Shown here: piece by piece, positions 1 through 45,007 of the stretch
Layout of the letters: every line of letters starts with the position of its first letter
Position numbering within the stretch: the first letter of the stretch is position 1
Source: Halorubrum sp. Hd13
GTDB taxonomy: Archaea > Halobacteriota > Halobacteria > Halobacteriales > Haloferacaceae
Direction: 5' to 3'
Assembly: GCF_002252755.1 (NCBI RefSeq)
Contig: NZ_NHOY01000108.1
Span: 1 to 45,007 of the forward strand
DNA length: 45,007 nucleotides
Position numbers and translations under genes: made by a program
Notes under the pieces: model-generated
Told to the model about the DNA's origin: nothing
The model's input: the letters and a program-made list of their open reading frames with translations, nothing else
The model's database searches: none

Positions 1-260
1 TCAGCGAGTTCTTCGAGAACACGCTGACTGGATTGAGAATGCAAGTCCGTGTAGCGTTCGTGGCCTTTGAGTTCGGTCTTGAGTTCCCCGTCATCGGGAA
101 TCTCGCCCGTTTCGTCCCACTGTTCTTGTGCGTAGTAGCGACCGACGTTCCAGAGTTTTGAGGCGGCCCATCCGAGTTGGTCGAGGTCGTCACAAACCTG
201 TTGCTGGTTCGTGATGGTGGCCTCGAAGGTTCGGATGGTTCGACTCATTTCTGGCTTCAT
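1..260 (-). CDS. tnpB: IS1341-type TnpB transposase/nuclease, N-terminal part, cut by the window edge
   Basis: Reading leftwards from an ATG at 258-260 gives a protein starting MKPEMSRTIRTFEATI, followed by a segment with LGWAASKLWNVGRYYAQEQW and ERYTDLHSQSSQRVLEELA. This N-terminus is characteristic of haloarchaeal IS200/IS605-group accessory proteins (TnpB, IS1341 type), RNA-guided nucleases carried by these insertion sequences. About 86 residues are visible and the catalytic RuvC part lies outside the window. A second in-frame ATG at 246-248 would give a start four residues later. No TnpA is visible on this side, which fits an IS1341-type element carrying tnpB alone. The hairpin at 358-377 probably belongs to the left end of the same element. 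Whether the gene is intact cannot be judged. Confidence 0.8.
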   Translation of the reverse strand, partial: MKPEMSRTIRTFEATITNQQQVCDDLDQLGWAASKLWNVGRYYAQEQWDETGEIPDDGELKTELKGHERYTDLHSQSSQRVLEELA

Positions 261-357
261 AACTGGTTATGCGTACCGTTCTGTTAATAGTGTCGGTTGG
301 CGTGGAATATCCGGCCGTGCTATCGACGGTTGATTGCGTAGGAGTTGTCGGATTCAT

Positions 358-377
358 CCTGCGCCTAAAGGCGCAGG
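358..377. repeat. Subterminal hairpin, probable left end of the TnpB element
   Basis: CCTGCGCC at 358-365 and GGCGCAGG at 370-377 form a perfect 8-bp stem around the loop TAAA. It lies about 100 bp upstream of the tnpB start. Subterminal hairpins of this size are normal at the ends of IS200/IS605 elements, where they are recognised as single-stranded DNA. The exact cleavage site was not identified. Confidence 0.55.
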
Positions 378-612
378 TATTCTCCTCGAATCTCTATAAC
401 ACCGGACCGATACAGAGCGTGAAGTCAGCACGAATATGTGTTACCGTATCTAAATGAGCGAACGGAGAAGCACCGTCTCCGGACATTGGTCGGGAAGTGG
501 CTTGACGATGTTGAATATCAGTGCGGCTGATAGAACCCACTCATCGGTCATTACACGACCGGTGCGAACTCATTCGGACCCGGTCGAGTGTCGTATCATG
601 CTGAGTGACGTA

Positions 613-1227
613 CTATCCGGTGTCGTCACACCGACGATACGTCGTTCCGTTCGACAGCGCTCGTAATCGCTTTCGAGCAGATTCGGTACCGGCAGTGAGT
701 GGCGCTGAGTCGTATTCGTCTTCACCAAGGTCTGAGAGCTGTGGCACCGCTCCGGTCTCAATACCCAGATCGTGCGGGTTAGCCAGATACGCCTCTGGGT
801 TCGAGGGCAGCGTCGTAGATGAGTTCACTTCGGTCGGCGGTTCGTTCGAAACGGACGTGTAGGCGACTCCGGTGCGAGTGAGAGCGCGCTGAACCGCACG
901 GTCACGCCCACGAGCCAGTTGCGAGTGGTCTTCGTTCCACACGACCCGGTCGGCTCCGATACTCCTCGCAATACGACCCACGACGTCGGTCGGGTCTCCG
1001 TGCTGTATCACGAGATCACCGCCATGGCCTCGGTACCAGTCTCGAAGCTCGCGGAGCGAACCGAGCATGAACGCGACTCCCAACCCGTCGGCCCGTGACA
1101 AGATCGCATCATCCAGCACGAACACCGACACCAAACGGCTATCCTCCTGTTTAGCAGCGGTGAAGGCGGTCGAAAGCGCCGGATTCGGACTTGGCTGAAG
1201 CGTACGACGGTGCCAATGCAACTGCAC
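613..1227 (-). pseudogene. Deoxyribodipyrimidine photolyase/cryptochrome, truncated N-terminal fragment
   Basis: The frame opens with GTG at 1225-1227 and reads MQLHWHRRTLQPSPNPALS, the usual opening of haloarchaeal photolyases. The N-terminal alpha/beta domain follows (SVFVLDDAIL, LRELRDWYRGHGGDLVIQHG, ADRVVWNEDHS). It stops after about 204 residues, whereas photolyases are about 450-480 residues long, so the FAD-binding helical domain that does the repair is missing. The reading degenerates after RKRLRALSN, just before the catalytic domain would begin, and no continuation was seen in the remaining 230 bp towards the TnpB element. The likely cause is an IS-associated deletion. The fragment cannot be a working photolyase; no other role is evident. 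Confidence 0.7.
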
Positions 1228-1230
1228 ACA

Positions 1231-1560
1231 TACTCATAGGGGCTTTCGGTAAGAAGGGTTGCGACGTCCGGCTAACGAAACGATTCAACCTGTGGTGGAC
1301 CTCTCACCTCCCCACTGAGCACACAACCGTGCAAGACACGCGTCCCCTATTCGGCAGGGCTGCTGAAGCGTATCATCATAGTGTAGATACGACCGGACGC
1401 GGTAGTGTTGAGAGTATTTTTTCTGTTCACGTGACGGCCCGGAATATCGATCCGCGCGCCGATCGCGCGATCCGCGTCTTCTCACGGATACGTCCGAATC
1501 CGAACGAAACCGAACGAATGTTGAACAACCTATAACTGCCGACGGGCCTCCTCATCGAGC
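1231..1560. other. Gene-free stretch between the photolyase fragment and the lipoprotein gene
   Basis: No convincing coding frame was found. It contains a perfect 12-bp palindrome, GATCGCGCGATC at 1461-1472, with the direct repeat GATCCGCG on both sides (1449-1456 and 1469-1476). The promoter of the downstream lipoprotein gene should lie here, but no clear TATA element was recognised. Confidence 0.4.
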
Positions 1561-2193
1561 ATGGACGCGCGTCATCCCACTCGCAGTCGATCCGATCGCT
1601 TCCCCAGACGGCGGGTCATCGCGGCCGCGGCCGCCACCGGTGTGGGAGCACTCGCCGGCTGTCTGGGAAGTGATGGCGAATCGGGGACCGACGACGGCGG
1701 CGACACCGGCAGCGACGGCGCCGACGACGGCGACGCAGCAGGCGAGGGTTCCGATGGGTCCACGGGAGAGGCATCGGCGACCGCCTGGCGGACGACAGAG
1801 TTGACCGACGTTCTGACGGATGAGGCGTTTCGTATCGACGAACTCGAGGGACCGGTCGCCGTCCAGTCGTTCGCCGTGTGGTGCCCGAACTGCGAGCGCC
1901 AGTCGGAGTCGCTGTCCCGCGTGGACGAGTCTGTCACCGTCGTCAGTCTCAACACCGATCCCAACGAGGACGCCGAGAAGGTGCGGAACCACGCGGAAGA
2001 GAACGACTTCGATTGGCGGTTCGCCGTCGCGCCGGCGGAGATGACCCAGTCGCTGATCGACGCGTTCGGAGCGGCGGTGACCAACGCCCCGAGCACCCCG
2101 ATCATCGTCGCCTGTGATGACGGCGTCGCGGAGTTCTTCTCCGGAAGCCAGCAGTCCGCCACGGAGATCGAGGCGGCCGCCGACGAGTGTTGA
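1561..2193 (+). CDS. Thioredoxin-like (TlpA/ResA-type) Tat lipoprotein
   Basis: The 210-residue protein starts with a twin-arginine signal (FPRRRVIAAAAATG, residues 14-27) ending in the lipobox LAGC, with Cys34 as the lipidated residue. An Asp/Gly/Ser-rich linker (about residues 37-75) follows, typical of haloarchaeal surface lipoproteins. The rest is a thioredoxin fold with the redox motif WCPNC (Cys108 and Cys111) and a cis-proline-like APSTPIIV segment. It should work outside the membrane as a thiol-disulfide reductase, possibly in cytochrome c or copper-protein maturation. The CcdA-like gene begins one nucleotide after its stop, so the two are almost certainly co-transcribed and the membrane protein probably supplies electrons. 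The linker codons are dominated by GAC and GGC. The exact substrate is unknown. Confidence 0.85.
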   Translation: MDARHPTRSRSDRFPRRRVIAAAAATGVGALAGCLGSDGESGTDDGGDTGSDGADDGDAAGEGSDGSTGEASATAWRTTELTDVLTDEAFRIDELEGPVAVQSFAVWCPNCERQSESLSRVDESVTVVSLNTDPNEDAEKVRNHAEENDFDWRFAVAPAEMTQSLIDAFGAAVTNAPSTPIIVACDDGVAEFFSGSQQSATEIEAAADEC

Positions 2194-2194
2194 G

Positions 2195-2869
2195 ATGGGG
2201 CTCGCTACAGAGATCGTAACGTCGTTCACTCTCGGCGTCGCGACGCCGCTGTCGGCCGTCTGTGTGATCCCGTTGTATCCGGGATTCCTGGCCTTCCTCT
2301 CGAACCAGGACGACGACGCGCCACCGATCGCCGTCCTCGGCGTGTTGGTGTCGATGGGCGTGATCGCCTTCATGGGTGTCGTCGGCATCCTGTTCACGAC
2401 GCTCCTCGAAACGTCGCTGACGGCCGTCGTGGAGCGCGTCTCGCCGCCGGCGTTCGCCGTCCTCGCGGTGCTGGGCGTCGTGTTAGTCGCGGATCTACAC
2501 CCGCAGGCCGCCCTCCCCACGGTCGAACCGCCTCAGACGCGGTTCCCGTCGCTGTCGGCGTTCGCCTACGGCGCCTTCTTCGGGGCGATCGTGTTGCCGT
2601 GTAACCCGGGGTTCATCTCGGTGTTCTTCGCTCGGGCGTTCCTCTTCTCCGATCCGCTCTCCAGTATCGCGAACTTCGGCGCGTTCGGCGTCGGGATGGC
2701 GAGCCCGCTGCTGGCGTTCGCCGTGGCCTCCGAACCCTGGCGCGACCGCGTGCTCGGCACGCTGACCGGCAACCGTCGGCTTATCAACGTCGGTACTGGC
2801 CTCGTTCTGGTCGGGATCTCGCTGTACTACCTGTTCTTCGTCTTCGAGGTCGCCGGACCGATCGGCTGA
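2195..2869 (+). CDS. ccdA: CcdA/DsbD-type membrane thiol-disulfide electron carrier
   Basis: The start is set at the ATG at 2195, one nucleotide after the upstream stop; an in-frame ATG at 2114 lies inside the thioredoxin gene and would give a non-membrane prefix. The 224-residue protein is mostly hydrophobic with about six membrane segments. It carries the two family cysteines next to proline: AVCVIPLYPGF (Cys23) in the first segment and IVLPCNPGF (Cys136) in the fourth. CcdA proteins move reducing equivalents from cytoplasmic thioredoxin across the membrane to an external partner, here most simply the lipoprotein encoded just upstream. Length and topology fit the short CcdA form rather than full DsbD. 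Confidence 0.85.
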   Translation: MGLATEIVTSFTLGVATPLSAVCVIPLYPGFLAFLSNQDDDAPPIAVLGVLVSMGVIAFMGVVGILFTTLLETSLTAVVERVSPPAFAVLAVLGVVLVADLHPQAALPTVEPPQTRFPSLSAFAYGAFFGAIVLPCNPGFISVFFARAFLFSDPLSSIANFGAFGVGMASPLLAFAVASEPWRDRVLGTLTGNRRLINVGTGLVLVGISLYYLFFVFEVAGPIG

Positions 2870-2905
2870 CCGTTCGAGCGCTGGGGCGATCAGCTGACCG
2901 TTCGA
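2860..2905. repeat. Imperfect tandem 28-bp repeat spanning the ccdA stop codon
   Basis: GATCGGCTGACCGTTCGA at 2860-2877 recurs as GATCAGCTGACCGTTCGA at 2888-2905, with one mismatch and an offset of 28 bp. The first copy contains the ccdA stop codon. It looks like a small local duplication. Confidence 0.6.
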
Positions 2906-3300
2906 TGATGTACGTTGAAGTTTGAACGAGATAGCACCCGATTTCCCTCCGACAGACCCATCCAACACCGCGTCGTACACGCGTTGCATTTCATCTTCAT
3001 CCTCGGAAGGCCTCTCGAACGAGAGTGGCCCGTCGCGGTGCGCATCGCCCGTCATGTACCGTAGAACGGACTGAAATCTCGTATTTCTTGCTCCAACGAG
3101 CTCAGTGTGGCTGATCTCAGTCGCGTGTACGGTTCTATTCGACTTTGGACTGAGAGGAAGCGGTTGCTGAAGACAGAGGCAGTAGTCAGTATACCATGAT
3201 TTTGGAGCAAATTTTTCTCAGCGCAGATGTGAGACACTGCCATGACAGATAGCAGTGAAGAGTCATTTAACGAATACATCCGTGGCAGAGGCCGGAGCCG
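2906..3300. other. Gene-free stretch upstream of the phosphatase
   Basis: No supported gene was found. A minus-strand frame beginning at 3055 reads about 60 acidic residues before it becomes the antisense of ccdA; it matches no family I know. The TATA-like CATTTAACG at about 3264-3272, some 33 bp before the ATG at 3301, is a possible promoter for the phosphatase gene. Confidence 0.35.
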
Positions 3301-5043
3301 ATGACTGAACGAAGCGCACGCGATGAACCCGCAAGAGGGTCGAGCGACCACGCTGAACTGCTGTCAGAACTGGAGTCACACGAGCTTGTGCTCGCAGCGG
3401 ACACTGTTGACGCGACTGACTCGTCGATGTTCGAGGTCCAGCAGACGGACGCCGACGGTACTTTTCCACAGTCGGTCGCGAGCGGTGGGCCGACGCCAAC
3501 GGGCGTTATTTTGTGGACGCGAATCGCGCCGAACGCCTTTGATTCCGAGCTACCGCTCGGTGTGCAGGTGGCGACCGACGCGAGCTTCGACGATATCGTC
3601 TATGACGGTGCTGTGACCGACGCAGAGACGATCCGGGCTCACGATTACACCGTTAAGATCGATCTCAACGGCCGTCTCGACCCCGACTCAGAGTACGCCT
3701 ACCGGTTTGTCTACGACGGTGTCGCGACGCGAACGGGTTGGTGTCAGACGCTCCCGCGACCGGACGATTCCCCGGAATCAGTGCGCTTGGCCGTGCTCAC
3801 TTGCCAGGACTATCTCAATGGCTACTATCCGGCGTATCACTACGTCGCCGAGGAGGACGTCGACTTCATCGTTCATCTGGGGGATTTCATCTACGAATCA
3901 GACTCGGGCGCGTTCAAGGGATTGGGCTCCTACGAGTATCCCGACCGCGAGAAATCCCTGCCCAGCGGCCACGATCACGCTCACTCACTGCAGGACTACC
4001 GGTACCTCTACCGGACGTACCGGGCCGACGAGTTCCTGCAGGAGGCGTTAGAGTCGCACACGCTGATCGCCGGCTGGGACGACCACGAGATGGTTGACGA
4101 CATCTACTGGGACAGCGAAACCAACGCCCCGACAGGGAACCACCCTCGCGGAGACGACCCCGAGTTCATGACGCGACTCGTCGCCGACGCGATTCACGGG
4201 TGGTGGGAGTACATGCCAGCCCGCGTAGAGTATGACCCGTCCGGTGAATCATTACAGGAGCGGTTCAAACTGTGGCGGGAGATTCAGTTCGGCGACCTGG
4301 TCGACCTGGTGATGACCGACGAGCGCCTCTTCCGCGATCCCCCCCGCGAAGCGATACCGACTGTGGACAACGTCGGCCCACACCGTGAGCCTCCAGGACG
4401 GACGATGCTCGGCGACGAGCAACGCGAGTGGCTGTTGGATACCGTCACCGACTCCGACGCGACGTGGACCGTCTGGGCCGACGAGGTGTTGACGATCCCG
4501 TTCCGTCTCGGGTCAGGGCCGCTCTCTGTCTATCCCGTCCAAGGTGGCTGGGACGGATACACACGGGAACGTCAGCGGATCGCCGAGAGGATCGCTGCGT
4601 CCAGCGTCGACAATTTCGTCACTGTCACCGGTGACATGCACAGCTACATCGCGGGCTATCAGCAAACATCGTACCCCGGCCGGGTGACCGGCGGCGAGGG
4701 CGTCGCCCAAGGGGAGCGGTTCGGCGTCGAGTTCATGACTCCGGCGATCACGTCGATCAACATCGCCGAGGCACTCCACCTCACTCGCGGTGTACGCAGG
4801 AACCTGACCGAACCGCTCGTCTCGAATCTCGTGCCCGCGATGAATCCTCACATCGAATTCTTCGACGGCCACAACTGGGGGTACTCCGTACTGGAGTTCG
4901 GGCACGAGGAGTGTCGGTATATCGGCTACGCCGTCGACAAGACCGACGACTCCCCTGACGCCGACCGAGACGTGCTGGTCGCCTACAGAGTTCCGGAGGG
5001 AGTCATCGATCTGACCGACGTGACTGACCAGCACCGAGCGTGA
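3301..5043 (+). CDS. phoD: PhoD-family alkaline phosphatase/phosphodiesterase
   Basis: This 580-residue protein has the PhoD arrangement. An N-terminal beta-rich domain opens with FPQSVASGGPTPTGVILWTR (residues 55-74) and is followed by the metallophosphoesterase domain. Visible metal-site motifs are LTCQD (Cys168 and Asp170), VHLGDFIYE (Asp195 and Tyr198), GWDDHE and VTGDMHSYIAGY. PhoD enzymes use Fe and Ca to release phosphate from organic phosphomonoesters and diesters. Family members are normally exported by the Tat route, but the N-terminus here (MTERSARDEPARGSSDH) has neither an RR motif nor a hydrophobic stretch, and no better upstream start exists. The enzyme may therefore be cytoplasmic or have lost its signal. 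It stands alone, with gene-free DNA on both sides. Confidence 0.88.
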   Translation: MTERSARDEPARGSSDHAELLSELESHELVLAADTVDATDSSMFEVQQTDADGTFPQSVASGGPTPTGVILWTRIAPNAFDSELPLGVQVATDASFDDIVYDGAVTDAETIRAHDYTVKIDLNGRLDPDSEYAYRFVYDGVATRTGWCQTLPRPDDSPESVRLAVLTCQDYLNGYYPAYHYVAEEDVDFIVHLGDFIYESDSGAFKGLGSYEYPDREKSLPSGHDHAHSLQDYRYLYRTYRADEFLQEALESHTLIAGWDDHEMVDDIYWDSETNAPTGNHPRGDDPEFMTRLVADAIHGWWEYMPARVEYDPSGESLQERFKLWREIQFGDLVDLVMTDERLFRDPPREAIPTVDNVGPHREPPGRTMLGDEQREWLLDTVTDSDATWTVWADEVLTIPFRLGSGPLSVYPVQGGWDGYTRERQRIAERIAASSVDNFVTVTGDMHSYIAGYQQTSYPGRVTGGEGVAQGERFGVEFMTPAITSINIAEALHLTRGVRRNLTEPLVSNLVPAMNPHIEFFDGHNWGYSVLEFGHEECRYIGYAVDKTDDSPDADRDVLVAYRVPEGVIDLTDVTDQHRA

Positions 5044-5484
5044 GTGTCAGCCGGGATTGAGAGACTCGTTTTGCTATCGAACATGGCTGCCAGCGCGACG
5101 GGTCGACAGTTTTGAGACTCCGATCCGACGTTCGGGACAGCAATCGGGTCATCAGCTCCAGAACATCACCGGCAGCAGGCTGCTCAAAGAGTGATCCAGT
5201 TAGAGTACGGGTGGACGAACTCTCATACCGCGATGATGCCCCCACCTCAACGCTACCGTGCAGTATCAGGGCAGTTATGTGCAAAGTGATATCGGTCGTG
5301 CGTGAACTACCGCTGGCATGCAGATTGGTCGAATACCGGCGTCCATCATAATGATTGCGCTGGGTCCAGTTGATACGAATCACTGACAGTCGGTCGTTAG
5401 AACGTCAGTCCGAGACTCAACGCTCGAGGCTCGCACGATTGTCAGATTGGTGGGTCGATGTGGCTAAAACTATTTGAAAACTAG
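5044..5484. other. Gene-free stretch between phoD and the IS6 remnant
   Basis: Both strands carry only short, non-acidic frames without recognisable domains. The AT content rises from about 5460 onward, where the decayed insertion sequence begins. Confidence 0.35.
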
Positions 5485-6040
5485 TATATTATACATCATA
5501 CCGATCTCAATATATGTTTGACACTGTTGTGAAAGCTGTGGATCTCGACGCGGTAGCTGAGGTTTTCTCGTCGGAGTTCCCCCCTTGAGATCATCGGCGT
5601 CATCGACGAGAAACATGGCGTCGGCAACGTCGTGTTTCTCGAGAAGTTCAGTGAGAAGTTTTCGTACGATTGAATAATATACGTCGAAAGGCGCCGAGAA
5701 TAGATATTTCGTTAGTTCTAAGATCGAAAACGGCGTACAATCAATATTCGTTATTATTGACTCGGATCGATTTTTGATCGACAGCGACGCGATCCGGGAT
5801 TTCTGCCTGTCGGCTGTAAATCGGATTTGTGGACCCACTTTTGGATCGCAGTTTGACTTCTCTTGACATCTAAATATAAACAAAAGTAACTGTAGTTGAA
5901 AGTGGTAGTTCTGCAAGATAGCAACAAATACCAGTACCAATAATCTGTGGGGTGTCTGCTCTCGCTCCACAACCCCAAATTGATCAACTCAGTAGAGTCG
6001 GTGAGGCGATCTCTTTCGAGCAGAGGAGTTCGGAAAATCG
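5485..6040 (-). pseudogene. Decayed IS6-family (haloarchaeal ISH type) transposase
   Basis: Reading leftwards, pieces of one transposase appear in shifting frames: LIDLGLW and ADTPQIIGTGICCYLAELPL near 5930-6000, VKRSQTAIQKWVHKSDLQPT near 5830-5880, then LLTELLEKHDVADAMFLVDD near 5600-5660 and VSNIY near the end. These correspond in order to the N-terminal region, the helix-turn-helix-like segment and the D-D-E catalytic region of haloarchaeal IS6 elements. The C-terminal part (the FSNTFSHVKP-like region seen in the copy at 44722-45007) is missing. Several frameshifts and stops show that it is dead. The sequence is unusually AT-rich for the window, as expected for old IS debris. Confidence 0.75.
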
Positions 6041-6218
6041 ACCGCTTTACTCTTCACTTAACACCGCCGCCGTACTGGCAGAATATATGTGTGCACATTT
6101 AAGATCTACTATGTTAAGCGTATGTATAGAAGTCAGGGCTTCCTCCTTCACATTTGGCATTACAGTAGTACATTTGTAATGGTGTGCTTATGTGATCTTC
6201 TTATTGGTGATGTCATGC

Positions 6219-6280
6219 GGCCCCAGCTCTAATTCGGTAACCACCGGATTCTGGGGCCTGAAACCTGTAACCACAGTGGT
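6219..6280. repeat. Long interrupted hairpin followed by a second palindrome
   Basis: GGCCCCAG at 6219-6226 pairs with CTGGGGCC at 6251-6258. Inside it AATTCGGT (6231-6238) pairs with ACCGGATT (6243-6250) with one mismatch around the loop AACC, leaving a CTCT bulge on one side. This is a 40-nt near-continuous hairpin. It is followed by ACCAC-A-GTGGT at 6270-6280 and then by the operator-like palindrome at 6282-6298. GTAACCAC is repeated at 6237-6244 and 6267-6274. The function is unknown; it lies just beyond the 3' end of the iclR gene. Confidence 0.6.
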
Positions 6281-6281
6281 C

Positions 6282-6298
6282 TTCCCGTATATCGGGAA
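6282..6298. promoter_or_regulatory. Operator-like palindrome, copy 1, downstream of iclR
   Basis: TTCCCG-TATAT-CGGGAA is a perfect 6-bp inverted repeat with a 5-bp centre. The same arms and spacing occur at the iclR promoter (7159-7175), which argues for a protein-binding site rather than only a terminator stem. It is about 55 bp beyond the iclR stop codon. It could be the relic of a promoter whose gene was lost beside the IS6 remnant, or it could act as a hairpin in the iclR transcript. Confidence 0.5.
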
Positions 6299-6353
6299 TG
6301 AACGCAACAGCTCTGATTAACACTAACAGCAATGCCAAACGTGTCTCAGTCAG

Positions 6354-7127
6354 TTAATCGACCTCGTAAGCCAACTTCAGTTCCAGTTCATTTGCTGCAG
6401 CCAAGACAAGATTCGGGAGCTCCTCACGATAGAGATCTCCCGTAAATCGATGTGCAGGCCCAGAGATACTCAATCCGCCAACTGGCTCGTTGTCAGGACC
6501 ACAGACGGCTGCACCGACAGCACGTAGTCCGGGCGTCGCTTCCTCGTTGTTGAACGCGACACCGGACTCACGAATTGTGTCAAGTTCAGCAAACAACTCT
6601 TCACGGTCGGTGATTGTCTGATCCGTCGATGCAGATAATCCACGCTTATCAATGATTTCCTCAACCCTTTCTTTAGGGAGCTCTGCAAGGATAGCTTTGC
6701 TGGACGCACTCTCATGGAGGGGACCGGTCTTTCCGATGCTTGCGTCTGTCTGGACTGCGTTTTCGCCGGACTGAGTGTATAGGTAGTACCTCAGTCCATT
6801 TTCTTCGACAACAAACTGGACTCGTTCACCAGTTTCTGTCGCGAGTTGGTCCACTTTCTGTTTCGCGAGCTCAAACACCTGTTTATCCGTCTGAACGCTT
6901 CCGCCGAGAGTTAGAAATCGCATTCCAAGTCTGTACTCCGTCCCATCACGCACGACGTAGCCATGCTTTCGGAGAGTATTGAGATGTCGATGTACTGTGC
7001 TCGTGGAGATGTCTAGTTCTGTCGCAATTTCTGATAGAGTGATTTCGCTATTGGACTCGACAGTGTGAACGATCGATATGGCCGTATCGACCGTGGAAAC
7101 AGTGTCATTTTCGCTAATATCAGTCAT
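6354..7127 (-). CDS. IclR-family transcriptional regulator
   Basis: The 257-residue protein has the standard IclR layout. An N-terminal winged helix-turn-helix (ITLSEIATELDISTSTVHRH, residues 29-48, with the wing to about residue 70) precedes an IclR effector-binding domain (from about residue 85, including ESASSKAILAELP, FNNEEATPGLRAVGAAV and VGGLSISGP). IclR proteins sense small organic acids and control catabolic and transport genes. Here the neighbouring genes are PrpF1, the TcuA-like flavoprotein and, further on, carboxylate transporters, so it is the likely master regulator of the island. Its own promoter carries the palindrome TTCCCG-N5-CGGGAA just upstream of a TATA element, pointing to autoregulation. 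It is transcribed away from the catabolic genes. The ligand is unknown. Confidence 0.9.
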   Translation of the reverse strand: MTDISENDTVSTVDTAISIVHTVESNSEITLSEIATELDISTSTVHRHLNTLRKHGYVVRDGTEYRLGMRFLTLGGSVQTDKQVFELAKQKVDQLATETGERVQFVVEENGLRYYLYTQSGENAVQTDASIGKTGPLHESASSKAILAELPKERVEEIIDKRGLSASTDQTITDREELFAELDTIRESGVAFNNEEATPGLRAVGAAVCGPDNEPVGGLSISGPAHRFTGDLYREELPNLVLAAANELELKLAYEVD

Positions 7128-7147
7128 GGCTCTACAATGGATGCCAT

Positions 7148-7189
7148 ACTATTTATTTTTCCCGAATAGCGGGAACTACCCGAATAGCG
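7148..7189 (-). promoter_or_regulatory. iclR promoter with operator palindrome, copy 2
   Basis: On the minus strand an A/T-rich TATA element (AATAAATAG, about 7149-7157) lies about 26 bp before the start codon at 7127, as expected for a leaderless haloarchaeal transcript. Directly upstream of it is the perfect palindrome TTCCCG-AATAG-CGGGAA at 7159-7175, covering the position of the B-recognition element. The half-site CCCGAATAGCG at 7161-7171 is repeated exactly at 7179-7189, 18 bp further, so two regulator dimers could bind side by side. GGGAACTACC from this region (7171-7180) recurs at 7299-7308. Confidence 0.55.
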
Positions 7190-7434
7190 TATTTCCTCGG
7201 GTATGGACATCTAATTATCATCTGAGTGATTGATTTGATTGTCACTTTTTGTATGATAGTATACTGTGATCCGTTAGCAAGAATCGTAATAACGTATTGG
7301 GAACTACCTCGTTTCGTAACTAGATAAAATCTTTAAATCTGATTATAGATATTCGTTTAATTATATAGTTATTGAAATTTTAGCGTCTTGTTTTCATATG
7401 GCGGGAAAACCTTCGAAACTGGATCCGGACTAGA
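7190..7434. other. AT-rich intergenic stretch between iclR and the small ORF/prpF1 end
   Basis: No gene is supported. The part from about 7310 to 7400 is very AT-rich (AAATCTTTAAATCTGATTAT and similar) and contains several TATA-like stretches that could serve a plus-strand transcript. The repeated GGGAACTACC (7299-7308) is the only resemblance to the operator region. Confidence 0.35.
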
Positions 7435-7612
7435 GTGAATCTGAGCCCCCAATGGTGGCTGATGAAGTTATATCATGAAACTAGGGATGTTGATTTGTCA
7501 GCAGCGGAGTTGCTCAGCCGAACTAGGCCTCCGAGAAAGATGAAATTCGATGCTCCTCAAGTCTCAACCGTTCGAATGATCCCCATCAATAGTAGCCTGT
7601 TCCGTCCATAAG
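7435..7612 (+). CDS. Small ORF of unknown function, doubtful
   Basis: A frame opens after the TAG at 7381-7383 and runs to 7612, with a possible GTG start at 7435. It reads [20 protein letters not shown] and then [20 protein letters not shown]. The composition is not random-looking (Trp-Trp, a regular Arg/Lys-rich tail), but it is less acidic than its neighbours and I do not recognise a family. It overlaps the 3' end of the oppositely oriented prpF1 by 27 bp. It may be the broken N-terminus of a lost gene, or no gene at all. Confidence 0.25.
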
Positions 7613-8707
7613 TCGTCGCTGTGTACGGTAGACTGTGACACTGTCGACGCTGTGCGGATCGGTCTCGACCAATGCGGTCGCGGACATGGCACCGCGGGGA
7701 TGCCCTAATGTAACCGTCTCCTCGGTGTTCTTCGTAACATTTTCGACGATAGTCCCCGGGAGCCGTGCTGCAGCAGCGGTACAGGCAACGCCAGTGACAG
7801 CATACACCGGATGGAGTTTCCCCATCGACATATATCGAGCAAGAAGGTCCACCTCATCACCCGACACACCATTCCCGTCAGAAGTTTCGTAATCGGACGG
7901 GGGCGACACGAACACGAGCTTCGGGTAACCGGGCGACTCTGTTGACGCGTCCTCGGGCTCATCGACAAACCCGAGCTCTGCGCAGATCGAACCTCGAATA
8001 CGTTCCAGATCCGCGAGGAGATCTGGGTCGTTGTCGATCTCTTCAGGCGTCTCTGTGGCTGTCAGCCCGATGTCAGCTGCCCTAATGAACGCAATCGGAG
8101 TCGTAACGTCAACGACAGACAATTCGAGTGTTCGTCCGTCGATTGTTCGTTCGATAGTCGGTCCGCCGAGTGGGTAGAGCGCGTCGGTCAACGAGCCCGC
8201 CGGGTCAAGGAACGTCGTGTCGATCCGCGCGCCAGTCCCGGGAACCCCGTGTATTGTGAAGTCACCTTCCGTCGCAGCGTTACCGTCCACCAGCGGGATC
8301 CGCTGTTCGATTCGGGCTTCAGTATTCGTATTGTGCAGCTGTAGGTTGACCGCGTCAGCGTCGGGGTCGACATCGACGAATCCCTCATCAACTGCAAAGG
8401 CGCCAATCGCGCAGGTTAGGTTCCCGCAGTTGCCGCTCCAGTCGATAACTGGTTTGTCTACAGCCACTTGGCCGAAAGTATACGAGACATCCGCATCTGG
8501 GACCTCGGCATCGCCGACGACCATGAGCTTCGACGTCGTTGAGGTCGCACCGCCTAGTCCGTCGATTTGTCTGGGATCGGGACTCCCAAAAAGCGAAAGT
8601 ATGGCCTCGTCGCGGTCCGTCTCAGGGAGTTCCTCCCGACGAAGGAAGATTCCCTTGCTCGTCCCGCCTCGAACGATAGCACAACCGAGTGAGCGCTGAT
8701 CGCTCAT
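7586..8707 (-). CDS. PrpF-family C=C isomerase (aconitate/4-oxalomesaconate isomerase-like), copy 1
   Basis: The 373-residue protein has both duplicated beta-barrel halves of the PrpF family. The N-terminus has [18 protein letters not shown] and [16 protein letters not shown] (Lys60), and [14 protein letters not shown] contains Cys94; these match the Lys and Cys that act as acid/base in known PrpF/LigU enzymes. The second half contains FIRAADIGL and [18 protein letters not shown]. Family members move a double bond in unsaturated polycarboxylates, for example 2-methylaconitate cis/trans (PrpF), trans- to cis-aconitate, or 4-oxalomesaconate (LigU, GalD). It diverges from the TcuA-like flavoprotein gene, with an operator-like palindrome in the gap. 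A TATA-like GAAATTTC (about 8731-8738) lies about 28 bp before the start. A paralogue is encoded at 17455-18705. The exact substrate cannot be read from sequence. Confidence 0.85.
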
Positions 8708-8879
8708 AGAACAGGAGCCCCTGCCTGAAATTTCTCTACGGGCGAGGTCAGTAGACTCGGTTCAACGGTCCAATCGATTCCGGGCGGATGGAGTAGTCCG
8801 CAGGGGGTTACGGTGATCTCGGAACAGGCTAGCTGTTTCATCTACAGAAGTGATCTCCTGTGCGCGCTTATCTATTTTA

Positions 8880-8894
8880 CCCCCGAAAAGGGGG
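8880..8894. promoter_or_regulatory. Operator-like palindrome, copy 3, between prpF1 and the flavoprotein gene
   Basis: CCCCC-GAAAA-GGGGG has 5-bp inverted arms and the same CCC-N7-GGG core as the two perfect sites around iclR, but differs at the inner and outer arm positions. It lies in the 298-bp divergent intergenic region, 111 bp before the flavoprotein ATG and 172 bp before the prpF1 ATG. It is the weakest of the four candidate sites. Confidence 0.35.
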
Positions 8895-8972
8895 CTATCG
8901 CCACACCAAGCCGACCAACTGGAGCAGTTTGATTTAACCTAGTAGTTCTGACATACTCTGGCGAGCAAAAGG

Positions 8973-8982
8973 GTTTAATAAA
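8973..8982 (+). promoter_or_regulatory. TATA element of the flavoprotein operon
   Basis: TTTAATAAAC lies about 28 bp before the ATG at 9006, the spacing expected for a leaderless haloarchaeal transcript. It would drive the flavoprotein gene and possibly the two following genes. Confidence 0.5.
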
Positions 8983-9005
8983 CACTCGTCATATCGACAG
9001 GCGAG

Positions 9006-10448
9006 ATGCACGTTATCGACGGTCACGATCTCGTCGTGGTGGGGTGTGGTATGGCTGGCCTCGCCGCTGGGCTCCGGGCTGCAGAGCTCGACTTGAACCC
9101 GGTGTTGCTTGAGAAGACGCCTCGTGAGGAACGGGGCGGTCAGACGCGGTACGTCCAGTCGTTTCGCATTCCTTCCGCAGATTCCGGACTCCCAGAACGC
9201 GGCTACGAGTTCGACATTTCGGACTACAGCGCAGACGACTACTACGATGACATCATGCACCAGACCAGTGGGAAGGCCGACCCGGACATAGCGCGAACAC
9301 TCGTAGATCTCGCCTCTCCTACCGCTGAGTGGCTCACAGACCACGGAGTCGACTGGGACATGGAACCACCTCACGTCGGCTACACGGTAGCACGGACGTT
9401 CATCGACGGCGAGGATTTGGTTCCCACGCTCATCGAGCGTATTGAGGAACTCGACGGTGAGATCGTCTACAATGCGGAGGCGCGCGACCTCAAGGAGAGC
9501 GACGATGCCGAACGACGAGTGACGGGCGTTGAGGCGCTCGTCGACGGGGAGCGGGTCATCTACGAGGCCGACGCCGTAGTGATTGCCAGCGGCGGGTACG
9601 AGTCCGACGAACGGAAACGGACGGTGTATTACGGCGATGGCTACGATGAGATGACCGTCCGCGGGAGCCCGTACAACACGGGCGGTCCCATCGACATGGC
9701 GCTTGATATCGGAGCGAGGGCGACGGGCCAGTGGAGCGGCGCTCACATGAGTCTCATCGACGGCAATTCGCCGCCCGCCCGAGGTGGTGCGAACCGAATC
9801 GACGGCTACCAGTACTGCGTTGTTCTCAACCACGACGGAGAGCGATTCGTCGACGAGGGACAGGACGCCCGTGCGCACACGTACGCAAAGTTCGGCCGCC
9901 TGTTCTTCGAAGAGGAGGACCACGAGGTGTTCCTGATCGCGGACAGCGAGATGGAAGAGTACCTCTGGCCGCAGGGACCGTCCGACCCGGTGTACGCCGA
10001 CACGGTCGCCGAGGTGCTCGATGAACTCGGCTGCAAACACCCCGAAAAAGGTCAGGAGACCGTCGAAGCGTACAACGACGCTTGTCCGGATGACCCCGAG
10101 TTCGACCCCGAGACGCTTGACGGCAACAACGCCGAGGGAATCGAGCCGCCCAAATCTAACTGGGCCGTGCCGCTCGATAATCCGCCGTACGTCGGCTACC
10201 CACTTACCGGAGGGATCACATTCGCGTTCGGTGGCGTCGCTACGACGACCGACGCAGAAGTACTCGATACGCGTGAAGAGACCATCCCCGGTCTGTATGC
10301 CGCTGGGAACAGCGTCGGTGGGCTGTTCTACGACAATTACCCCGGCGGTACGGGACTGACCAACGCCGCTGTTTATGGGAAAATTGCAGCCGAGTCGGCA
10401 GCCGACGAACTGGAGCATCGAGCCGCGAGAGCGGAGGCTGACGACTGA
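9006..10448 (+). CDS. FAD-dependent dehydrogenase of the fumarate reductase/TcuA (tricarballylate dehydrogenase) type
   Basis: The 480-residue protein begins with the dinucleotide-binding motif LVVVGCGMAGLAAG (Gly13, Gly15, Gly18) and ends with the matching FAD motif GLYAAGNSVGGLFYDNYPGG, the fold of the FAD_binding_2 family. Internal landmarks (EKTPREERGGQTRYVQSFR, VVIASGGYESDERK, LNHDGERFVDEGQD, EGIEPPKSNWA, GGITFAFGGVATT) follow the order in TcuA, which oxidises tricarballylate to cis-aconitate in Salmonella. The enzyme probably desaturates a saturated polycarboxylate using bound FAD. The membrane electron-transfer partner TcuB was not found in the window. An M29/NicX-like gene follows after 64 bp on the same strand and a PrpF gene diverges from it, a logical pairing because PrpF enzymes act on aconitate-type products. 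A related succinate- or ketosteroid-type dehydrogenase is less likely but possible. Confidence 0.8.
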   Translation: MHVIDGHDLVVVGCGMAGLAAGLRAAELDLNPVLLEKTPREERGGQTRYVQSFRIPSADSGLPERGYEFDISDYSADDYYDDIMHQTSGKADPDIARTLVDLASPTAEWLTDHGVDWDMEPPHVGYTVARTFIDGEDLVPTLIERIEELDGEIVYNAEARDLKESDDAERRVTGVEALVDGERVIYEADAVVIASGGYESDERKRTVYYGDGYDEMTVRGSPYNTGGPIDMALDIGARATGQWSGAHMSLIDGNSPPARGGANRIDGYQYCVVLNHDGERFVDEGQDARAHTYAKFGRLFFEEEDHEVFLIADSEMEEYLWPQGPSDPVYADTVAEVLDELGCKHPEKGQETVEAYNDACPDDPEFDPETLDGNNAEGIEPPKSNWAVPLDNPPYVGYPLTGGITFAFGGVATTTDAEVLDTREETIPGLYAAGNSVGGLFYDNYPGGTGLTNAAVYGKIAAESAADELEHRAARAEADD

Positions 10449-10481
10449 ACGAACCGCCGTCGGTCCCGCCGGGAGACACAC

Positions 10482-10490
10482 TTTTATAAA
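10482..10490 (+). promoter_or_regulatory. TATA element before the first M29/NicX-like gene
   Basis: TTTTATAAA is centred about 27 bp before the ATG at 10513, so this gene probably has its own leaderless transcript in addition to any read-through from the flavoprotein gene. It helps to set the start at 10513 rather than at upstream in-frame codons inside the flavoprotein gene. Confidence 0.6.
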
Positions 10491-10512
10491 CACCTATGGA
10501 CTGGTTCGAGGT

Positions 10513-11490
10513 ATGGACTCAGTCCAAGAAATGAAAGGTGCAAGCATCGTTGTCGACACCTGTGCGGGAATCCAGCCGGGCGAGGACGTCCTCGTCGTCT
10601 CCGACTGGGAGGTCGCAGATGTCGCCGAACGCGTCGCCGCCGCCGCAAACGAGCGCGACGCGAACGTCACGATGACAATGATGGATCCCCGCGAGTACGA
10701 CGGTAATGAACCCGAGCCGTCAGTCGCGGCGGCCATGCTCGAAGCGGACGTGATCATCACGCCCGTCCACCGCTCCATCACCCACTCCAGTGCGACAGCC
10801 GAAGCGAAAGAGGCCGGTGCACGAGTGATCAGCATGGTGAAGTTCACCGACGAACAGCTGGTCCACGGGGGCCTCTACGCTGACTACGAGGGAATGCGAC
10901 CGCACTGCGAGGAGATGGCCAAAAAGTTCGGCGAGGCCGACGAAGCCAGGATTACATCCCCGCAAGGGACCGACGTGACAGTCGGCCTCGAGGGACGTGA
11001 CGGCAACGCCCATCCAGGAATCGCCCACGAGTCCGGCGAATTCACGGCGCTCGTCCATATCGAGGCTAACATCTCCCCCGTAGAAGGAACCACGAACGGG
11101 ACGGTCGTTTTCGATGGTGCCATCCCCAATCTCGATATCGGCGTCCTAGAGACACCTGTCACGATGGAGATTGAAGATGGCGCGGTCACCTCCGTCGACG
11201 GCGGCAAGGAGGCGGATCGCATCGCGAATGTCTGGGCGGAACACGACGACCCCGCTGTATACAACATTGCCCAGTTAGCTGTCGGCATGAATCCCGAGTG
11301 TCCCGAGTTCAACGGCTGGTTCTCCAACGATCACGGGCGCTACGGGAACGTCCACTTCGGTATCGGCACGAGCAGCAATCTCGGTGGTACCACCCGCGCA
11401 CCGGTCCACTTCGACGCGATGATGGCCGAGCCGACGCTCGAGCTCGACGGCGAAGTTGTGCTCGAAGACGGCGAGTTCACGTTTTTCTGA
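10513..11490 (+). CDS. M29 aminopeptidase/NicX-like metalloprotein, copy 1
   Basis: The 325-residue protein resembles metallopeptidase family M29 and the homologous 2,5-dihydroxypyridine dioxygenase NicX. The N-terminal Rossmann-like half (residues 10-115, IQPGEDVLVVSDWEVADVAE) is followed by a metal-binding half with GTTNGTVVFDG, VTMEIEDGAVTSVDGG, NVHFGIGTSSNLGG (His281) and VHFDAMM (His299 and Asp301). The last His-x-Asp matches a ligand pair in both families. At the position where M29 enzymes and its paralogue have a ligand Glu (AEFAMG), this copy has Gln254 (NIAQLAVGMNP), so its metal site may differ. The start is fixed by the TATA element at 10482. It could be a ring-cleaving dioxygenase, a hydrolase or a peptidase; sequence alone does not decide. 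Confidence 0.75.
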   Translation: MDSVQEMKGASIVVDTCAGIQPGEDVLVVSDWEVADVAERVAAAANERDANVTMTMMDPREYDGNEPEPSVAAAMLEADVIITPVHRSITHSSATAEAKEAGARVISMVKFTDEQLVHGGLYADYEGMRPHCEEMAKKFGEADEARITSPQGTDVTVGLEGRDGNAHPGIAHESGEFTALVHIEANISPVEGTTNGTVVFDGAIPNLDIGVLETPVTMEIEDGAVTSVDGGKEADRIANVWAEHDDPAVYNIAQLAVGMNPECPEFNGWFSNDHGRYGNVHFGIGTSSNLGGTTRAPVHFDAMMAEPTLELDGEVVLEDGEFTFF

Positions 11491-11538
11491 GCGACAGATG
11501 AACTGGAATCACGGACGACAGTTAACGGCGGGAGAGAC

Positions 11539-12501
11539 ATGAGGCGGGCACTCGTCGATCAGGACTTACAGCCCGATGAGGCACTTAAAGAGAAGGTTGG
11601 CGATCGGATCGAGCTTGATATCGGCGTGGAGTCGACCGAAGAGGCAGTGATTGAGGCACTTGATGGTGTATCTGTACTGTTCACCACGTCGCGGCTACCG
11701 ATATCTCAGCGGGTTCTAGAGACGGCCAACGACCTCGAGGTCGTCGGGAAGATTGGGACCGGCCTCGACAATGTCGATCTCGACGCCGCGGCTGAGTTAG
11801 GAATTGGCGTGGCGTACACACCGGGACTGAACGCGGCCGCGGTAGCTGAGTACACCGTGGGGCTCGCACTTGCGGTGTCACGTGACATCCTCCAGAACGA
11901 CCGCCTTCTGGAGGCCGGCGGGTGGCGCGACGAGACTGAGCTGAGCACCTCGGTCCACGGTAAGACCGTTGGTGTGGTCGGATTTGGCGACATCGGCAGC
12001 CGCGTCGCTGCCTTCTTTTCTGGGCTCACGACGAACGTGCTCACGTATGACCCGTACGTCTTCGAAGAGGACACCGACATCACCGGGGCTGAGCTAACCG
12101 ACTTAGGGGACCTTCTCGAGCGCAGCGACATCGTCACGGTCAACGCGGAGTTGACTGACGAGACGGAGGGGCTGATTGACGCTCCCGAACTGGATCGGAT
12201 GCAAGAGTCAGCGATTTTGGTAAACACCGCCCGAGGATCAGTCGTTTCTGAGTCGGCGCTGATAGACGCGATAGAGACCGACGAAATCGCCGGCGCTGGC
12301 CTCGACGTGTTCGAGACCGAGCCCCTGCCCCAGGACTCTCCATTCCACAAGTTCGACAACGTGATTGCCACGCCCCACGTCGCCGCGACGACCACGGAGA
12401 GCCGAACCCTCAGCATCGACGCGCTGGTCGACAGCGTCTTCGGGATGCTTGACGGGGACGGCGCACCGGAGCGGTACACGGCAGTCGCTCTCGAGTCGTA
12501 G
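11539..12501 (+). CDS. D-isomer-specific 2-hydroxyacid dehydrogenase
   Basis: The 320-residue protein has the D-2-hydroxyacid dehydrogenase architecture. A split catalytic domain surrounds an NAD-binding domain with VGVVGFGDIGSRVAAFF (residues 144-160). Catalytic residues are in place: Arg232 in VNTARGSVV, Glu261 in DVFETEPLP and His280 in ATPHVAA. It reduces a 2-oxoacid or oxidises a D-2-hydroxyacid with NAD(H). It resembles 3-phosphoglycerate dehydrogenase but lacks the C-terminal regulatory domain of the biosynthetic SerA. It follows the M29/NicX-like gene by 48 bp on the same strand and is probably in the same transcript, so a hydroxyacid or ketoacid intermediate in the island's pathway is likely. 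Confidence 0.85.
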   Translation: MRRALVDQDLQPDEALKEKVGDRIELDIGVESTEEAVIEALDGVSVLFTTSRLPISQRVLETANDLEVVGKIGTGLDNVDLDAAAELGIGVAYTPGLNAAAVAEYTVGLALAVSRDILQNDRLLEAGGWRDETELSTSVHGKTVGVVGFGDIGSRVAAFFSGLTTNVLTYDPYVFEEDTDITGAELTDLGDLLERSDIVTVNAELTDETEGLIDAPELDRMQESAILVNTARGSVVSESALIDAIETDEIAGAGLDVFETEPLPQDSPFHKFDNVIATPHVAATTTESRTLSIDALVDSVFGMLDGDGAPERYTAVALES

Positions 12502-12643
12502 ACCTGGAGTAGAGCTACGGGCTCACCGTGTTCGGGTCCTTCTTCAGGGGAGCCGTCCAACAGATTACTCAGCTACGAACCGATCGGGTAGCTGACATTC
12601 AACCGACCAACCTGATATCGGCAACCCGGGACAACGTACCGCC

Positions 12644-13087
12644 TTACTCTGGGGTTTCGCTCACCCGCGGCACGGCGAGAGTCGGGCGGTCAACGCTCGT
12701 GAGAACCTGTTGTGCAGTGCTCCCGAAGACAGCCTTCCCGACAGCGGAGCGCTTCCGAACCCCGATCACGATATAGCGCGCATCCCTGCGCTTTGCAAGC
12801 GAAATGATTTCGCCTGCGGCGTCCCCCACCGCACCGGTCGCTACGAACTCGTCAACGACTGGCTCCGCAATTTCCGAAGCGATTGAGGCAGCGATCTCTC
12901 GGACTTCGTTGGGGTCGACCGCGTCTGCGGTCTCTGACACGCTCGTCTGTTCGAGATTGACAAATTCGTCTCGACTCAACACGTGAAGCACCTCCAGCTC
13001 GTCGTCGAACTGGCGCGCAAGCGTCTCCGCTGCTTCAAGTACATTATGCGAGTTTTCCGCTTCTTTGACTGCGACCAAAACGGTCAT
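12644..13087 (-). CDS. Universal stress protein, UspA family
   Basis: The start is set at the ATG at 13087 (MTVLVAVKEAENSHNVLEAA), which fits the family; the open frame extends upstream without similarity. The 147-residue protein is a single UspA domain with the nucleotide-binding motif GVRKRSAVGKAVFGSTAQ near the C-terminus. Such ATP-binding proteins are common beside transport and catabolic genes in haloarchaea. It is encoded between the hydroxyacid dehydrogenase (convergent) and the aldehyde dehydrogenase (divergent, 85 bp apart). Confidence 0.85.
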   Translation of the reverse strand: MTVLVAVKEAENSHNVLEAAETLARQFDDELEVLHVLSRDEFVNLEQTSVSETADAVDPNEVREIAASIASEIAEPVVDEFVATGAVGDAAGEIISLAKRRDARYIVIGVRKRSAVGKAVFGSTAQQVLTSVDRPTLAVPRVSETPE

Positions 13088-13172
13088 ACCTGTCTCATGA
13101 TTGCTCTTACGTATAGTACTTACTCGCCCCACTACCTCAACGGTTATCACTTTCGAGACAGATGAGAGTTGT

Positions 13173-14666
13173 ATGGACGCAAGCGAGTTGCTATCACAGC
13201 AACAGGAGTATCAGATGATTATCGATGGAGAGCAAACGGAAGCAGCTGGCGGCGAACGGTTCGACGTCTCCTATCCGTACCAGAAGACGATGTGGGCGTC
13301 AGTGCCCGAGGCGACAGCAACGGACGTCGACGACGCCGTGACAGCCGCTCGACAGCGATATGAGAGTGACTCCTGGCAGGCTCGATCGGCAACTGAGCGG
13401 GGGAAGTTACTGTTCTCTCTCGCCGACAAGATTGAAGAACACACCGAAGAGCTCGCCGCGCTGGAGACGCTATCGAACGGGAAGCTGATCCGCGAGATGC
13501 GGGGCCAAGTCGAGAGCCTCCCGGATTGGTACCGGTATTACGGGGGACTCGCAGACAAGGTGCAAGGCGACACGATGCCGATCGAACAAGACGGTTTCTT
13601 CGGGTACACGACGCCCGAGCCGTACGGCGTCGTCGGGGCGATCACGACGTGGAACTCACCTCTATCGCTGGCAACCTACAAGATTGCGCCGGCCATCGCG
13701 GCCGGCAACACGGTGGTGTTGAAACCGTCCGAGCTGGCGCCAGTCTCGGCGCTCAGGCTCGCAGAGCTGGCGGACGACGCGGGTTTCCCCTCGGGCGCGC
13801 TCAACGTGGTCACGGGCTTCGCCGAGGCCGGCGCGGCGCTCGCGGGTCACGACGATATTGACCGAGTGGCGCTAACCGGCGGTCCCGAGGCGGGACGCGC
13901 GGTCGCGACCGCTGCGGCCGACAACATCGTCCCGAGTACGCTGGAGCTCGGCGGAAAGAGTCCAAATATCGTGTTCCCAGATGCTGATCTAGAAAACGCG
14001 GTGACGGGCGCGATCAAGGGGATCTTCGCCGCCAGCGGACAGACCTGCATCGCCGGGTCACGGTTGTTCCTCCACGAGGAGATCGCCGAGCAGTTCTTGA
14101 ATCGGCTGGTTGACCGCACCGAACAGATCGATCTCGGCGATCCGCTCGACGAGGAGACAGAGATGGGACCCATCGTCTCGGAGTCTCAACTGTCCAGCGT
14201 TCAGGAACACGTCGAAAGCGCCATCGACGACGGAGCAACACTTTTGACCGGAGGACCGGAGCGCGACGTCCCCGGCGGGCCGTTCTATCCGCCGACAATT
14301 CTGACCGATGTAACGAACGACATGGCAATCGCACGCGAGGAAGTGTTTGGCCCGGTGCTGGCGGTCCTCACGTTCGAAACTGAAGACGAGGTCATCGAGA
14401 AGGCGAACGATTCCGAGTTCGGGCTCGCGTCGGGCGTGTGGACGAAGGACATCCAACGCGGCCACCGGATGGCCGACGCGCTGGAGGCGGGCGTCGTGTG
14501 GCTCAACACGTACCGGAAGTCGTCATTTACGATGCCATTCGGCGGCTTCAAGCAAAGCGGAATCGGGGTTGAAAAGGGAATAGAGGCGATAGAGGAGTAC
14601 GTGCAGACGAAAAGCGTCTGGGTCGAAACGGAAGACGAGGTCTCAGACCCGTTCCGTCTCGTCTGA
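13173..14666 (+). CDS. NAD(P)-dependent aldehyde dehydrogenase
   Basis: The start is set at the ATG at 13173 (MDASELLSQQQ); the frame is open further upstream but overlaps the promoter region of the divergent stress-protein gene. The 497-residue protein is a full-length ALDH superfamily member. Visible landmarks are TTWNSPL (Asn161, oxyanion), LKPSELAP (NAD ribose), STLELGGKSPNI (general base Glu258) and FAASGQTCIAG (catalytic Cys292), with EEVFGPVLAV further on. It oxidises an aldehyde to a carboxylic acid. The stop codon abuts that of the convergent ThDP enzyme: TGATCA at 14664-14669 serves as both stops. A decarboxylase making an aldehyde for this enzyme is an obvious pairing, but the substrate is unknown. 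Confidence 0.9.
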   Translation: MDASELLSQQQEYQMIIDGEQTEAAGGERFDVSYPYQKTMWASVPEATATDVDDAVTAARQRYESDSWQARSATERGKLLFSLADKIEEHTEELAALETLSNGKLIREMRGQVESLPDWYRYYGGLADKVQGDTMPIEQDGFFGYTTPEPYGVVGAITTWNSPLSLATYKIAPAIAAGNTVVLKPSELAPVSALRLAELADDAGFPSGALNVVTGFAEAGAALAGHDDIDRVALTGGPEAGRAVATAAADNIVPSTLELGGKSPNIVFPDADLENAVTGAIKGIFAASGQTCIAGSRLFLHEEIAEQFLNRLVDRTEQIDLGDPLDEETEMGPIVSESQLSSVQEHVESAIDDGATLLTGGPERDVPGGPFYPPTILTDVTNDMAIAREEVFGPVLAVLTFETEDEVIEKANDSEFGLASGVWTKDIQRGHRMADALEAGVVWLNTYRKSSFTMPFGGFKQSGIGVEKGIEAIEEYVQTKSVWVETEDEVSDPFRLV

Positions 14667-16484
14667 TCAACGTGGCTGACAGACCACGTCGACGAGGACC
14701 GGGTCGCCGCTCTTGACTACCTCCCAGGCTTCACGCAGTTTCGGCCCGAGTTCATCTGGGTCCTCGACGGGACCGAATCCTTTCACACCCATCGACTCGG
14801 CCATCGTCGCGTAGTCCGGCGTCGGTTCGTGGAGACCGGTGCCGACGAGTGCGCTCTCGAAGCTCGCATCACGGCCGCGGTGTTCGGCGAGTGTCATCCG
14901 GTGGTCTGTAGAGTTGTACAGCGAGCCATTGTTGTGCACGACGGTGAAGATCGGCAGCCCGTAGTGGCCGATCGTCCAAAGGCCACCGGGGTAAAACATC
15001 AGGTCGCCGTCAGGTTGGAGGTTTATCGGGATCCGGTCTGTCTCTTGATAGGCTAACGCGCCGCCGACCGCCTGACCGATCCCTTGGCCGATGCCGCCGC
15101 CTCCCGAATAACTGCCGATGTACTGGTCGTATTCGTCGATATCCCACAGCTTGTAGGCCCATCCGCGGAAGGTCCCGTTCGTAAGCACCCACTCCTCGTC
15201 CTCGATAACGTCCCAGATCTCTCCCGCCACGCGGGGCAGCGAGATGGGTGTCTCGTCCCACGCCGCTTCGGCCTCGTCTCGCCACGCTACGCGCTGGTCG
15301 TCGTGAACGCCTTCGATCGCAGCGCGACGGGAGCGTACCCGCTCGCGCGCCTCGGCGTCGCCCTCAATCCGAGACTGTACCGCGTCGCGAAGCTGAGGTA
15401 CTGCGAGTGCCGTATCGGCAGTAATCGAGAGATCCGTTTCGCGGAGTGCGAACTGATCAGAGACCAGCCCGGATGGGCGCGTGTTGTGTGTTCCGACGTC
15501 GATTAGCCCGAAGTCACCGTTGACCGACTCCGTCTGCTCGTGCGTGACCGGTTCGGTGTCGGTGAGAGTGTAGTTCGAGCTCCACACGTCGAGCGCGAGC
15601 ACGACGTCAGCGTCGCGATAACGTTCGGTTCCGGCCAGATCAAGTGGATGAGTGTTCGGGAAGTTGTAGCGATGCGGTGTGCCGACGCGGTGGGAGTGGA
15701 ACACCGGGGCAGCGAGCGACTCCGCCAAGTCAACGAGCGCATCGACCGCCTCTCGAGAGTCCCCGACGGCGTCCGAGAGGAGAACGGGGAAATCAGCGTT
15801 AACGAGTCGGTCTGCCGCCCGCTCGACGGCTTCGGGATCAGGCGCGATACGAGAGGGGGTCTCGAACTTCTCGAAGTCTGGAAGAGGAATCGGCTCGTCG
15901 AGTTCTGCCTCCTGAATTTGATGGTCTAAGGCCACGTACGTCGGCCCCTTAGTCTTCGAGTTGGCGATGTTAATCGCGTTCAGAAGCGATTCGGCAACGC
16001 CGTCGACGTCGACCGGCTGGTCGTCCCATTTCGTATATCCGCGAACGAGATTCCCCTGAATCTGTGCCGTATGAATCCAGTCGAAGAAGGGTCGCCGTTT
16101 TGACTTCTGAACCGGGCCAGTCCCCGCCAAAGCGATGACCGGGACGCGGTCGCAGTAGGCATTGAAGATGCCCATCGTCCCGTGGAGGGTGCCGACGACG
16201 TTGTGGAGGATACACAGCGCCGGCTCGCCGGTAGCCTTGGCGTGTCCGTGCGCGATCGCCACGGAGAGCCCTTCGTGAGGAACCTCGATTATCGGCGGCT
16301 CCTCGTCGTTGTAGTTGACCAAGGACTCCTCGATACCCCGAAACGACGATCCTGGATTAAAAGAGACAAACTCGAAGCCGTATCCCTTTAAGAAGTCGGT
16401 GATGTAGTCGGAGCCGTACGCCTGGTTACTGGTGTCTACCGTCCGCCGCTCTCGCGGTGGGGGGCTGTCCGGAGTATCACTCAT
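14667..16484 (-). CDS. Thiamine-diphosphate-dependent enzyme, decarboxylase/acetolactate synthase-like
   Basis: The 605-residue protein has the three-domain fold of ThDP enzymes. The N-terminal pyrimidine-binding domain carries the activating glutamate in EVPHEGLSVAIAHGHAKATG (Glu71). A central domain lies at about residues 215-370. The C-terminal ThDP/Mg domain has a GDG-type motif NLQPDGDLMF (around residue 493) ending at VVHNNGSLYN about 26 residues later. Relatives include acetolactate synthase, benzoylformate decarboxylase and sulfoacetaldehyde acetyltransferase. The lack of a small-subunit gene and the adjacent ALDH favour 2-oxoacid decarboxylation. It is the last gene of a minus-strand run with prpF2 and the SDR (gaps of 56 and 122 bp). 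The N-terminus has an extra polar segment (MSDTPDSPPPRERR). The substrate is not assignable. Confidence 0.82.
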   Translation of the reverse strand: MSDTPDSPPPRERRTVDTSNQAYGSDYITDFLKGYGFEFVSFNPGSSFRGIEESLVNYNDEEPPIIEVPHEGLSVAIAHGHAKATGEPALCILHNVVGTLHGTMGIFNAYCDRVPVIALAGTGPVQKSKRRPFFDWIHTAQIQGNLVRGYTKWDDQPVDVDGVAESLLNAINIANSKTKGPTYVALDHQIQEAELDEPIPLPDFEKFETPSRIAPDPEAVERAADRLVNADFPVLLSDAVGDSREAVDALVDLAESLAAPVFHSHRVGTPHRYNFPNTHPLDLAGTERYRDADVVLALDVWSSNYTLTDTEPVTHEQTESVNGDFGLIDVGTHNTRPSGLVSDQFALRETDLSITADTALAVPQLRDAVQSRIEGDAEARERVRSRRAAIEGVHDDQRVAWRDEAEAAWDETPISLPRVAGEIWDVIEDEEWVLTNGTFRGWAYKLWDIDEYDQYIGSYSGGGGIGQGIGQAVGGALAYQETDRIPINLQPDGDLMFYPGGLWTIGHYGLPIFTVVHNNGSLYNSTDHRMTLAEHRGRDASFESALVGTGLHEPTPDYATMAESMGVKGFGPVEDPDELGPKLREAWEVVKSGDPVLVDVVCQPR

Positions 16485-16606
16485 GCAAGCTCGCTTTGGC
16501 TCAACGGCGAGACTCTACTTAGTCGTACTGGCGACAGCCAATTATAGTGAACGCTGACGTTCTGACGGCGCACAGGGAAGACCGGCTGATGAGCTGTCGG
16601 CCTTTG

Positions 16607-17398
16607 CTATAACGTCGACCGGCTGACGCCGCCGTCGACGGATATCGCTGTCCCGTTGAGGTAGCTCGCACGGTCAGAACAGAGAAATGCGACGAGGTCG
16701 CCGAGTTCGTCTGGACTTCCAAGCCGCCCCAACGGACTGTCACCGGCACGGTCGGCAAGCACCTCGTCGTAGCTATCGTACTCGCCGCGTTCAATCGCTG
16801 CCTCACCGAGCGACCGAATCCGCTCTGTCTCGATACTCCGGGGGAGCACCATGTTCGATCTGACGTCAGGTGCGAGCTCGCGCGAGAGTGTCTTTTCCAG
16901 CCCAGCGACCGCCATCCGCACCGAAGCAGACAGTACGAGCGTGCTCGATGGTTCCTTGACACTCATGGAGGTGATATTGACGATGCTCCCGCCGCCGTTG
17001 GCTCGCAGATGCGGCTCCCCGGCACGGACCGCACGCACGACGCTCATCACCAGCATGTCGAAGGCGTCGTACCAATCTTCGTCTGTCGTCTCGAGGGTCG
17101 ACTTACTCGCCGGACCGCCGGCGCTGGTAACGAGGTGGTCTAGTCGTCCGAACTCGTCGACACACCGCCGTACGACGGCCTCGATGTCCTCTCGAACAGC
17201 GATGTCACCCTGCTGACCGACCACGGACCCCGTTGCGTCCCGCTTAATGTCCTCGACCGCCTCATCGAGCCGGTCCCTGTCCCGACCGTTGACCACGACA
17301 TCGACGCCCTCCGCGGCGAGGGCCCGCGCTGACGCCTTTCCGAGACCGCTACTCGACGCTGTCACGACTGCCGCGTTGCCCGCAATTTTCAGGTCCAT
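16607..17398 (-). CDS. SDR-family protein with atypical active site, copy 1
   Basis: The start MDLKIAGNAAVVTASSSGLG (ATG at 17398) is standard for short-chain dehydrogenases; the frame extends upstream to the prpF2 stop without similarity. The 263-residue protein has the NAD(P)-binding TASSSGLG motif (residues 13-20), an SAGGP segment in place of NAGG, and the C-terminal YLNGTAISVDGG. Where classical SDRs have Tyr-x3-Lys it reads LSASVRMAVAGLEKTL, with neither Tyr nor Lys at the expected positions. The same departure occurs in the SDR at 27870-28667. It may use different catalysis or be a binding protein. It lies between prpF2 and the ThDP gene on one strand, so a shared pathway is likely. 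Confidence 0.82.
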   Translation of the reverse strand: MDLKIAGNAAVVTASSSGLGKASARALAAEGVDVVVNGRDRDRLDEAVEDIKRDATGSVVGQQGDIAVREDIEAVVRRCVDEFGRLDHLVTSAGGPASKSTLETTDEDWYDAFDMLVMSVVRAVRAGEPHLRANGGGSIVNITSMSVKEPSSTLVLSASVRMAVAGLEKTLSRELAPDVRSNMVLPRSIETERIRSLGEAAIERGEYDSYDEVLADRAGDSPLGRLGSPDELGDLVAFLCSDRASYLNGTAISVDGGVSRSTL

Positions 17399-17454
17399 AC
17401 GATCCGTGCAACCGAGACGAAAATAAGTGCCCCGCCCTCCAGCGGGACGATCGA

Positions 17455-18705
17455 TCATTCTGACGTGTCCGGACTGAGCTGTGACAGGCTACCGATATAG
17501 CGGTACTGCGCCTCGCCGACCAACAACGGGCGAGCGGTCCGCCTAACCGTAACTGCCTCAATTCGGGGGCCTGCTCCATCGTCAGTGTCCCCACTACGAG
17601 TGTACCGCGTCTCATCTGCAGCAACTTCCACACCGATCTCTATCTTCCCTTTAGGATGGCCGATAGTAACCGAACCGTCCGTCGGGGAACGGACGGCTTC
17701 GTTCGGGACCGTTCCCGGCAGGGACGCCGTCGCAGCGAGACACATTGCACCGGTCACGGCGTAGGCGTGGTGAGGCGTCCCAGAGGTGACGATTCGAGCC
17801 GTAATGTCGATCTCGTCTGCTGAGACGTGTGTTTCCACGGAGGAGTCGTACGACTGCGGTTCAGAGACGACAGCGATCTGCGGGACCGCAGGCGATTCGC
17901 TACGCGAGCGCGACGCGTCGTCCACCAGCCCGATCCGCTCGCAGACGACGCCGCGGATCCGTTCGAGCTCGTCAAGCAGTCCGGGCGTCTCCGATAGCTC
18001 CTTCGGCAGTTCGGTTCCATCGAGACCTAAATCGGCCGCCCGCAGGAAGACGCAGGGATTCCCCACGTCGGCGACGGAGCAGGTCACGCTGAGGTCACTA
18101 CCGTCCCGATCGGCTCCCTCGAGGGTGACCTGTTCGGTCGTTGTCCCCGTCGGAAACAACGCGCTGGTAACACCGCCGGCTGGGTCGCGGAAGCGAGAGG
18201 GGATCTGGGGGCCCGTTCCGGGCACACCGTCGATCGCGTAGTCGCCGTAGACGTCGAGTCCGTGGGAAGTCACGGGAACGGTCTGGTCGATTACGGTGTC
18301 GGTGTTGGTGTTGACGAGGGTGAGATCGGCGGCGGGCGGTTCGACACGGACGATGCCTTGGTGGACGGCGAACGCACCGATGGCGCCCGTAAGATTACCG
18401 CAGTTACCGCCCCAGTCGACGACGGGATCCTCGACAGCGACCTGCCCGAACGTGTAGGCCACGTCGACGTTCTCACGGTCCGCCGGCCCGACGATCATGA
18501 GCTTGCTCGTGTGAGATTTCGCGCCACCAATACCGTCGACCTGGAGCGGATCCGGGGAACCGAACAGCTCCAATACGAGCTCGTCGCGGAGCGGCCCGGG
18601 CTCGGGGAGGATACCTTCTCGGACGAAGAACCCCTTGCTGGTGCCACCGCGAAACAGTACGCCCGGAACAGACCCTTGACCAATGGGCTGTGGCGTGTCC
18701 GACAT
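17455..18705 (-). CDS. PrpF-family C=C isomerase, copy 2
   Basis: The start is placed at the ATG at 18705 (MSDTPQPIGQGSVPGVLF); the open frame reaches 18798 but the extra residues are not family-like. The 416-residue protein has the same landmarks as copy 1: VLFRGGTSKGFFVREGILPE, GGAKSHTSKLMIVG (Lys68), DWGGNCGNLTGAIGAFAV (Cys102), FLRAADLGL and HAYAVTGAMCLAATASLPG. It therefore also probably isomerises an unsaturated polycarboxylate. It heads a minus-strand run with an SDR and the ThDP enzyme and diverges from an MFS transporter gene. The two copies share motifs but differ widely between them, so they may act on successive or different intermediates rather than being a recent duplication. 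Confidence 0.84.
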   Translation of the reverse strand: MSDTPQPIGQGSVPGVLFRGGTSKGFFVREGILPEPGPLRDELVLELFGSPDPLQVDGIGGAKSHTSKLMIVGPADRENVDVAYTFGQVAVEDPVVDWGGNCGNLTGAIGAFAVHQGIVRVEPPAADLTLVNTNTDTVIDQTVPVTSHGLDVYGDYAIDGVPGTGPQIPSRFRDPAGGVTSALFPTGTTTEQVTLEGADRDGSDLSVTCSVADVGNPCVFLRAADLGLDGTELPKELSETPGLLDELERIRGVVCERIGLVDDASRSRSESPAVPQIAVVSEPQSYDSSVETHVSADEIDITARIVTSGTPHHAYAVTGAMCLAATASLPGTVPNEAVRSPTDGSVTIGHPKGKIEIGVEVAADETRYTRSGDTDDGAGPRIEAVTVRRTARPLLVGEAQYRYIGSLSQLSPDTSE

Positions 18706-18836
18706 ATCCACGACGAGGCGCAAGCGACGAATATAGGTTTCGCTGCGAGCGACAGCAACGGCGTGAATGGCCCCTCGGAGCGCGACAGTTTGCTCCAATT
18801 GCCGGGAACTCTACTACCAAGTGTGGGTGTCTCATC

Positions 18837-20030
18837 GTGGCCGACGTGTCAACCAACGACCGCTCCGTCTGGGCAGGCGCCGACGGGCGGATACTTATCG
18901 CCCTCTCGGCGGGATGGCTCTCGGTTCGACTCGGACGAGAAGCCATCCCGCCGCTGATCCCGACACTCATCGACGATCTGCAGATATCGCCATCGACAGC
19001 GGGATTCGGCCTCACCGTTATGTGGCTCGTCTACGCACTCAGTCAGTATCCCGGCGGTCGTCTCTCGGACGCGCTCTCGCGGAAGACAGTGCTCACGGTG
19101 AGTCTCGCTACCCTCGTGGTCGGCTTCCTCGTGCTTAGCGTGGTCTCCACATACGCTGGACTCCTCATTGGCTTCGTCTTCGTGGGGCTCGGCGCCGGAC
19201 TGTACTTCGTTCCGTCCCGGGCACTTCTGACAGACGTCTTCGGCGAGCGCCGTGGCCACGTTTTCGGTATTCAGTCAGCATCCGGCTCCATTGGCGCGGG
19301 TGCGGCGGCAGGCGTCACGCTCGCCGCCGTCTCGGTCGGCGTCTGGCAGCTCTCGTTTCTCCCGGTCATCGGCGTCCTCGCCGTCGTGCTGTTCGCGCTG
19401 GTGCGATGGGCCGACGGTGAGTGGGTGGTCGGTCGTGTCTCCCTTGAACTCGGCGGCACGAGCCGTCGGGTGTTTGCTGTCTCGCGTGCGAGATCGCTGC
19501 TTCTCGCGTATGTCTGCGTTTCTTTTGCTTGGCAAGGATTTCTCGGCTTCCTGCCGACATTCTTGCGAGTCGAAAAATCGTTTAGTCCCACTTTGGCGGG
19601 AGTGGCCTTTGCATCGGTCTTCGTCATCGCGATTATCGTCGGGCCGCTCGCGGGTCGACTTGGGGACGCAATCTCTCGCATATTTGTCGGGGTCGTTGCG
19701 ACTGCCGTCGCCATTGTCGGCCTCGTCGTCTTGATCACGTCAGGAAACGTCGTCATGGCTGTCGTCGGCGTCGTCGTCGTCGCGACCGGGCTCCGCGCCT
19801 ACCCTCCGGTCATGCAGGCGTACCTCATCGGTCTGTTTCCGGATGATAGCATGGCCGGGGACCTCGGGGCGATGAAGACCATCTGGACCGGGATTGGGAG
19901 CTTCGCACCCACGTACGTCGGTGTAGTTGCCACACGGTGGAACTACAGGCTCGCCTTCGGAGGCTTCGTGGGCTGTTTAGCAGTCGCCTGCCTCATCCTC
20001 GCGGTTATCCACCTTTCGACGGAGTCGTAG
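18837..20030 (+). CDS. Major facilitator superfamily transporter
   Basis: A GTG at 18837 (VADVSTNDRSVWAGADGR) is chosen as the start; the frame is open from an ATG at 18690, but that would overlap the start of the divergent prpF2 and add a non-membrane prefix. The product of 397 residues shows about twelve hydrophobic segments and an MFS loop signature between helices 2 and 3 (GGRLSDALSRKTVL). Such carriers move small molecules, often organic acids, by ion symport or antiport. Its divergence from prpF2, with a 131-bp gap, suggests it imports the substrate of this island or exports a product. TcuC, the bacterial tricarballylate carrier, is also an MFS protein, but direct relationship was not established. 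Confidence 0.82.
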   Translation: MADVSTNDRSVWAGADGRILIALSAGWLSVRLGREAIPPLIPTLIDDLQISPSTAGFGLTVMWLVYALSQYPGGRLSDALSRKTVLTVSLATLVVGFLVLSVVSTYAGLLIGFVFVGLGAGLYFVPSRALLTDVFGERRGHVFGIQSASGSIGAGAAAGVTLAAVSVGVWQLSFLPVIGVLAVVLFALVRWADGEWVVGRVSLELGGTSRRVFAVSRARSLLLAYVCVSFAWQGFLGFLPTFLRVEKSFSPTLAGVAFASVFVIAIIVGPLAGRLGDAISRIFVGVVATAVAIVGLVVLITSGNVVMAVVGVVVVATGLRAYPPVMQAYLIGLFPDDSMAGDLGAMKTIWTGIGSFAPTYVGVVATRWNYRLAFGGFVGCLAVACLILAVIHLSTES

Positions 20031-20075
20031 ACGTCATCGCTCCCCAGATAGACCACACTCCACTGCCGATCCGTA

Positions 20076-20089
20076 TCCGTCCGGACGGA
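20076..20089. repeat. Perfect 14-bp palindrome upstream of the second M29/NicX-like gene
   Basis: TCCGTCCGGACGGA is a perfect palindrome, about 118 bp before the ATG at 20207 and 45 bp after the MFS stop codon. It may be an operator or part of a terminator. A TATA-like GATTTAAG lies at about 20171-20178. Confidence 0.4.
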
Positions 20090-20206
20090 GTCCCTCTCAA
20101 CACCGTGGATTGGTCGTCCGTCGCTACCGAGCCGTCAGAGCTGAACTCGCAACGCTGTTTGAGTCACGCATAGATTTAAGCGCGGTCCCGGAGACAAGTA
20201 GGCCGT

Positions 20207-21193
20207 ATGCCCGAGCAAATGCTCGACTTGGAGATGATCGACGCGTCCACCTCAGTCGTAGAGGAGTGTCTTGACATCAAACCCGACGAGGAGGTCCTCG
20301 TTATCACGGACGCTCGAAAGGTCGGCGTCGGCCGAAACATCGCGACGGCAGCTAACGCCGCCGGCGCGACGACAACGATGTCGGTGATGCCACTGCTGGA
20401 GAGCCATGGAAACGAGCCACCGGACGTCGTCGCCGACGCCATGGCCGCTGCAGATGTGGCGTTCACGTGCACCACGCACGCGATCACGCACACCCGATCG
20501 CGGCTACGCGCCGCCGAGGCAGGAACTCGATTCGGAATCCTACGCGGCGTCACAGAGGAAATGATGGTTGAGGGCGCGATGACGGTAGACTTCGAGGAAC
20601 TCCGCCGCATCACCGAGGGGCTTCGAGACGTCCACGACGCCGCCTCCGAGGTTCGCGTCACAAGCAAACAGGGAACCGACATTAGTTTCAGCGTCGACGG
20701 ATGTAGCGCGTTCTCGCTCGACGGATACTATCACGAAGCGGAGGGATTCGCCACGCTTCCCCCGGGCGAGTCCCCGACCCACCCGAAGGAGGACACGGCG
20801 AACGGGACCATCGTCGTCGACGTGTCGATGGACAGCCTCGGCCAGCTCGACGAGCCGGTCACCTTGGAGATCGAAGACGGCTTCGTTGCAGACGTCGACG
20901 GCGGCAGTCAGGCCGACGAGCTCCGTGAATTAATCGAACGCAGCGACGAGAACGCCGGGAACCTCGCCGAGTTCGCGATGGGGACGAACCCGAAGGCGAA
21001 GCTCATCGGCAACCTCGCTGAGGACAAAAAGCGGAGCGGGACGGTTCACTTCGCTATCGGCGACAACGAGTCGCTCGGCGGGACCAGAAAGAGCGACATT
21101 CATCTGGACGGCGTCGTTCGCACGCCGACGGTCGAGCTGGACGGCGAGACCGTCGTCGAAAACGGTCGTCTCCTCACCGAGAAGTTTCTGTAG
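20207..21193 (+). CDS. M29 aminopeptidase/NicX-like metalloprotein, copy 2
   Basis: The 328-residue protein is a paralogue of the product of 10513-11490, aligning end to end. It shares IKPDEEVLVITDARK, NGTIVVDVSMD, VTLEIEDGFVADVDGG, VHFAIGDNESLGG (His281) and DIHLDGVV (His299 and Asp301). Unlike copy 1 it keeps the M29-type Glu255 (NLAEFAMGTNP). M29 enzymes are metal aminopeptidases, while the homologous NicX opens the ring of 2,5-dihydroxypyridine using Fe(II). NicX uses His where this protein has Glu255, so the protein is not a straightforward NicX. A TATA-like element about 33 bp upstream suggests its own promoter. It sits between two transporter genes, which argues against a housekeeping peptidase and for a role in the island's pathway. 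Confidence 0.75.
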   Translation: MPEQMLDLEMIDASTSVVEECLDIKPDEEVLVITDARKVGVGRNIATAANAAGATTTMSVMPLLESHGNEPPDVVADAMAAADVAFTCTTHAITHTRSRLRAAEAGTRFGILRGVTEEMMVEGAMTVDFEELRRITEGLRDVHDAASEVRVTSKQGTDISFSVDGCSAFSLDGYYHEAEGFATLPPGESPTHPKEDTANGTIVVDVSMDSLGQLDEPVTLEIEDGFVADVDGGSQADELRELIERSDENAGNLAEFAMGTNPKAKLIGNLAEDKKRSGTVHFAIGDNESLGGTRKSDIHLDGVVRTPTVELDGETVVENGRLLTEKFL

Positions 21194-21262
21194 CGTCGGC
21201 AGAGGTTCAATTCACGATTAACTTCGATTTTCTCGACGGTGTCGCCTCGCTAGTGGTCTCCC

Positions 21263-22654
21263 TCAGGTGACCAGTGGCCAATAGAGGGTCCAGCAGAGCA
21301 CGACCGCGAGGACAGCGTACCCCGTCGTGACGAGCCCCGTTACGATCACGTCAATCAAAGACATCGGTCCTTTGTCGTAGGTGAGGAGCACCGTCGTCGT
21401 GTTGAACGGGAACACGGTCGAGCAGCCGACCACCATCAGCAGCGACAGCGAGAGGAACAGCGCATTTATCTCGAACGTCTCGGCAAATCGCAGCATTACG
21501 GGAAATAACACGAGAAGCGATGCCGACGCCGTCGAGAAGAACAGCCGGACGACGAACGCCAGTGCCAACAGGAGCGCAACAGTCTGCCAAAGAGGAAGTG
21601 CGCTGAACGGAAGCACACGCTCCGCGTTTCCGATCACCCACGAGAGGACTCCGGACGACTCCAGTACGCCGAGTAAGGAGAACATCGTCCCGAAGACGAA
21701 GATGATTCCCCAACTGATCGTCGTCATGTCATCGCCTGTAACGATCCGAATCCCTGGTAGCGCGAGAAAGAGGATTGCCGCGGTGGGGGGGAAAATAGTC
21801 GGAATACCAATAAATGACCCGACGATCCAGAGGAAGATAACCGCGGTCATTACGCCGATGACGATCCGTTGGTCCCGGTCGAATCCGGTTCCAGATGGAC
21901 GCTCCTCCCGTGGTGTGGGAACTGATGCGGCGCCGACAGGGTGGATGAAAAGAATGGTCACAACCGCGAGGACAAAAATGAACACCGTCGGCGGGAGCAT
22001 TAACACTGCCCAGTCCAGCCAAGAGATGTCAGTAACAGACGAGCGGATAAACTCTGAGGAAAGGATCGCCATGCCTCCGCCGGTCATCAGTCCCATCGAC
22101 GCGACCGGGTTGACGTGACCGAGGATCAGGTGAGCGTCCAGGAGGAAGTTCTCGTCGTCCGAGACGTCCCAGAGTTCGTCGAGTTCCTCAAAGATGGGTA
22201 GGAACGCTACGGTCCGAGCCAGCGCCGACGGCATCATAAACGAGAGTGCGAGTAATCCCGCGGCGGCCAGTCGGATCGTCTCTCCTGGCGAGTCGGCCAC
22301 GAGCAGCCGTCGCGCGATCATCTGGTCCAGCCCGACCTTGGAGATCGTGTTTCCGAGGAGCAGCAGAATGAGGAGAAAGAAAACGAGCCGCGACGAGAAG
22401 CCGCTGGCAGCCGTGGCGAACGAGTCTACGAGACCAAGCACATACAGGAGCACGACGGTCGTGAGACTCGATATCACAAAGGGAACGGGCTTCGTCAGCC
22501 ACATTACGAGCGCGAAAAAGAACAAACCGAGTACGCGCTGACCGGTCGCAGACAGTCCGTTAACCGGGATCCCTGCGACGCTTCCGTACAGACAAACTAC
22601 GCTCAGCGCTACGCCGATCGCCGGTACAATATCAACATCTCGCAGACTTCGCAT
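21263..22654 (-). CDS. DASS/SLC13-family anion (di-/tricarboxylate) transporter
   Basis: The 463-residue membrane protein has about eleven hydrophobic segments in two repeated halves. It shows the family features MPSALARTVAFLPIFEEL in the first half and VVGCSTVFPFNTTTVLL in the second, at the positions of the Ser-Asn-Thr substrate/sodium motifs, with GGGMAILSSEFI between them. DASS proteins (CitT, SdcS and VcINDY relatives) import or exchange succinate, citrate, tartrate and similar acids. It diverges from the tctCBA operon, and a palindrome resembling the iclR operators lies in the 246-bp gap, so both carboxylate uptake systems may be co-regulated. An assignment to the related ArsB/NhaD group cannot be excluded. 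Confidence 0.8.
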   Translation of the reverse strand: MRSLRDVDIVPAIGVALSVVCLYGSVAGIPVNGLSATGQRVLGLFFFALVMWLTKPVPFVISSLTTVVLLYVLGLVDSFATAASGFSSRLVFFLLILLLLGNTISKVGLDQMIARRLLVADSPGETIRLAAAGLLALSFMMPSALARTVAFLPIFEELDELWDVSDDENFLLDAHLILGHVNPVASMGLMTGGGMAILSSEFIRSSVTDISWLDWAVLMLPPTVFIFVLAVVTILFIHPVGAASVPTPREERPSGTGFDRDQRIVIGVMTAVIFLWIVGSFIGIPTIFPPTAAILFLALPGIRIVTGDDMTTISWGIIFVFGTMFSLLGVLESSGVLSWVIGNAERVLPFSALPLWQTVALLLALAFVVRLFFSTASASLLVLFPVMLRFAETFEINALFLSLSLLMVVGCSTVFPFNTTTVLLTYDKGPMSLIDVIVTGLVTTGYAVLAVVLCWTLYWPLVT

Positions 22655-22745
22655 GCAGTGAGTGAAATTTACAGATGCGGTAGAATCTGATAAAGGTGGT
22701 GGAGCAGGCCATTCATCGAGTGGTTATCGTTAGGATGAGATTCAG

Positions 22746-22760
22746 TCCCGACTGTGGGGA
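22746..22760. promoter_or_regulatory. Operator-like palindrome, copy 4, between the DASS and tct genes
   Basis: TCCCG-ACTGT-GGGGA matches the TCCCG-N5-CGGGA core of the perfect sites around iclR at nine of ten arm positions. It lies in the divergent intergenic region, 92 bp before the DASS start and 141 bp before the tctC start. TATA-like ATTATATATG at about 22862-22871 probably belongs to tctC. Confidence 0.45.
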
Positions 22761-22900
22761 GTTTTGAGGTTTGTTAATCCGGGTTTCGACGGCACCTACC
22801 GTGGGTGTGTCGTCCCTCCACCATCTGTTCCGCATATACTACCATTTAAATTATGGAAACTATTATATATGATTGCATTTTCTAATCAAATGGGTCGATC

Positions 22901-24001
22901 ATGACAAATGACCGCATGTCTCGCAGGTCACTCCTGCGATATACTGGTGGGGCATCGACAATCGCAATAGCCGGCATCGCCGGATGTTCGGGCAACGGCG
23001 GTGACGGCGGCGACGGCGGCGACGGCGGCGACGGTAGCGACGGCGGCGACGGTAGCGACGGCGGCGACGGCGGCGACGGCGGGGACGAATACCCGAACCA
23101 GCGGATCGAGTACATCGTTCCCTTCAGCGAAGGCGGCGGGACCGACACGTACGCCCGACAGATCATGCCGCAGGTATCGGAGATCCTCGGTGTCTCGATC
23201 CAGATCAACAACGTGCCGGGATCGGCGTCGCTCCGCGGCGCGGGTCAGATGGTCCGCGCCGAACCCGACGGGTACACCTTCGGTGGATTCAATCCGCCGT
23301 CCACGCCGGTGTCTTACCTGCTGAACCCGCCGGACGACTGGGAACTCACGTCGCTTCGCGGAGTGTGCGGGTACGCCCGGACGCCGTACGTCATGTATTC
23401 GAACCCCGACCAGGGCTTCAGCGAACTCGCGGACGCTATCGAGGCGTTCGACAACGGCGATATCACCAACATGGGCGGTCAACAGCGAGGCGGGATCGTC
23501 AACGTGATCGCCGAGATCATGAAGAACAACGACGAGTACGGCCTGAGTTGGGAGAACTACGTCGGCTACGACGGCGGTGGCCCGCTGGTTCAAGCCGTCG
23601 CGTCCGGCGAGGTGCCCGTCGGTGTCACCACCGACGCGTCCGGTCTCAGCGCGGCCGAGGACGACCGCGTCGACGTGATCGCGGTCTTGTCAAGTCAGGG
23701 GAGCAACGTGTTCCCCGACGTGGCGTCGGTGACCGATCAGGGGTACCCCAACATCGACTACGTCGGTCAGCTCACTCGCTGTATGTGGATGCCGGGCGAC
23801 ACGCCGGACGAGCGGGTTCAGACGATGTCAAGTGCCGTCGAAGAGGCGCTCCAGACGGAGCCGGTCCAGTCGTGGTCCGAGGAGACCGGCAACATCATCG
23901 AGTACAACCCGCCGGAGTTCGCCGACGAAGTGCTCCAGCAGTCCTTCGAACAGATTCCCGAGAACGTGGACCTCGAGGCCCTACGGGAAGCGACGAATTG
24001 A
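22901..24001 (+). CDS. tctC: TctC-type solute-binding lipoprotein of a tripartite tricarboxylate transporter
   Basis: The 366-residue protein begins with a twin-arginine signal (MSRRSLLRYTGGAS) and the lipobox IAGC, so it is exported folded and anchored outside the membrane. An ATG at 22916 is an alternative start that also keeps the signal. A Gly-Gly-Asp repeat linker follows, then the BUG/TctC binding domain (RIEYIVPFSEGGGTDTYAR, VPGSASLRGAGQM, EPDGYTFGGF, YDGGGPLVQAVASGEVPVG). Members bind citrate, tricarballylate, terephthalate, sulfolactate and other carboxylates. It is first in the tctCBA order, with 137 bp before tctB. The usual genes for all three parts are present, so the transporter should be functional. 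The ligand is not predictable from sequence. Confidence 0.88.
   Translation: MTNDRMSRRSLLRYTGGASTIAIAGIAGCSGNGGDGGDGGDGGDGSDGGDGSDGGDGGDGGDEYPNQRIEYIVPFSEGGGTDTYARQIMPQVSEILGVSIQINNVPGSASLRGAGQMVRAEPDGYTFGGFNPPSTPVSYLLNPPDDWELTSLRGVCGYARTPYVMYSNPDQGFSELADAIEAFDNGDITNMGGQQRGGIVNVIAEIMKNNDEYGLSWENYVGYDGGGPLVQAVASGEVPVGVTTDASGLSAAEDDRVDVIAVLSSQGSNVFPDVASVTDQGYPNIDYVGQLTRCMWMPGDTPDERVQTMSSAVEEALQTEPVQSWSEETGNIIEYNPPEFADEVLQQSFEQIPENVDLEALREATN
22997..23086 (+). repeat. Ten 9-bp in-frame repeats encoding the Gly-Gly-Asp linker
   Basis: Ten consecutive units of the form GGC-GGC-GAC (two of them GGT-AGC-GAC, one GGC-GGT-GAC, one GGC-GGG-GAC) encode a Gly/Ser/Asp linker between the lipidated Cys and the binding domain. 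Such acidic flexible linkers are common in haloarchaeal lipoproteins. The near-perfect DNA repeat makes length variation by slippage likely. Confidence 0.85.
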
Positions 24002-24138
24002 ACGCCCTCCACTCGTTTCCCAATTATTTCCCGTGGTCGCGCGACGTACCGACTGCGATTGGCAAGTGAACCCCGACTAAGCGGTCCCGTCGGCCGGGGC
24101 TATCTAACCAGACGAAAATTACATAACAACCCAAAACA

Positions 24139-24729
24139 ATGCCACAATTTGACATGGTACGGCAACAACTCGGTGATTTGGACAGTGAACAGATTCTCCT
24201 CGGATTCTTGATAGTCGTTTCCGGCTATATGGTGATTCAGACTTTCCAGTGGAACCGAACGACGGCGGTGTTCCCGCGGTACATCGGGTCGGCGACGCTG
24301 ATCGGCTCGGTGCTGCTTTTGATTCGCGAGTACCTCCCGGAGCCGTTTTACACCGTCGTGGCCGGTTCGACGTCGATCACCGGCGGGAGTCGAGAGACGG
24401 AGGAGGTGCAAGCGAAGAAGGGCGAGGAGCGATCTCCGGCGGAGAGGGAGGCGGACATCCCCGATCGGCCGCTCTCGCCCGCCGTGTTCACCGCTGTCCT
24501 CATCACGTTGTACATCGGTCTGAGCTACCTGTTCTCGATGTTTCTGATGACGCCGCTGTTCGTGGTCGCGTACACCGCCTGGTTCGGTCAGCCGTGGTAC
24601 ATGATCGCGCTCTTGACCGGAATAGGGACGCTTCTCGGGTACGCGTTCTCCACCGTGCTGATCGTTCCGGTCGACCGCGGGGTATACGTCGGCGATCTCC
24701 TGCAGATCGGAATCTTGGGGGTAGTGTAG
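24139..24729 (+). CDS. tctB: TctB-type small membrane subunit
   Basis: The 196-residue protein has an N-terminal hydrophobic segment (QILLGFLIVVSGYMVIQTF), a long charged loop (about residues 85-115), and three further hydrophobic segments, including SPAVFTAVLITLYIGLSYLF and MIALLTGIGTLLGYAFSTV. This is the four-helix layout of TctB, the small membrane partner of TctA in tripartite tricarboxylate transporters. TctB proteins are poorly conserved, so the call rests largely on size, topology and its place between tctC and tctA. The stop codon is directly followed by the tctA ATG. Confidence 0.82.
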   Translation: MPQFDMVRQQLGDLDSEQILLGFLIVVSGYMVIQTFQWNRTTAVFPRYIGSATLIGSVLLLIREYLPEPFYTVVAGSTSITGGSRETEEVQAKKGEERSPAEREADIPDRPLSPAVFTAVLITLYIGLSYLFSMFLMTPLFVVAYTAWFGQPWYMIALLTGIGTLLGYAFSTVLIVPVDRGVYVGDLLQIGILGVV

Positions 24730-26229
24730 ATGGCGACAGTCGGCGCCCTCTCCGAAGCGATCGGCATCGCGTTCGGGTGGCCCACCATCGGCCTGATGTT
24801 GGCCGGGCTACTCCTCGGTATCTTCTTCGGGTCGCTTCCGGGGATCGGTTCCTCGCTCGGGATGGCGATCATCCTCCCGCTGACGCTTCCCCTCGACGGG
24901 ATCAGTGCGATCATCCTCCTCGTGAGCATCTACAGCGGTGCGATGTACGGGGGAAGTATCGCGGCGATCCTCATCAACGTCCCCGGCACCGCGGCGGCGG
25001 CGGCGACGACGTTCGACGGCTATCCGATGTCCAAACAGGGGAAAGCGAAAAACGCCCTCGCGATGTCGGCGGTTGCGTCATCGGTCGGTGGGTTATTCAC
25101 TATCATCGCGCTGTTCCTGATCTCTCCCGTGCTCGTCGAGATCGTCCTGCTCTTCGGGTCGCCCGAGTACTTCCTCATCGCGCTGCTCGGCCTCTCGATG
25201 ATCACGATCGTCTCACAGGGGTCGATGGTGAAGGGGCTCGTGGCGGGCTTTTTCGGTCTCTTACTGACCACTATCGGTATCGCGCCCGTCGAGCCCACGC
25301 TCCGATACACGTTCGGTTGGTTCGCGATCCGCGACGGGCTGTCGTACGTCGCGGCGCTGATCGGCCTGTTCGCCGTGACGGAGATGCTGATACTCGCCCG
25401 TGACCAGACGGAGATCGCGGACGCCGACATCTCCATCAGCGGCAGTCTCCGAGAGGGAGTCAGAGAGACCATCCGACACCCGGTGACGGTAATAAAATCG
25501 GCGTTCATCGGGATGGGTATCGGTGCGATTCCGGGCTCAGGGGCGTCGGTGTCGAACTTCCTCGCGTACGGTGAGGCGATGCGGGCCTCGGAGAACGCGG
25601 AGGAGTTCGGCAACGGGAACCCCGAAGGTGTTATGTCCTCGGAAGCGTCGAATAACGGGACCGTCGGCGGATCGCTCATTCCGACGCTTTCGTTCGGGAT
25701 CCCGGGGAGCGGTTCGACCGCGGTCCTGCTCGGTGGGCTCATCATGCACGGGCTCATTCCCGGCCCGGACCTGTTCACGAGCCAGCTGCCGAAGACGTAC
25801 AGCATGTTCATCGCGCTGTTCGTCGGGAACATCGTCATCCTCGTGTTGGGCCTCACCGTTATCACGAAGCTCAGCTACGTGACGCAGATCGACACCAACT
25901 ACATCATCCCGATCATCCTCGTGCTCGCGACGCTCGGTGCCCTAGCGCTTCGGAACAACTGGGTCGACGTCTTCACGATCCTGGCACTGGGATTCATTGG
26001 CTACTACATGCGCAAGCACAACTTCTCAATGGTTGCATTCGTCTTAGGAATCGTCCTCGGACCGATTGCCGAGCAGAATCTCCTCCGGTCGCTCCAGCTC
26101 TCGGGCGGTTCGCTCGGGATCTTTGTTAGCAAACCGCTTTCGCTGATGTTGGTTATCGCGATCGTCGTCGTCTTACTCGGCCCGTTCATTGGACCCAAAC
26201 TCAAGCAACTGGTCGCCAGACGCACCTGA
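24730..26229 (+). CDS. tctA: TctA-type large membrane subunit
   Basis: The 499-residue protein is the twelve-helix permease of a tripartite tricarboxylate transporter. Family motifs are clear: LGIFFGSLPGIGSSLGMAI, YSGAMYGGSIAAILINVPGT, FDGYPMSKQGKAKNALAMSA, GMGIGAIPGSGASVSNFLAY, EGVMSSEASNNG and PTLSFGIPGSGSTAVLLGGL. It couples uptake of the TctC-bound substrate to the ion gradient. It starts immediately after the tctB stop with no gap, so the two are translationally coupled. Downstream lie a hairpin and an orphan C-terminal coding fragment rather than another transporter gene. Confidence 0.93.
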   Translation: MATVGALSEAIGIAFGWPTIGLMLAGLLLGIFFGSLPGIGSSLGMAIILPLTLPLDGISAIILLVSIYSGAMYGGSIAAILINVPGTAAAAATTFDGYPMSKQGKAKNALAMSAVASSVGGLFTIIALFLISPVLVEIVLLFGSPEYFLIALLGLSMITIVSQGSMVKGLVAGFFGLLLTTIGIAPVEPTLRYTFGWFAIRDGLSYVAALIGLFAVTEMLILARDQTEIADADISISGSLREGVRETIRHPVTVIKSAFIGMGIGAIPGSGASVSNFLAYGEAMRASENAEEFGNGNPEGVMSSEASNNGTVGGSLIPTLSFGIPGSGSTAVLLGGLIMHGLIPGPDLFTSQLPKTYSMFIALFVGNIVILVLGLTVITKLSYVTQIDTNYIIPIILVLATLGALALRNNWVDVFTILALGFIGYYMRKHNFSMVAFVLGIVLGPIAEQNLLRSLQLSGGSLGIFVSKPLSLMLVIAIVVVLLGPFIGPKLKQLVARRT

Positions 26230-26302
26230 CTGGCGACACACCCGTTCTGCGTGCTCCCTCGTTTCTCGCTCGTCAGTTTTAGCCCTACAAACGGACCACA
26301 CC

Positions 26303-26320
26303 CCGTCTGAGCGCAGACGG
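26303..26320. terminator. Hairpin after tctA, possible transcription end
   Basis: CCGTCTG at 26303-26309 and CAGACGG at 26314-26320 form a perfect 7-bp stem around the loop AGCG, 74 bp after the tctA stop. No T-run follows directly, so archaeal-type termination is uncertain; a T-rich stretch (CAGTTTTAG) occurs just before it, at about 26274-26282. It separates tctA from the orphan fragment that begins at 26331. Confidence 0.3.
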
Positions 26321-26330
26321 CACAAGCTAA

Positions 26331-26435
26331 GAGAAATTCACCTACGACCTCCACCGGCAGATCGAGGGCGGCGAGAAGCTCGCGACCAGCGAGTTTGCCG
26401 ACGCCGTCGTCGAGAGCATCAACGAACTCGGCTAG
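26331..26435 (+). pseudogene. Orphan 3' end resembling isocitrate dehydrogenase (icd)
   Basis: Directly after an in-frame TAA (26328-26330), a frame reads EKFTYDLHRQIEGGEKLATS and then EFADAVVESINELG before a TAG. The pattern YD-x-x-R-x-(I/M)-x-G-x-x-x-(L)-x-(T/C)-SEF-x-DA-(V/I)-(V/I)-E matches my recollection of the very C-terminus of isocitrate dehydrogenases, such as the end of E. coli Icd. Only 34 residues are present, with no start codon and no upstream portion of the gene. It is therefore a duplicated or displaced 3' end. In bacteria the 3' end of icd is a known prophage integration site, so this could be an attachment-site scar; that is inference. The rest of the interval 26230-26591 contains no gene. 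Confidence 0.55.
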
Positions 26436-26558
26436 GCTAACCGTCCGGATTCGCAGTCGATGGATCGGAGCGTTATTCCAACCATCGGGGATTATTTTCC
26501 ACTCAGACGAACAGGAGATGAAAATCTGCATTCTGTATCTGGAGCACCTCATTGACCT

Positions 26559-26568
26559 ACTTTTTAAG
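26559..26568 (+). promoter_or_regulatory. TATA element of the cupin gene
   Basis: CTTTTTAAGT lies about 28 bp before the ATG at 26592, the usual spacing for a leaderless haloarchaeal transcript. It probably drives the cupin gene and the SDR gene that follows after 45 bp. Confidence 0.55.
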
Positions 26569-26591
26569 TTCGTCTCGTTACTCCATGTGGC

Positions 26592-26981
26592 ATGGTACGC
26601 AGATACGACCCGTCCGAAATCCCGTCAGTGCACAATCTTGCTGATGCCCCTACCGCGAAGGAGGGACCTGGGTTCGAGCAGGTCGTCTTCCGGGGTGTCG
26701 ACCAAATGGTCGGCATGACTACGATCGGGCCCGAGAGAGAAGACAAGCCACAGCACAGTCATCCGTGGGAGCAGATGACCGTCGTTATCGAAGGGGAAGT
26801 CGACTTCCTCGTTGATGGAGAGCGGGTCTCACTTGGCGTCCACGACGCGGTAGAGATACCACCGGACGTCCCACACGCGTCTCGCGCCGTCTCCGAGGAC
26901 CCAGCGCGCCTACTCGCATTCTGGCCCCTTCGGGAGGACCGACTTGACGCGACCGACTACCAAACAGAGTTCGATGTCTAG
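26592..26981 (+). CDS. Single-domain cupin protein
   Basis: The 129-residue protein is one cupin barrel. Cupin motif 1 appears as QHSHPWEQMTVVIEGEVDF, supplying His55, His57 and Glu60 or Gln61. Motif 2 appears as DAVEIPPDVPHASRAV, supplying His95. These residues normally hold one Fe, Mn or Zn ion. Small cupins of this kind act as dioxygenases, isomerases or decarboxylase partners in acid and aromatic catabolism, or as regulators, and the reaction cannot be told from sequence. It lies 45 bp before an SDR gene on the same strand, downstream of the tct operon, and probably belongs to the island's pathway. Confidence 0.82.
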   Translation: MVRRYDPSEIPSVHNLADAPTAKEGPGFEQVVFRGVDQMVGMTTIGPEREDKPQHSHPWEQMTVVIEGEVDFLVDGERVSLGVHDAVEIPPDVPHASRAVSEDPARLLAFWPLREDRLDATDYQTEFDV

Positions 26982-27026
26982 TCGAATAACGCTTGAACGA
27001 TCGGGGGGATTCGAGGTGAGTCAAAC

Positions 27027-27797
27027 ATGGATCTGACCGGAAGAACCGCTCTCGTCACCGGGTCAAGTCGGAATATCGGTCGATCGACGGCAGTCCGACT
27101 CGCGGAGGCCGGAGCCGATGTGGGGGTCACTGCCCGGACCGACAAGGAGGGATGTGAGGAAACTGCACGTCGCGTTCAAGAAGCCGGTAGCGAAGCCGCA
27201 GTCGCGCTCGGTGACATCGGTGATCCGGACGACGTCAAGTCGGTAGTTGACGATATCCGCGATCAACTCGGCCCGATCGACGTTCTCGTGAACAACGCGA
27301 CCTACCGTCCGTCGAAACCGTTTCTTGAGGTAGAGACAGAGGACATTGATCGCGTGCTCGACATTAATTTCAGGGGCGTGTTCCAGACGACGCAGGCGGT
27401 CGTTCCAGACATGAAGGCTCAGGGAGGGGGCTCAGTCGTGAACCTGATCGGGGCGATGGTGTACCTCGGCAAGCACGGGCATGCCCACTCGTACGGTTCA
27501 AAGCTAGGAATCGAAGGACAAATACGCCAGTTGGCAACCGAATTGGGTTCAGATGAGATCCGCGTGAACGGGGTCTCGCCGGGTCTCATTGACGTTAACC
27601 GGACCCGGACTGATGAGTGGGAGCGGATCGAGCGGGAAATAATCCGTTCGACCCCACTCGGACGACTCGGAGAGGTTGAGGAGGTGGCCAACGCGTGTTG
27701 CTTCCTCGCGTCGGACGCCGCGTCGTTCGTGACTGGACAAGTATTACACGTCAACGGCGGGACTTATCCGACACCGACGCTGGTTCCAGAAGAGTAA
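27027..27797 (+). CDS. SDR-family oxidoreductase, copy 2
   Basis: The 256-residue protein has the cofactor motif TGSSRNIG (residues 11-18), VLVNNATYRPSKPF in the NNAG region, and a C-terminal FVTGQVLHVNGG. These place it among 3-oxoacyl-ACP-reductase-like SDRs. The active-site region reads HAHSYGSKLGIEGQIRQL: a Lys is present, but Tyr is three rather than four residues before it, so the classical Tyr-x3-Lys spacing is not met; a His five residues before the Lys might take part. It should reduce a ketone or oxidise an alcohol with NAD(P)(H). It follows the cupin gene and converges on another SDR gene. Confidence 0.85.
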   Translation: MDLTGRTALVTGSSRNIGRSTAVRLAEAGADVGVTARTDKEGCEETARRVQEAGSEAAVALGDIGDPDDVKSVVDDIRDQLGPIDVLVNNATYRPSKPFLEVETEDIDRVLDINFRGVFQTTQAVVPDMKAQGGGSVVNLIGAMVYLGKHGHAHSYGSKLGIEGQIRQLATELGSDEIRVNGVSPGLIDVNRTRTDEWERIEREIIRSTPLGRLGEVEEVANACCFLASDAASFVTGQVLHVNGGTYPTPTLVPEE

Positions 27798-27869
27798 TGG
27801 ATTGAAAATAGATCCCATTATCACAGTCACTATGGGAGCTACGGTGAGCGGCGAATGCTCACCGCTAAA

Positions 27870-28667
27870 CTACAGGAGACGCGAACTCCACCCGCCGTCA
27901 ACGGGTAACACCGACCCAGTGATGTAGGATGCGGCCTGTGAGGAGACGAAGGCGACTGCCTTGCCGAACTCCTCAATTGTGCCCATCTCCGGAAGTGGGA
28001 CCTTCTCAACGCGAAGTTCGCGCACCGCCGCCTCTGTTACCCCCTCGCGCTCGGCCCGTGCAGCGATTTTCGACTCGATCCGGTCAGAGAGTACACCACG
28101 AGGGGCGACGCAGTTCGATCGGACTCCATTTTCCCCCTCCTCATTGGCGAGAATCTTCGAGAGTCCGTAGATACCCGGTCGAAACACGTTTCCAAGAGTA
28201 CCGTGCGGCGTCGGTTCCGCCGCAGAGGCGGCGACAAGGTGTGTGACCGCGCCGCCACCATCCCGAAGCCGGGGGAGAGCGGCCTTGCACTGAACCACCG
28301 TGCTCCGGAGGACGTCGTTGTATCCTCGATCGAACTTCTCCAAGGAAGTCTCCTCGAAAGAGGTGTTATCCGGACCGCCGTGATTGGTTACCAGCACGTC
28401 AAGCCCGCCAAACTCCGTTGTTGCCGCTGCGATTCCGGACTCGATCTCATTGCGGTCAGCGAGGTCCATCTCGACAGTGAGCACCGCATGCTCGTCACAG
28501 CCGGTCTCGTCGAGTATCGCCTCGCGAGCACGAGCAAGGTTATCTGCGCTGCGGGAGGCAACCGTTACGTTCGCTCCCTCCGCAGCGAACTGCGTGGCCG
28601 CCCCCAGTCCGAGCCCTTTGCTTCCCGCGGCTACGAACACCGATGCTCCGTCAAGCCCTAAATCCAT
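27870..28667 (-). CDS. SDR-family protein with atypical active site, copy 3
   Basis: The start is set at the ATG at 28667 (MDLGLDGASVFVAAGSKGLG), although an in-frame ATG occurs at 28682. The 265-residue protein is close in type to the SDR at 16607-17398. It has the cofactor motif AAGSKGLGLG, VLVTNHGGPD in place of NNAG, and SYITGSVLPVDGGW near the end. The active-site region reads LGNVFRPGIYGLSKIL, so Tyr and Lys are absent from the aligned catalytic positions, although a displaced Tyr-x3-Lys (YGLSK) occurs. It is the last gene of the apparent catabolic island and is convergent with the preceding SDR gene. The function within the pathway is unknown. Confidence 0.82.
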   Translation of the reverse strand: MDLGLDGASVFVAAGSKGLGLGAATQFAAEGANVTVASRSADNLARAREAILDETGCDEHAVLTVEMDLADRNEIESGIAAATTEFGGLDVLVTNHGGPDNTSFEETSLEKFDRGYNDVLRSTVVQCKAALPRLRDGGGAVTHLVAASAAEPTPHGTLGNVFRPGIYGLSKILANEEGENGVRSNCVAPRGVLSDRIESKIAARAEREGVTEAAVRELRVEKVPLPEMGTIEEFGKAVAFVSSQAASYITGSVLPVDGGWSSRLL

Positions 28668-28811
28668 GCGATCACATCTCATGAATGGAATGTAACACTT
28701 CCGTTCACGGGAGGGCTCATCACAGACTCGTACATCAGGCCGTACGCCGGATACGGTCGGCAGTGCGACGGAGGTTGCTAGCCAACCGTGTAGTCATAAC
28801 TGAAATCGCTA

Positions 28812-29303
28812 TCAAACCGCCTCTTTCACTCGTTCTCGGATGTCATCGATGAACGAATCGAACTTGGGGTTCCCATTCTCACGGACCCACCGATACGTGA
28901 CGACTCCGTCCGAATTGATAATGAAGACACTTCGCTGGGCGGATTCGATCGACCCGTACATATTCTCAGAGACGACATCGAACATCCGGATAAGCTCGTG
29001 GTCCCAGTCCGAGAGCATCGGAATATTGAACCCCTCCTGTGCTATCCAGACGTTTTGGGCAAACGGGAGGTCGACGCTGATGCCGTATATCGCGGCGTCG
29101 AGCGCCTCAAAAGAGCCTAATTCATTCCCGAATGTACACATCTCCTCGGTACAGCCGCTCGTGAACGCGCCTGGGACGAACGCGAGCACAATTGGTCCGT
29201 CTCCCATCACCTCTGAAAGTGTGAACTCGGAAACATCATCGTAGCCATTGCCACCGGCCAGCGGGACAGTAAAGTCGGGTGCACGATCACCTTCGGAAAC
29301 CAT
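28812..29303 (-). CDS. Peroxiredoxin (AhpC/TSA or Bcp type)
   Basis: The start at 29303 (MVSEGDRAPDFTVPLAGG) matches the family; the open frame extends to 29363 without similarity. The 163-residue protein has the peroxidatic motif PGAFTSGCTEEMCTF, with Cys51 as the peroxidatic residue and Cys56 close by, followed by YGISVDLPFAQNVWI. It reduces hydrogen or organic peroxides using a thiol donor. It is transcribed alone, between the catabolic island and the IS remnant. It may protect flavin and iron enzymes from peroxide, but no link to a pathway is visible. Confidence 0.88.
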   Translation of the reverse strand: MVSEGDRAPDFTVPLAGGNGYDDVSEFTLSEVMGDGPIVLAFVPGAFTSGCTEEMCTFGNELGSFEALDAAIYGISVDLPFAQNVWIAQEGFNIPMLSDWDHELIRMFDVVSENMYGSIESAQRSVFIINSDGVVTYRWVRENGNPKFDSFIDDIRERVKEAV

Positions 29304-29459
29304 GACCAACTGTACTGTTGGGAACGGTGTAATGCTGGTGAATACTTGCCGTCGACAACTCAATCAACTTGGGGAGGGCTATCGAACGTATGATTCTCGG
29401 GGACAACTAATCAACGTAGCTTTCCGTGCCCGGCGATGTTCAGATAAGAATTGAAAGGC

Positions 29460-29552
29460 GAGGCGGAACGTTTTCAAAGTAATCTATGTCCGAAAACGAC
29501 GATATTAAATCAAAAGCGAGGCGATCGGTGTTTCGAATAATCCATGTCCGAA
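29460..29552. repeat. Imperfect 35-bp repeat in front of the IS6 pseudogene
   Basis: The segment 29460-29494 (GAGGCGGAACGTTTTCAAAG, then TAATCTATGTCCGAA) recurs 58 bp later at 29518-29552 (GAGGCGATCGGTGTTTCGAA, then TAATCCATGTCCGAA). The second copy contains the start codon of the decayed transposase. It looks like a partial duplication of the IS left end. Confidence 0.5.
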
Positions 29553-30176
29553 TTCAGTTGCCTCGACGGCTCTACTGAATGGATCGGTTTTGGAGTTTAT
29601 GCAGCGAGAGCGGACACCGACGAGATCGTCGAAAACGGTATTCAGCTCCATCTCGCCAAACTACCAATTTTAAATACTAATAAATATATTTATATTTTGG
29701 GCGTCGAGCGAAGCTGAACAACAATTCACGACCGGATTCGGAATGCCAATCTACAGCCATCTGACGGTGCGGGCCCGAATCGCGTCGTAATTGATGAGAC
29801 TGTGATTCAGATCGACTCAGACAGACTCTGGCTGTATGCTGCGGTAAATGTTTATACAACGAATTCCACCAATTTACGTATCTTCTGTCCAAACCTAACA
29901 GTCTACGCCGAGGTTATCCGCGATCTCAGAAAAGACACCACTTTGACGATGCGCTGTTTCTCGTGATGCTAGCGGACATCTCACAGCTGCACTCTCACGA
30001 ATCTCGCTCCAATTTCAGATCACTCACCGTGGAAATCGGAACGCTGTTGAATATATTATTAGAGAGATAAAACAGCAATCCTCTTTGCTAACATATATGT
30101 TCAGAAACGCGAAGCCGACCGCGGCAGAAGTATGGCTCCGAGCCTTCGCCGTCTGCTGGAACCGATTCTTAATTTG
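29544..30176 (+). pseudogene. Decayed IS6-family transposase, nearly full length
   Basis: From the ATG at 29544 the reading gives MSEFSCLDGSTEWIGFGVYA and DEIVENGIQLHLAKLPILN, then GVERS and a stop. It resumes with RVVIDETVIQIDSDRLWLYA (catalytic Asp region) and AVNVYTTNSTNLRIF, and ends with FRNAKPTAAEVWLRAFAVCW followed by NRFLI and a stop at 30174-30176. The order and spacing match the intact C-terminus seen at 44722-45007 and the haloarchaeal IS6 family as a whole. Frameshifts and at least two internal stops make it inactive, and the LVDG-type second catalytic segment is destroyed. Together with the opposite-facing copy at 5485-6040 it brackets the catabolic island. Confidence 0.75.
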
Positions 30177-30213
30177 ACATGATTCCGAATCAACCGTCAA
30201 AGCTCCATTCTGA

Positions 30214-30468
30214 CTGCTCGGGATCGGTTTGAACTGGAAAGGCGCGACCACGGAAGGTGCGATAGCCGCCGGTGTAGTCGCGCTATTCGGGAACCTCGGT
30301 CTAGCGGTCGCCGTTCAGTTCTACGGCTTCTCGCTCCCGCACGGCTCCGCAGCAGAAGCGCTCACGCTCCTCGTTGCTATCGTCGTAATGATCGCTGTAA
30401 GCCTCGTCACGAGCGCCAAGGCCCGAGACGACATCGACGACGATATCGAACGCGTCATCGACTCATAG
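30214..30468 (+). pseudogene. C-terminal remnant of a sodium/solute symporter
   Basis: After a TGA at 30211-30213 a frame runs for 84 residues: LLGIGLNWKGATTEGAIAAG, a hydrophobic helix with VVALFGNLGLAVAVQF, the loop GFSLPHGSAAEA, and a last helix LTLLVAIVVMIAVSLV followed by an acidic tail (ARDDIDDDIERVIDS). This is how haloarchaeal members of the sodium/solute symporter family end. The remaining ten or so helices are missing; the decayed IS6 transposase ends 38 bp upstream, so an insertion with deletion is the probable cause. A TTG at 30229 could start translation, but a functional product is unlikely. Confidence 0.55.
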
Positions 30469-30703
30469 CGTACTCACCACCACAAAATTTTCACAGAGTA
30501 AACCATAGTTCCGTTAAAATATCCAATAGTTTGTAGAAATTGCCTGATAAGTACAGAGAATAGATTCAGTAGATAACAAGTACAGAGGGATCACATATCG
30601 ATAGACTTCCAGTACAGTGCTAACTCGATTGTCAGGCCCCTAGATCAACAGACACGTGCGAAGTGGAAGAACTAACTTTACTCGCCAGCCTCAACACCAA
30701 CAG

Positions 30704-31576
30704 ATGGCGTACGAGTACACCGGCGACGTCCACGAAGACCTCGTCGAGTCCTATCGAGCAGGCGAATCGTCCCTCCCGAGTGACACCTCGCGGGTCTATC
30801 CTCCCCGCGATTCTCTGCGTGATGAACCACCTCTCCTCAAACAGCTCCTGTTTCCCCGATGCTGGAACGCGACGGAGCTGCTGGACGATCCCGACGAAAC
30901 TCGTGCCCGCCTGACCGAGCTCGGCAGCTGCATACACACGGGTATCACGGCCTATTCGGATCGTGACGCAGACGATTTGACCGCGATCGTCGAACGGACG
31001 CTCGACCGGTTGCCGGCGATTCGACGGACCCTCGAAAAGGATGTCGAGGCCGCGTATAAGGGCGATCCCGCAGCAAAGAGCAACTGTGAGATCATCCGGT
31101 CGTATCCCGGATTCCACGCGATCATGACCCACAGGGTGGCGCACATCCTCTACGAGGAGGACAGCTTCGAGTACGCTCGCGAACTCGCCGAGTACTCGAA
31201 GGTCGAGACGGGCATCGACATCCATCCAGGTGCGGAGATCGGTGAGTATTTTTTCATCGACCACGGGACCGGGGTCGTCATCGGCGAGACAGCGACGGTC
31301 GGCGACTGGGTCCGGATCTACCAGAACGTCACTCTCGGCGCACTCCACTTCGAGGAGGAAGAGGGTGAGGACCACATGCTGGCGAAAGATTATAAGCGTC
31401 ATCCCGACATCGGCGATCACGTCGTCATCGGTGCCGGAAGCAACGTACTCGGGACGATAGAAATCGGCGACCACGTGAGCATCGGTGCGAACGCCTGGGT
31501 GACCGACGACGTCCCGGACGACACGAGCGTGTTCATTTCGGATCACCCCAATCAGGAGCAGAAATCGAACAGGTAG
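30704..31576 (+). CDS. cysE: Serine O-acetyltransferase
   Basis: The start at 30704 (MAYEYTGDVHEDLVESY) is preferred to the in-frame codon at 30656. The 290-residue protein has the long N-terminal helical domain of the EpsC/CysE-type enzymes (to about residue 165), including KDVEAAYKGDPAA and SYPGFHAIMTHRVAHILY. A left-handed beta-helix of hexapeptide repeats follows (IHPGAEIGEYFFIDHGTGVV with His187, IGETATVGDWVRIYQNVTLG, VVIGAGSNVLGTIEIGDHVS). It makes O-acetylserine for cysteine synthesis. The last residues (ISDHPNQEQKSNR) run straight into IS4-type transposase sequence, so the native C-terminal tail may have been replaced; the catalytic core is complete. Confidence 0.9.
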   Translation: MAYEYTGDVHEDLVESYRAGESSLPSDTSRVYPPRDSLRDEPPLLKQLLFPRCWNATELLDDPDETRARLTELGSCIHTGITAYSDRDADDLTAIVERTLDRLPAIRRTLEKDVEAAYKGDPAAKSNCEIIRSYPGFHAIMTHRVAHILYEEDSFEYARELAEYSKVETGIDIHPGAEIGEYFFIDHGTGVVIGETATVGDWVRIYQNVTLGALHFEEEEGEDHMLAKDYKRHPDIGDHVVIGAGSNVLGTIEIGDHVSIGANAWVTDDVPDDTSVFISDHPNQEQKSNR

Positions 31577-32414
31577 TGGCTTCGGAGTTCACGGACAGTA
31601 CGCGACACAACTCGGTTACGAAGCGCCGTCTCGTGTTCAAGACCGGGTCGAGGCTGCAAGGACGGCTCATACCCTTTGATTTGGCGGATTTCGGGCACCG
31701 CCGGTTGGCACGGATCTGCGAGAATGACGGCTACTTCGTCAGCCGACTGAAACAGAACGCAAACCCGGTGATAACAGAGGAACTCCGCGAATACCGTGGC
31801 GACGCCATTCGCTTGGAGGGAAAGCAGATCCACAACGTTGTAGACGATCTCTACCGCACGTGTATCGACGTAGAAGTGGACGTAGAGTTCAAACTGGAAC
31901 CGTACAACGGCACCCGCTCGTTAGATACGAGGCGATTCCGCGTCGTCGGCGTCCGCAACGAGGACGCCGACGAGTATCACCCGTACATCACGAACCTCCC
32001 ACGAGAAGAGCTTCTCCCGTCGGATCTAGCAACCCTGTATCGGTGCCGGTGGGAGGTAGAGCTGCTGTTTCGTGAACTCAAGACGCAATACGAACTAGAT
32101 GAGTTCGACACGGCTGACCCAGCGGTTGTTGAAATTCCAGTGTACGAAGCGTTGCTCTCACTGCTCATAAGCCGTGATTTGCTAGGGTTAGTCACCGAGG
32201 TAGCAGATGATGAGGTCGTCTTCCCACCAGAACGCTGGGCGGTGACCGTCCGGTCGCACGCCCAGATCATTCTCTCGAACTCGGTGCGTTCTTGGGATAC
32301 ACCCCACAGCCACTGCTTAACCGGTTGATCGAAGACGCTCAAAAGATCCATCAGCAACGGCCGATCCTTCGGGAAACGCTCGCTACCGCAACGCAACCGA
32401 GGTGTGTGTCTTAA
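31577..32414 (+). pseudogene. Truncated, frameshifted IS4-family (ISH8-like) transposase
   Basis: An open frame from about 31577 to 32328 has no proper start of its own and reads LVFKTGSRLQGRLIPFDLAD, DGYFVSRLKQNANPVITEEL and LYRCRWEVELLFRELKTQYE. The last contains the Tyr/Arg/Glu signature of IS4 transposases, with the catalytic Glu in the WEVELLFRELK segment. The N-terminal half is missing. Near 32275 the frame shifts, and the natural C-terminus continues in another frame as SLELGAFLGYTPQPLLNRLI and DAQKIHQQRPILRETLATAT to a stop at 32412-32414. The gene is therefore dead. It directly abuts the cysE stop codon. Confidence 0.75.
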
Positions 32415-32632
32415 CTAAAGACGAATGCGTGTTCCCTATACACCTCGTCGATCAGTTGACTGCCGCCGCTGATGAACTCGGTGTGACGATGCGAATCGTT
32501 TCAGAAGATATCAGCGAGAATCGCTACGACTGCTGGCAGAGGCCGGAACGTAAATCAGTGGAATGCAAGTACAGAAGGCCGGTCAACACGGAAGAACAGT
32601 TCCAGAGATTAATGAGTGATCACGGTACCTAA
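32402..32632 (+). CDS. Small hypothetical ORF after the IS4 remnant, doubtful
   Basis: A 76-residue frame (MCVLTKDECVFPIHLVDQLT, then AADELGVTMRIVSEDISENR and a basic tail) overlaps the end of the transposase pseudogene. I do not recognise it. The first half is acidic and haloarchaeal-looking, the second half (DCWQRPERKSVECKYRRPVN) is not. It may be a remnant of a gene interrupted by the insertion. The stretch from 32633 to 32692 holds nothing else. Confidence 0.25.
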   Translation: MCVLTKDECVFPIHLVDQLTAAADELGVTMRIVSEDISENRYDCWQRPERKSVECKYRRPVNTEEQFQRLMSDHGT

Positions 32633-32692
32633 TACTCTCTCCACGTGTCCGTTGTTAGGGGAAATACACGCATCATCGGGTGCTGGCTGACT

Positions 32693-34129
32693 TCAGCTTT
32701 CGTGGTCCGCGAGGACATCACGGATCGATTCGGTGATGATGTTCATACCGACGGTTGCCTGACGCTGCGTCAGCACGAGCGGTGGGAGCAGGCGAAGCAC
32801 GCTTTTGTGACGCCCGGCGTACCAGACAAGAACGCCTCTGTGGTAACACTCGCGTTGGATCGACTCGACGAGTGATTTCGAGGGTTCGCCGTCCACTTCG
32901 AACTCGACGCCGGTGAACTGTCCTTTGCCACGGACGTCGACGACCTCATCGACGTCCTCGGCGAGTTCGCGGAACCGCGATCGGATGTATTCCCCGACGT
33001 CCGTCGCGTGATCGAGGAGGTCGTGCGACTCGATGTATTCGATCGCGCGCGTCCCGCCGACAAATGCGGGGACGTTACCGCGGAACGTACCCACATGACC
33101 GCCCGCCCCCCACGTGTCGTACTGTTCGTGGTACATCATCGCACCGATGGGGAGCCCAGAGCCGCCGATCCCCTTCGCCATCGTCATCGCGTCCGGCGTC
33201 ACACCCCAGTGCTCGGCCGCGAACCACTCGCCGGTGCGACCGAACCCAGTCTGAATCTCATCGAAAATAAGTAACGCGTCGTTGTCGTCCGCGATATCGC
33301 GAAGTCCATTTAGGAATCCCTCGTGCGGAACGACGACGCCACCTTCGCCTTGGATCGGCTCAACCCAGATCCCTGCGGGCGATTCGTGTCCGCCGTACGG
33401 GCTCTCGAATTTTCGTTGTACAGCGTCGAGCGCACGGGCACAGGGGCCGGCTTGACAGCAGTCAGCTGCGGGACAGAACGGCTCCACATCGCCGGTCGGC
33501 CCCGACTCGGTCGGATTCGGGAAGGGGACGTGGACGGCGTCAGCTAACAGTGGACCGTACCCCGTTTTATATGCCTTTCCTGCGGTAAGGCTGAGTGCGC
33601 CGGCCGTCGTACCGTGATACGACCCCTCGAAGGCGAGCAAGCCGTGGCGGCCAGTATTATGTTTGGCGAGCTTGATTGATCCCTCAATCGCGTCGCTGCC
33701 GCTTGGTCCACCGAAAATAATCTTGCTGTTTCCGCCGAGACCGTTGGGTGCGATATCGTTGAGCCGTTCAATAAATTCAATCCGGGCCGTGGTCGGGAAG
33801 TCCACGGTATGGGTGAGCTTCTCGAGTTGGTCTTGGACCCCTTCGAGGACGTATGGGTTAGAGTGCCCGACGTTCAGCACGCCGATTCCAGCAAAGAAGT
33901 CCAAGAACGTGTTTCCGTCGACGTCCCTGATGGTCGCTCCTTTGGCCTCTTCAAGCGCGACCGGTATGCGACGCGGGTATGCGACTGCGTTGCTGTCGAT
34001 CTCCCGCTGTCGCTTCAGTAACCGTTTCGATTCTGGCCCGGGAACCGTCCCCACGTCTGGCTCCATGGAAAAGTGTATTTCGTCGATTGGTGGGCTTGTT
34101 ACCATATTTTGCGAATTTTCCGAGAGCAT
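32693..34129 (-). CDS. Class III (PLP-dependent) aminotransferase, ornithine/GABA/diaminobutyrate type
   Basis: The 478-residue protein has the fold-type I PLP landmarks of class III aminotransferases: [20 protein letters not shown] near the N-terminus, [12 protein letters not shown] for phosphate binding (around residue 141), [26 protein letters not shown] (Asp290) and [14 protein letters not shown] (Lys319, Schiff base). Members transfer the terminal amino group of ornithine, GABA, diaminobutyrate or putrescine, and some are amino-acid racemases. An unusual Cys-rich stretch, [18 protein letters not shown] (residues 218-235), sits before the VEPIQGEGG motif. An Lrp regulator lies upstream on the same strand and an AOR gene diverges beyond it. 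ATG at 34105 is an alternative start. The substrate is not fixed by sequence. Confidence 0.87.
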
Positions 34130-34300
34130 TTATATTTGATGTTTATCCGATTTTTATGACAAAAAACGGATTATATCCATACTTTTGCCAGCTAGCTTGA
34201 ATACCATTCAATAATTCAGATAACCGATACTGGCACGTAGTCCATTGGGTACACTCATATTCAACGTGAACGTTGGCAATACTACACCAAACGCAGTCCG

Positions 34301-34807
34301 TCAGATCGGATTAGCCGATTGCTCTTGGGTGAGCGCTTCGACGAGTGTGTCCTGTTCGAAGTCGTTTATCGGGTGTCGTTCGTTCTTCACCGTCGAAATG
34401 ACGAACTTCGAGCTGGTTCGCTGGATCTGGTCGATAGCCTCGTAAGAGTCAACGACTGACTCAACCATCGCACGGTCCGTAACGTGCCCGATGACGATGA
34501 AGTCCGTATCGCCCATAGTAAAGTACACCTGATTAATACCCTCAACGTTCGCGAGTTTCTCGCCGACAATATCGTGGTACCCCTCGTCGAACTCCGCGTA
34601 GACCTCGCTGATAATCGTGAGCGAGAGTCCCAACTTGGAGAGATCAATGTCAAACAAGTCGTTTTTGATGACTCCCCGTTCCCGTAGTTGGTTAAGTCGA
34701 TAGTGGACTGTTGATTTGGGAATGCTTGTGTATTTGTGTATCTCTCCGGGGCTAGTGGTTCCTTCTGACAACGCCGTTTTGAGAATCTGAATATCCTTTC
34801 GGTCCAT
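34301..34807 (-). CDS. Lrp/AsnC-family transcriptional regulator
   Basis: The start is set at the ATG at 34807 (MDRKDIQILKTALSEG), the usual opening; an upstream in-frame ATG at 34840 adds eleven residues. The 168-residue protein has an N-terminal helix-turn-helix (SPGEIHKYTSIPKSTVHYRL, residues 19-38) and a C-terminal ligand-sensing domain of the RAM type (YHDIVGEKLANVEGINQVYF, GDTDFIVIGHV). Lrp proteins respond to amino acids. It is encoded 171 bp upstream of the aminotransferase and divergent from the AOR gene, so it probably controls one or both. Confidence 0.88.
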   Translation of the reverse strand: MDRKDIQILKTALSEGTTSPGEIHKYTSIPKSTVHYRLNQLRERGVIKNDLFDIDLSKLGLSLTIISEVYAEFDEGYHDIVGEKLANVEGINQVYFTMGDTDFIVIGHVTDRAMVESVVDSYEAIDQIQRTSSKFVISTVKNERHPINDFEQDTLVEALTQEQSANPI

Positions 34808-35092
34808 GGTGAGTAATCCCGTGTTCCCCACTACGTCCACGAGTTTAAATTGTATCGAGTGTCGTCAGTATTAAATCTTGTTTATATGTTGGACTGTATC
34901 TAGGTTTTGGGGGAGATTTGAATCTCGTTTATACGAAACGACGGGATAGAGAGCTGATACCAATGAACACTCTGAGTTGGAGCGCGCCAGCTTCGTTCGA
35001 TAAATACATAAAATATTGACTGGTATCCGATCTAGGCAGTTTCTAGTGGATAGTAAGCAATATTTATTAGCTTACCGAGACATCGAACGAAC

Positions 35093-36778
35093 ATGTTGTG
35101 TAGCCGGGGGCCAATGCTCACCATCGACGTAGACAGTCATGAAACCAGTAAGACTTCGATTGGATCGATTCAAGAGCGGTACGTCGGGGGACGAGGAGTC
35201 GGGACCCGCGTGGCACACGAACGGATCCCGTTTGATGTTGACCCACTCGGTCCCGAGAACCGACTCGTGTTCACCACGGGACCGATGCAGACGTCGAACA
35301 TGAGTTTCACCGGCCGGATGAACTGCACCGGGGTTTCGCCACTGACCGACGGGTTGTTGTCGAGCAACGCGGGTGGCTTCATGTCCCGGAACTTCGCTGA
35401 TACGGGGTACGGCGCCGTCGAACTCACCGGGGCGAGCGAGGAGTTGGTCGCTGTTCACGTCCGCGACGATGGCGTCGAGTTCGAGGAAGTCGATCACCTC
35501 ACCGGCGCGACCGTCCCAGAGACGGTCGAGTATTTTGAATCCCAGCGGGGCATCACGAGCGATCAGACGGCTGTAATAGGTCCTGCGGGCGAGAATAAGG
35601 TGCGATTCGCCTCGATCATGACTTCAGAAGAGCGCGCCTTCGGGCGCGGTGGACTCGGTGCTGTCATGGGCGCGAAGGGAATCAAGGCCGTGACCTTCGG
35701 CGGGGACAGTGCTCCAGAGATTAACATCCCCGCAACTCAAGCGGAGATTCACCGAGAGGCCGCGACTGCGGACGACATCATGAAAGAGCAGGGGACGGTG
35801 GCAGCCATGGATTTGGCAAACGAGGTAAACGGTCTGCCATCTTACTACTTTTCCGAACAGCAGTTCGAGGGCGTCGAGGGCATCAACGGTGCGGCAGTCG
35901 CCGACAAGAAGTACAAGAAAGGGACCTGTTCGGCCTGTGCCTTCGCCTGCAAGTTGCCGACAAAAGATGAGGCGGCCGGTGTCGAGACCGAAGGGCCAGA
36001 GTTCGAAGTCGCGATGGCTTTCGGGTCCAACTCCGGCGTCGATGACATCGTTGAAGTCATGAAGTCTAACGAGCAATGTGACCGCTACGGCATGGACGCC
36101 ATCTCAGCAGGTAACTCGGTAGCGGCCTATCTCGCTGCCGAGGACGAGTTCGGAAACACCGAGCTGATCCACGACACAGTCAAAAAAATCGCTCACCGCG
36201 AAGGAATTGGCGACACACTCGCAGAGGGGATTGACCGCTTCCATGAGGAGATTGGCGTCGAAAACTGGTCAGTCAAGGGAATGGACTTTGCCGCCCACGA
36301 GGGACGGGTCCTCAACGGACAGGGGCTATCATACGCGACCGCGAACCGCGGCGCCGATCATATGTATTCGACGTTCTACTCGGTCGAGTACCCCTTCGTT
36401 GAACCGGATGAGGCGCTCGAACCCGAAGGAACCATCGGGAAATCCGAGACTCTCGTTGACCGCGAGGACCTCATGGCGTTCAACGATAGCGGCGTCATCT
36501 GCAAGTTTTCCCGGAGCTACATGAGTCCCGAGCGCTACGAAGCGCTGTTCGGCGTCGACTATGAGGATCTGCTGGAAGTCGGTTCCAGGACAGTTACATT
36601 AGAACGACACTTCAACAATCAGCGTGGCTTCGACCGCGACGACGACAAGCTGCCGTACGACCTCCCGGACTTCGAGGCCGCACTCGACGAGTATTACGAA
36701 GTGCGTGGCTGGAAAGACGGCCTCGTCCCAGAAGACGCGCTCCCAGAGGAGTACGGGCAGCGTTCCATTGGTGTCTGA
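35093..36778 (+). CDS. aor: Aldehyde:ferredoxin oxidoreductase (tungsten/molybdopterin type)
   Basis: The 561-residue protein has the AOR domain order. The N-terminal pterin-binding domain contains YVGGRGVGTRV, RLVFTTGPMQ and EERAFGRGGLGAVMGAKGIK. The iron-sulfur ligands are CSACAFAC (Cys279, Cys282, Cys286) plus Cys470 in DSGVICKFSR, forming one [4Fe-4S] cluster. Pterin/tungsten motifs include ETEGPEFEVAMAFGSN and CDRYGMDAISAGN. It oxidises aldehydes to acids and passes electrons to ferredoxin. The first ATG (35093) is chosen because a TATA-like element (ATTTATTAG, 35062-35070) lies about 27 bp upstream and the spacing to GGRG suits the family; ATG at 35114 is possible. Its neighbours suggest amino- or polyamine-derived aldehydes as substrates. 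Confidence 0.88.
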   Translation: MLCSRGPMLTIDVDSHETSKTSIGSIQERYVGGRGVGTRVAHERIPFDVDPLGPENRLVFTTGPMQTSNMSFTGRMNCTGVSPLTDGLLSSNAGGFMSRNFADTGYGAVELTGASEELVAVHVRDDGVEFEEVDHLTGATVPETVEYFESQRGITSDQTAVIGPAGENKVRFASIMTSEERAFGRGGLGAVMGAKGIKAVTFGGDSAPEINIPATQAEIHREAATADDIMKEQGTVAAMDLANEVNGLPSYYFSEQQFEGVEGINGAAVADKKYKKGTCSACAFACKLPTKDEAAGVETEGPEFEVAMAFGSNSGVDDIVEVMKSNEQCDRYGMDAISAGNSVAAYLAAEDEFGNTELIHDTVKKIAHREGIGDTLAEGIDRFHEEIGVENWSVKGMDFAAHEGRVLNGQGLSYATANRGADHMYSTFYSVEYPFVEPDEALEPEGTIGKSETLVDREDLMAFNDSGVICKFSRSYMSPERYEALFGVDYEDLLEVGSRTVTLERHFNNQRGFDRDDDKLPYDLPDFEAALDEYYEVRGWKDGLVPEDALPEEYGQRSIGV

Positions 36779-36953
36779 CCGGTATACGAAAGAACAGTAG
36801 CGACACAGACCGTTCGGCTTCGGTCCGTCACTATTGAACCTCGTTCATATAACGAAATAGTATATGATAAAAATACAAATACTGTGCTTGGCAGTAGATA
36901 TTACACGTTCAGTGGGTTATTATGACTGATGAACATGACATGAGCGGAAACAC

Positions 36954-37970
36954 ATGACGAAGAACAGAGACGGCACCCAATTCGAAGAGCAGATGTCCGT
37001 GGATAGGGACGCCGAGATTGAACTCGCGTACACGGGACGTGATACGTTCCTGAAAGGCGACAGCCGAGACGTGACGGATCTGGAGGGGTTTGATGTCGGG
37101 GTCTTGGGAGTGCCCTACGACGGCGCACTGAGCAATCGACCGGGCGCGCGCTACGGGCCGAGAGCGATACGCAGAGCCAGCGCTTGGTGGGCGTACCTCT
37201 CCGAGTACAAGGGCGGCCTCACGAACGTGAATACCCGGGCGCAGGTCGACTTCTCCGATCTCCGCGTGGCGGACTGTGGCGATGTCCCGGTCTTACCGAT
37301 GGACCGAGAGCGCACCGCGGAGCGTATCGAATCCCGTGTTTCATCGATCGCCGAGCAGGCGTTTCCGGTGATACTCGGCGGCGATCACTACTGTACTTAC
37401 CCGTCGTTCCTCGGTGTCGCGCGTACGATCGACGCGGACTCGGTCGGACTCGTTCAGATCGACGCCCACAGCGACACCGTCACTGAGAGCCCGGTGTTCG
37501 GGGAGCACTATCACGGGTCAAGCACACGCCTGATCGCCGAGTCGGAGTGGTGCGAGTACGACGCGATCAGTCAGGTCGGCATTCGGGGATACGAGGGCCC
37601 CGACTTCTTCGAGTTCGTCGACGACGTCGGCCTCTCTGTTTTTACCCAACGCGAGGTCCGCGAGCGCGGCGTCGCCGATGTCGTCACTGACGCCATCGAG
37701 GCGGCCGCGGCGGAAACAGACGCCGTCTACCTCACCTTCGATATCGACTCAGTCGACCCGAGCGTCGCGCCGGGGACCGGAACGCCGGAACCCGACGGGC
37801 TTTCGGCGCATCAGGCGCTAAAGATAATGGAAATCGCGGGCACGCACCCGGATATTGCGGCCGTTGATCTCATGGAGGTCTCGCCGGAGTATGACCCGAC
37901 AATGTCGACTCAAATCCTCGCGGCCAGCGCACTCGTGACCCTCCTCGAACGGCAGTTCGCGGAGAAGTAG
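36954..37970 (+). CDS. Agmatinase/ureohydrolase family (guanidino-group hydrolase)
   Basis: The 338-residue protein carries the binuclear manganese site of ureohydrolases: VILGGDHYCTYP (His145), QIDAHSDT (Asp170, His172, Asp174) and TFDIDSVDPS (Asp263, Asp265), with VPYDGALSNRPGARYGPRAI near the start. Such enzymes release urea from agmatine, guanidinobutyrate, guanidinopropionate, arginine or formiminoglutamate. The layout is nearest to agmatinase and its guanidino-acid relatives. It lies 175 bp downstream of the AOR gene on the same strand and converges on potA of a polyamine-type ABC transporter, 21 bp away. Agmatine to putrescine plus urea is therefore the leading idea, but the side-chain specificity cannot be read here. 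Confidence 0.87.
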   Translation: MTKNRDGTQFEEQMSVDRDAEIELAYTGRDTFLKGDSRDVTDLEGFDVGVLGVPYDGALSNRPGARYGPRAIRRASAWWAYLSEYKGGLTNVNTRAQVDFSDLRVADCGDVPVLPMDRERTAERIESRVSSIAEQAFPVILGGDHYCTYPSFLGVARTIDADSVGLVQIDAHSDTVTESPVFGEHYHGSSTRLIAESEWCEYDAISQVGIRGYEGPDFFEFVDDVGLSVFTQREVRERGVADVVTDAIEAAAAETDAVYLTFDIDSVDPSVAPGTGTPEPDGLSAHQALKIMEIAGTHPDIAAVDLMEVSPEYDPTMSTQILAASALVTLLERQFAEK

Positions 37971-37991
37971 GTGAGAGGATACGAGACCGGA

Positions 37992-39146
37992 TCAGTCGAG
38001 GATAATTCTACACGCCTCTGTCGGGAAGCTGACGGTTACCTCATCGTCCTCTGCGAAGTTTGTTGTTTCCTCGTTGATCTGGCGCTCGACCTCGAAGTGT
38101 TTGCCGTTGACGTCGATCCGATACAGCTTCAGCGATCCTTTGTAAATCGTGTCGAGGATGGTCCCAGTCCATTCGTTGGCGTATCCGCTCGAGTCATCGT
38201 ACGGTTTGAGGACAACTTCCTCCGGTCGAACCGACACGGCGGCGGACCGCCCACTGTCGTCGGCACTATGCGGGATTGAGACTGTGAACCGACCGTCATC
38301 GGTCTGAAGTGACATTCCGTCGTTGGAGATAGTTCCCTCGAAGAGGTTCGTTTCCCCGATGAAGGTGGCGACAAACTGTGTCTCCGGCGACGTGTACAGT
38401 TCGTCAACCGGCCCGATCTGCTCAATCTGTCCGTCGTTCATCACGGCGATACGGTCGGACATCGTTAGCGCCTCTTCCTGGTCGTGGGTGACGTAGATGA
38501 ACGTGATCCCGAGTTCCTCTTGGATATCTTTGAGCTCGACCTGCATGTGCTGTCTAAGCTTCCGGTCGAGGCTCGCGAGCGGTTCGTCGAGGAGGAGCAC
38601 GTCGGGTTCACGGACGACGGCTCGGGCCATCGCGACGCGCTGTTTCTGTCCGCCCGACAGCTCTGTTGCTTGGCGGTCTTCGTACCCCGAGAGTTCGACC
38701 ATCTCCAGAGCGTCTGCGATCCTGGTCTCACGTTCGTCCTCGGGGACACCGTCCATCTCTAGTCCGAACGAGATGTTCTCACCGACAGTCATGTGCGGAA
38801 ACAGGGCCCACTCCTGGAACACCATCGACGTGTCGCGGCTGTTCGCGGACTGCGCGGTTACGCGCTTCCCACTGATGGCCACGTCTCCATCAGTCGGTGT
38901 CTCGAGCCCGCTGATCATCCGCAACGTCGTGGACTTTCCACACCCTGACGGCCCGAGTAGCGTCAGGAACTCGCCCGATTCAATCTTGAGGTTCACGCCG
39001 TCGACGGCGACGAGGTCCCCGAACTCCTTCCGGAGGTTCTGCAAGTGGACCGATCCTCGCTTGAAGTCGCCCTCCGATCCGGTTCTATCGGATTCCGTCC
39101 GTTTAGTCCCCGAATCCTGCGTGTTGTTGCTCTCGCTCACCGTCAT
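37992..39146 (-). CDS. potA: ABC transporter ATP-binding protein, spermidine/putrescine (PotA) type
   Basis: The 384-residue protein has an ABC ATPase domain with Walker A LLGPSGCGKST (residues 63-73), the Q-loop in MVFQEWALFPHMT, the signature TELSGGQKQRVAMARA (residues 161-176), Walker B LLLLDEPLASLD, and the switch region VTHDQEEALTMSDRI. A C-terminal TOBE-type domain follows from about residue 280 (VSVRPEEVVLKP). This is the PotA arrangement used for polyamine or related uptake. It is downstream of potD on the same strand with 35 bp between, and probably co-transcribed. The N-terminal 28 residues are polar and look like a disordered extension. Confidence 0.88.
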   Translation of the reverse strand: MTVSESNNTQDSGTKRTESDRTGSEGDFKRGSVHLQNLRKEFGDLVAVDGVNLKIESGEFLTLLGPSGCGKSTTLRMISGLETPTDGDVAISGKRVTAQSANSRDTSMVFQEWALFPHMTVGENISFGLEMDGVPEDERETRIADALEMVELSGYEDRQATELSGGQKQRVAMARAVVREPDVLLLDEPLASLDRKLRQHMQVELKDIQEELGITFIYVTHDQEEALTMSDRIAVMNDGQIEQIGPVDELYTSPETQFVATFIGETNLFEGTISNDGMSLQTDDGRFTVSIPHSADDSGRSAAVSVRPEEVVLKPYDDSSGYANEWTGTILDTIYKGSLKLYRIDVNGKHFEVERQINEETTNFAEDDEVTVSFPTEACRIILD

Positions 39147-39181
39147 TTGTAGATATCCATTTCTCTCATACGGTTACACGT

Positions 39182-40342
39182 CTACATATCACTTTGCGAT
39201 TTCGCCCGTTCCCACATGTTCGTCCAGTCCTCGGTCATATCGGAGAACTCGTAGGGCGTGGTCTGTGCGGCGATCTCTTCGGCGGCGTCGAATCCGTCCT
39301 CGGAGAACATCAGCGCAGACTGCTCCTCGGCGCTGAACATGTCGAAGGACTCGGTGTTGACCGGGGGACTCTTGGCGGCCGGCTCCCAAGAGATGCTCTT
39401 CTGTCCTTCGGGGCTGACAACGGTCCTCATGAACTCTTTGGCCAGTTCTCGGTCGGTCGGATTTTTGACCATACACATCCCCTCGGTCCACTGCATCCCG
39501 CCCTCCTCGGGCAGCACGACGCTGACCCAGTCGGCGCCGCCGGCTCGCAGCTCGGACATCGTGAAGTTCCCGACAGGAGACATGACGATGTCGTTCTGGT
39601 TGAACGCCTGCCGGATGGCGCTGGTCCCGCTGTAGATGGCCTCGAACTGGTTGAACATCTGGACGAGGTGGTCCTCGATGTCGCTCAGCTCCTCGTCGCT
39701 CTGTTCGAAGGGGTCGTACCCGAGCGTTAATGCGATCTTCGGGATGTTCCAGGTCGGCCAGTCCATGATGCCCATCTTGCCGGAGTACTGGCCGTCGGGG
39801 CCACCCGTCCAGAGGACGTCGTAGGACTGGTAGTGGTCCGCTTCGACCTCGTCAGTGTTGACCGTCAGCGTGTCCCAGCCCCACCGCGTCGGGAGCGCGT
39901 ACATCTCGTCATCGTACTCGAACGACGAGAACGGCCACTGGAACCGCGGGATGAAGTTACTCATCGCCGAGAAGTCGTCCGAGTTGAGGGGTTCGATCGT
40001 CCCCGCCTCCGCGTGGCGCTGGGCCCACGTGTTGTTGACCGTCAGGAGGTCGTAGTCCTCCGTCCCGCCGCTCTGGAGGTTGTTCAGCGCCTCGGAGTCG
40101 CTGGAGACGAGGCTGATGCTGACCGTCGCGTCGTTCTCCTCTTCGAACTTGTCAACGATGGTGTCGGTCCCGTATCCTTCCCAAGTCAGGACGTTGATCT
40201 CCGTGGCGCTCCCGCCGCTGGAGAAACACCCCGCCAGCGCCGCCGTCCCGACCGCGCCTGACGCCTGCACAAAGCGACGCCGGGAAAATCCTGTGTGACC
40301 GTGTCCTGCCGTGCGTTTCGTTTTCGGTTTCTCGTCCGTCAT
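39182..40342 (-). CDS. potD: PotD-type extracellular substrate-binding lipoprotein
   Basis: The start at 40342 (MTDEKPKTKRTAGHGH) is chosen because a TATA-like stretch lies about 33 bp upstream; the frame is open to 40423. The 386-residue protein has a Tat signal (FSRRRFVQASGAVGTAALAG) ending in the lipobox Cys, then a periplasmic-binding fold of the PotD/PotF type (INVLTWEGYGTDTIVDKFEE, YDLLTVNNTWAQRHAEAGTI, RWGWDTLTVNTDEV). It captures polyamines or a similar solute for the PotABC complex. It is divergent from potBC, an uncommon split arrangement of the four genes. Confidence 0.87.
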   Translation of the reverse strand: MTDEKPKTKRTAGHGHTGFSRRRFVQASGAVGTAALAGCFSSGGSATEINVLTWEGYGTDTIVDKFEEENDATVSISLVSSDSEALNNLQSGGTEDYDLLTVNNTWAQRHAEAGTIEPLNSDDFSAMSNFIPRFQWPFSSFEYDDEMYALPTRWGWDTLTVNTDEVEADHYQSYDVLWTGGPDGQYSGKMGIMDWPTWNIPKIALTLGYDPFEQSDEELSDIEDHLVQMFNQFEAIYSGTSAIRQAFNQNDIVMSPVGNFTMSELRAGGADWVSVVLPEEGGMQWTEGMCMVKNPTDRELAKEFMRTVVSPEGQKSISWEPAAKSPPVNTESFDMFSAEEQSALMFSEDGFDAAEEIAAQTTPYEFSDMTEDWTNMWERAKSQSDM

Positions 40343-40585
40343 ATCTGTTCCATGGAGGCATGGAGAGCCAGGGGTTATAGTATTTCCGCATATAGTACAT
40401 ATTTGCTTGGAATTGTACGACACTATCCGATAGGATTGGAGATTATTAATTCATATCTCACACCGGTTTCCTTTCGACCTCTTTCCGTCCCGGTATCGCG
40501 AACCGTTCTGGCCGACTCGCGGCGACGTTCATCGACGGTTAGGAGCGGTGTACGAAACTTCTGAACGAGGACGGGGTGGACCGGA

Positions 40586-40596
40586 ACATATATCGG
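40586..40596 (+). promoter_or_regulatory. TATA element of potBC
   Basis: ACATATATCGG lies about 29 bp before the potB ATG at 40620, consistent with a leaderless transcript. The 277-bp divergent region between potD and potB presumably holds shared regulatory sites, but no clear palindrome was recognised. Confidence 0.5.
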
Positions 40597-40619
40597 GTGG
40601 AGTTCAGTAAGGTGTGGCC

Positions 40620-41516
40620 ATGGTAGAGATCACAGACAAAATAAATAGTAAAGTTCGGACGATAACTAACCGGATACCTATCTCGGACACGTTCCTCGTC
40701 ACCGGCGGTCCGATACTGCTATTGGAGATGCTGCTTTTCCTCGGACCGATCTTGATCATGTTCTACATCGCCGTGATTCAGATGGAGAACTTACAGCTGG
40801 TTCACGAGCTCTCGCTGCAGAACTACGTCGAGGTGTTCTCGGGGGCCGCGAACATAGAGGCGATCAAGAACACGGTGTTCCTATCCATGCTGACGACATT
40901 CACCGCGGCGGTCGTCGCGTACCCCTTCGCCTACTACATCGCGCGACACGGCGGCCGGTTCAAAAATCAGCTCTTGATCCTGGTGATGATCCCGTTCTGG
41001 ACCAACTACATCGTTCGGGTGTACGGCTGGCAGATCATCCTCGGGTCGGAGGGGATCATCAACTCGCTGTTAATCTGGTTAAACGTCATCAACGAGCCGA
41101 TCGGCTGGCTGTTGAACACAAACTTCTCTATCTGGCTCGGGTTGACCTACCTCTGGCTGCCGTTTATGATCCTCCCACTGTACGCCAGCCTAGAGAAGAT
41201 AGACGAGACTCTGATCGAGGCCGCCTACGACCTCGGCGCGACGAGACGAGCCGTGTTCAAGCGGGTTATCCTCCCGCTCTCGATCCCGGGGCTCGTCGGC
41301 GGGACGATCTTCGTGTTCATCTTCAGCATGGGCGCGTACATCGTGCCGGCGATGATCGGCGGCGGGCAGCTGTTCGTCGGAACCAGAATCGCACACGAGT
41401 TCGGCATCGGCGGGGACTGGGCGCAGGGCGCGGCCCTCGGGAGCGTCCTGATGATCGTCGTCGCCGGGACGCTGTGGTCACTGATGGGCTACACTAACAT
41501 GGAGGAGATGTTCTAA
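40620..41516 (+). CDS. potB: ABC transporter permease, PotB type
   Basis: The start at the ATG at 40620 (MVEITDKINSKVRTI) is preferred over a GTG at 40614. The 298-residue membrane protein has six hydrophobic segments. The inner-membrane EAA loop that contacts the ATPase is visible as IEAAYDLGATRRAVFKRVIL, followed by PLSIPGLVGGTIFVFIFSMG. It matches the first permease of spermidine/putrescine-type importers. The potC ATG follows two nucleotides after its stop. Confidence 0.9.
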   Translation: MVEITDKINSKVRTITNRIPISDTFLVTGGPILLLEMLLFLGPILIMFYIAVIQMENLQLVHELSLQNYVEVFSGAANIEAIKNTVFLSMLTTFTAAVVAYPFAYYIARHGGRFKNQLLILVMIPFWTNYIVRVYGWQIILGSEGIINSLLIWLNVINEPIGWLLNTNFSIWLGLTYLWLPFMILPLYASLEKIDETLIEAAYDLGATRRAVFKRVILPLSIPGLVGGTIFVFIFSMGAYIVPAMIGGGQLFVGTRIAHEFGIGGDWAQGAALGSVLMIVVAGTLWSLMGYTNMEEMF

Positions 41517-41518
41517 CG

Positions 41519-42370
41519 ATGAGTCACGACACCGAACCCACCGCCCAGCGGGCGGGCGAGACCCCGAACCAGTCGCGATTGGACCGGTATCTGAGCGTCG
41601 GCGCGACCGTCGCCGAGCGCTACTGGCTCCCCGTCTGGGCGGTGCTCGTCTTCGCGTTCCTCTTTGCGCCCATCGTCATCCTGATCCTGTTCTCCTTCGA
41701 GCAGGGGACGTTCTCCTCGCTCCCCTGGAACGGGTTCACGACCCAGTGGTACTCGGAGATGCTGAGCGACAACCGGCTCATACAGTCCACGTTCAACAGC
41801 CTCCAAGTCGCGGCGAACGTCACCGTCGCGGCGACAATACTCGGGACGCTCGGCGCTATCGCACTGGTCCGCGGCCAGTTCCGTCGGAAGGGCCTATTCC
41901 GCGCGATCATCATCGCGCCGATGACGATCCCCGGACTCATCCTCGGGATCGCCCTGCTCATCTGGTTCAACGTCATCGGGATGAACACCTCGCTGCTGAC
42001 CGTGATGCTCGGGCAGCTCGTCTTCGTCACCCCGTTCGTCGTCATCACGGTGAGCGCCCGGCTCAGAGGGTTCGATCCGGAGCTGGAGGAGGCGGCCCGC
42101 GACCTCGGGGCCTCCAAGTGGCAGACCTACCGGCGCGTCACGCTCCCGCTGTTGATGCCCGGCATCGTGAGCGGGGCGCTGTTCGCGTTCACTCTCTCGT
42201 TCGACGACTTCCTTATCGCGTTCTTCACCAGCGGTCCGAACAACACGCTGCCGATCTACATCTGGTCGAAGATCCAGCACGGCACGGACCCGGTCATCAA
42301 CGCGATCAGCGCGATGGTGCTGCTGTTCAGCATCACGCTCATCGTCATCAGCCAACTGATCAGCCGGTAG
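41519..42370 (+). CDS. potC: ABC transporter permease, PotC type
   Basis: The 283-residue membrane protein has six hydrophobic segments after a polar N-terminal extension of about 25 residues. The EAA loop reads LEEAARDLGASKWQTYRRVT, followed by LPLLMPGIVSGALFAFTLSF and DDFLIAFFTSGP, the usual PotC C-terminal region. It pairs with potB, from which it is separated by two nucleotides, so the two are translationally coupled. With PotA and PotD encoded on the other strand, the importer is complete. Confidence 0.9.
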   Translation: MSHDTEPTAQRAGETPNQSRLDRYLSVGATVAERYWLPVWAVLVFAFLFAPIVILILFSFEQGTFSSLPWNGFTTQWYSEMLSDNRLIQSTFNSLQVAANVTVAATILGTLGAIALVRGQFRRKGLFRAIIIAPMTIPGLILGIALLIWFNVIGMNTSLLTVMLGQLVFVTPFVVITVSARLRGFDPELEEAARDLGASKWQTYRRVTLPLLMPGIVSGALFAFTLSFDDFLIAFFTSGPNNTLPIYIWSKIQHGTDPVINAISAMVLLFSITLIVISQLISR

Positions 42371-42422
42371 CGACGCCGGGTTTCCTCGCTCCGGGACCCG
42401 GACGCCCGTCCTCCGCCGTAAT

Positions 42423-43058
42423 CTACCGGCCGTTCTGGCAGATCTCAACGAAGTTTTCGATGGTTTTGGCGGCCGTACACTCGGAGAAGTCGTGGCCGCC
42501 GCGCGACCAGTCACTCGGGTTCCCCTCGACGCGCTCGGTAAACTCGGGATGATACTGGACGGTCCAGACCGGCTCGGTCTCATGACGCGTACAGAAGTGC
42601 TCGCTGTAGTCGGTCGTCGCGATCGTACGAAGGTCGCGACCGAGTTCGGTCACGAGATCGGAGTGGAGCACCGGGACGATCGGCTCGACGCCCGAGAGCA
42701 CGGGGTCGTCGCCCGTGACCGTCATCTCCACGAACGTCGCTCGGCGTCGATCCTCTCGAACCTCGCCGCCGAGCGCGTAGTTGACAAGCTGGTGGCCGAA
42801 ACAAATCCCCAGCAGCGGCACCGACGCGTCGATACACTCTCGAACGAGTCGTTGCTGGCGATCGAACACCTCATTATCAGTATCGTACACGCTGGCTGTG
42901 CTCCCGCTGATAATGATCCCGTCGTATTGAGTCGGATCGTCGACGTCCGGGCCCTCCAAGGCGACGCGATACTCGCTGTCGCCGGCGATCCGATCGATCT
43001 CGGGACCGAGGTACCGGTATTCGGGCTGGACTTCGTCGTCCAGAACGAGTACAGTCAT
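42423..43058 (-). CDS. Class I glutamine amidotransferase-like protein
   Basis: The start at 43058 (MTVLVLDDEVQPEYRYLG) is chosen; an ATG two codons upstream is possible. The 211-residue protein has the class I GATase triad elements: LLGICFGHQLVNYALGG (nucleophile Cys86), VQYHPEFTERVEG (catalytic His with the following Glu), and IIISGSTASVYD near the oxyanion strand. It resembles the free amidotransferase domain of GMP synthase. Proteins of this type near polyamine genes may hydrolyse gamma-glutamyl amides, as the unrelated PuuD does, but no gamma-glutamyl ligase is visible here, so that is speculation. It lies 52 bp beyond potC on the opposite strand. Confidence 0.82.
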   Translation of the reverse strand: MTVLVLDDEVQPEYRYLGPEIDRIAGDSEYRVALEGPDVDDPTQYDGIIISGSTASVYDTDNEVFDRQQRLVRECIDASVPLLGICFGHQLVNYALGGEVREDRRRATFVEMTVTGDDPVLSGVEPIVPVLHSDLVTELGRDLRTIATTDYSEHFCTRHETEPVWTVQYHPEFTERVEGNPSDWSRGGHDFSECTAAKTIENFVEICQNGR

Positions 43059-43092
43059 TATCAATATTTGCGAACCCGGTACAATAAATCAT

Positions 43093-43138
43093 TTCACCTG
43101 TCGTTCTGCGTCCGATTCACCTGTCGTTCTGCGTCCGA
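43093..43138. repeat. Perfect 23-bp tandem duplication
   Basis: The 23-bp unit at 43093-43115 (begins TTCACCTGTCGTTCTGC, ends GTCCGA) is repeated exactly at 43116-43138. It lies in the 295-bp divergent region between the amidotransferase and the second aminotransferase, 35 bp from the amidotransferase start. The rest of this region (43139-43353) holds no gene, only a TATA-like AATAATAAACAA near 43330. Confidence 0.9.
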
Positions 43139-43353
43139 ACCCGGACCGGACGCGTCGCGCGGCTCCAGACGCGTACTCGGCGATCGACAGCGCAGACTCG
43201 GCCGCGTCGTCGAGGACAGGCCCGCTTGTACATTCTTTCGACCGACGCCGGCGACGCGGCGGTTAATTCGGACCAAATCTAAATTTTTCGCGCATTTACA
43301 GACTGTGTCTTTCCAAATATTGTAAATCGGAATAATAAACAAACGATTAAGTA

Positions 43354-44718
43354 ATGGGGCACCAACCTCTCAACATGGACCTGTGGGACGACTACGAGGC
43401 AACGTACCGCGAACGGACCGGGGGCAGCCAGGCGGCGTTCGAACGGCTGCAGGAGGACGTTCCCGCCGGCGTCGCAAGCACGTATCGGGCGTGGAATCCG
43501 TATCCGTTCGTCGTGGACCGCGCAGAGGGAGCGTACCTCTACGACGTCGACGGGAACAAATATCTCGACTTCGATATGAACAACGGAGCGGCGATGGTTG
43601 GCCACGCTCACCCGACGGTGACTGAAGCCGCGAGCGACCAGTTGCACGACGGGACGCTGTTCACTCACCCGCACGAGTTGCTCGGAGAGGCGGCCAGCGC
43701 GATCAAGGATCGCTGGTCGATGATGGACAAGGTTCGCTTCACCAACAGCGGGACCGAGAGCACGATGCACGCGATGCGGGTCGGACGCGCCTACTCGGGC
43801 CGAGACACGGTCCTGAAGATCGAAGGAGCGTATCACGGCGTCCACGACTACGTACTCATCAGCAAGGCCCCGCCGAAGGGTCAGGTCGGCCATTCCAAGC
43901 GACCGAACAAGGTCGTAGAGAGCGACGGTATCCCGGCGAAAACGGCCGAGACCGTCGAGGTCGCCCCATTCAACGACCTCGACGCGGTCGAGTCGATCCT
44001 CGAGGACCACGTCAACGAGATCGGCGCGCTCATCGTCGAACCGATCGTTCTGGCGAAAGGGGTCACTCAACCGTACGACGACTTCCTGCAGGGGCTTCGG
44101 GAGCTCTGTGACGAGTACGGGATTGTATACATTTTCGATGAGGTCAAGACGGGCGTGAAAGTTGCGCCTGGTGGTGCCGCCGAACACTACGATGTCGAAC
44201 CAGACCTTGTGACGCTCGCTAAGAGCATCGGCGGGAATTTCCCAGTCGGTGCCTTCGGCGGCCGTGAGGAGATCATGTCTGTCATCGAGGACGGGACAGC
44301 CCACTACGGAACCTACAATGGAAACCCGCTCGTCGCACGTGCTGTCGAGACCGTCCTAAACGACGTACTCACCGAGGAGGCCTACGACCACGTCAATCGA
44401 CTAGGACAGCGACTTGCGGACGGGTACGAGGAGATCATGGCTGATAATGGGATCGAGGGACGCGTCGAAAACGTCAACTCAATCGGCATGGTCCTGTTCA
44501 CCGACGAACCGGTCGAGGATTACCGAGATTATTTAGAGCACATCGATGTCGAGTTCCACGAGAACTACTGGTTCGGGATGCTCAACCAGGGTGTTCTCCC
44601 GCATCCCCATGACGCGTCCCAGCAGTGGACTATTTCGGTCCAACACGAGGACGAACACATCGATCAGCATCTCGAAGCCTTCGAGAACATCGCTCCACGA
44701 CTTGCCGACGAGCGGTAG
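43354..44718 (+). CDS. Class III aminotransferase, glutamate-1-semialdehyde aminomutase-like
   Basis: The 454-residue protein has the landmarks of class III PLP enzymes closest to glutamate-1-semialdehyde 2,1-aminomutase: AYLYDVDGNKYLDFDMNNGA, RFTNSGTESTMHAMRVGRAY, IEGAYHGVHDYVL, YIFDEVKTGVKVAPGG (Asp262) and VTLAKSIGGNFPVGAFGG (Lys290). The haem-pathway enzyme has a similar motif set, but the location beside polyamine and amidotransferase genes suggests a catabolic transaminase or mutase instead. A TATA-like element about 24 bp upstream supports the first ATG; ATG at 43375 is possible. Its stop codon is only three nucleotides from the end of the convergent IS6 transposase. Confidence 0.85.
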   Translation: MGHQPLNMDLWDDYEATYRERTGGSQAAFERLQEDVPAGVASTYRAWNPYPFVVDRAEGAYLYDVDGNKYLDFDMNNGAAMVGHAHPTVTEAASDQLHDGTLFTHPHELLGEAASAIKDRWSMMDKVRFTNSGTESTMHAMRVGRAYSGRDTVLKIEGAYHGVHDYVLISKAPPKGQVGHSKRPNKVVESDGIPAKTAETVEVAPFNDLDAVESILEDHVNEIGALIVEPIVLAKGVTQPYDDFLQGLRELCDEYGIVYIFDEVKTGVKVAPGGAAEHYDVEPDLVTLAKSIGGNFPVGAFGGREEIMSVIEDGTAHYGTYNGNPLVARAVETVLNDVLTEEAYDHVNRLGQRLADGYEEIMADNGIEGRVENVNSIGMVLFTDEPVEDYRDYLEHIDVEFHENYWFGMLNQGVLPHPHDASQQWTISVQHEDEHIDQHLEAFENIAPRLADER

Positions 44719-44721
44719 TGT

Positions 44722-45007
44722 TTAGATAAGCTGATTCCATGCGAAGGCAAACGCTTGAAGCCAATTTTCAGCGGTATTCGGCTTGACATGGCTGAACGTA
44801 TTTGAGAACTGGTTTGTTCGTCGTTTTACTTCACGAAAGACACGTTCGACGGCATTCCGATTCCCATGTGTAACGTGTTGGAATCGGAGCCCGTGACGAT
44901 GACAGGCCGCCTGTAACCACGGAGCACCATCGACGAGAAAGATTGCGTCGTCGACCTGATGTTTCTCACGCAGTTCTGAGAGAAACATCGAGGAGATCGC
45001 GTTCGTT
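44722..45007 (-). CDS. IS6-family transposase, C-terminal part, cut by the window edge
   Basis: The frame runs leftward from the window end to a TAA at 44722-44724. It reads FLSELREKHQVDDAIFLVDG (second catalytic Asp in FLVDG), APWLQAACHRHGLRFQHVTH, and GNRNAVERVFREVKRRTNQF (catalytic Glu in the VERVFREVKRR helix), ending FSHVKPNTAENWLQAFAFAW. The frame stays open beyond 45007, so the N-terminal half is outside. Unlike the two decayed relatives at 5485-6040 and 29544-30176, this part is intact and may belong to an active element. Its stop is so close to the aminotransferase stop that there is almost no room for a terminal inverted repeat outside that gene. Confidence 0.88.
   Translation of the reverse strand, partial: TNAISSMFLSELREKHQVDDAIFLVDGAPWLQAACHRHGLRFQHVTHGNRNAVERVFREVKRRTNQFSNTFSHVKPNTAENWLQAFAFAWNQLI

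Follow-up and report, generated by a model that had tools for sequence, protein, structure and literature searches.

A haloarchaeal gene island that may carry tricarboxylates into the citric acid cycle, with a conserved pair of M29-like proteins

The window, the 45,007-nucleotide stretch of Halorubrum sp. Hd13 DNA analysed here, contains a block of about 20 genes that most likely enables this salt-loving archaeon to import an aconitate- or tricarballylate-like acid and pass it to the citric acid cycle. The chemistry of the proposed route is largely known, and the M29-like pair at its core lies outside the explained steps. Family calls were made with Pfam and NCBIfam models on 39 window ORFs, and these recovered in place every gene family that an earlier note had read from the DNA. 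Of the three carboxylate-type transporters counted there, the TTT (TctCBA) and DASS systems stand and the MFS protein does not, as it matches 21 NCBIfam models, none above cut-off; the DASS symporter scores 139 bits against the DASS model, below the cut-off of 198.6. The gene list now also includes a universal stress protein homologue, an isocitrate dehydrogenase (icd) remnant and an AhpC-type peroxiredoxin, the last of which adjoins the cluster in genome G382 too. The features are as follows, with occurrence given among 16 loci, that of Hd13 included.

6354–7127, minus strand: IclR-type regulator (Pfam IclR_C, 3.5e-37); at the cluster in 13 loci
7586–8707, minus strand: PrpF-A, PrpF-superfamily double-bond isomerase with TSKL (K60) and NCGN (C94); 15 loci
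9006–10448, plus strand: TcuA-like FAD dehydrogenase (NF006130, 399.3 bits); 14 loci, among them G213 with a partial match
10513–11490, plus strand: M29A, M29/NicX-fold metalloprotein, with a probable start inside an ORF that begins at 10375
11539–12501, plus strand: D-2-hydroxyacid dehydrogenase (HADH), by family model match
12671–13087, minus strand: universal stress protein homologue (tblastn 43% identity, E 4e-29); 16 loci
13101–14666, plus strand: aldehyde dehydrogenase (ALDH; Pfam 1.7e-172), putative add-on module
14667–16484, minus strand: ThDP-dependent decarboxylase-like enzyme (PF02775/02776), putative add-on module
16607–17458, minus strand: SDR1, lacking the usual YxxxK
17455–18798, minus strand: PrpF-B, with TSKL (K99) and NCGN (C133); homologue in 7 loci
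18690–20030, plus strand: MFS transporter (Pfam MFS_1, 1.2e-48); the ORF overlaps PrpF-B and a later true start is probable
20207–21193, plus strand: M29B, M29-type metalloprotein that keeps each of the five metal ligands of the peptidases; 16 loci
21263–22654, minus strand: DASS/SLC13-type carboxylate symporter (Pfam Na_sulph_symp, 1.3e-32); 15 loci
22901–24001, plus strand: TctC substrate-binding protein; 16 loci
24139–24729, plus strand: TctB; 16 loci
24730–26229, plus strand: TctA; 16 loci
26331–26435, plus strand: icd 3' remnant, comprising the final 34 codons plus the stop codon (matched at protein level over 26334–26429)
26592–26981, plus strand: cupin; adjoins the cluster in 6 loci
27027–27797, plus strand: SDR2, whose expected catalytic Tyr is a Ser; 6 loci
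27870–28682, minus strand: SDR3, with YxxxK kept; 7 loci
28812–29363, minus strand: AhpC-type peroxiredoxin, possible island member; 2 loci

These genes travel together, and remote relatives hold much of the block in linked form. A close homologue of M29A (at least 78% identity; next best 54%) occurs in 15 of 391 haloarchaeal class genomes, Hd13 included, and M29B and TctCBA adjoin it in all 15. PrpF-A and DASS are each beside it in 14, TcuA lies inside the fetched loci in 13 (G213 with a partial match), and HADH is at the locus in 12, or 13 at a looser threshold. At E≤1e-120, TcuA is present in 14 of the 15 M29A genomes and in 16 of the 376 others (Fisher 1.2e-16, uncorrected for kinship). 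Because G062 keeps 15 window genes, IclR through TctA, at 55–91% identity and 14 more loci carry smaller sets of island genes, we conclude that the grouping is not due to chance. On four named haloarchaeal plasmids TcuA and PrpF are adjacent or share one operon with TctCBA. The genome of G008 encodes M29A, M29B and TctCBA, with no TcuA match at E≤1e-30 and no PrpF match at E≤1e-20, which counts against the tricarboxylate route set out below. M29A is 81–91% identical over four haloarchaeal families (78% in G008); at the same loci, G062 apart, M29B, PrpF-A, TcuA, Tct, DASS and HADH show 28–78% identity. The genes had been proposed to form one linked catabolic unit, and the scattering in relatives that was named as speaking against this was not seen; import of a di- or tricarboxylate, desaturation by the TcuA-like protein and isomerisation by PrpF are thus supported as one linked unit. 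A literature search covering titles and the openings of abstracts found no description of such an archaeal cluster.

Whether the block is a haloarchaeal tricarboxylate-utilisation island ending at 2-oxoglutarate we regard as evenly balanced; as to its substrate and the function of the M29 pair, we infer the following. TctCBA and DASS would take up an acid resembling tricarballylate, aconitate or isocitrate, perhaps in conjugated form, and the M29 pair, of metallo-amidase-like build, may free or prepare the acid, which is the weakest step. Judged by their families, the TcuA-like flavoprotein would desaturate a tricarballylate-type acid to aconitate, and PrpF-A and PrpF-B would produce cis-aconitate by shifting or inverting the double bond. 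Chromosomal aconitase would then yield isocitrate, and isocitrate dehydrogenase, whose gene is in the cluster of several relatives and a fossil here, would yield 2-oxoglutarate. HADH and the SDRs may take hydroxy-acid side inputs, and the distribution of ThDP, ALDH, SDR1 and MFS suggests a later addition.

The TcuA-like protein exceeds the cut-off of NF006130 (399.3 bits against 369) and falls far below that of the other TcuA model, TIGR02485 (227.5 against 372.55). TcuB (TIGR02484) has no match at E≤0.001 in the Hd13 genome, by a model whose reach into archaea is unproven and which matched one of 14 control genomes, none over cut-off. The missing TcuB and the low TIGR02485 score count against the tricarboxylate route. 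Moreover, some haloarchaeal TcuA-like genes have neighbours of the MmgE/PrpD and PEP-mutase families, and the 19 kb displayed there include no annotated PrpF; the family is therefore not specific to tricarballylate. The tcuABC operon of Salmonella (PMC10468695) shares with the island a TcuA-like FAD dehydrogenase and a tricarboxylate transporter, but the island has PrpF and M29 partners in place of TcuB.

Both PrpF proteins pass the Pfam PrpF cut-off of 27 (357.5 and 329.8 bits), and both score below cut-off with the specific models for PrpF and for 4-oxalomesaconate tautomerase, a point against the tricarboxylate route. Each retains the catalytic Lys and Cys in TSK and NCGN motifs. The surrounding motif, rather than a printed alignment, is what equates these residues with K73 and C107 of SoPrpF, an enzyme that isomerises trans-aconitate and whose K73 or C107 variants fail to support growth on propionate (PMC5690661). 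TarA and TbrA are PrpF-superfamily aconitate isomerases (PMC11495376), and the tar operon of Bacillus velezensis resembles the island in placing such an isomerase (TarA) beside an importer (TarB) and a regulator, with a cis-aconitate product that enters the TCA cycle. The island differs in having two PrpFs, a TcuA-like enzyme, TTT and DASS importers, the M29 pair, HADH, icd and an IclR regulator.

The earlier note held that known routes do not close, a view that icd and aconitase do not support. Ten of the 15 genomes carry icd or what remains of it at the cluster, or 11 counting one weak match (G232, where 27 aa match at the edge of a contig with E 0.075). Seven genomes have a match at E≤1e-30 beside the cluster (G360, G306, G213, G011, G037, G290 and G196, the last broken by an assembly gap), that of G141 is cut by a contig end (80 aa), and that of G284 is an internally deleted remnant in which residues 1–58 join straight onto 407–419. 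In G011 and G037 the cluster copy is the sole icd match at E≤1e-30. Six relatives have HADH and icd as neighbours that share a strand. When the 45-kb Hd13 window is searched by tblastn, the tail matches the icd of G146 at 91% over 32 aa with E 7e-13, and the reversed window gives no hit at E≤1. The DNA of the tail is 94–96% identical over 83–91 bases to the icd genes of G146 and of its own genome. A complete icd and an aconitase (PF00330; NF005558 aconitate hydratase, 908 bits against a cut-off of 612) lie elsewhere in the Hd13 genome, which thus has a TCA-cycle drain for aconitate. No aldolase is needed, since tricarballylate or trans-aconitate would pass through cis-aconitate and isocitrate to 2-oxoglutarate. 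It counts against the tricarboxylate route that icd may have been moved to, or kept at, the cluster for reasons outside the pathway.

The M29A ORF (10375–11490, plus strand) scores 27.2 bits against a Pfam M29 gathering score of 27, and M29B scores 53.8; the M29A start was re-set to 10513, at the Met that opens several homologues. Metal-site residues are E230, Q300, H327, H345 and D347 in M29A (ORF numbering) and E188, E255, H281, H299 and D301 in M29B. In M29 aminopeptidases (PMC7023490) the motif EEHYHD corresponds to AmpS E253, E319, H348, Y355, H381 and D383, and comparison with AmpS, AmpT and PepS finds the five metal ligands all present in M29B and four in M29A, where the bridging E319 is Gln. 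The motif as a whole is incomplete (five of six in M29B, four of six in M29A), as Y355 is replaced in both, and the proteins are about 325 aa long against 408–418. A plasmid of Neorhizobium sp. SOG26 (L126) carries an M29A homologue (50% identity) that shares this Gln and has TctC, TctA and an M29B-like gene nearby, but its other partners are of the MmgE/PrpD, MR/MLE and OCD families, and neither PrpF nor TcuA is matched at E≤1e-8 in its 29 kb.

Compared with solved structures, the M29 profile fits NicX, a 2,5-dihydroxypyridine dioxygenase, best (2.3e-30; the M29 peptidase PepS, 3.2e-7), and this match, together with an M29 function that the route does not explain, counts against the tricarboxylate explanation. 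It is also what favours the idea of the earlier note that these proteins open an N-heterocyclic or aromatic acid whose product the PrpF steps drain, a reading that we consider most improbable. NicX activity is wholly lost without H265, S302, H318 or D320 (PMC7910607); at these iron-ligand positions M29A has Q, G, H and D and M29B has E, A, H and D, so that H318 and D320 are shared, along with a fold family by sequence profile, and other residues stand in for H265 and S302 in the two proteins. With two of four iron ligands replaced and a metal site of the M29 aminopeptidase type, M29A and M29B are unlikely to be NicX-type ring openers. Neither a ring-hydroxylating enzyme nor nicotinate genes were found among the scanned window ORFs, and the reported absence of a LigK-type gene holds for the whole genome (no match to RraA-like PF03737, which 7 of 14 control genomes match, Haloferax included).

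The end pathway of nicotinate fermentation proceeds by methylitaconate/dimethylmaleate-type isomerisation, hydration and cleavage by a PEP-mutase-family lyase. A similar methylated-dicarboxylate route, with PrpF as the methylitaconate or dimethylmaleate isomerase, seems to us unlikely, even though the nearest solved structure by sequence to both PrpFs is the 3-methylitaconate isomerase 3g7k (PrpF-A 327 bits, next 248; PrpF-B 258, next 225). That match, to a methylitaconate and not an aconitate isomerase, counts against the tricarboxylate route, though it is weak evidence of substrate. PrpF-B-like genes also lie near LeuCD-type and PEP-mutase-family genes in Halalkalicoccus FCH27 (49%) and near PEP-mutase-family, isopropylmalate-dehydrogenase-family and D-2-hydroxyacid dehydrogenase genes in Halobaculum halobium (55%), and one PEP_mutase match in the Hd13 genome exceeds the cut-off. 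However, the scanned island ORFs include no such hydratase and no such lyase, a genome search for the aconitase family found one aconitase and one LeuC only, and the recurrent partner icd has no place in such a route. A different division, which we think fairly unlikely, is into two joined units acting on separate acids, one of IclR, PrpF-A, TcuA, M29A/B, HADH, TTT and DASS and the other of ThDP, ALDH, SDR1, PrpF-B and MFS, for instance converting a 2-oxoacid by way of the aldehyde to an acid. ThDP, ALDH and SDR1 homologues occur together in only two of the 16 loci, those of Hd13 and G062, and the decarboxylation and oxidation steps once ascribed to the pathway are better seen as an add-on. 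Among 148 family genomes, Hd13 included, the ThDP enzyme, with PDG where GDG is expected, has a close homologue in G062 only (85%; next 31%), and the ALDH has an 84% homologue beside the cluster only there. Locus L125 has the first unit minus HADH and lacks ThDP, SDR1, PrpF-B and MFS, with a 40% ALDH about 12 kb from M29A; L147 has M29B, SDR1-like, MFS-like, HADH, DASS and Tct genes with no M29A or PrpF matches; and bacterial ThDP homologues (31–49%) lie partly beside ALDH or TctA, at loci with no PrpF or M29 match. Against this, G062 keeps both units interleaved in unchanged order, and PrpF-B homologues adjoin the first unit in five more genomes.

Returning to the tricarboxylate route, M29A and M29B could, as a possible though doubtful extension, admit conjugated tricarboxylates (amides, esters or lactones) to the route by a new reaction that differs from those of M29 peptidases and of NicX, with a strongly conserved, Gln-modified metal centre in M29A; the pathway would then be tied so closely to isocitrate flux that a second icd, of host type, has been retained at the cluster by several lineages. 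The analysis weakens a misleading link to NicX and singles out the strongly conserved M29A subfamily, and it joins haloarchaeal TTT transporters, PrpF and TcuA-like enzymes into one testable pathway that would end at isocitrate.

The gene families listed in the earlier note are all present, placed by Pfam and NCBIfam scans at 6354-28682 of the window (the entire contig C73 of the source assembly), and the conserved co-occurrence in haloarchaea that it proposed as a check is borne out. Homologues of M29A, one of the two M29/NicX-like metalloproteins, occur at 78% identity or more in 15 of 391 class genomes, Halorubrum sp. Hd13 included (the next is at 54% in the protein search, among the matches listed), and in all 15 the second such protein, M29B, and the tripartite tricarboxylate transporter TctCBA lie around it. 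Most of these loci additionally contain the DASS carboxylate symporter, the isomerase PrpF-A, the TcuA-like FAD dehydrogenase, the D-2-hydroxyacid dehydrogenase (HADH; counted in G290 at a looser threshold only) and the IclR regulator; a plasmid of Haladaptatus pallidirubidus is a named example. G062, a relative from another genus, shares 15 genes running from IclR to TctA, ordered as in the window with 55-91% identity, the TcuA gene being the only one of them that is inverted. We conclude that the island is a real, conserved catabolic unit. The IclR gene itself (6354-7127) has a GC3 of 0.49, against 0.62-0.83 in 13 other island genes computed, as if it had been acquired separately.

The 391 class genomes and the 148 family genomes are even draws and not all genomes. 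Locus stretches are about 20 kb (29 kb in H. pallidirubidus, 34 kb in G062 and 45 kb in our own), and absences refer to the inside of a stretch at E<=1e-10. ORF calls in GC-rich DNA were in some cases on the wrong strand, and ORF coordinates of relatives were used only with tblastn agreement or after inspection of the product by eye.

The right-hand part of the island also belongs to it, since the cupin and the short-chain dehydrogenase-type genes SDR2 and SDR3 adjoin the cluster in two further genomes (86-91% in G146, 64-74% in G382). These three genes and AhpC have no match in the 34-kb stretch compared in G062, from which we suspected the three to be mere flank, an idea abandoned given loci L132 and L134. 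In SDR2 (27027-27797) and three homologues a Ser replaces the catalytic Tyr, and SDR1 (16607-17458) is without the usual catalytic Tyr and Lys, as are its counterparts in G062 and locus L147.

Close homologues of the ThDP enzyme (14667-16484), a probable add-on to the island, are restricted to our own genome and G062 (85%, the next at 31%) among the matches listed from the 148 family genomes. Named relatives (56-66%) are on four marine or haloarchaeal MAG contigs, where the short stretches available (4-14 kb) gave no match to any further gene of the island. Homologues in proteobacteria are at 31-49%, and ALDH or TctA adjoins in part of their loci. The cofactor motif of the enzyme is PDG...NN in place of GDG...NN, with QDG in two marine MAG homologues. 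In two marine haloarchaeal MAGs (L036 and L037) the homologue adjoins genes that by eye look UbiD-like, and in L036 FAH-like- and molybdenum-hydroxylase-like-looking genes are also near, by the same kind of reading.

For comparison with the M29 proteins, PMC7023490 gives the metal ligands of AmpS as E253, E319 (bridging), H348, H381 and D383, with Y355 nearby. In the profile alignment the same columns hold E188, E255, H281, H299 and D301 in M29B, and E230, Q300, H327, H345 and D347 in M29A; NicX has Phe, His265, Leu300, His318 and Asp320. The bridging position is Gln in 14 haloarchaeal M29A rows and a Neorhizobium row of a 39-row alignment and Glu in the other 24, and it is likewise Gln in M29A of G141 and G011, both outside that alignment. 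Although no other solved structure matches the M29 profile nearly as well as NicX does (2.3e-30, against 3.2e-7 for PepS), the ligands make the pyridine-ring opening suggested earlier unlikely, and M29A and M29B are more likely to be hydrolases than ring-opening oxygenases. Remoter haloarchaeal M29 homologues have ABC transporters nearby (those in Natronosalvus carry a dipeptide-type annotation), which agrees with a hydrolase assignment. A citrazinate/cis-aconitamide route was a further candidate, for which a literature search gave no usable support.

Both PrpF-superfamily isomerases, PrpF-A and PrpF-B, retain the catalytic Lys and Cys motifs, score under the cut-off of the PrpF model as well as that of the 4-oxalomesaconate tautomerase model, and have 3-methylitaconate isomerase as their nearest solved relative by sequence; aconitate isomerases exist within this superfamily, according to an excerpt of PMC11495376. 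The TcuA-like protein is above the cut-off of one TcuA model and below that of another, and a search of our own genome found no TcuB. TcuA-like genes (E<=1e-120) are present in 30 of the 391 class genomes, including 14 of the 15 with M29A (Fisher 1.2e-16, kinship ignored). The G213 match at L138 is partial, a fuller one with one internal stop lying about 13 kb from M29A, and in G196 the match is far from the cluster. On further haloarchaeal plasmids TcuA accompanies PrpF in some cases and different partners in others. Because of these model scores, nearest structures and varied partners, family membership does not fix the substrate. A distinct haloarchaeal plasmid cluster (L151, L152 and L153) combines TcuA with MmgE/PrpD, PEP-mutase-family, Fe-ADH and MFS genes, and differs little between Halorussus aquaticus and two Haladaptatus species.

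The view that known routes do not close is not supported, as the isocitrate dehydrogenase gene (icd) or its remains are at the cluster in 10 of the 15 genomes, and our own genome has both an aconitase (NF005558, 908 bits against a cut-off of 612; its other aconitase-family gene is LeuC) and a complete icd. The window carries a remnant:

26331-26435, icd 3' remnant: the last 34 codons and stop, directly after TctA

This tail matches icd of our own genome and of a congener at 94-96% DNA identity over 83-91 bases. The cluster end carries icd in seven genomes (the G196 copy is interrupted by an assembly gap); in six genomes it is downstream of HADH on the same strand, with gaps of 174 bases in G306 and 106 in G213, and in G360 it comes after DASS and a universal stress protein homologue. 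G141 has 80 residues of icd at a contig end, and in G284 residue 58 is joined directly to residue 407, fusing the 5' part to the 3' end. G232 has a match of 27 residues where a contig ends (E 0.075), too weak by itself; it is listed apart from the ten and would bring them to 11. Neither G011 nor G037 gave an icd match outside the cluster at E<=1e-30.

The window's 3' tail raised the possibility that icd is an integration site; the 5' and 3' parts together in G284 and the whole cluster copies in six genomes are against this and fit better with decay of a formerly complete cluster icd. Nor do the cluster genes form a single clade, since the six placeable copies group with icd of the host's family (17 rows; five changes, at least four of them forced). 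The two copies in G290 (L169 and L170) are a mosaic, with some blocks identical and others diverged, pointing to gene conversion, and those in G360 (L163 and L164) are 99.6% identical in DNA; by sequence, both pairs look like products of gene conversion or recent duplication. The host-family grouping together with the G290 mosaic would be accounted for by gene conversion or by repeated recruitment.

A DDE transposase (31576-32328) separates the island from a second cluster (32693-44718) that holds two class-III aminotransferases, an aldehyde ferredoxin oxidoreductase, an arginase-family gene, an Lrp/AsnC regulator and an ABC transporter with a solute-binding protein, and is perhaps for polyamine use.

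No description of a cluster such as the island in archaea was found in the literature searched, judged by titles and the starts of abstracts. Known chemistry covers the core of the island and not its two M29 proteins. The island most likely serves tricarboxylates of the aconitate/tricarballylate class, and with aconitase and a complete icd in the genome, an aconitate that the cell produces or takes up can be converted to 2-oxoglutarate.

Follow-up and report, generated by a model that had tools for sequence, protein, structure and literature searches.

A haloarchaeal gene cluster with an aldehyde:ferredoxin oxidoreductase-family enzyme: a candidate gamma-glutamyl polyamine catabolic module damaged by an IS

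The window, i.e., the whole stretch of 45,007 nucleotides analyzed here (bases 1-45007 of contig C73 from the 3.8 Mb genome of the haloarchaeon Halorubrum sp. Hd13), harbors a gene cluster that probably serves, judging from its gene content, the uptake and breakdown of polyamine-like amines. Several relatives have kept the cluster, which is interrupted by an IS in this genome. The interpretation favored here, which has about an even chance of being right, is that of an IS-damaged haloarchaeal module for polyamine catabolism of the gamma-glutamyl (Puu) type, in which an AOR would take the place of PuuC and a transaminase that of PuuB. The original prediction had listed a PotABCD transporter, an agmatinase-family hydrolase, two class III aminotransferases, an AOR, a class I amidotransferase and an Lrp regulator; profile matches recovered each of them, at or close to where it had been placed:

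32693..34129, minus strand: AT1, class III aminotransferase (PF00202)
34301..34840, minus strand: Lrp/AsnC-type regulator (PF01037, HTH_24)
35093..36778, plus strand: AOR, aldehyde:ferredoxin oxidoreductase family (PF02730 and PF01314)
36954..37970, plus strand: AGM, ureohydrolase of agmatinase/guanidinobutyrase type (PF00491)
37992..39146, minus strand: PotA-type ABC ATPase (TIGR01187 potA, 360.8 versus a cut-off of 355.6)
39182..40423, minus strand: PotD-like solute-binding protein (SBP_bac_8; weak PotD match)
40614..41516, plus strand: PotB-type permease
41519..42370, plus strand: PotC-type permease
42423..43064, minus strand: GAT, stand-alone class I GATase (PF00117, PF07722)
43354..44718, plus strand: AT2, class III aminotransferase of GSAM/GntE type (NF041362 GntE, 403 versus 525; hemL below cut-off)
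44705..45007: 9-bp target duplication CCGACGAGC (44705-44713) and IS start with transposase, matched on contig C97

The grouping of these genes as a module goes beyond chance, the AGM-PotADBC-GAT-AT2 and Lrp-AOR blocks being kept in Halorientalis salina, which also possesses the closest relative of AGM (93%). H. salina and two further genomes harbor the genes of the window plus a GS-like ligase and a transaminase termed AT1', both of which are missing from the window. In H. salina, the order is AGM-PotADBC-GDH-GAT-AT2-GS-AT1'-AOR-Lrp in one unbroken stretch, GDH being a glutamate dehydrogenase. Genomes G080 and G280 exhibit the order AT1', AOR, Lrp, PotA, PotD, PotB, PotC, AT2, GS, GAT, AGM, without GDH, and G251 assembles PotADBC, AT2, a GS2-type ligase, GAT, Lrp, AOR and AGM. 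The window and H. salina share 82-86% DNA identity in three blocks that are differently ordered; as the AOR is still present, it has stayed in the module through rearrangement. Orthologs of AT2 (72-94%) are found in loci L119, L137, L138, L140, L157 and L158.

The GATase possesses an intact Cys88/His172/Glu174 triad, invariant in 31 orthologs, and its structure, predicted with confidence, displays the class I GATase fold. In structure comparison, this fold resembles the glutaminase subunits of GMP synthase no less than gamma-glutamyl peptidase. A role as a biosynthetic glutaminase subunit was considered and rejected: the fold alone is undecisive, the cluster harbors no synthase partner, and the GATase is paired with a GS-like ligase, the two genes lying close together in 17 genomes. 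The best models for the GS-like protein are type III GS and gamma-glutamylputrescine synthetase, with scores under the cut-off for both (NF045547 included). Aligned with the GlnA of this genome, the GS-like proteins keep the metal, ATP and glutamate residues and lack the DGSS aspartate (D50), the ammonia-site tyrosine (Y179) and the flap glutamate (E327), as numbered by motif. The same three positions are substituted in GlnA-2 of Haloferax mediterranei, likewise a haloarchaeal GS paralog, which was identified as a glutamate-putrescine ligase by enzyme assay and with a mutant, putrescine serving as N or C source (PMC8394153). The two systems differ in that an E. coli-like route is proposed for H. 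mediterranei, with no AOR described there, and in that its glnA-2 sits between MATE and ABC transporter genes (PMC8394153). A GS-like ligase lacking the ammonia-site residues, together with a stand-alone GATase, amounts to a signature of gamma-glutamylation, with the ligase expected to act first and the hydrolase last. Their pairing favors gamma-glutamylated intermediates over free 4-aminobutanal, and the GATase is proposed to be a gamma-glutamyl hydrolase in a PuuD-like role.

In the proposed pathway, putrescine, or agmatine that the ureohydrolase would convert to putrescine, would be taken up through PotABCD, and the GS-like ligase would add glutamate to the amine. A class III aminotransferase would then turn the free amine end into an aldehyde, the AOR would oxidize the aldehyde to the acid, electrons passing most likely to ferredoxin, and the GATase would remove glutamate to yield GABA. 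AT2 might act on GABA as a later transaminase, a step that we put with a question mark. As in the E. coli PuuABCD system, the components would include a GS-like ligase (in the relatives and on C97), a putative GATase-type hydrolase, a class III transaminase and a polyamine-type uptake system. In contrast, the module comprises a transaminase and an AOR instead of the PuuB oxidase and the PuuC ALDH, plus a ureohydrolase and an Lrp regulator. The annotated ORFs of the module include class III transaminases but no PuuB-type FAD oxidase, and there is no PuuC-type NAD(P)-dependent ALDH within 13 kb of the window GATase, where the AOR is located. The candidate counterpart of PuuA lies outside the window: the relatives have it, and C97 carries a truncated ortholog and an intact paralog (58%). 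The candidate counterpart of PuuD is the window GATase, on the basis of its PF07722 match, fold and invariant triad. Gene content, motifs, conserved linkage, the missing ammonia-site residues of the ligase and the break by the IS can be read directly from the sequence; the substrate, the order of these steps, tungsten as the AOR metal and ferredoxin as its acceptor are inferred.

Two of the assignments, polyamine uptake and agmatinase, carry a qualification. PotA passes the TIGR01187 subfamily cut-off and the permeases are of the PotB and PotC types, but the PotD-like protein is only distantly related to known polyamine binders (47 bits versus the 582 cut-off of the polyamine-binder model), so that polyamine uptake is deduced from PotA, PotB and PotC. 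Reading a substrate from the structure of the PotD-like protein was dropped, the AlphaFold model having a pLDDT of 35. AGM belongs to the ureohydrolase family and possesses all six metal ligands, invariant in the 18 ureohydrolases aligned, but its score against the agmatinase equivalog TIGR01230 (165.7 bits) is under the 174.3 cut-off, and the assignment is kept at the family level. This narrow miss would suit a different, distinctly improbable route, in which a transaminase converts agmatine to 4-guanidinobutanal, the AOR oxidizes it to 4-guanidinobutyrate and the ureohydrolase, acting as a guanidinobutyrase, releases GABA and urea. The PDB matches of AGM, with 3-guanidinopropionase, proclavaminate amidinohydrolase and guanidinobutyrase beside agmatinases, are consistent with it, as is the best model of AT2, guanitoxin-synthesis GntE, although below cut-off. 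However, PDB matches cannot fix the specificity of the ureohydrolase, and the ligase-hydrolase pair is left unexplained by such a route.

4-Aminobutanal cyclizes readily, a property that weighs against the route envisaged at first, from agmatine through putrescine to 4-aminobutanal, with the free aminoaldehyde oxidized by the AOR and the GATase serving another purpose. This direct route needs no ligase, yet the GATase is regularly found beside a GS-like ligase in the module family of the window, and their pairing in 17 genomes speaks against an amidotransferase left without a role. The direct route is unlikely here: the place of the AOR in the cluster stands, while the exact path via free 4-aminobutanal is less favored than the gamma-glutamyl one. 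In support of the direct route, AT1' and a ureohydrolase are adjacent in genomes G276 and G030, with an AOR (64-66%) ~4 kb off and neither GS nor GAT in that region, and such pairs also exist in Halorussus salinisoli and Halogranum amylolyticum. The pairs of G276 and G030, located near an AOR without ligase or GATase, suggest that genomes other than the present one may use the direct route.

The AOR exhibits the AFOR_N and AFOR_C domains, the four Fe-S cysteines, the pterin motifs and the catalytic Glu/His of its family. Its motifs (the CSACAFAC cysteines, ETEGPEFE, D-x2-G-x-D, RGADH and D-x-G-x2-C) are intact, and are invariant or almost so across an alignment of 35 AORs. Among its PDB matches are Haloferax volcanii WOR83 (9q1t) and 1aor (5e-75). 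The window AOR falls in the same fold family as Pyrococcus AOR and WOR83 and has their Fe-S cysteines as well as their pterin and catalytic motifs, but is shorter (561 aa), belongs to a separate haloarchaeal subfamily and is linked to transaminases. A search for the tungstate binder WtpA returned no match; four proteins match PF12849 (PBP_like_2), a profile that is not ligand-specific. The Lrp regulator travels with the AOR, its orthologs (58-86%) adjoining an AOR in loci L119, L120, L122 and L124.

Of 25 haloarchaeal GATase neighborhoods, 9 contain an AOR of this family at a distance of up to 13 kb and 7 others a NAD-type ALDH, and none of the 25 has both (Fisher p=0.008, uncorrected for relatedness, the 13-kb distance having been set after looking and AOR-less genomes read to only about 10 kb). 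In 10 genomes, no more than 4 kb separate AT1' from an AOR. That the AOR oxidizes a transaminase-made aldehyde, as first predicted, is supported in so far as it recurs beside a class III transaminase, at the position in which one would expect an ALDH. In a tree built by a quick method, the AORs of the GAT clusters occupy at least three places, which argues for repeated recruitment; the idea of one AOR clade per pathway, contradicted by this tree, was abandoned. Several AORs per haloarchaeon are common, and close AORs exist in many contexts without amine genes. Together with the lack of a single clade of cluster AORs, these contexts would fit an AOR that, with its own Lrp, acts on unrelated aldehydes while the module relies on a distant ALDH. 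The chance of this being so is slim, since linkage of the AOR to GAT, Pot and AT1' recurs in several families and in rearranged orders, and the presence of an AOR near a GATase is expected by chance in only ~1% of genomes, according to a rough copy-number estimate.

The same AOR family is encountered in clusters of the ectoine type. Locus L117 (contig C7:50500-70300) carries an AOR (9015-10682, 74%), an AT1 paralog (7505-8932, 60%) and a DoeA-like gene (10909-12090) whose best model is the ectoine hydrolase DoeA (453 bits versus a 613 cut-off), with a glutamate dehydrogenase nearby; it is probably an ectoine degradation cluster. By comparison of positions, 18 haloarchaeal genomes, this one included, have a DoeA-like gene and an AOR separated by less than 0.5 kb, and a diaminobutyrate-type transaminase adjoins both in such clusters. 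In the bacterial Doe pathway, the transaminase product, aspartate semialdehyde, is oxidized by the NAD-dependent DoeC. Doe clusters thus resemble the present module in that the product of a class III transaminase is oxidized by the next enzyme, with an AOR of the same family there in haloarchaea; they differ in their substrate and hydrolases, and in the NAD-dependent DoeC of bacteria. Beside a class III transaminase in polyamine and Doe-like clusters, the AOR would replace an ALDH on two occasions, which suggests a general transaminase-coupled role. A broader proposal, which we advance tentatively and rate as somewhat more likely wrong than right, is that class III transaminases of amine and ectoine degradation have this haloarchaeal subfamily as their standard partner, which would oxidize their aldehydes instead of NAD-dependent ALDHs and supply ferredoxin with low-potential electrons in archaea that are largely aerobic.

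The open-access papers searched report no AOR in archaeal polyamine or ectoine breakdown and assign no physiological substrate to this AOR subfamily. Linkage to transaminases in two pathways provides candidates that can be assayed: gamma-glutamyl-4-aminobutanal or 4-aminobutanal, and aspartate semialdehyde. If true, the gamma-glutamyl reading would give aerobic archaea ferredoxin-level electrons from amine oxidation, and would fill the oxidation step missing after the proven archaeal glutamate-putrescine ligase.

In the present genome, the IS sits in the final codons of AT2 and separates it from the ligase gene. In the window, CCGACGAGC precedes the IS terminal repeat GGTAGTGTTTAGATAAG; at its start (L153:1-36), contig C97 presents the matching repeat and a second copy of these 9 bp, followed by the end of the convergent GS gene. 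The AT2/GS junction across the IS agrees with the uninterrupted site of H. salina. Of the GS ortholog, C97 holds a C-terminal fragment with ~105 residues (81%), and the intact GS-like paralog is located 0.6 kb beyond it. No AT1' ortholog is present in this genome. AT1 duplicates a gene of contig C50 (84.5% nucleotide identity over 1435 bp), and its best NCBIfam models, of the acetylornithine, diaminobutyrate and GABA types, are all below cut-off. Being such a duplicate and absent from the H. salina module, AT1 is not ancestral to the cluster and was rejected as the module's own transaminase, in disagreement with the original prediction; yet AT1, Lrp, AOR and GAT occur together in genome G046. 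AT1 may substitute for AT1', which has been lost. With GS truncated, AT1' lost and AT1 a duplicate, the pathway may run on AT1 and the ligase paralog of C97, which would keep it going in this genome, or it may be in decay. Against the gamma-glutamyl reading stand this truncated ligase and missing AT1', the ambiguity of the GATase fold, the lack of one common clade for the cluster AORs, the remote PotD-like protein, the lack of WtpA, and the AT1'-ureohydrolase pairs found elsewhere with no ligase or hydrolase nearby.

The region of the module is mobile and rearranged. IS transposases flank the module (window 31576-32328 and 44722-45007), and another is located on C97 (L153:2470-2823).

Among the GAT/GS2 clusters, that of L158 encodes a 780-aa protein in which an APH-type phosphotransferase is fused to a class III aminotransferase (L158:11994-14354), as identified by domain scan. 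Similar fusions in the GAT/GS2 clusters of L140, L159 and L181 are recognized by length and match, the domains being scanned in L158. The fusion hints at a hydroxyamine substrate in those clusters. AT1'-AOR, with Lrp, adjoins ABC transporters of the branched-chain amino-acid type in L192 (G319) and L134 (G099), and the pair may thus serve further substrates. A separate catabolic island at window 6354-28682, identified by eye, harbors an IclR-type regulator, two PrpF-like proteins, a ThDP enzyme, an ALDH, several SDRs, and TctABC-type and DASS-type transporters, and is probably dedicated to organic acid use.
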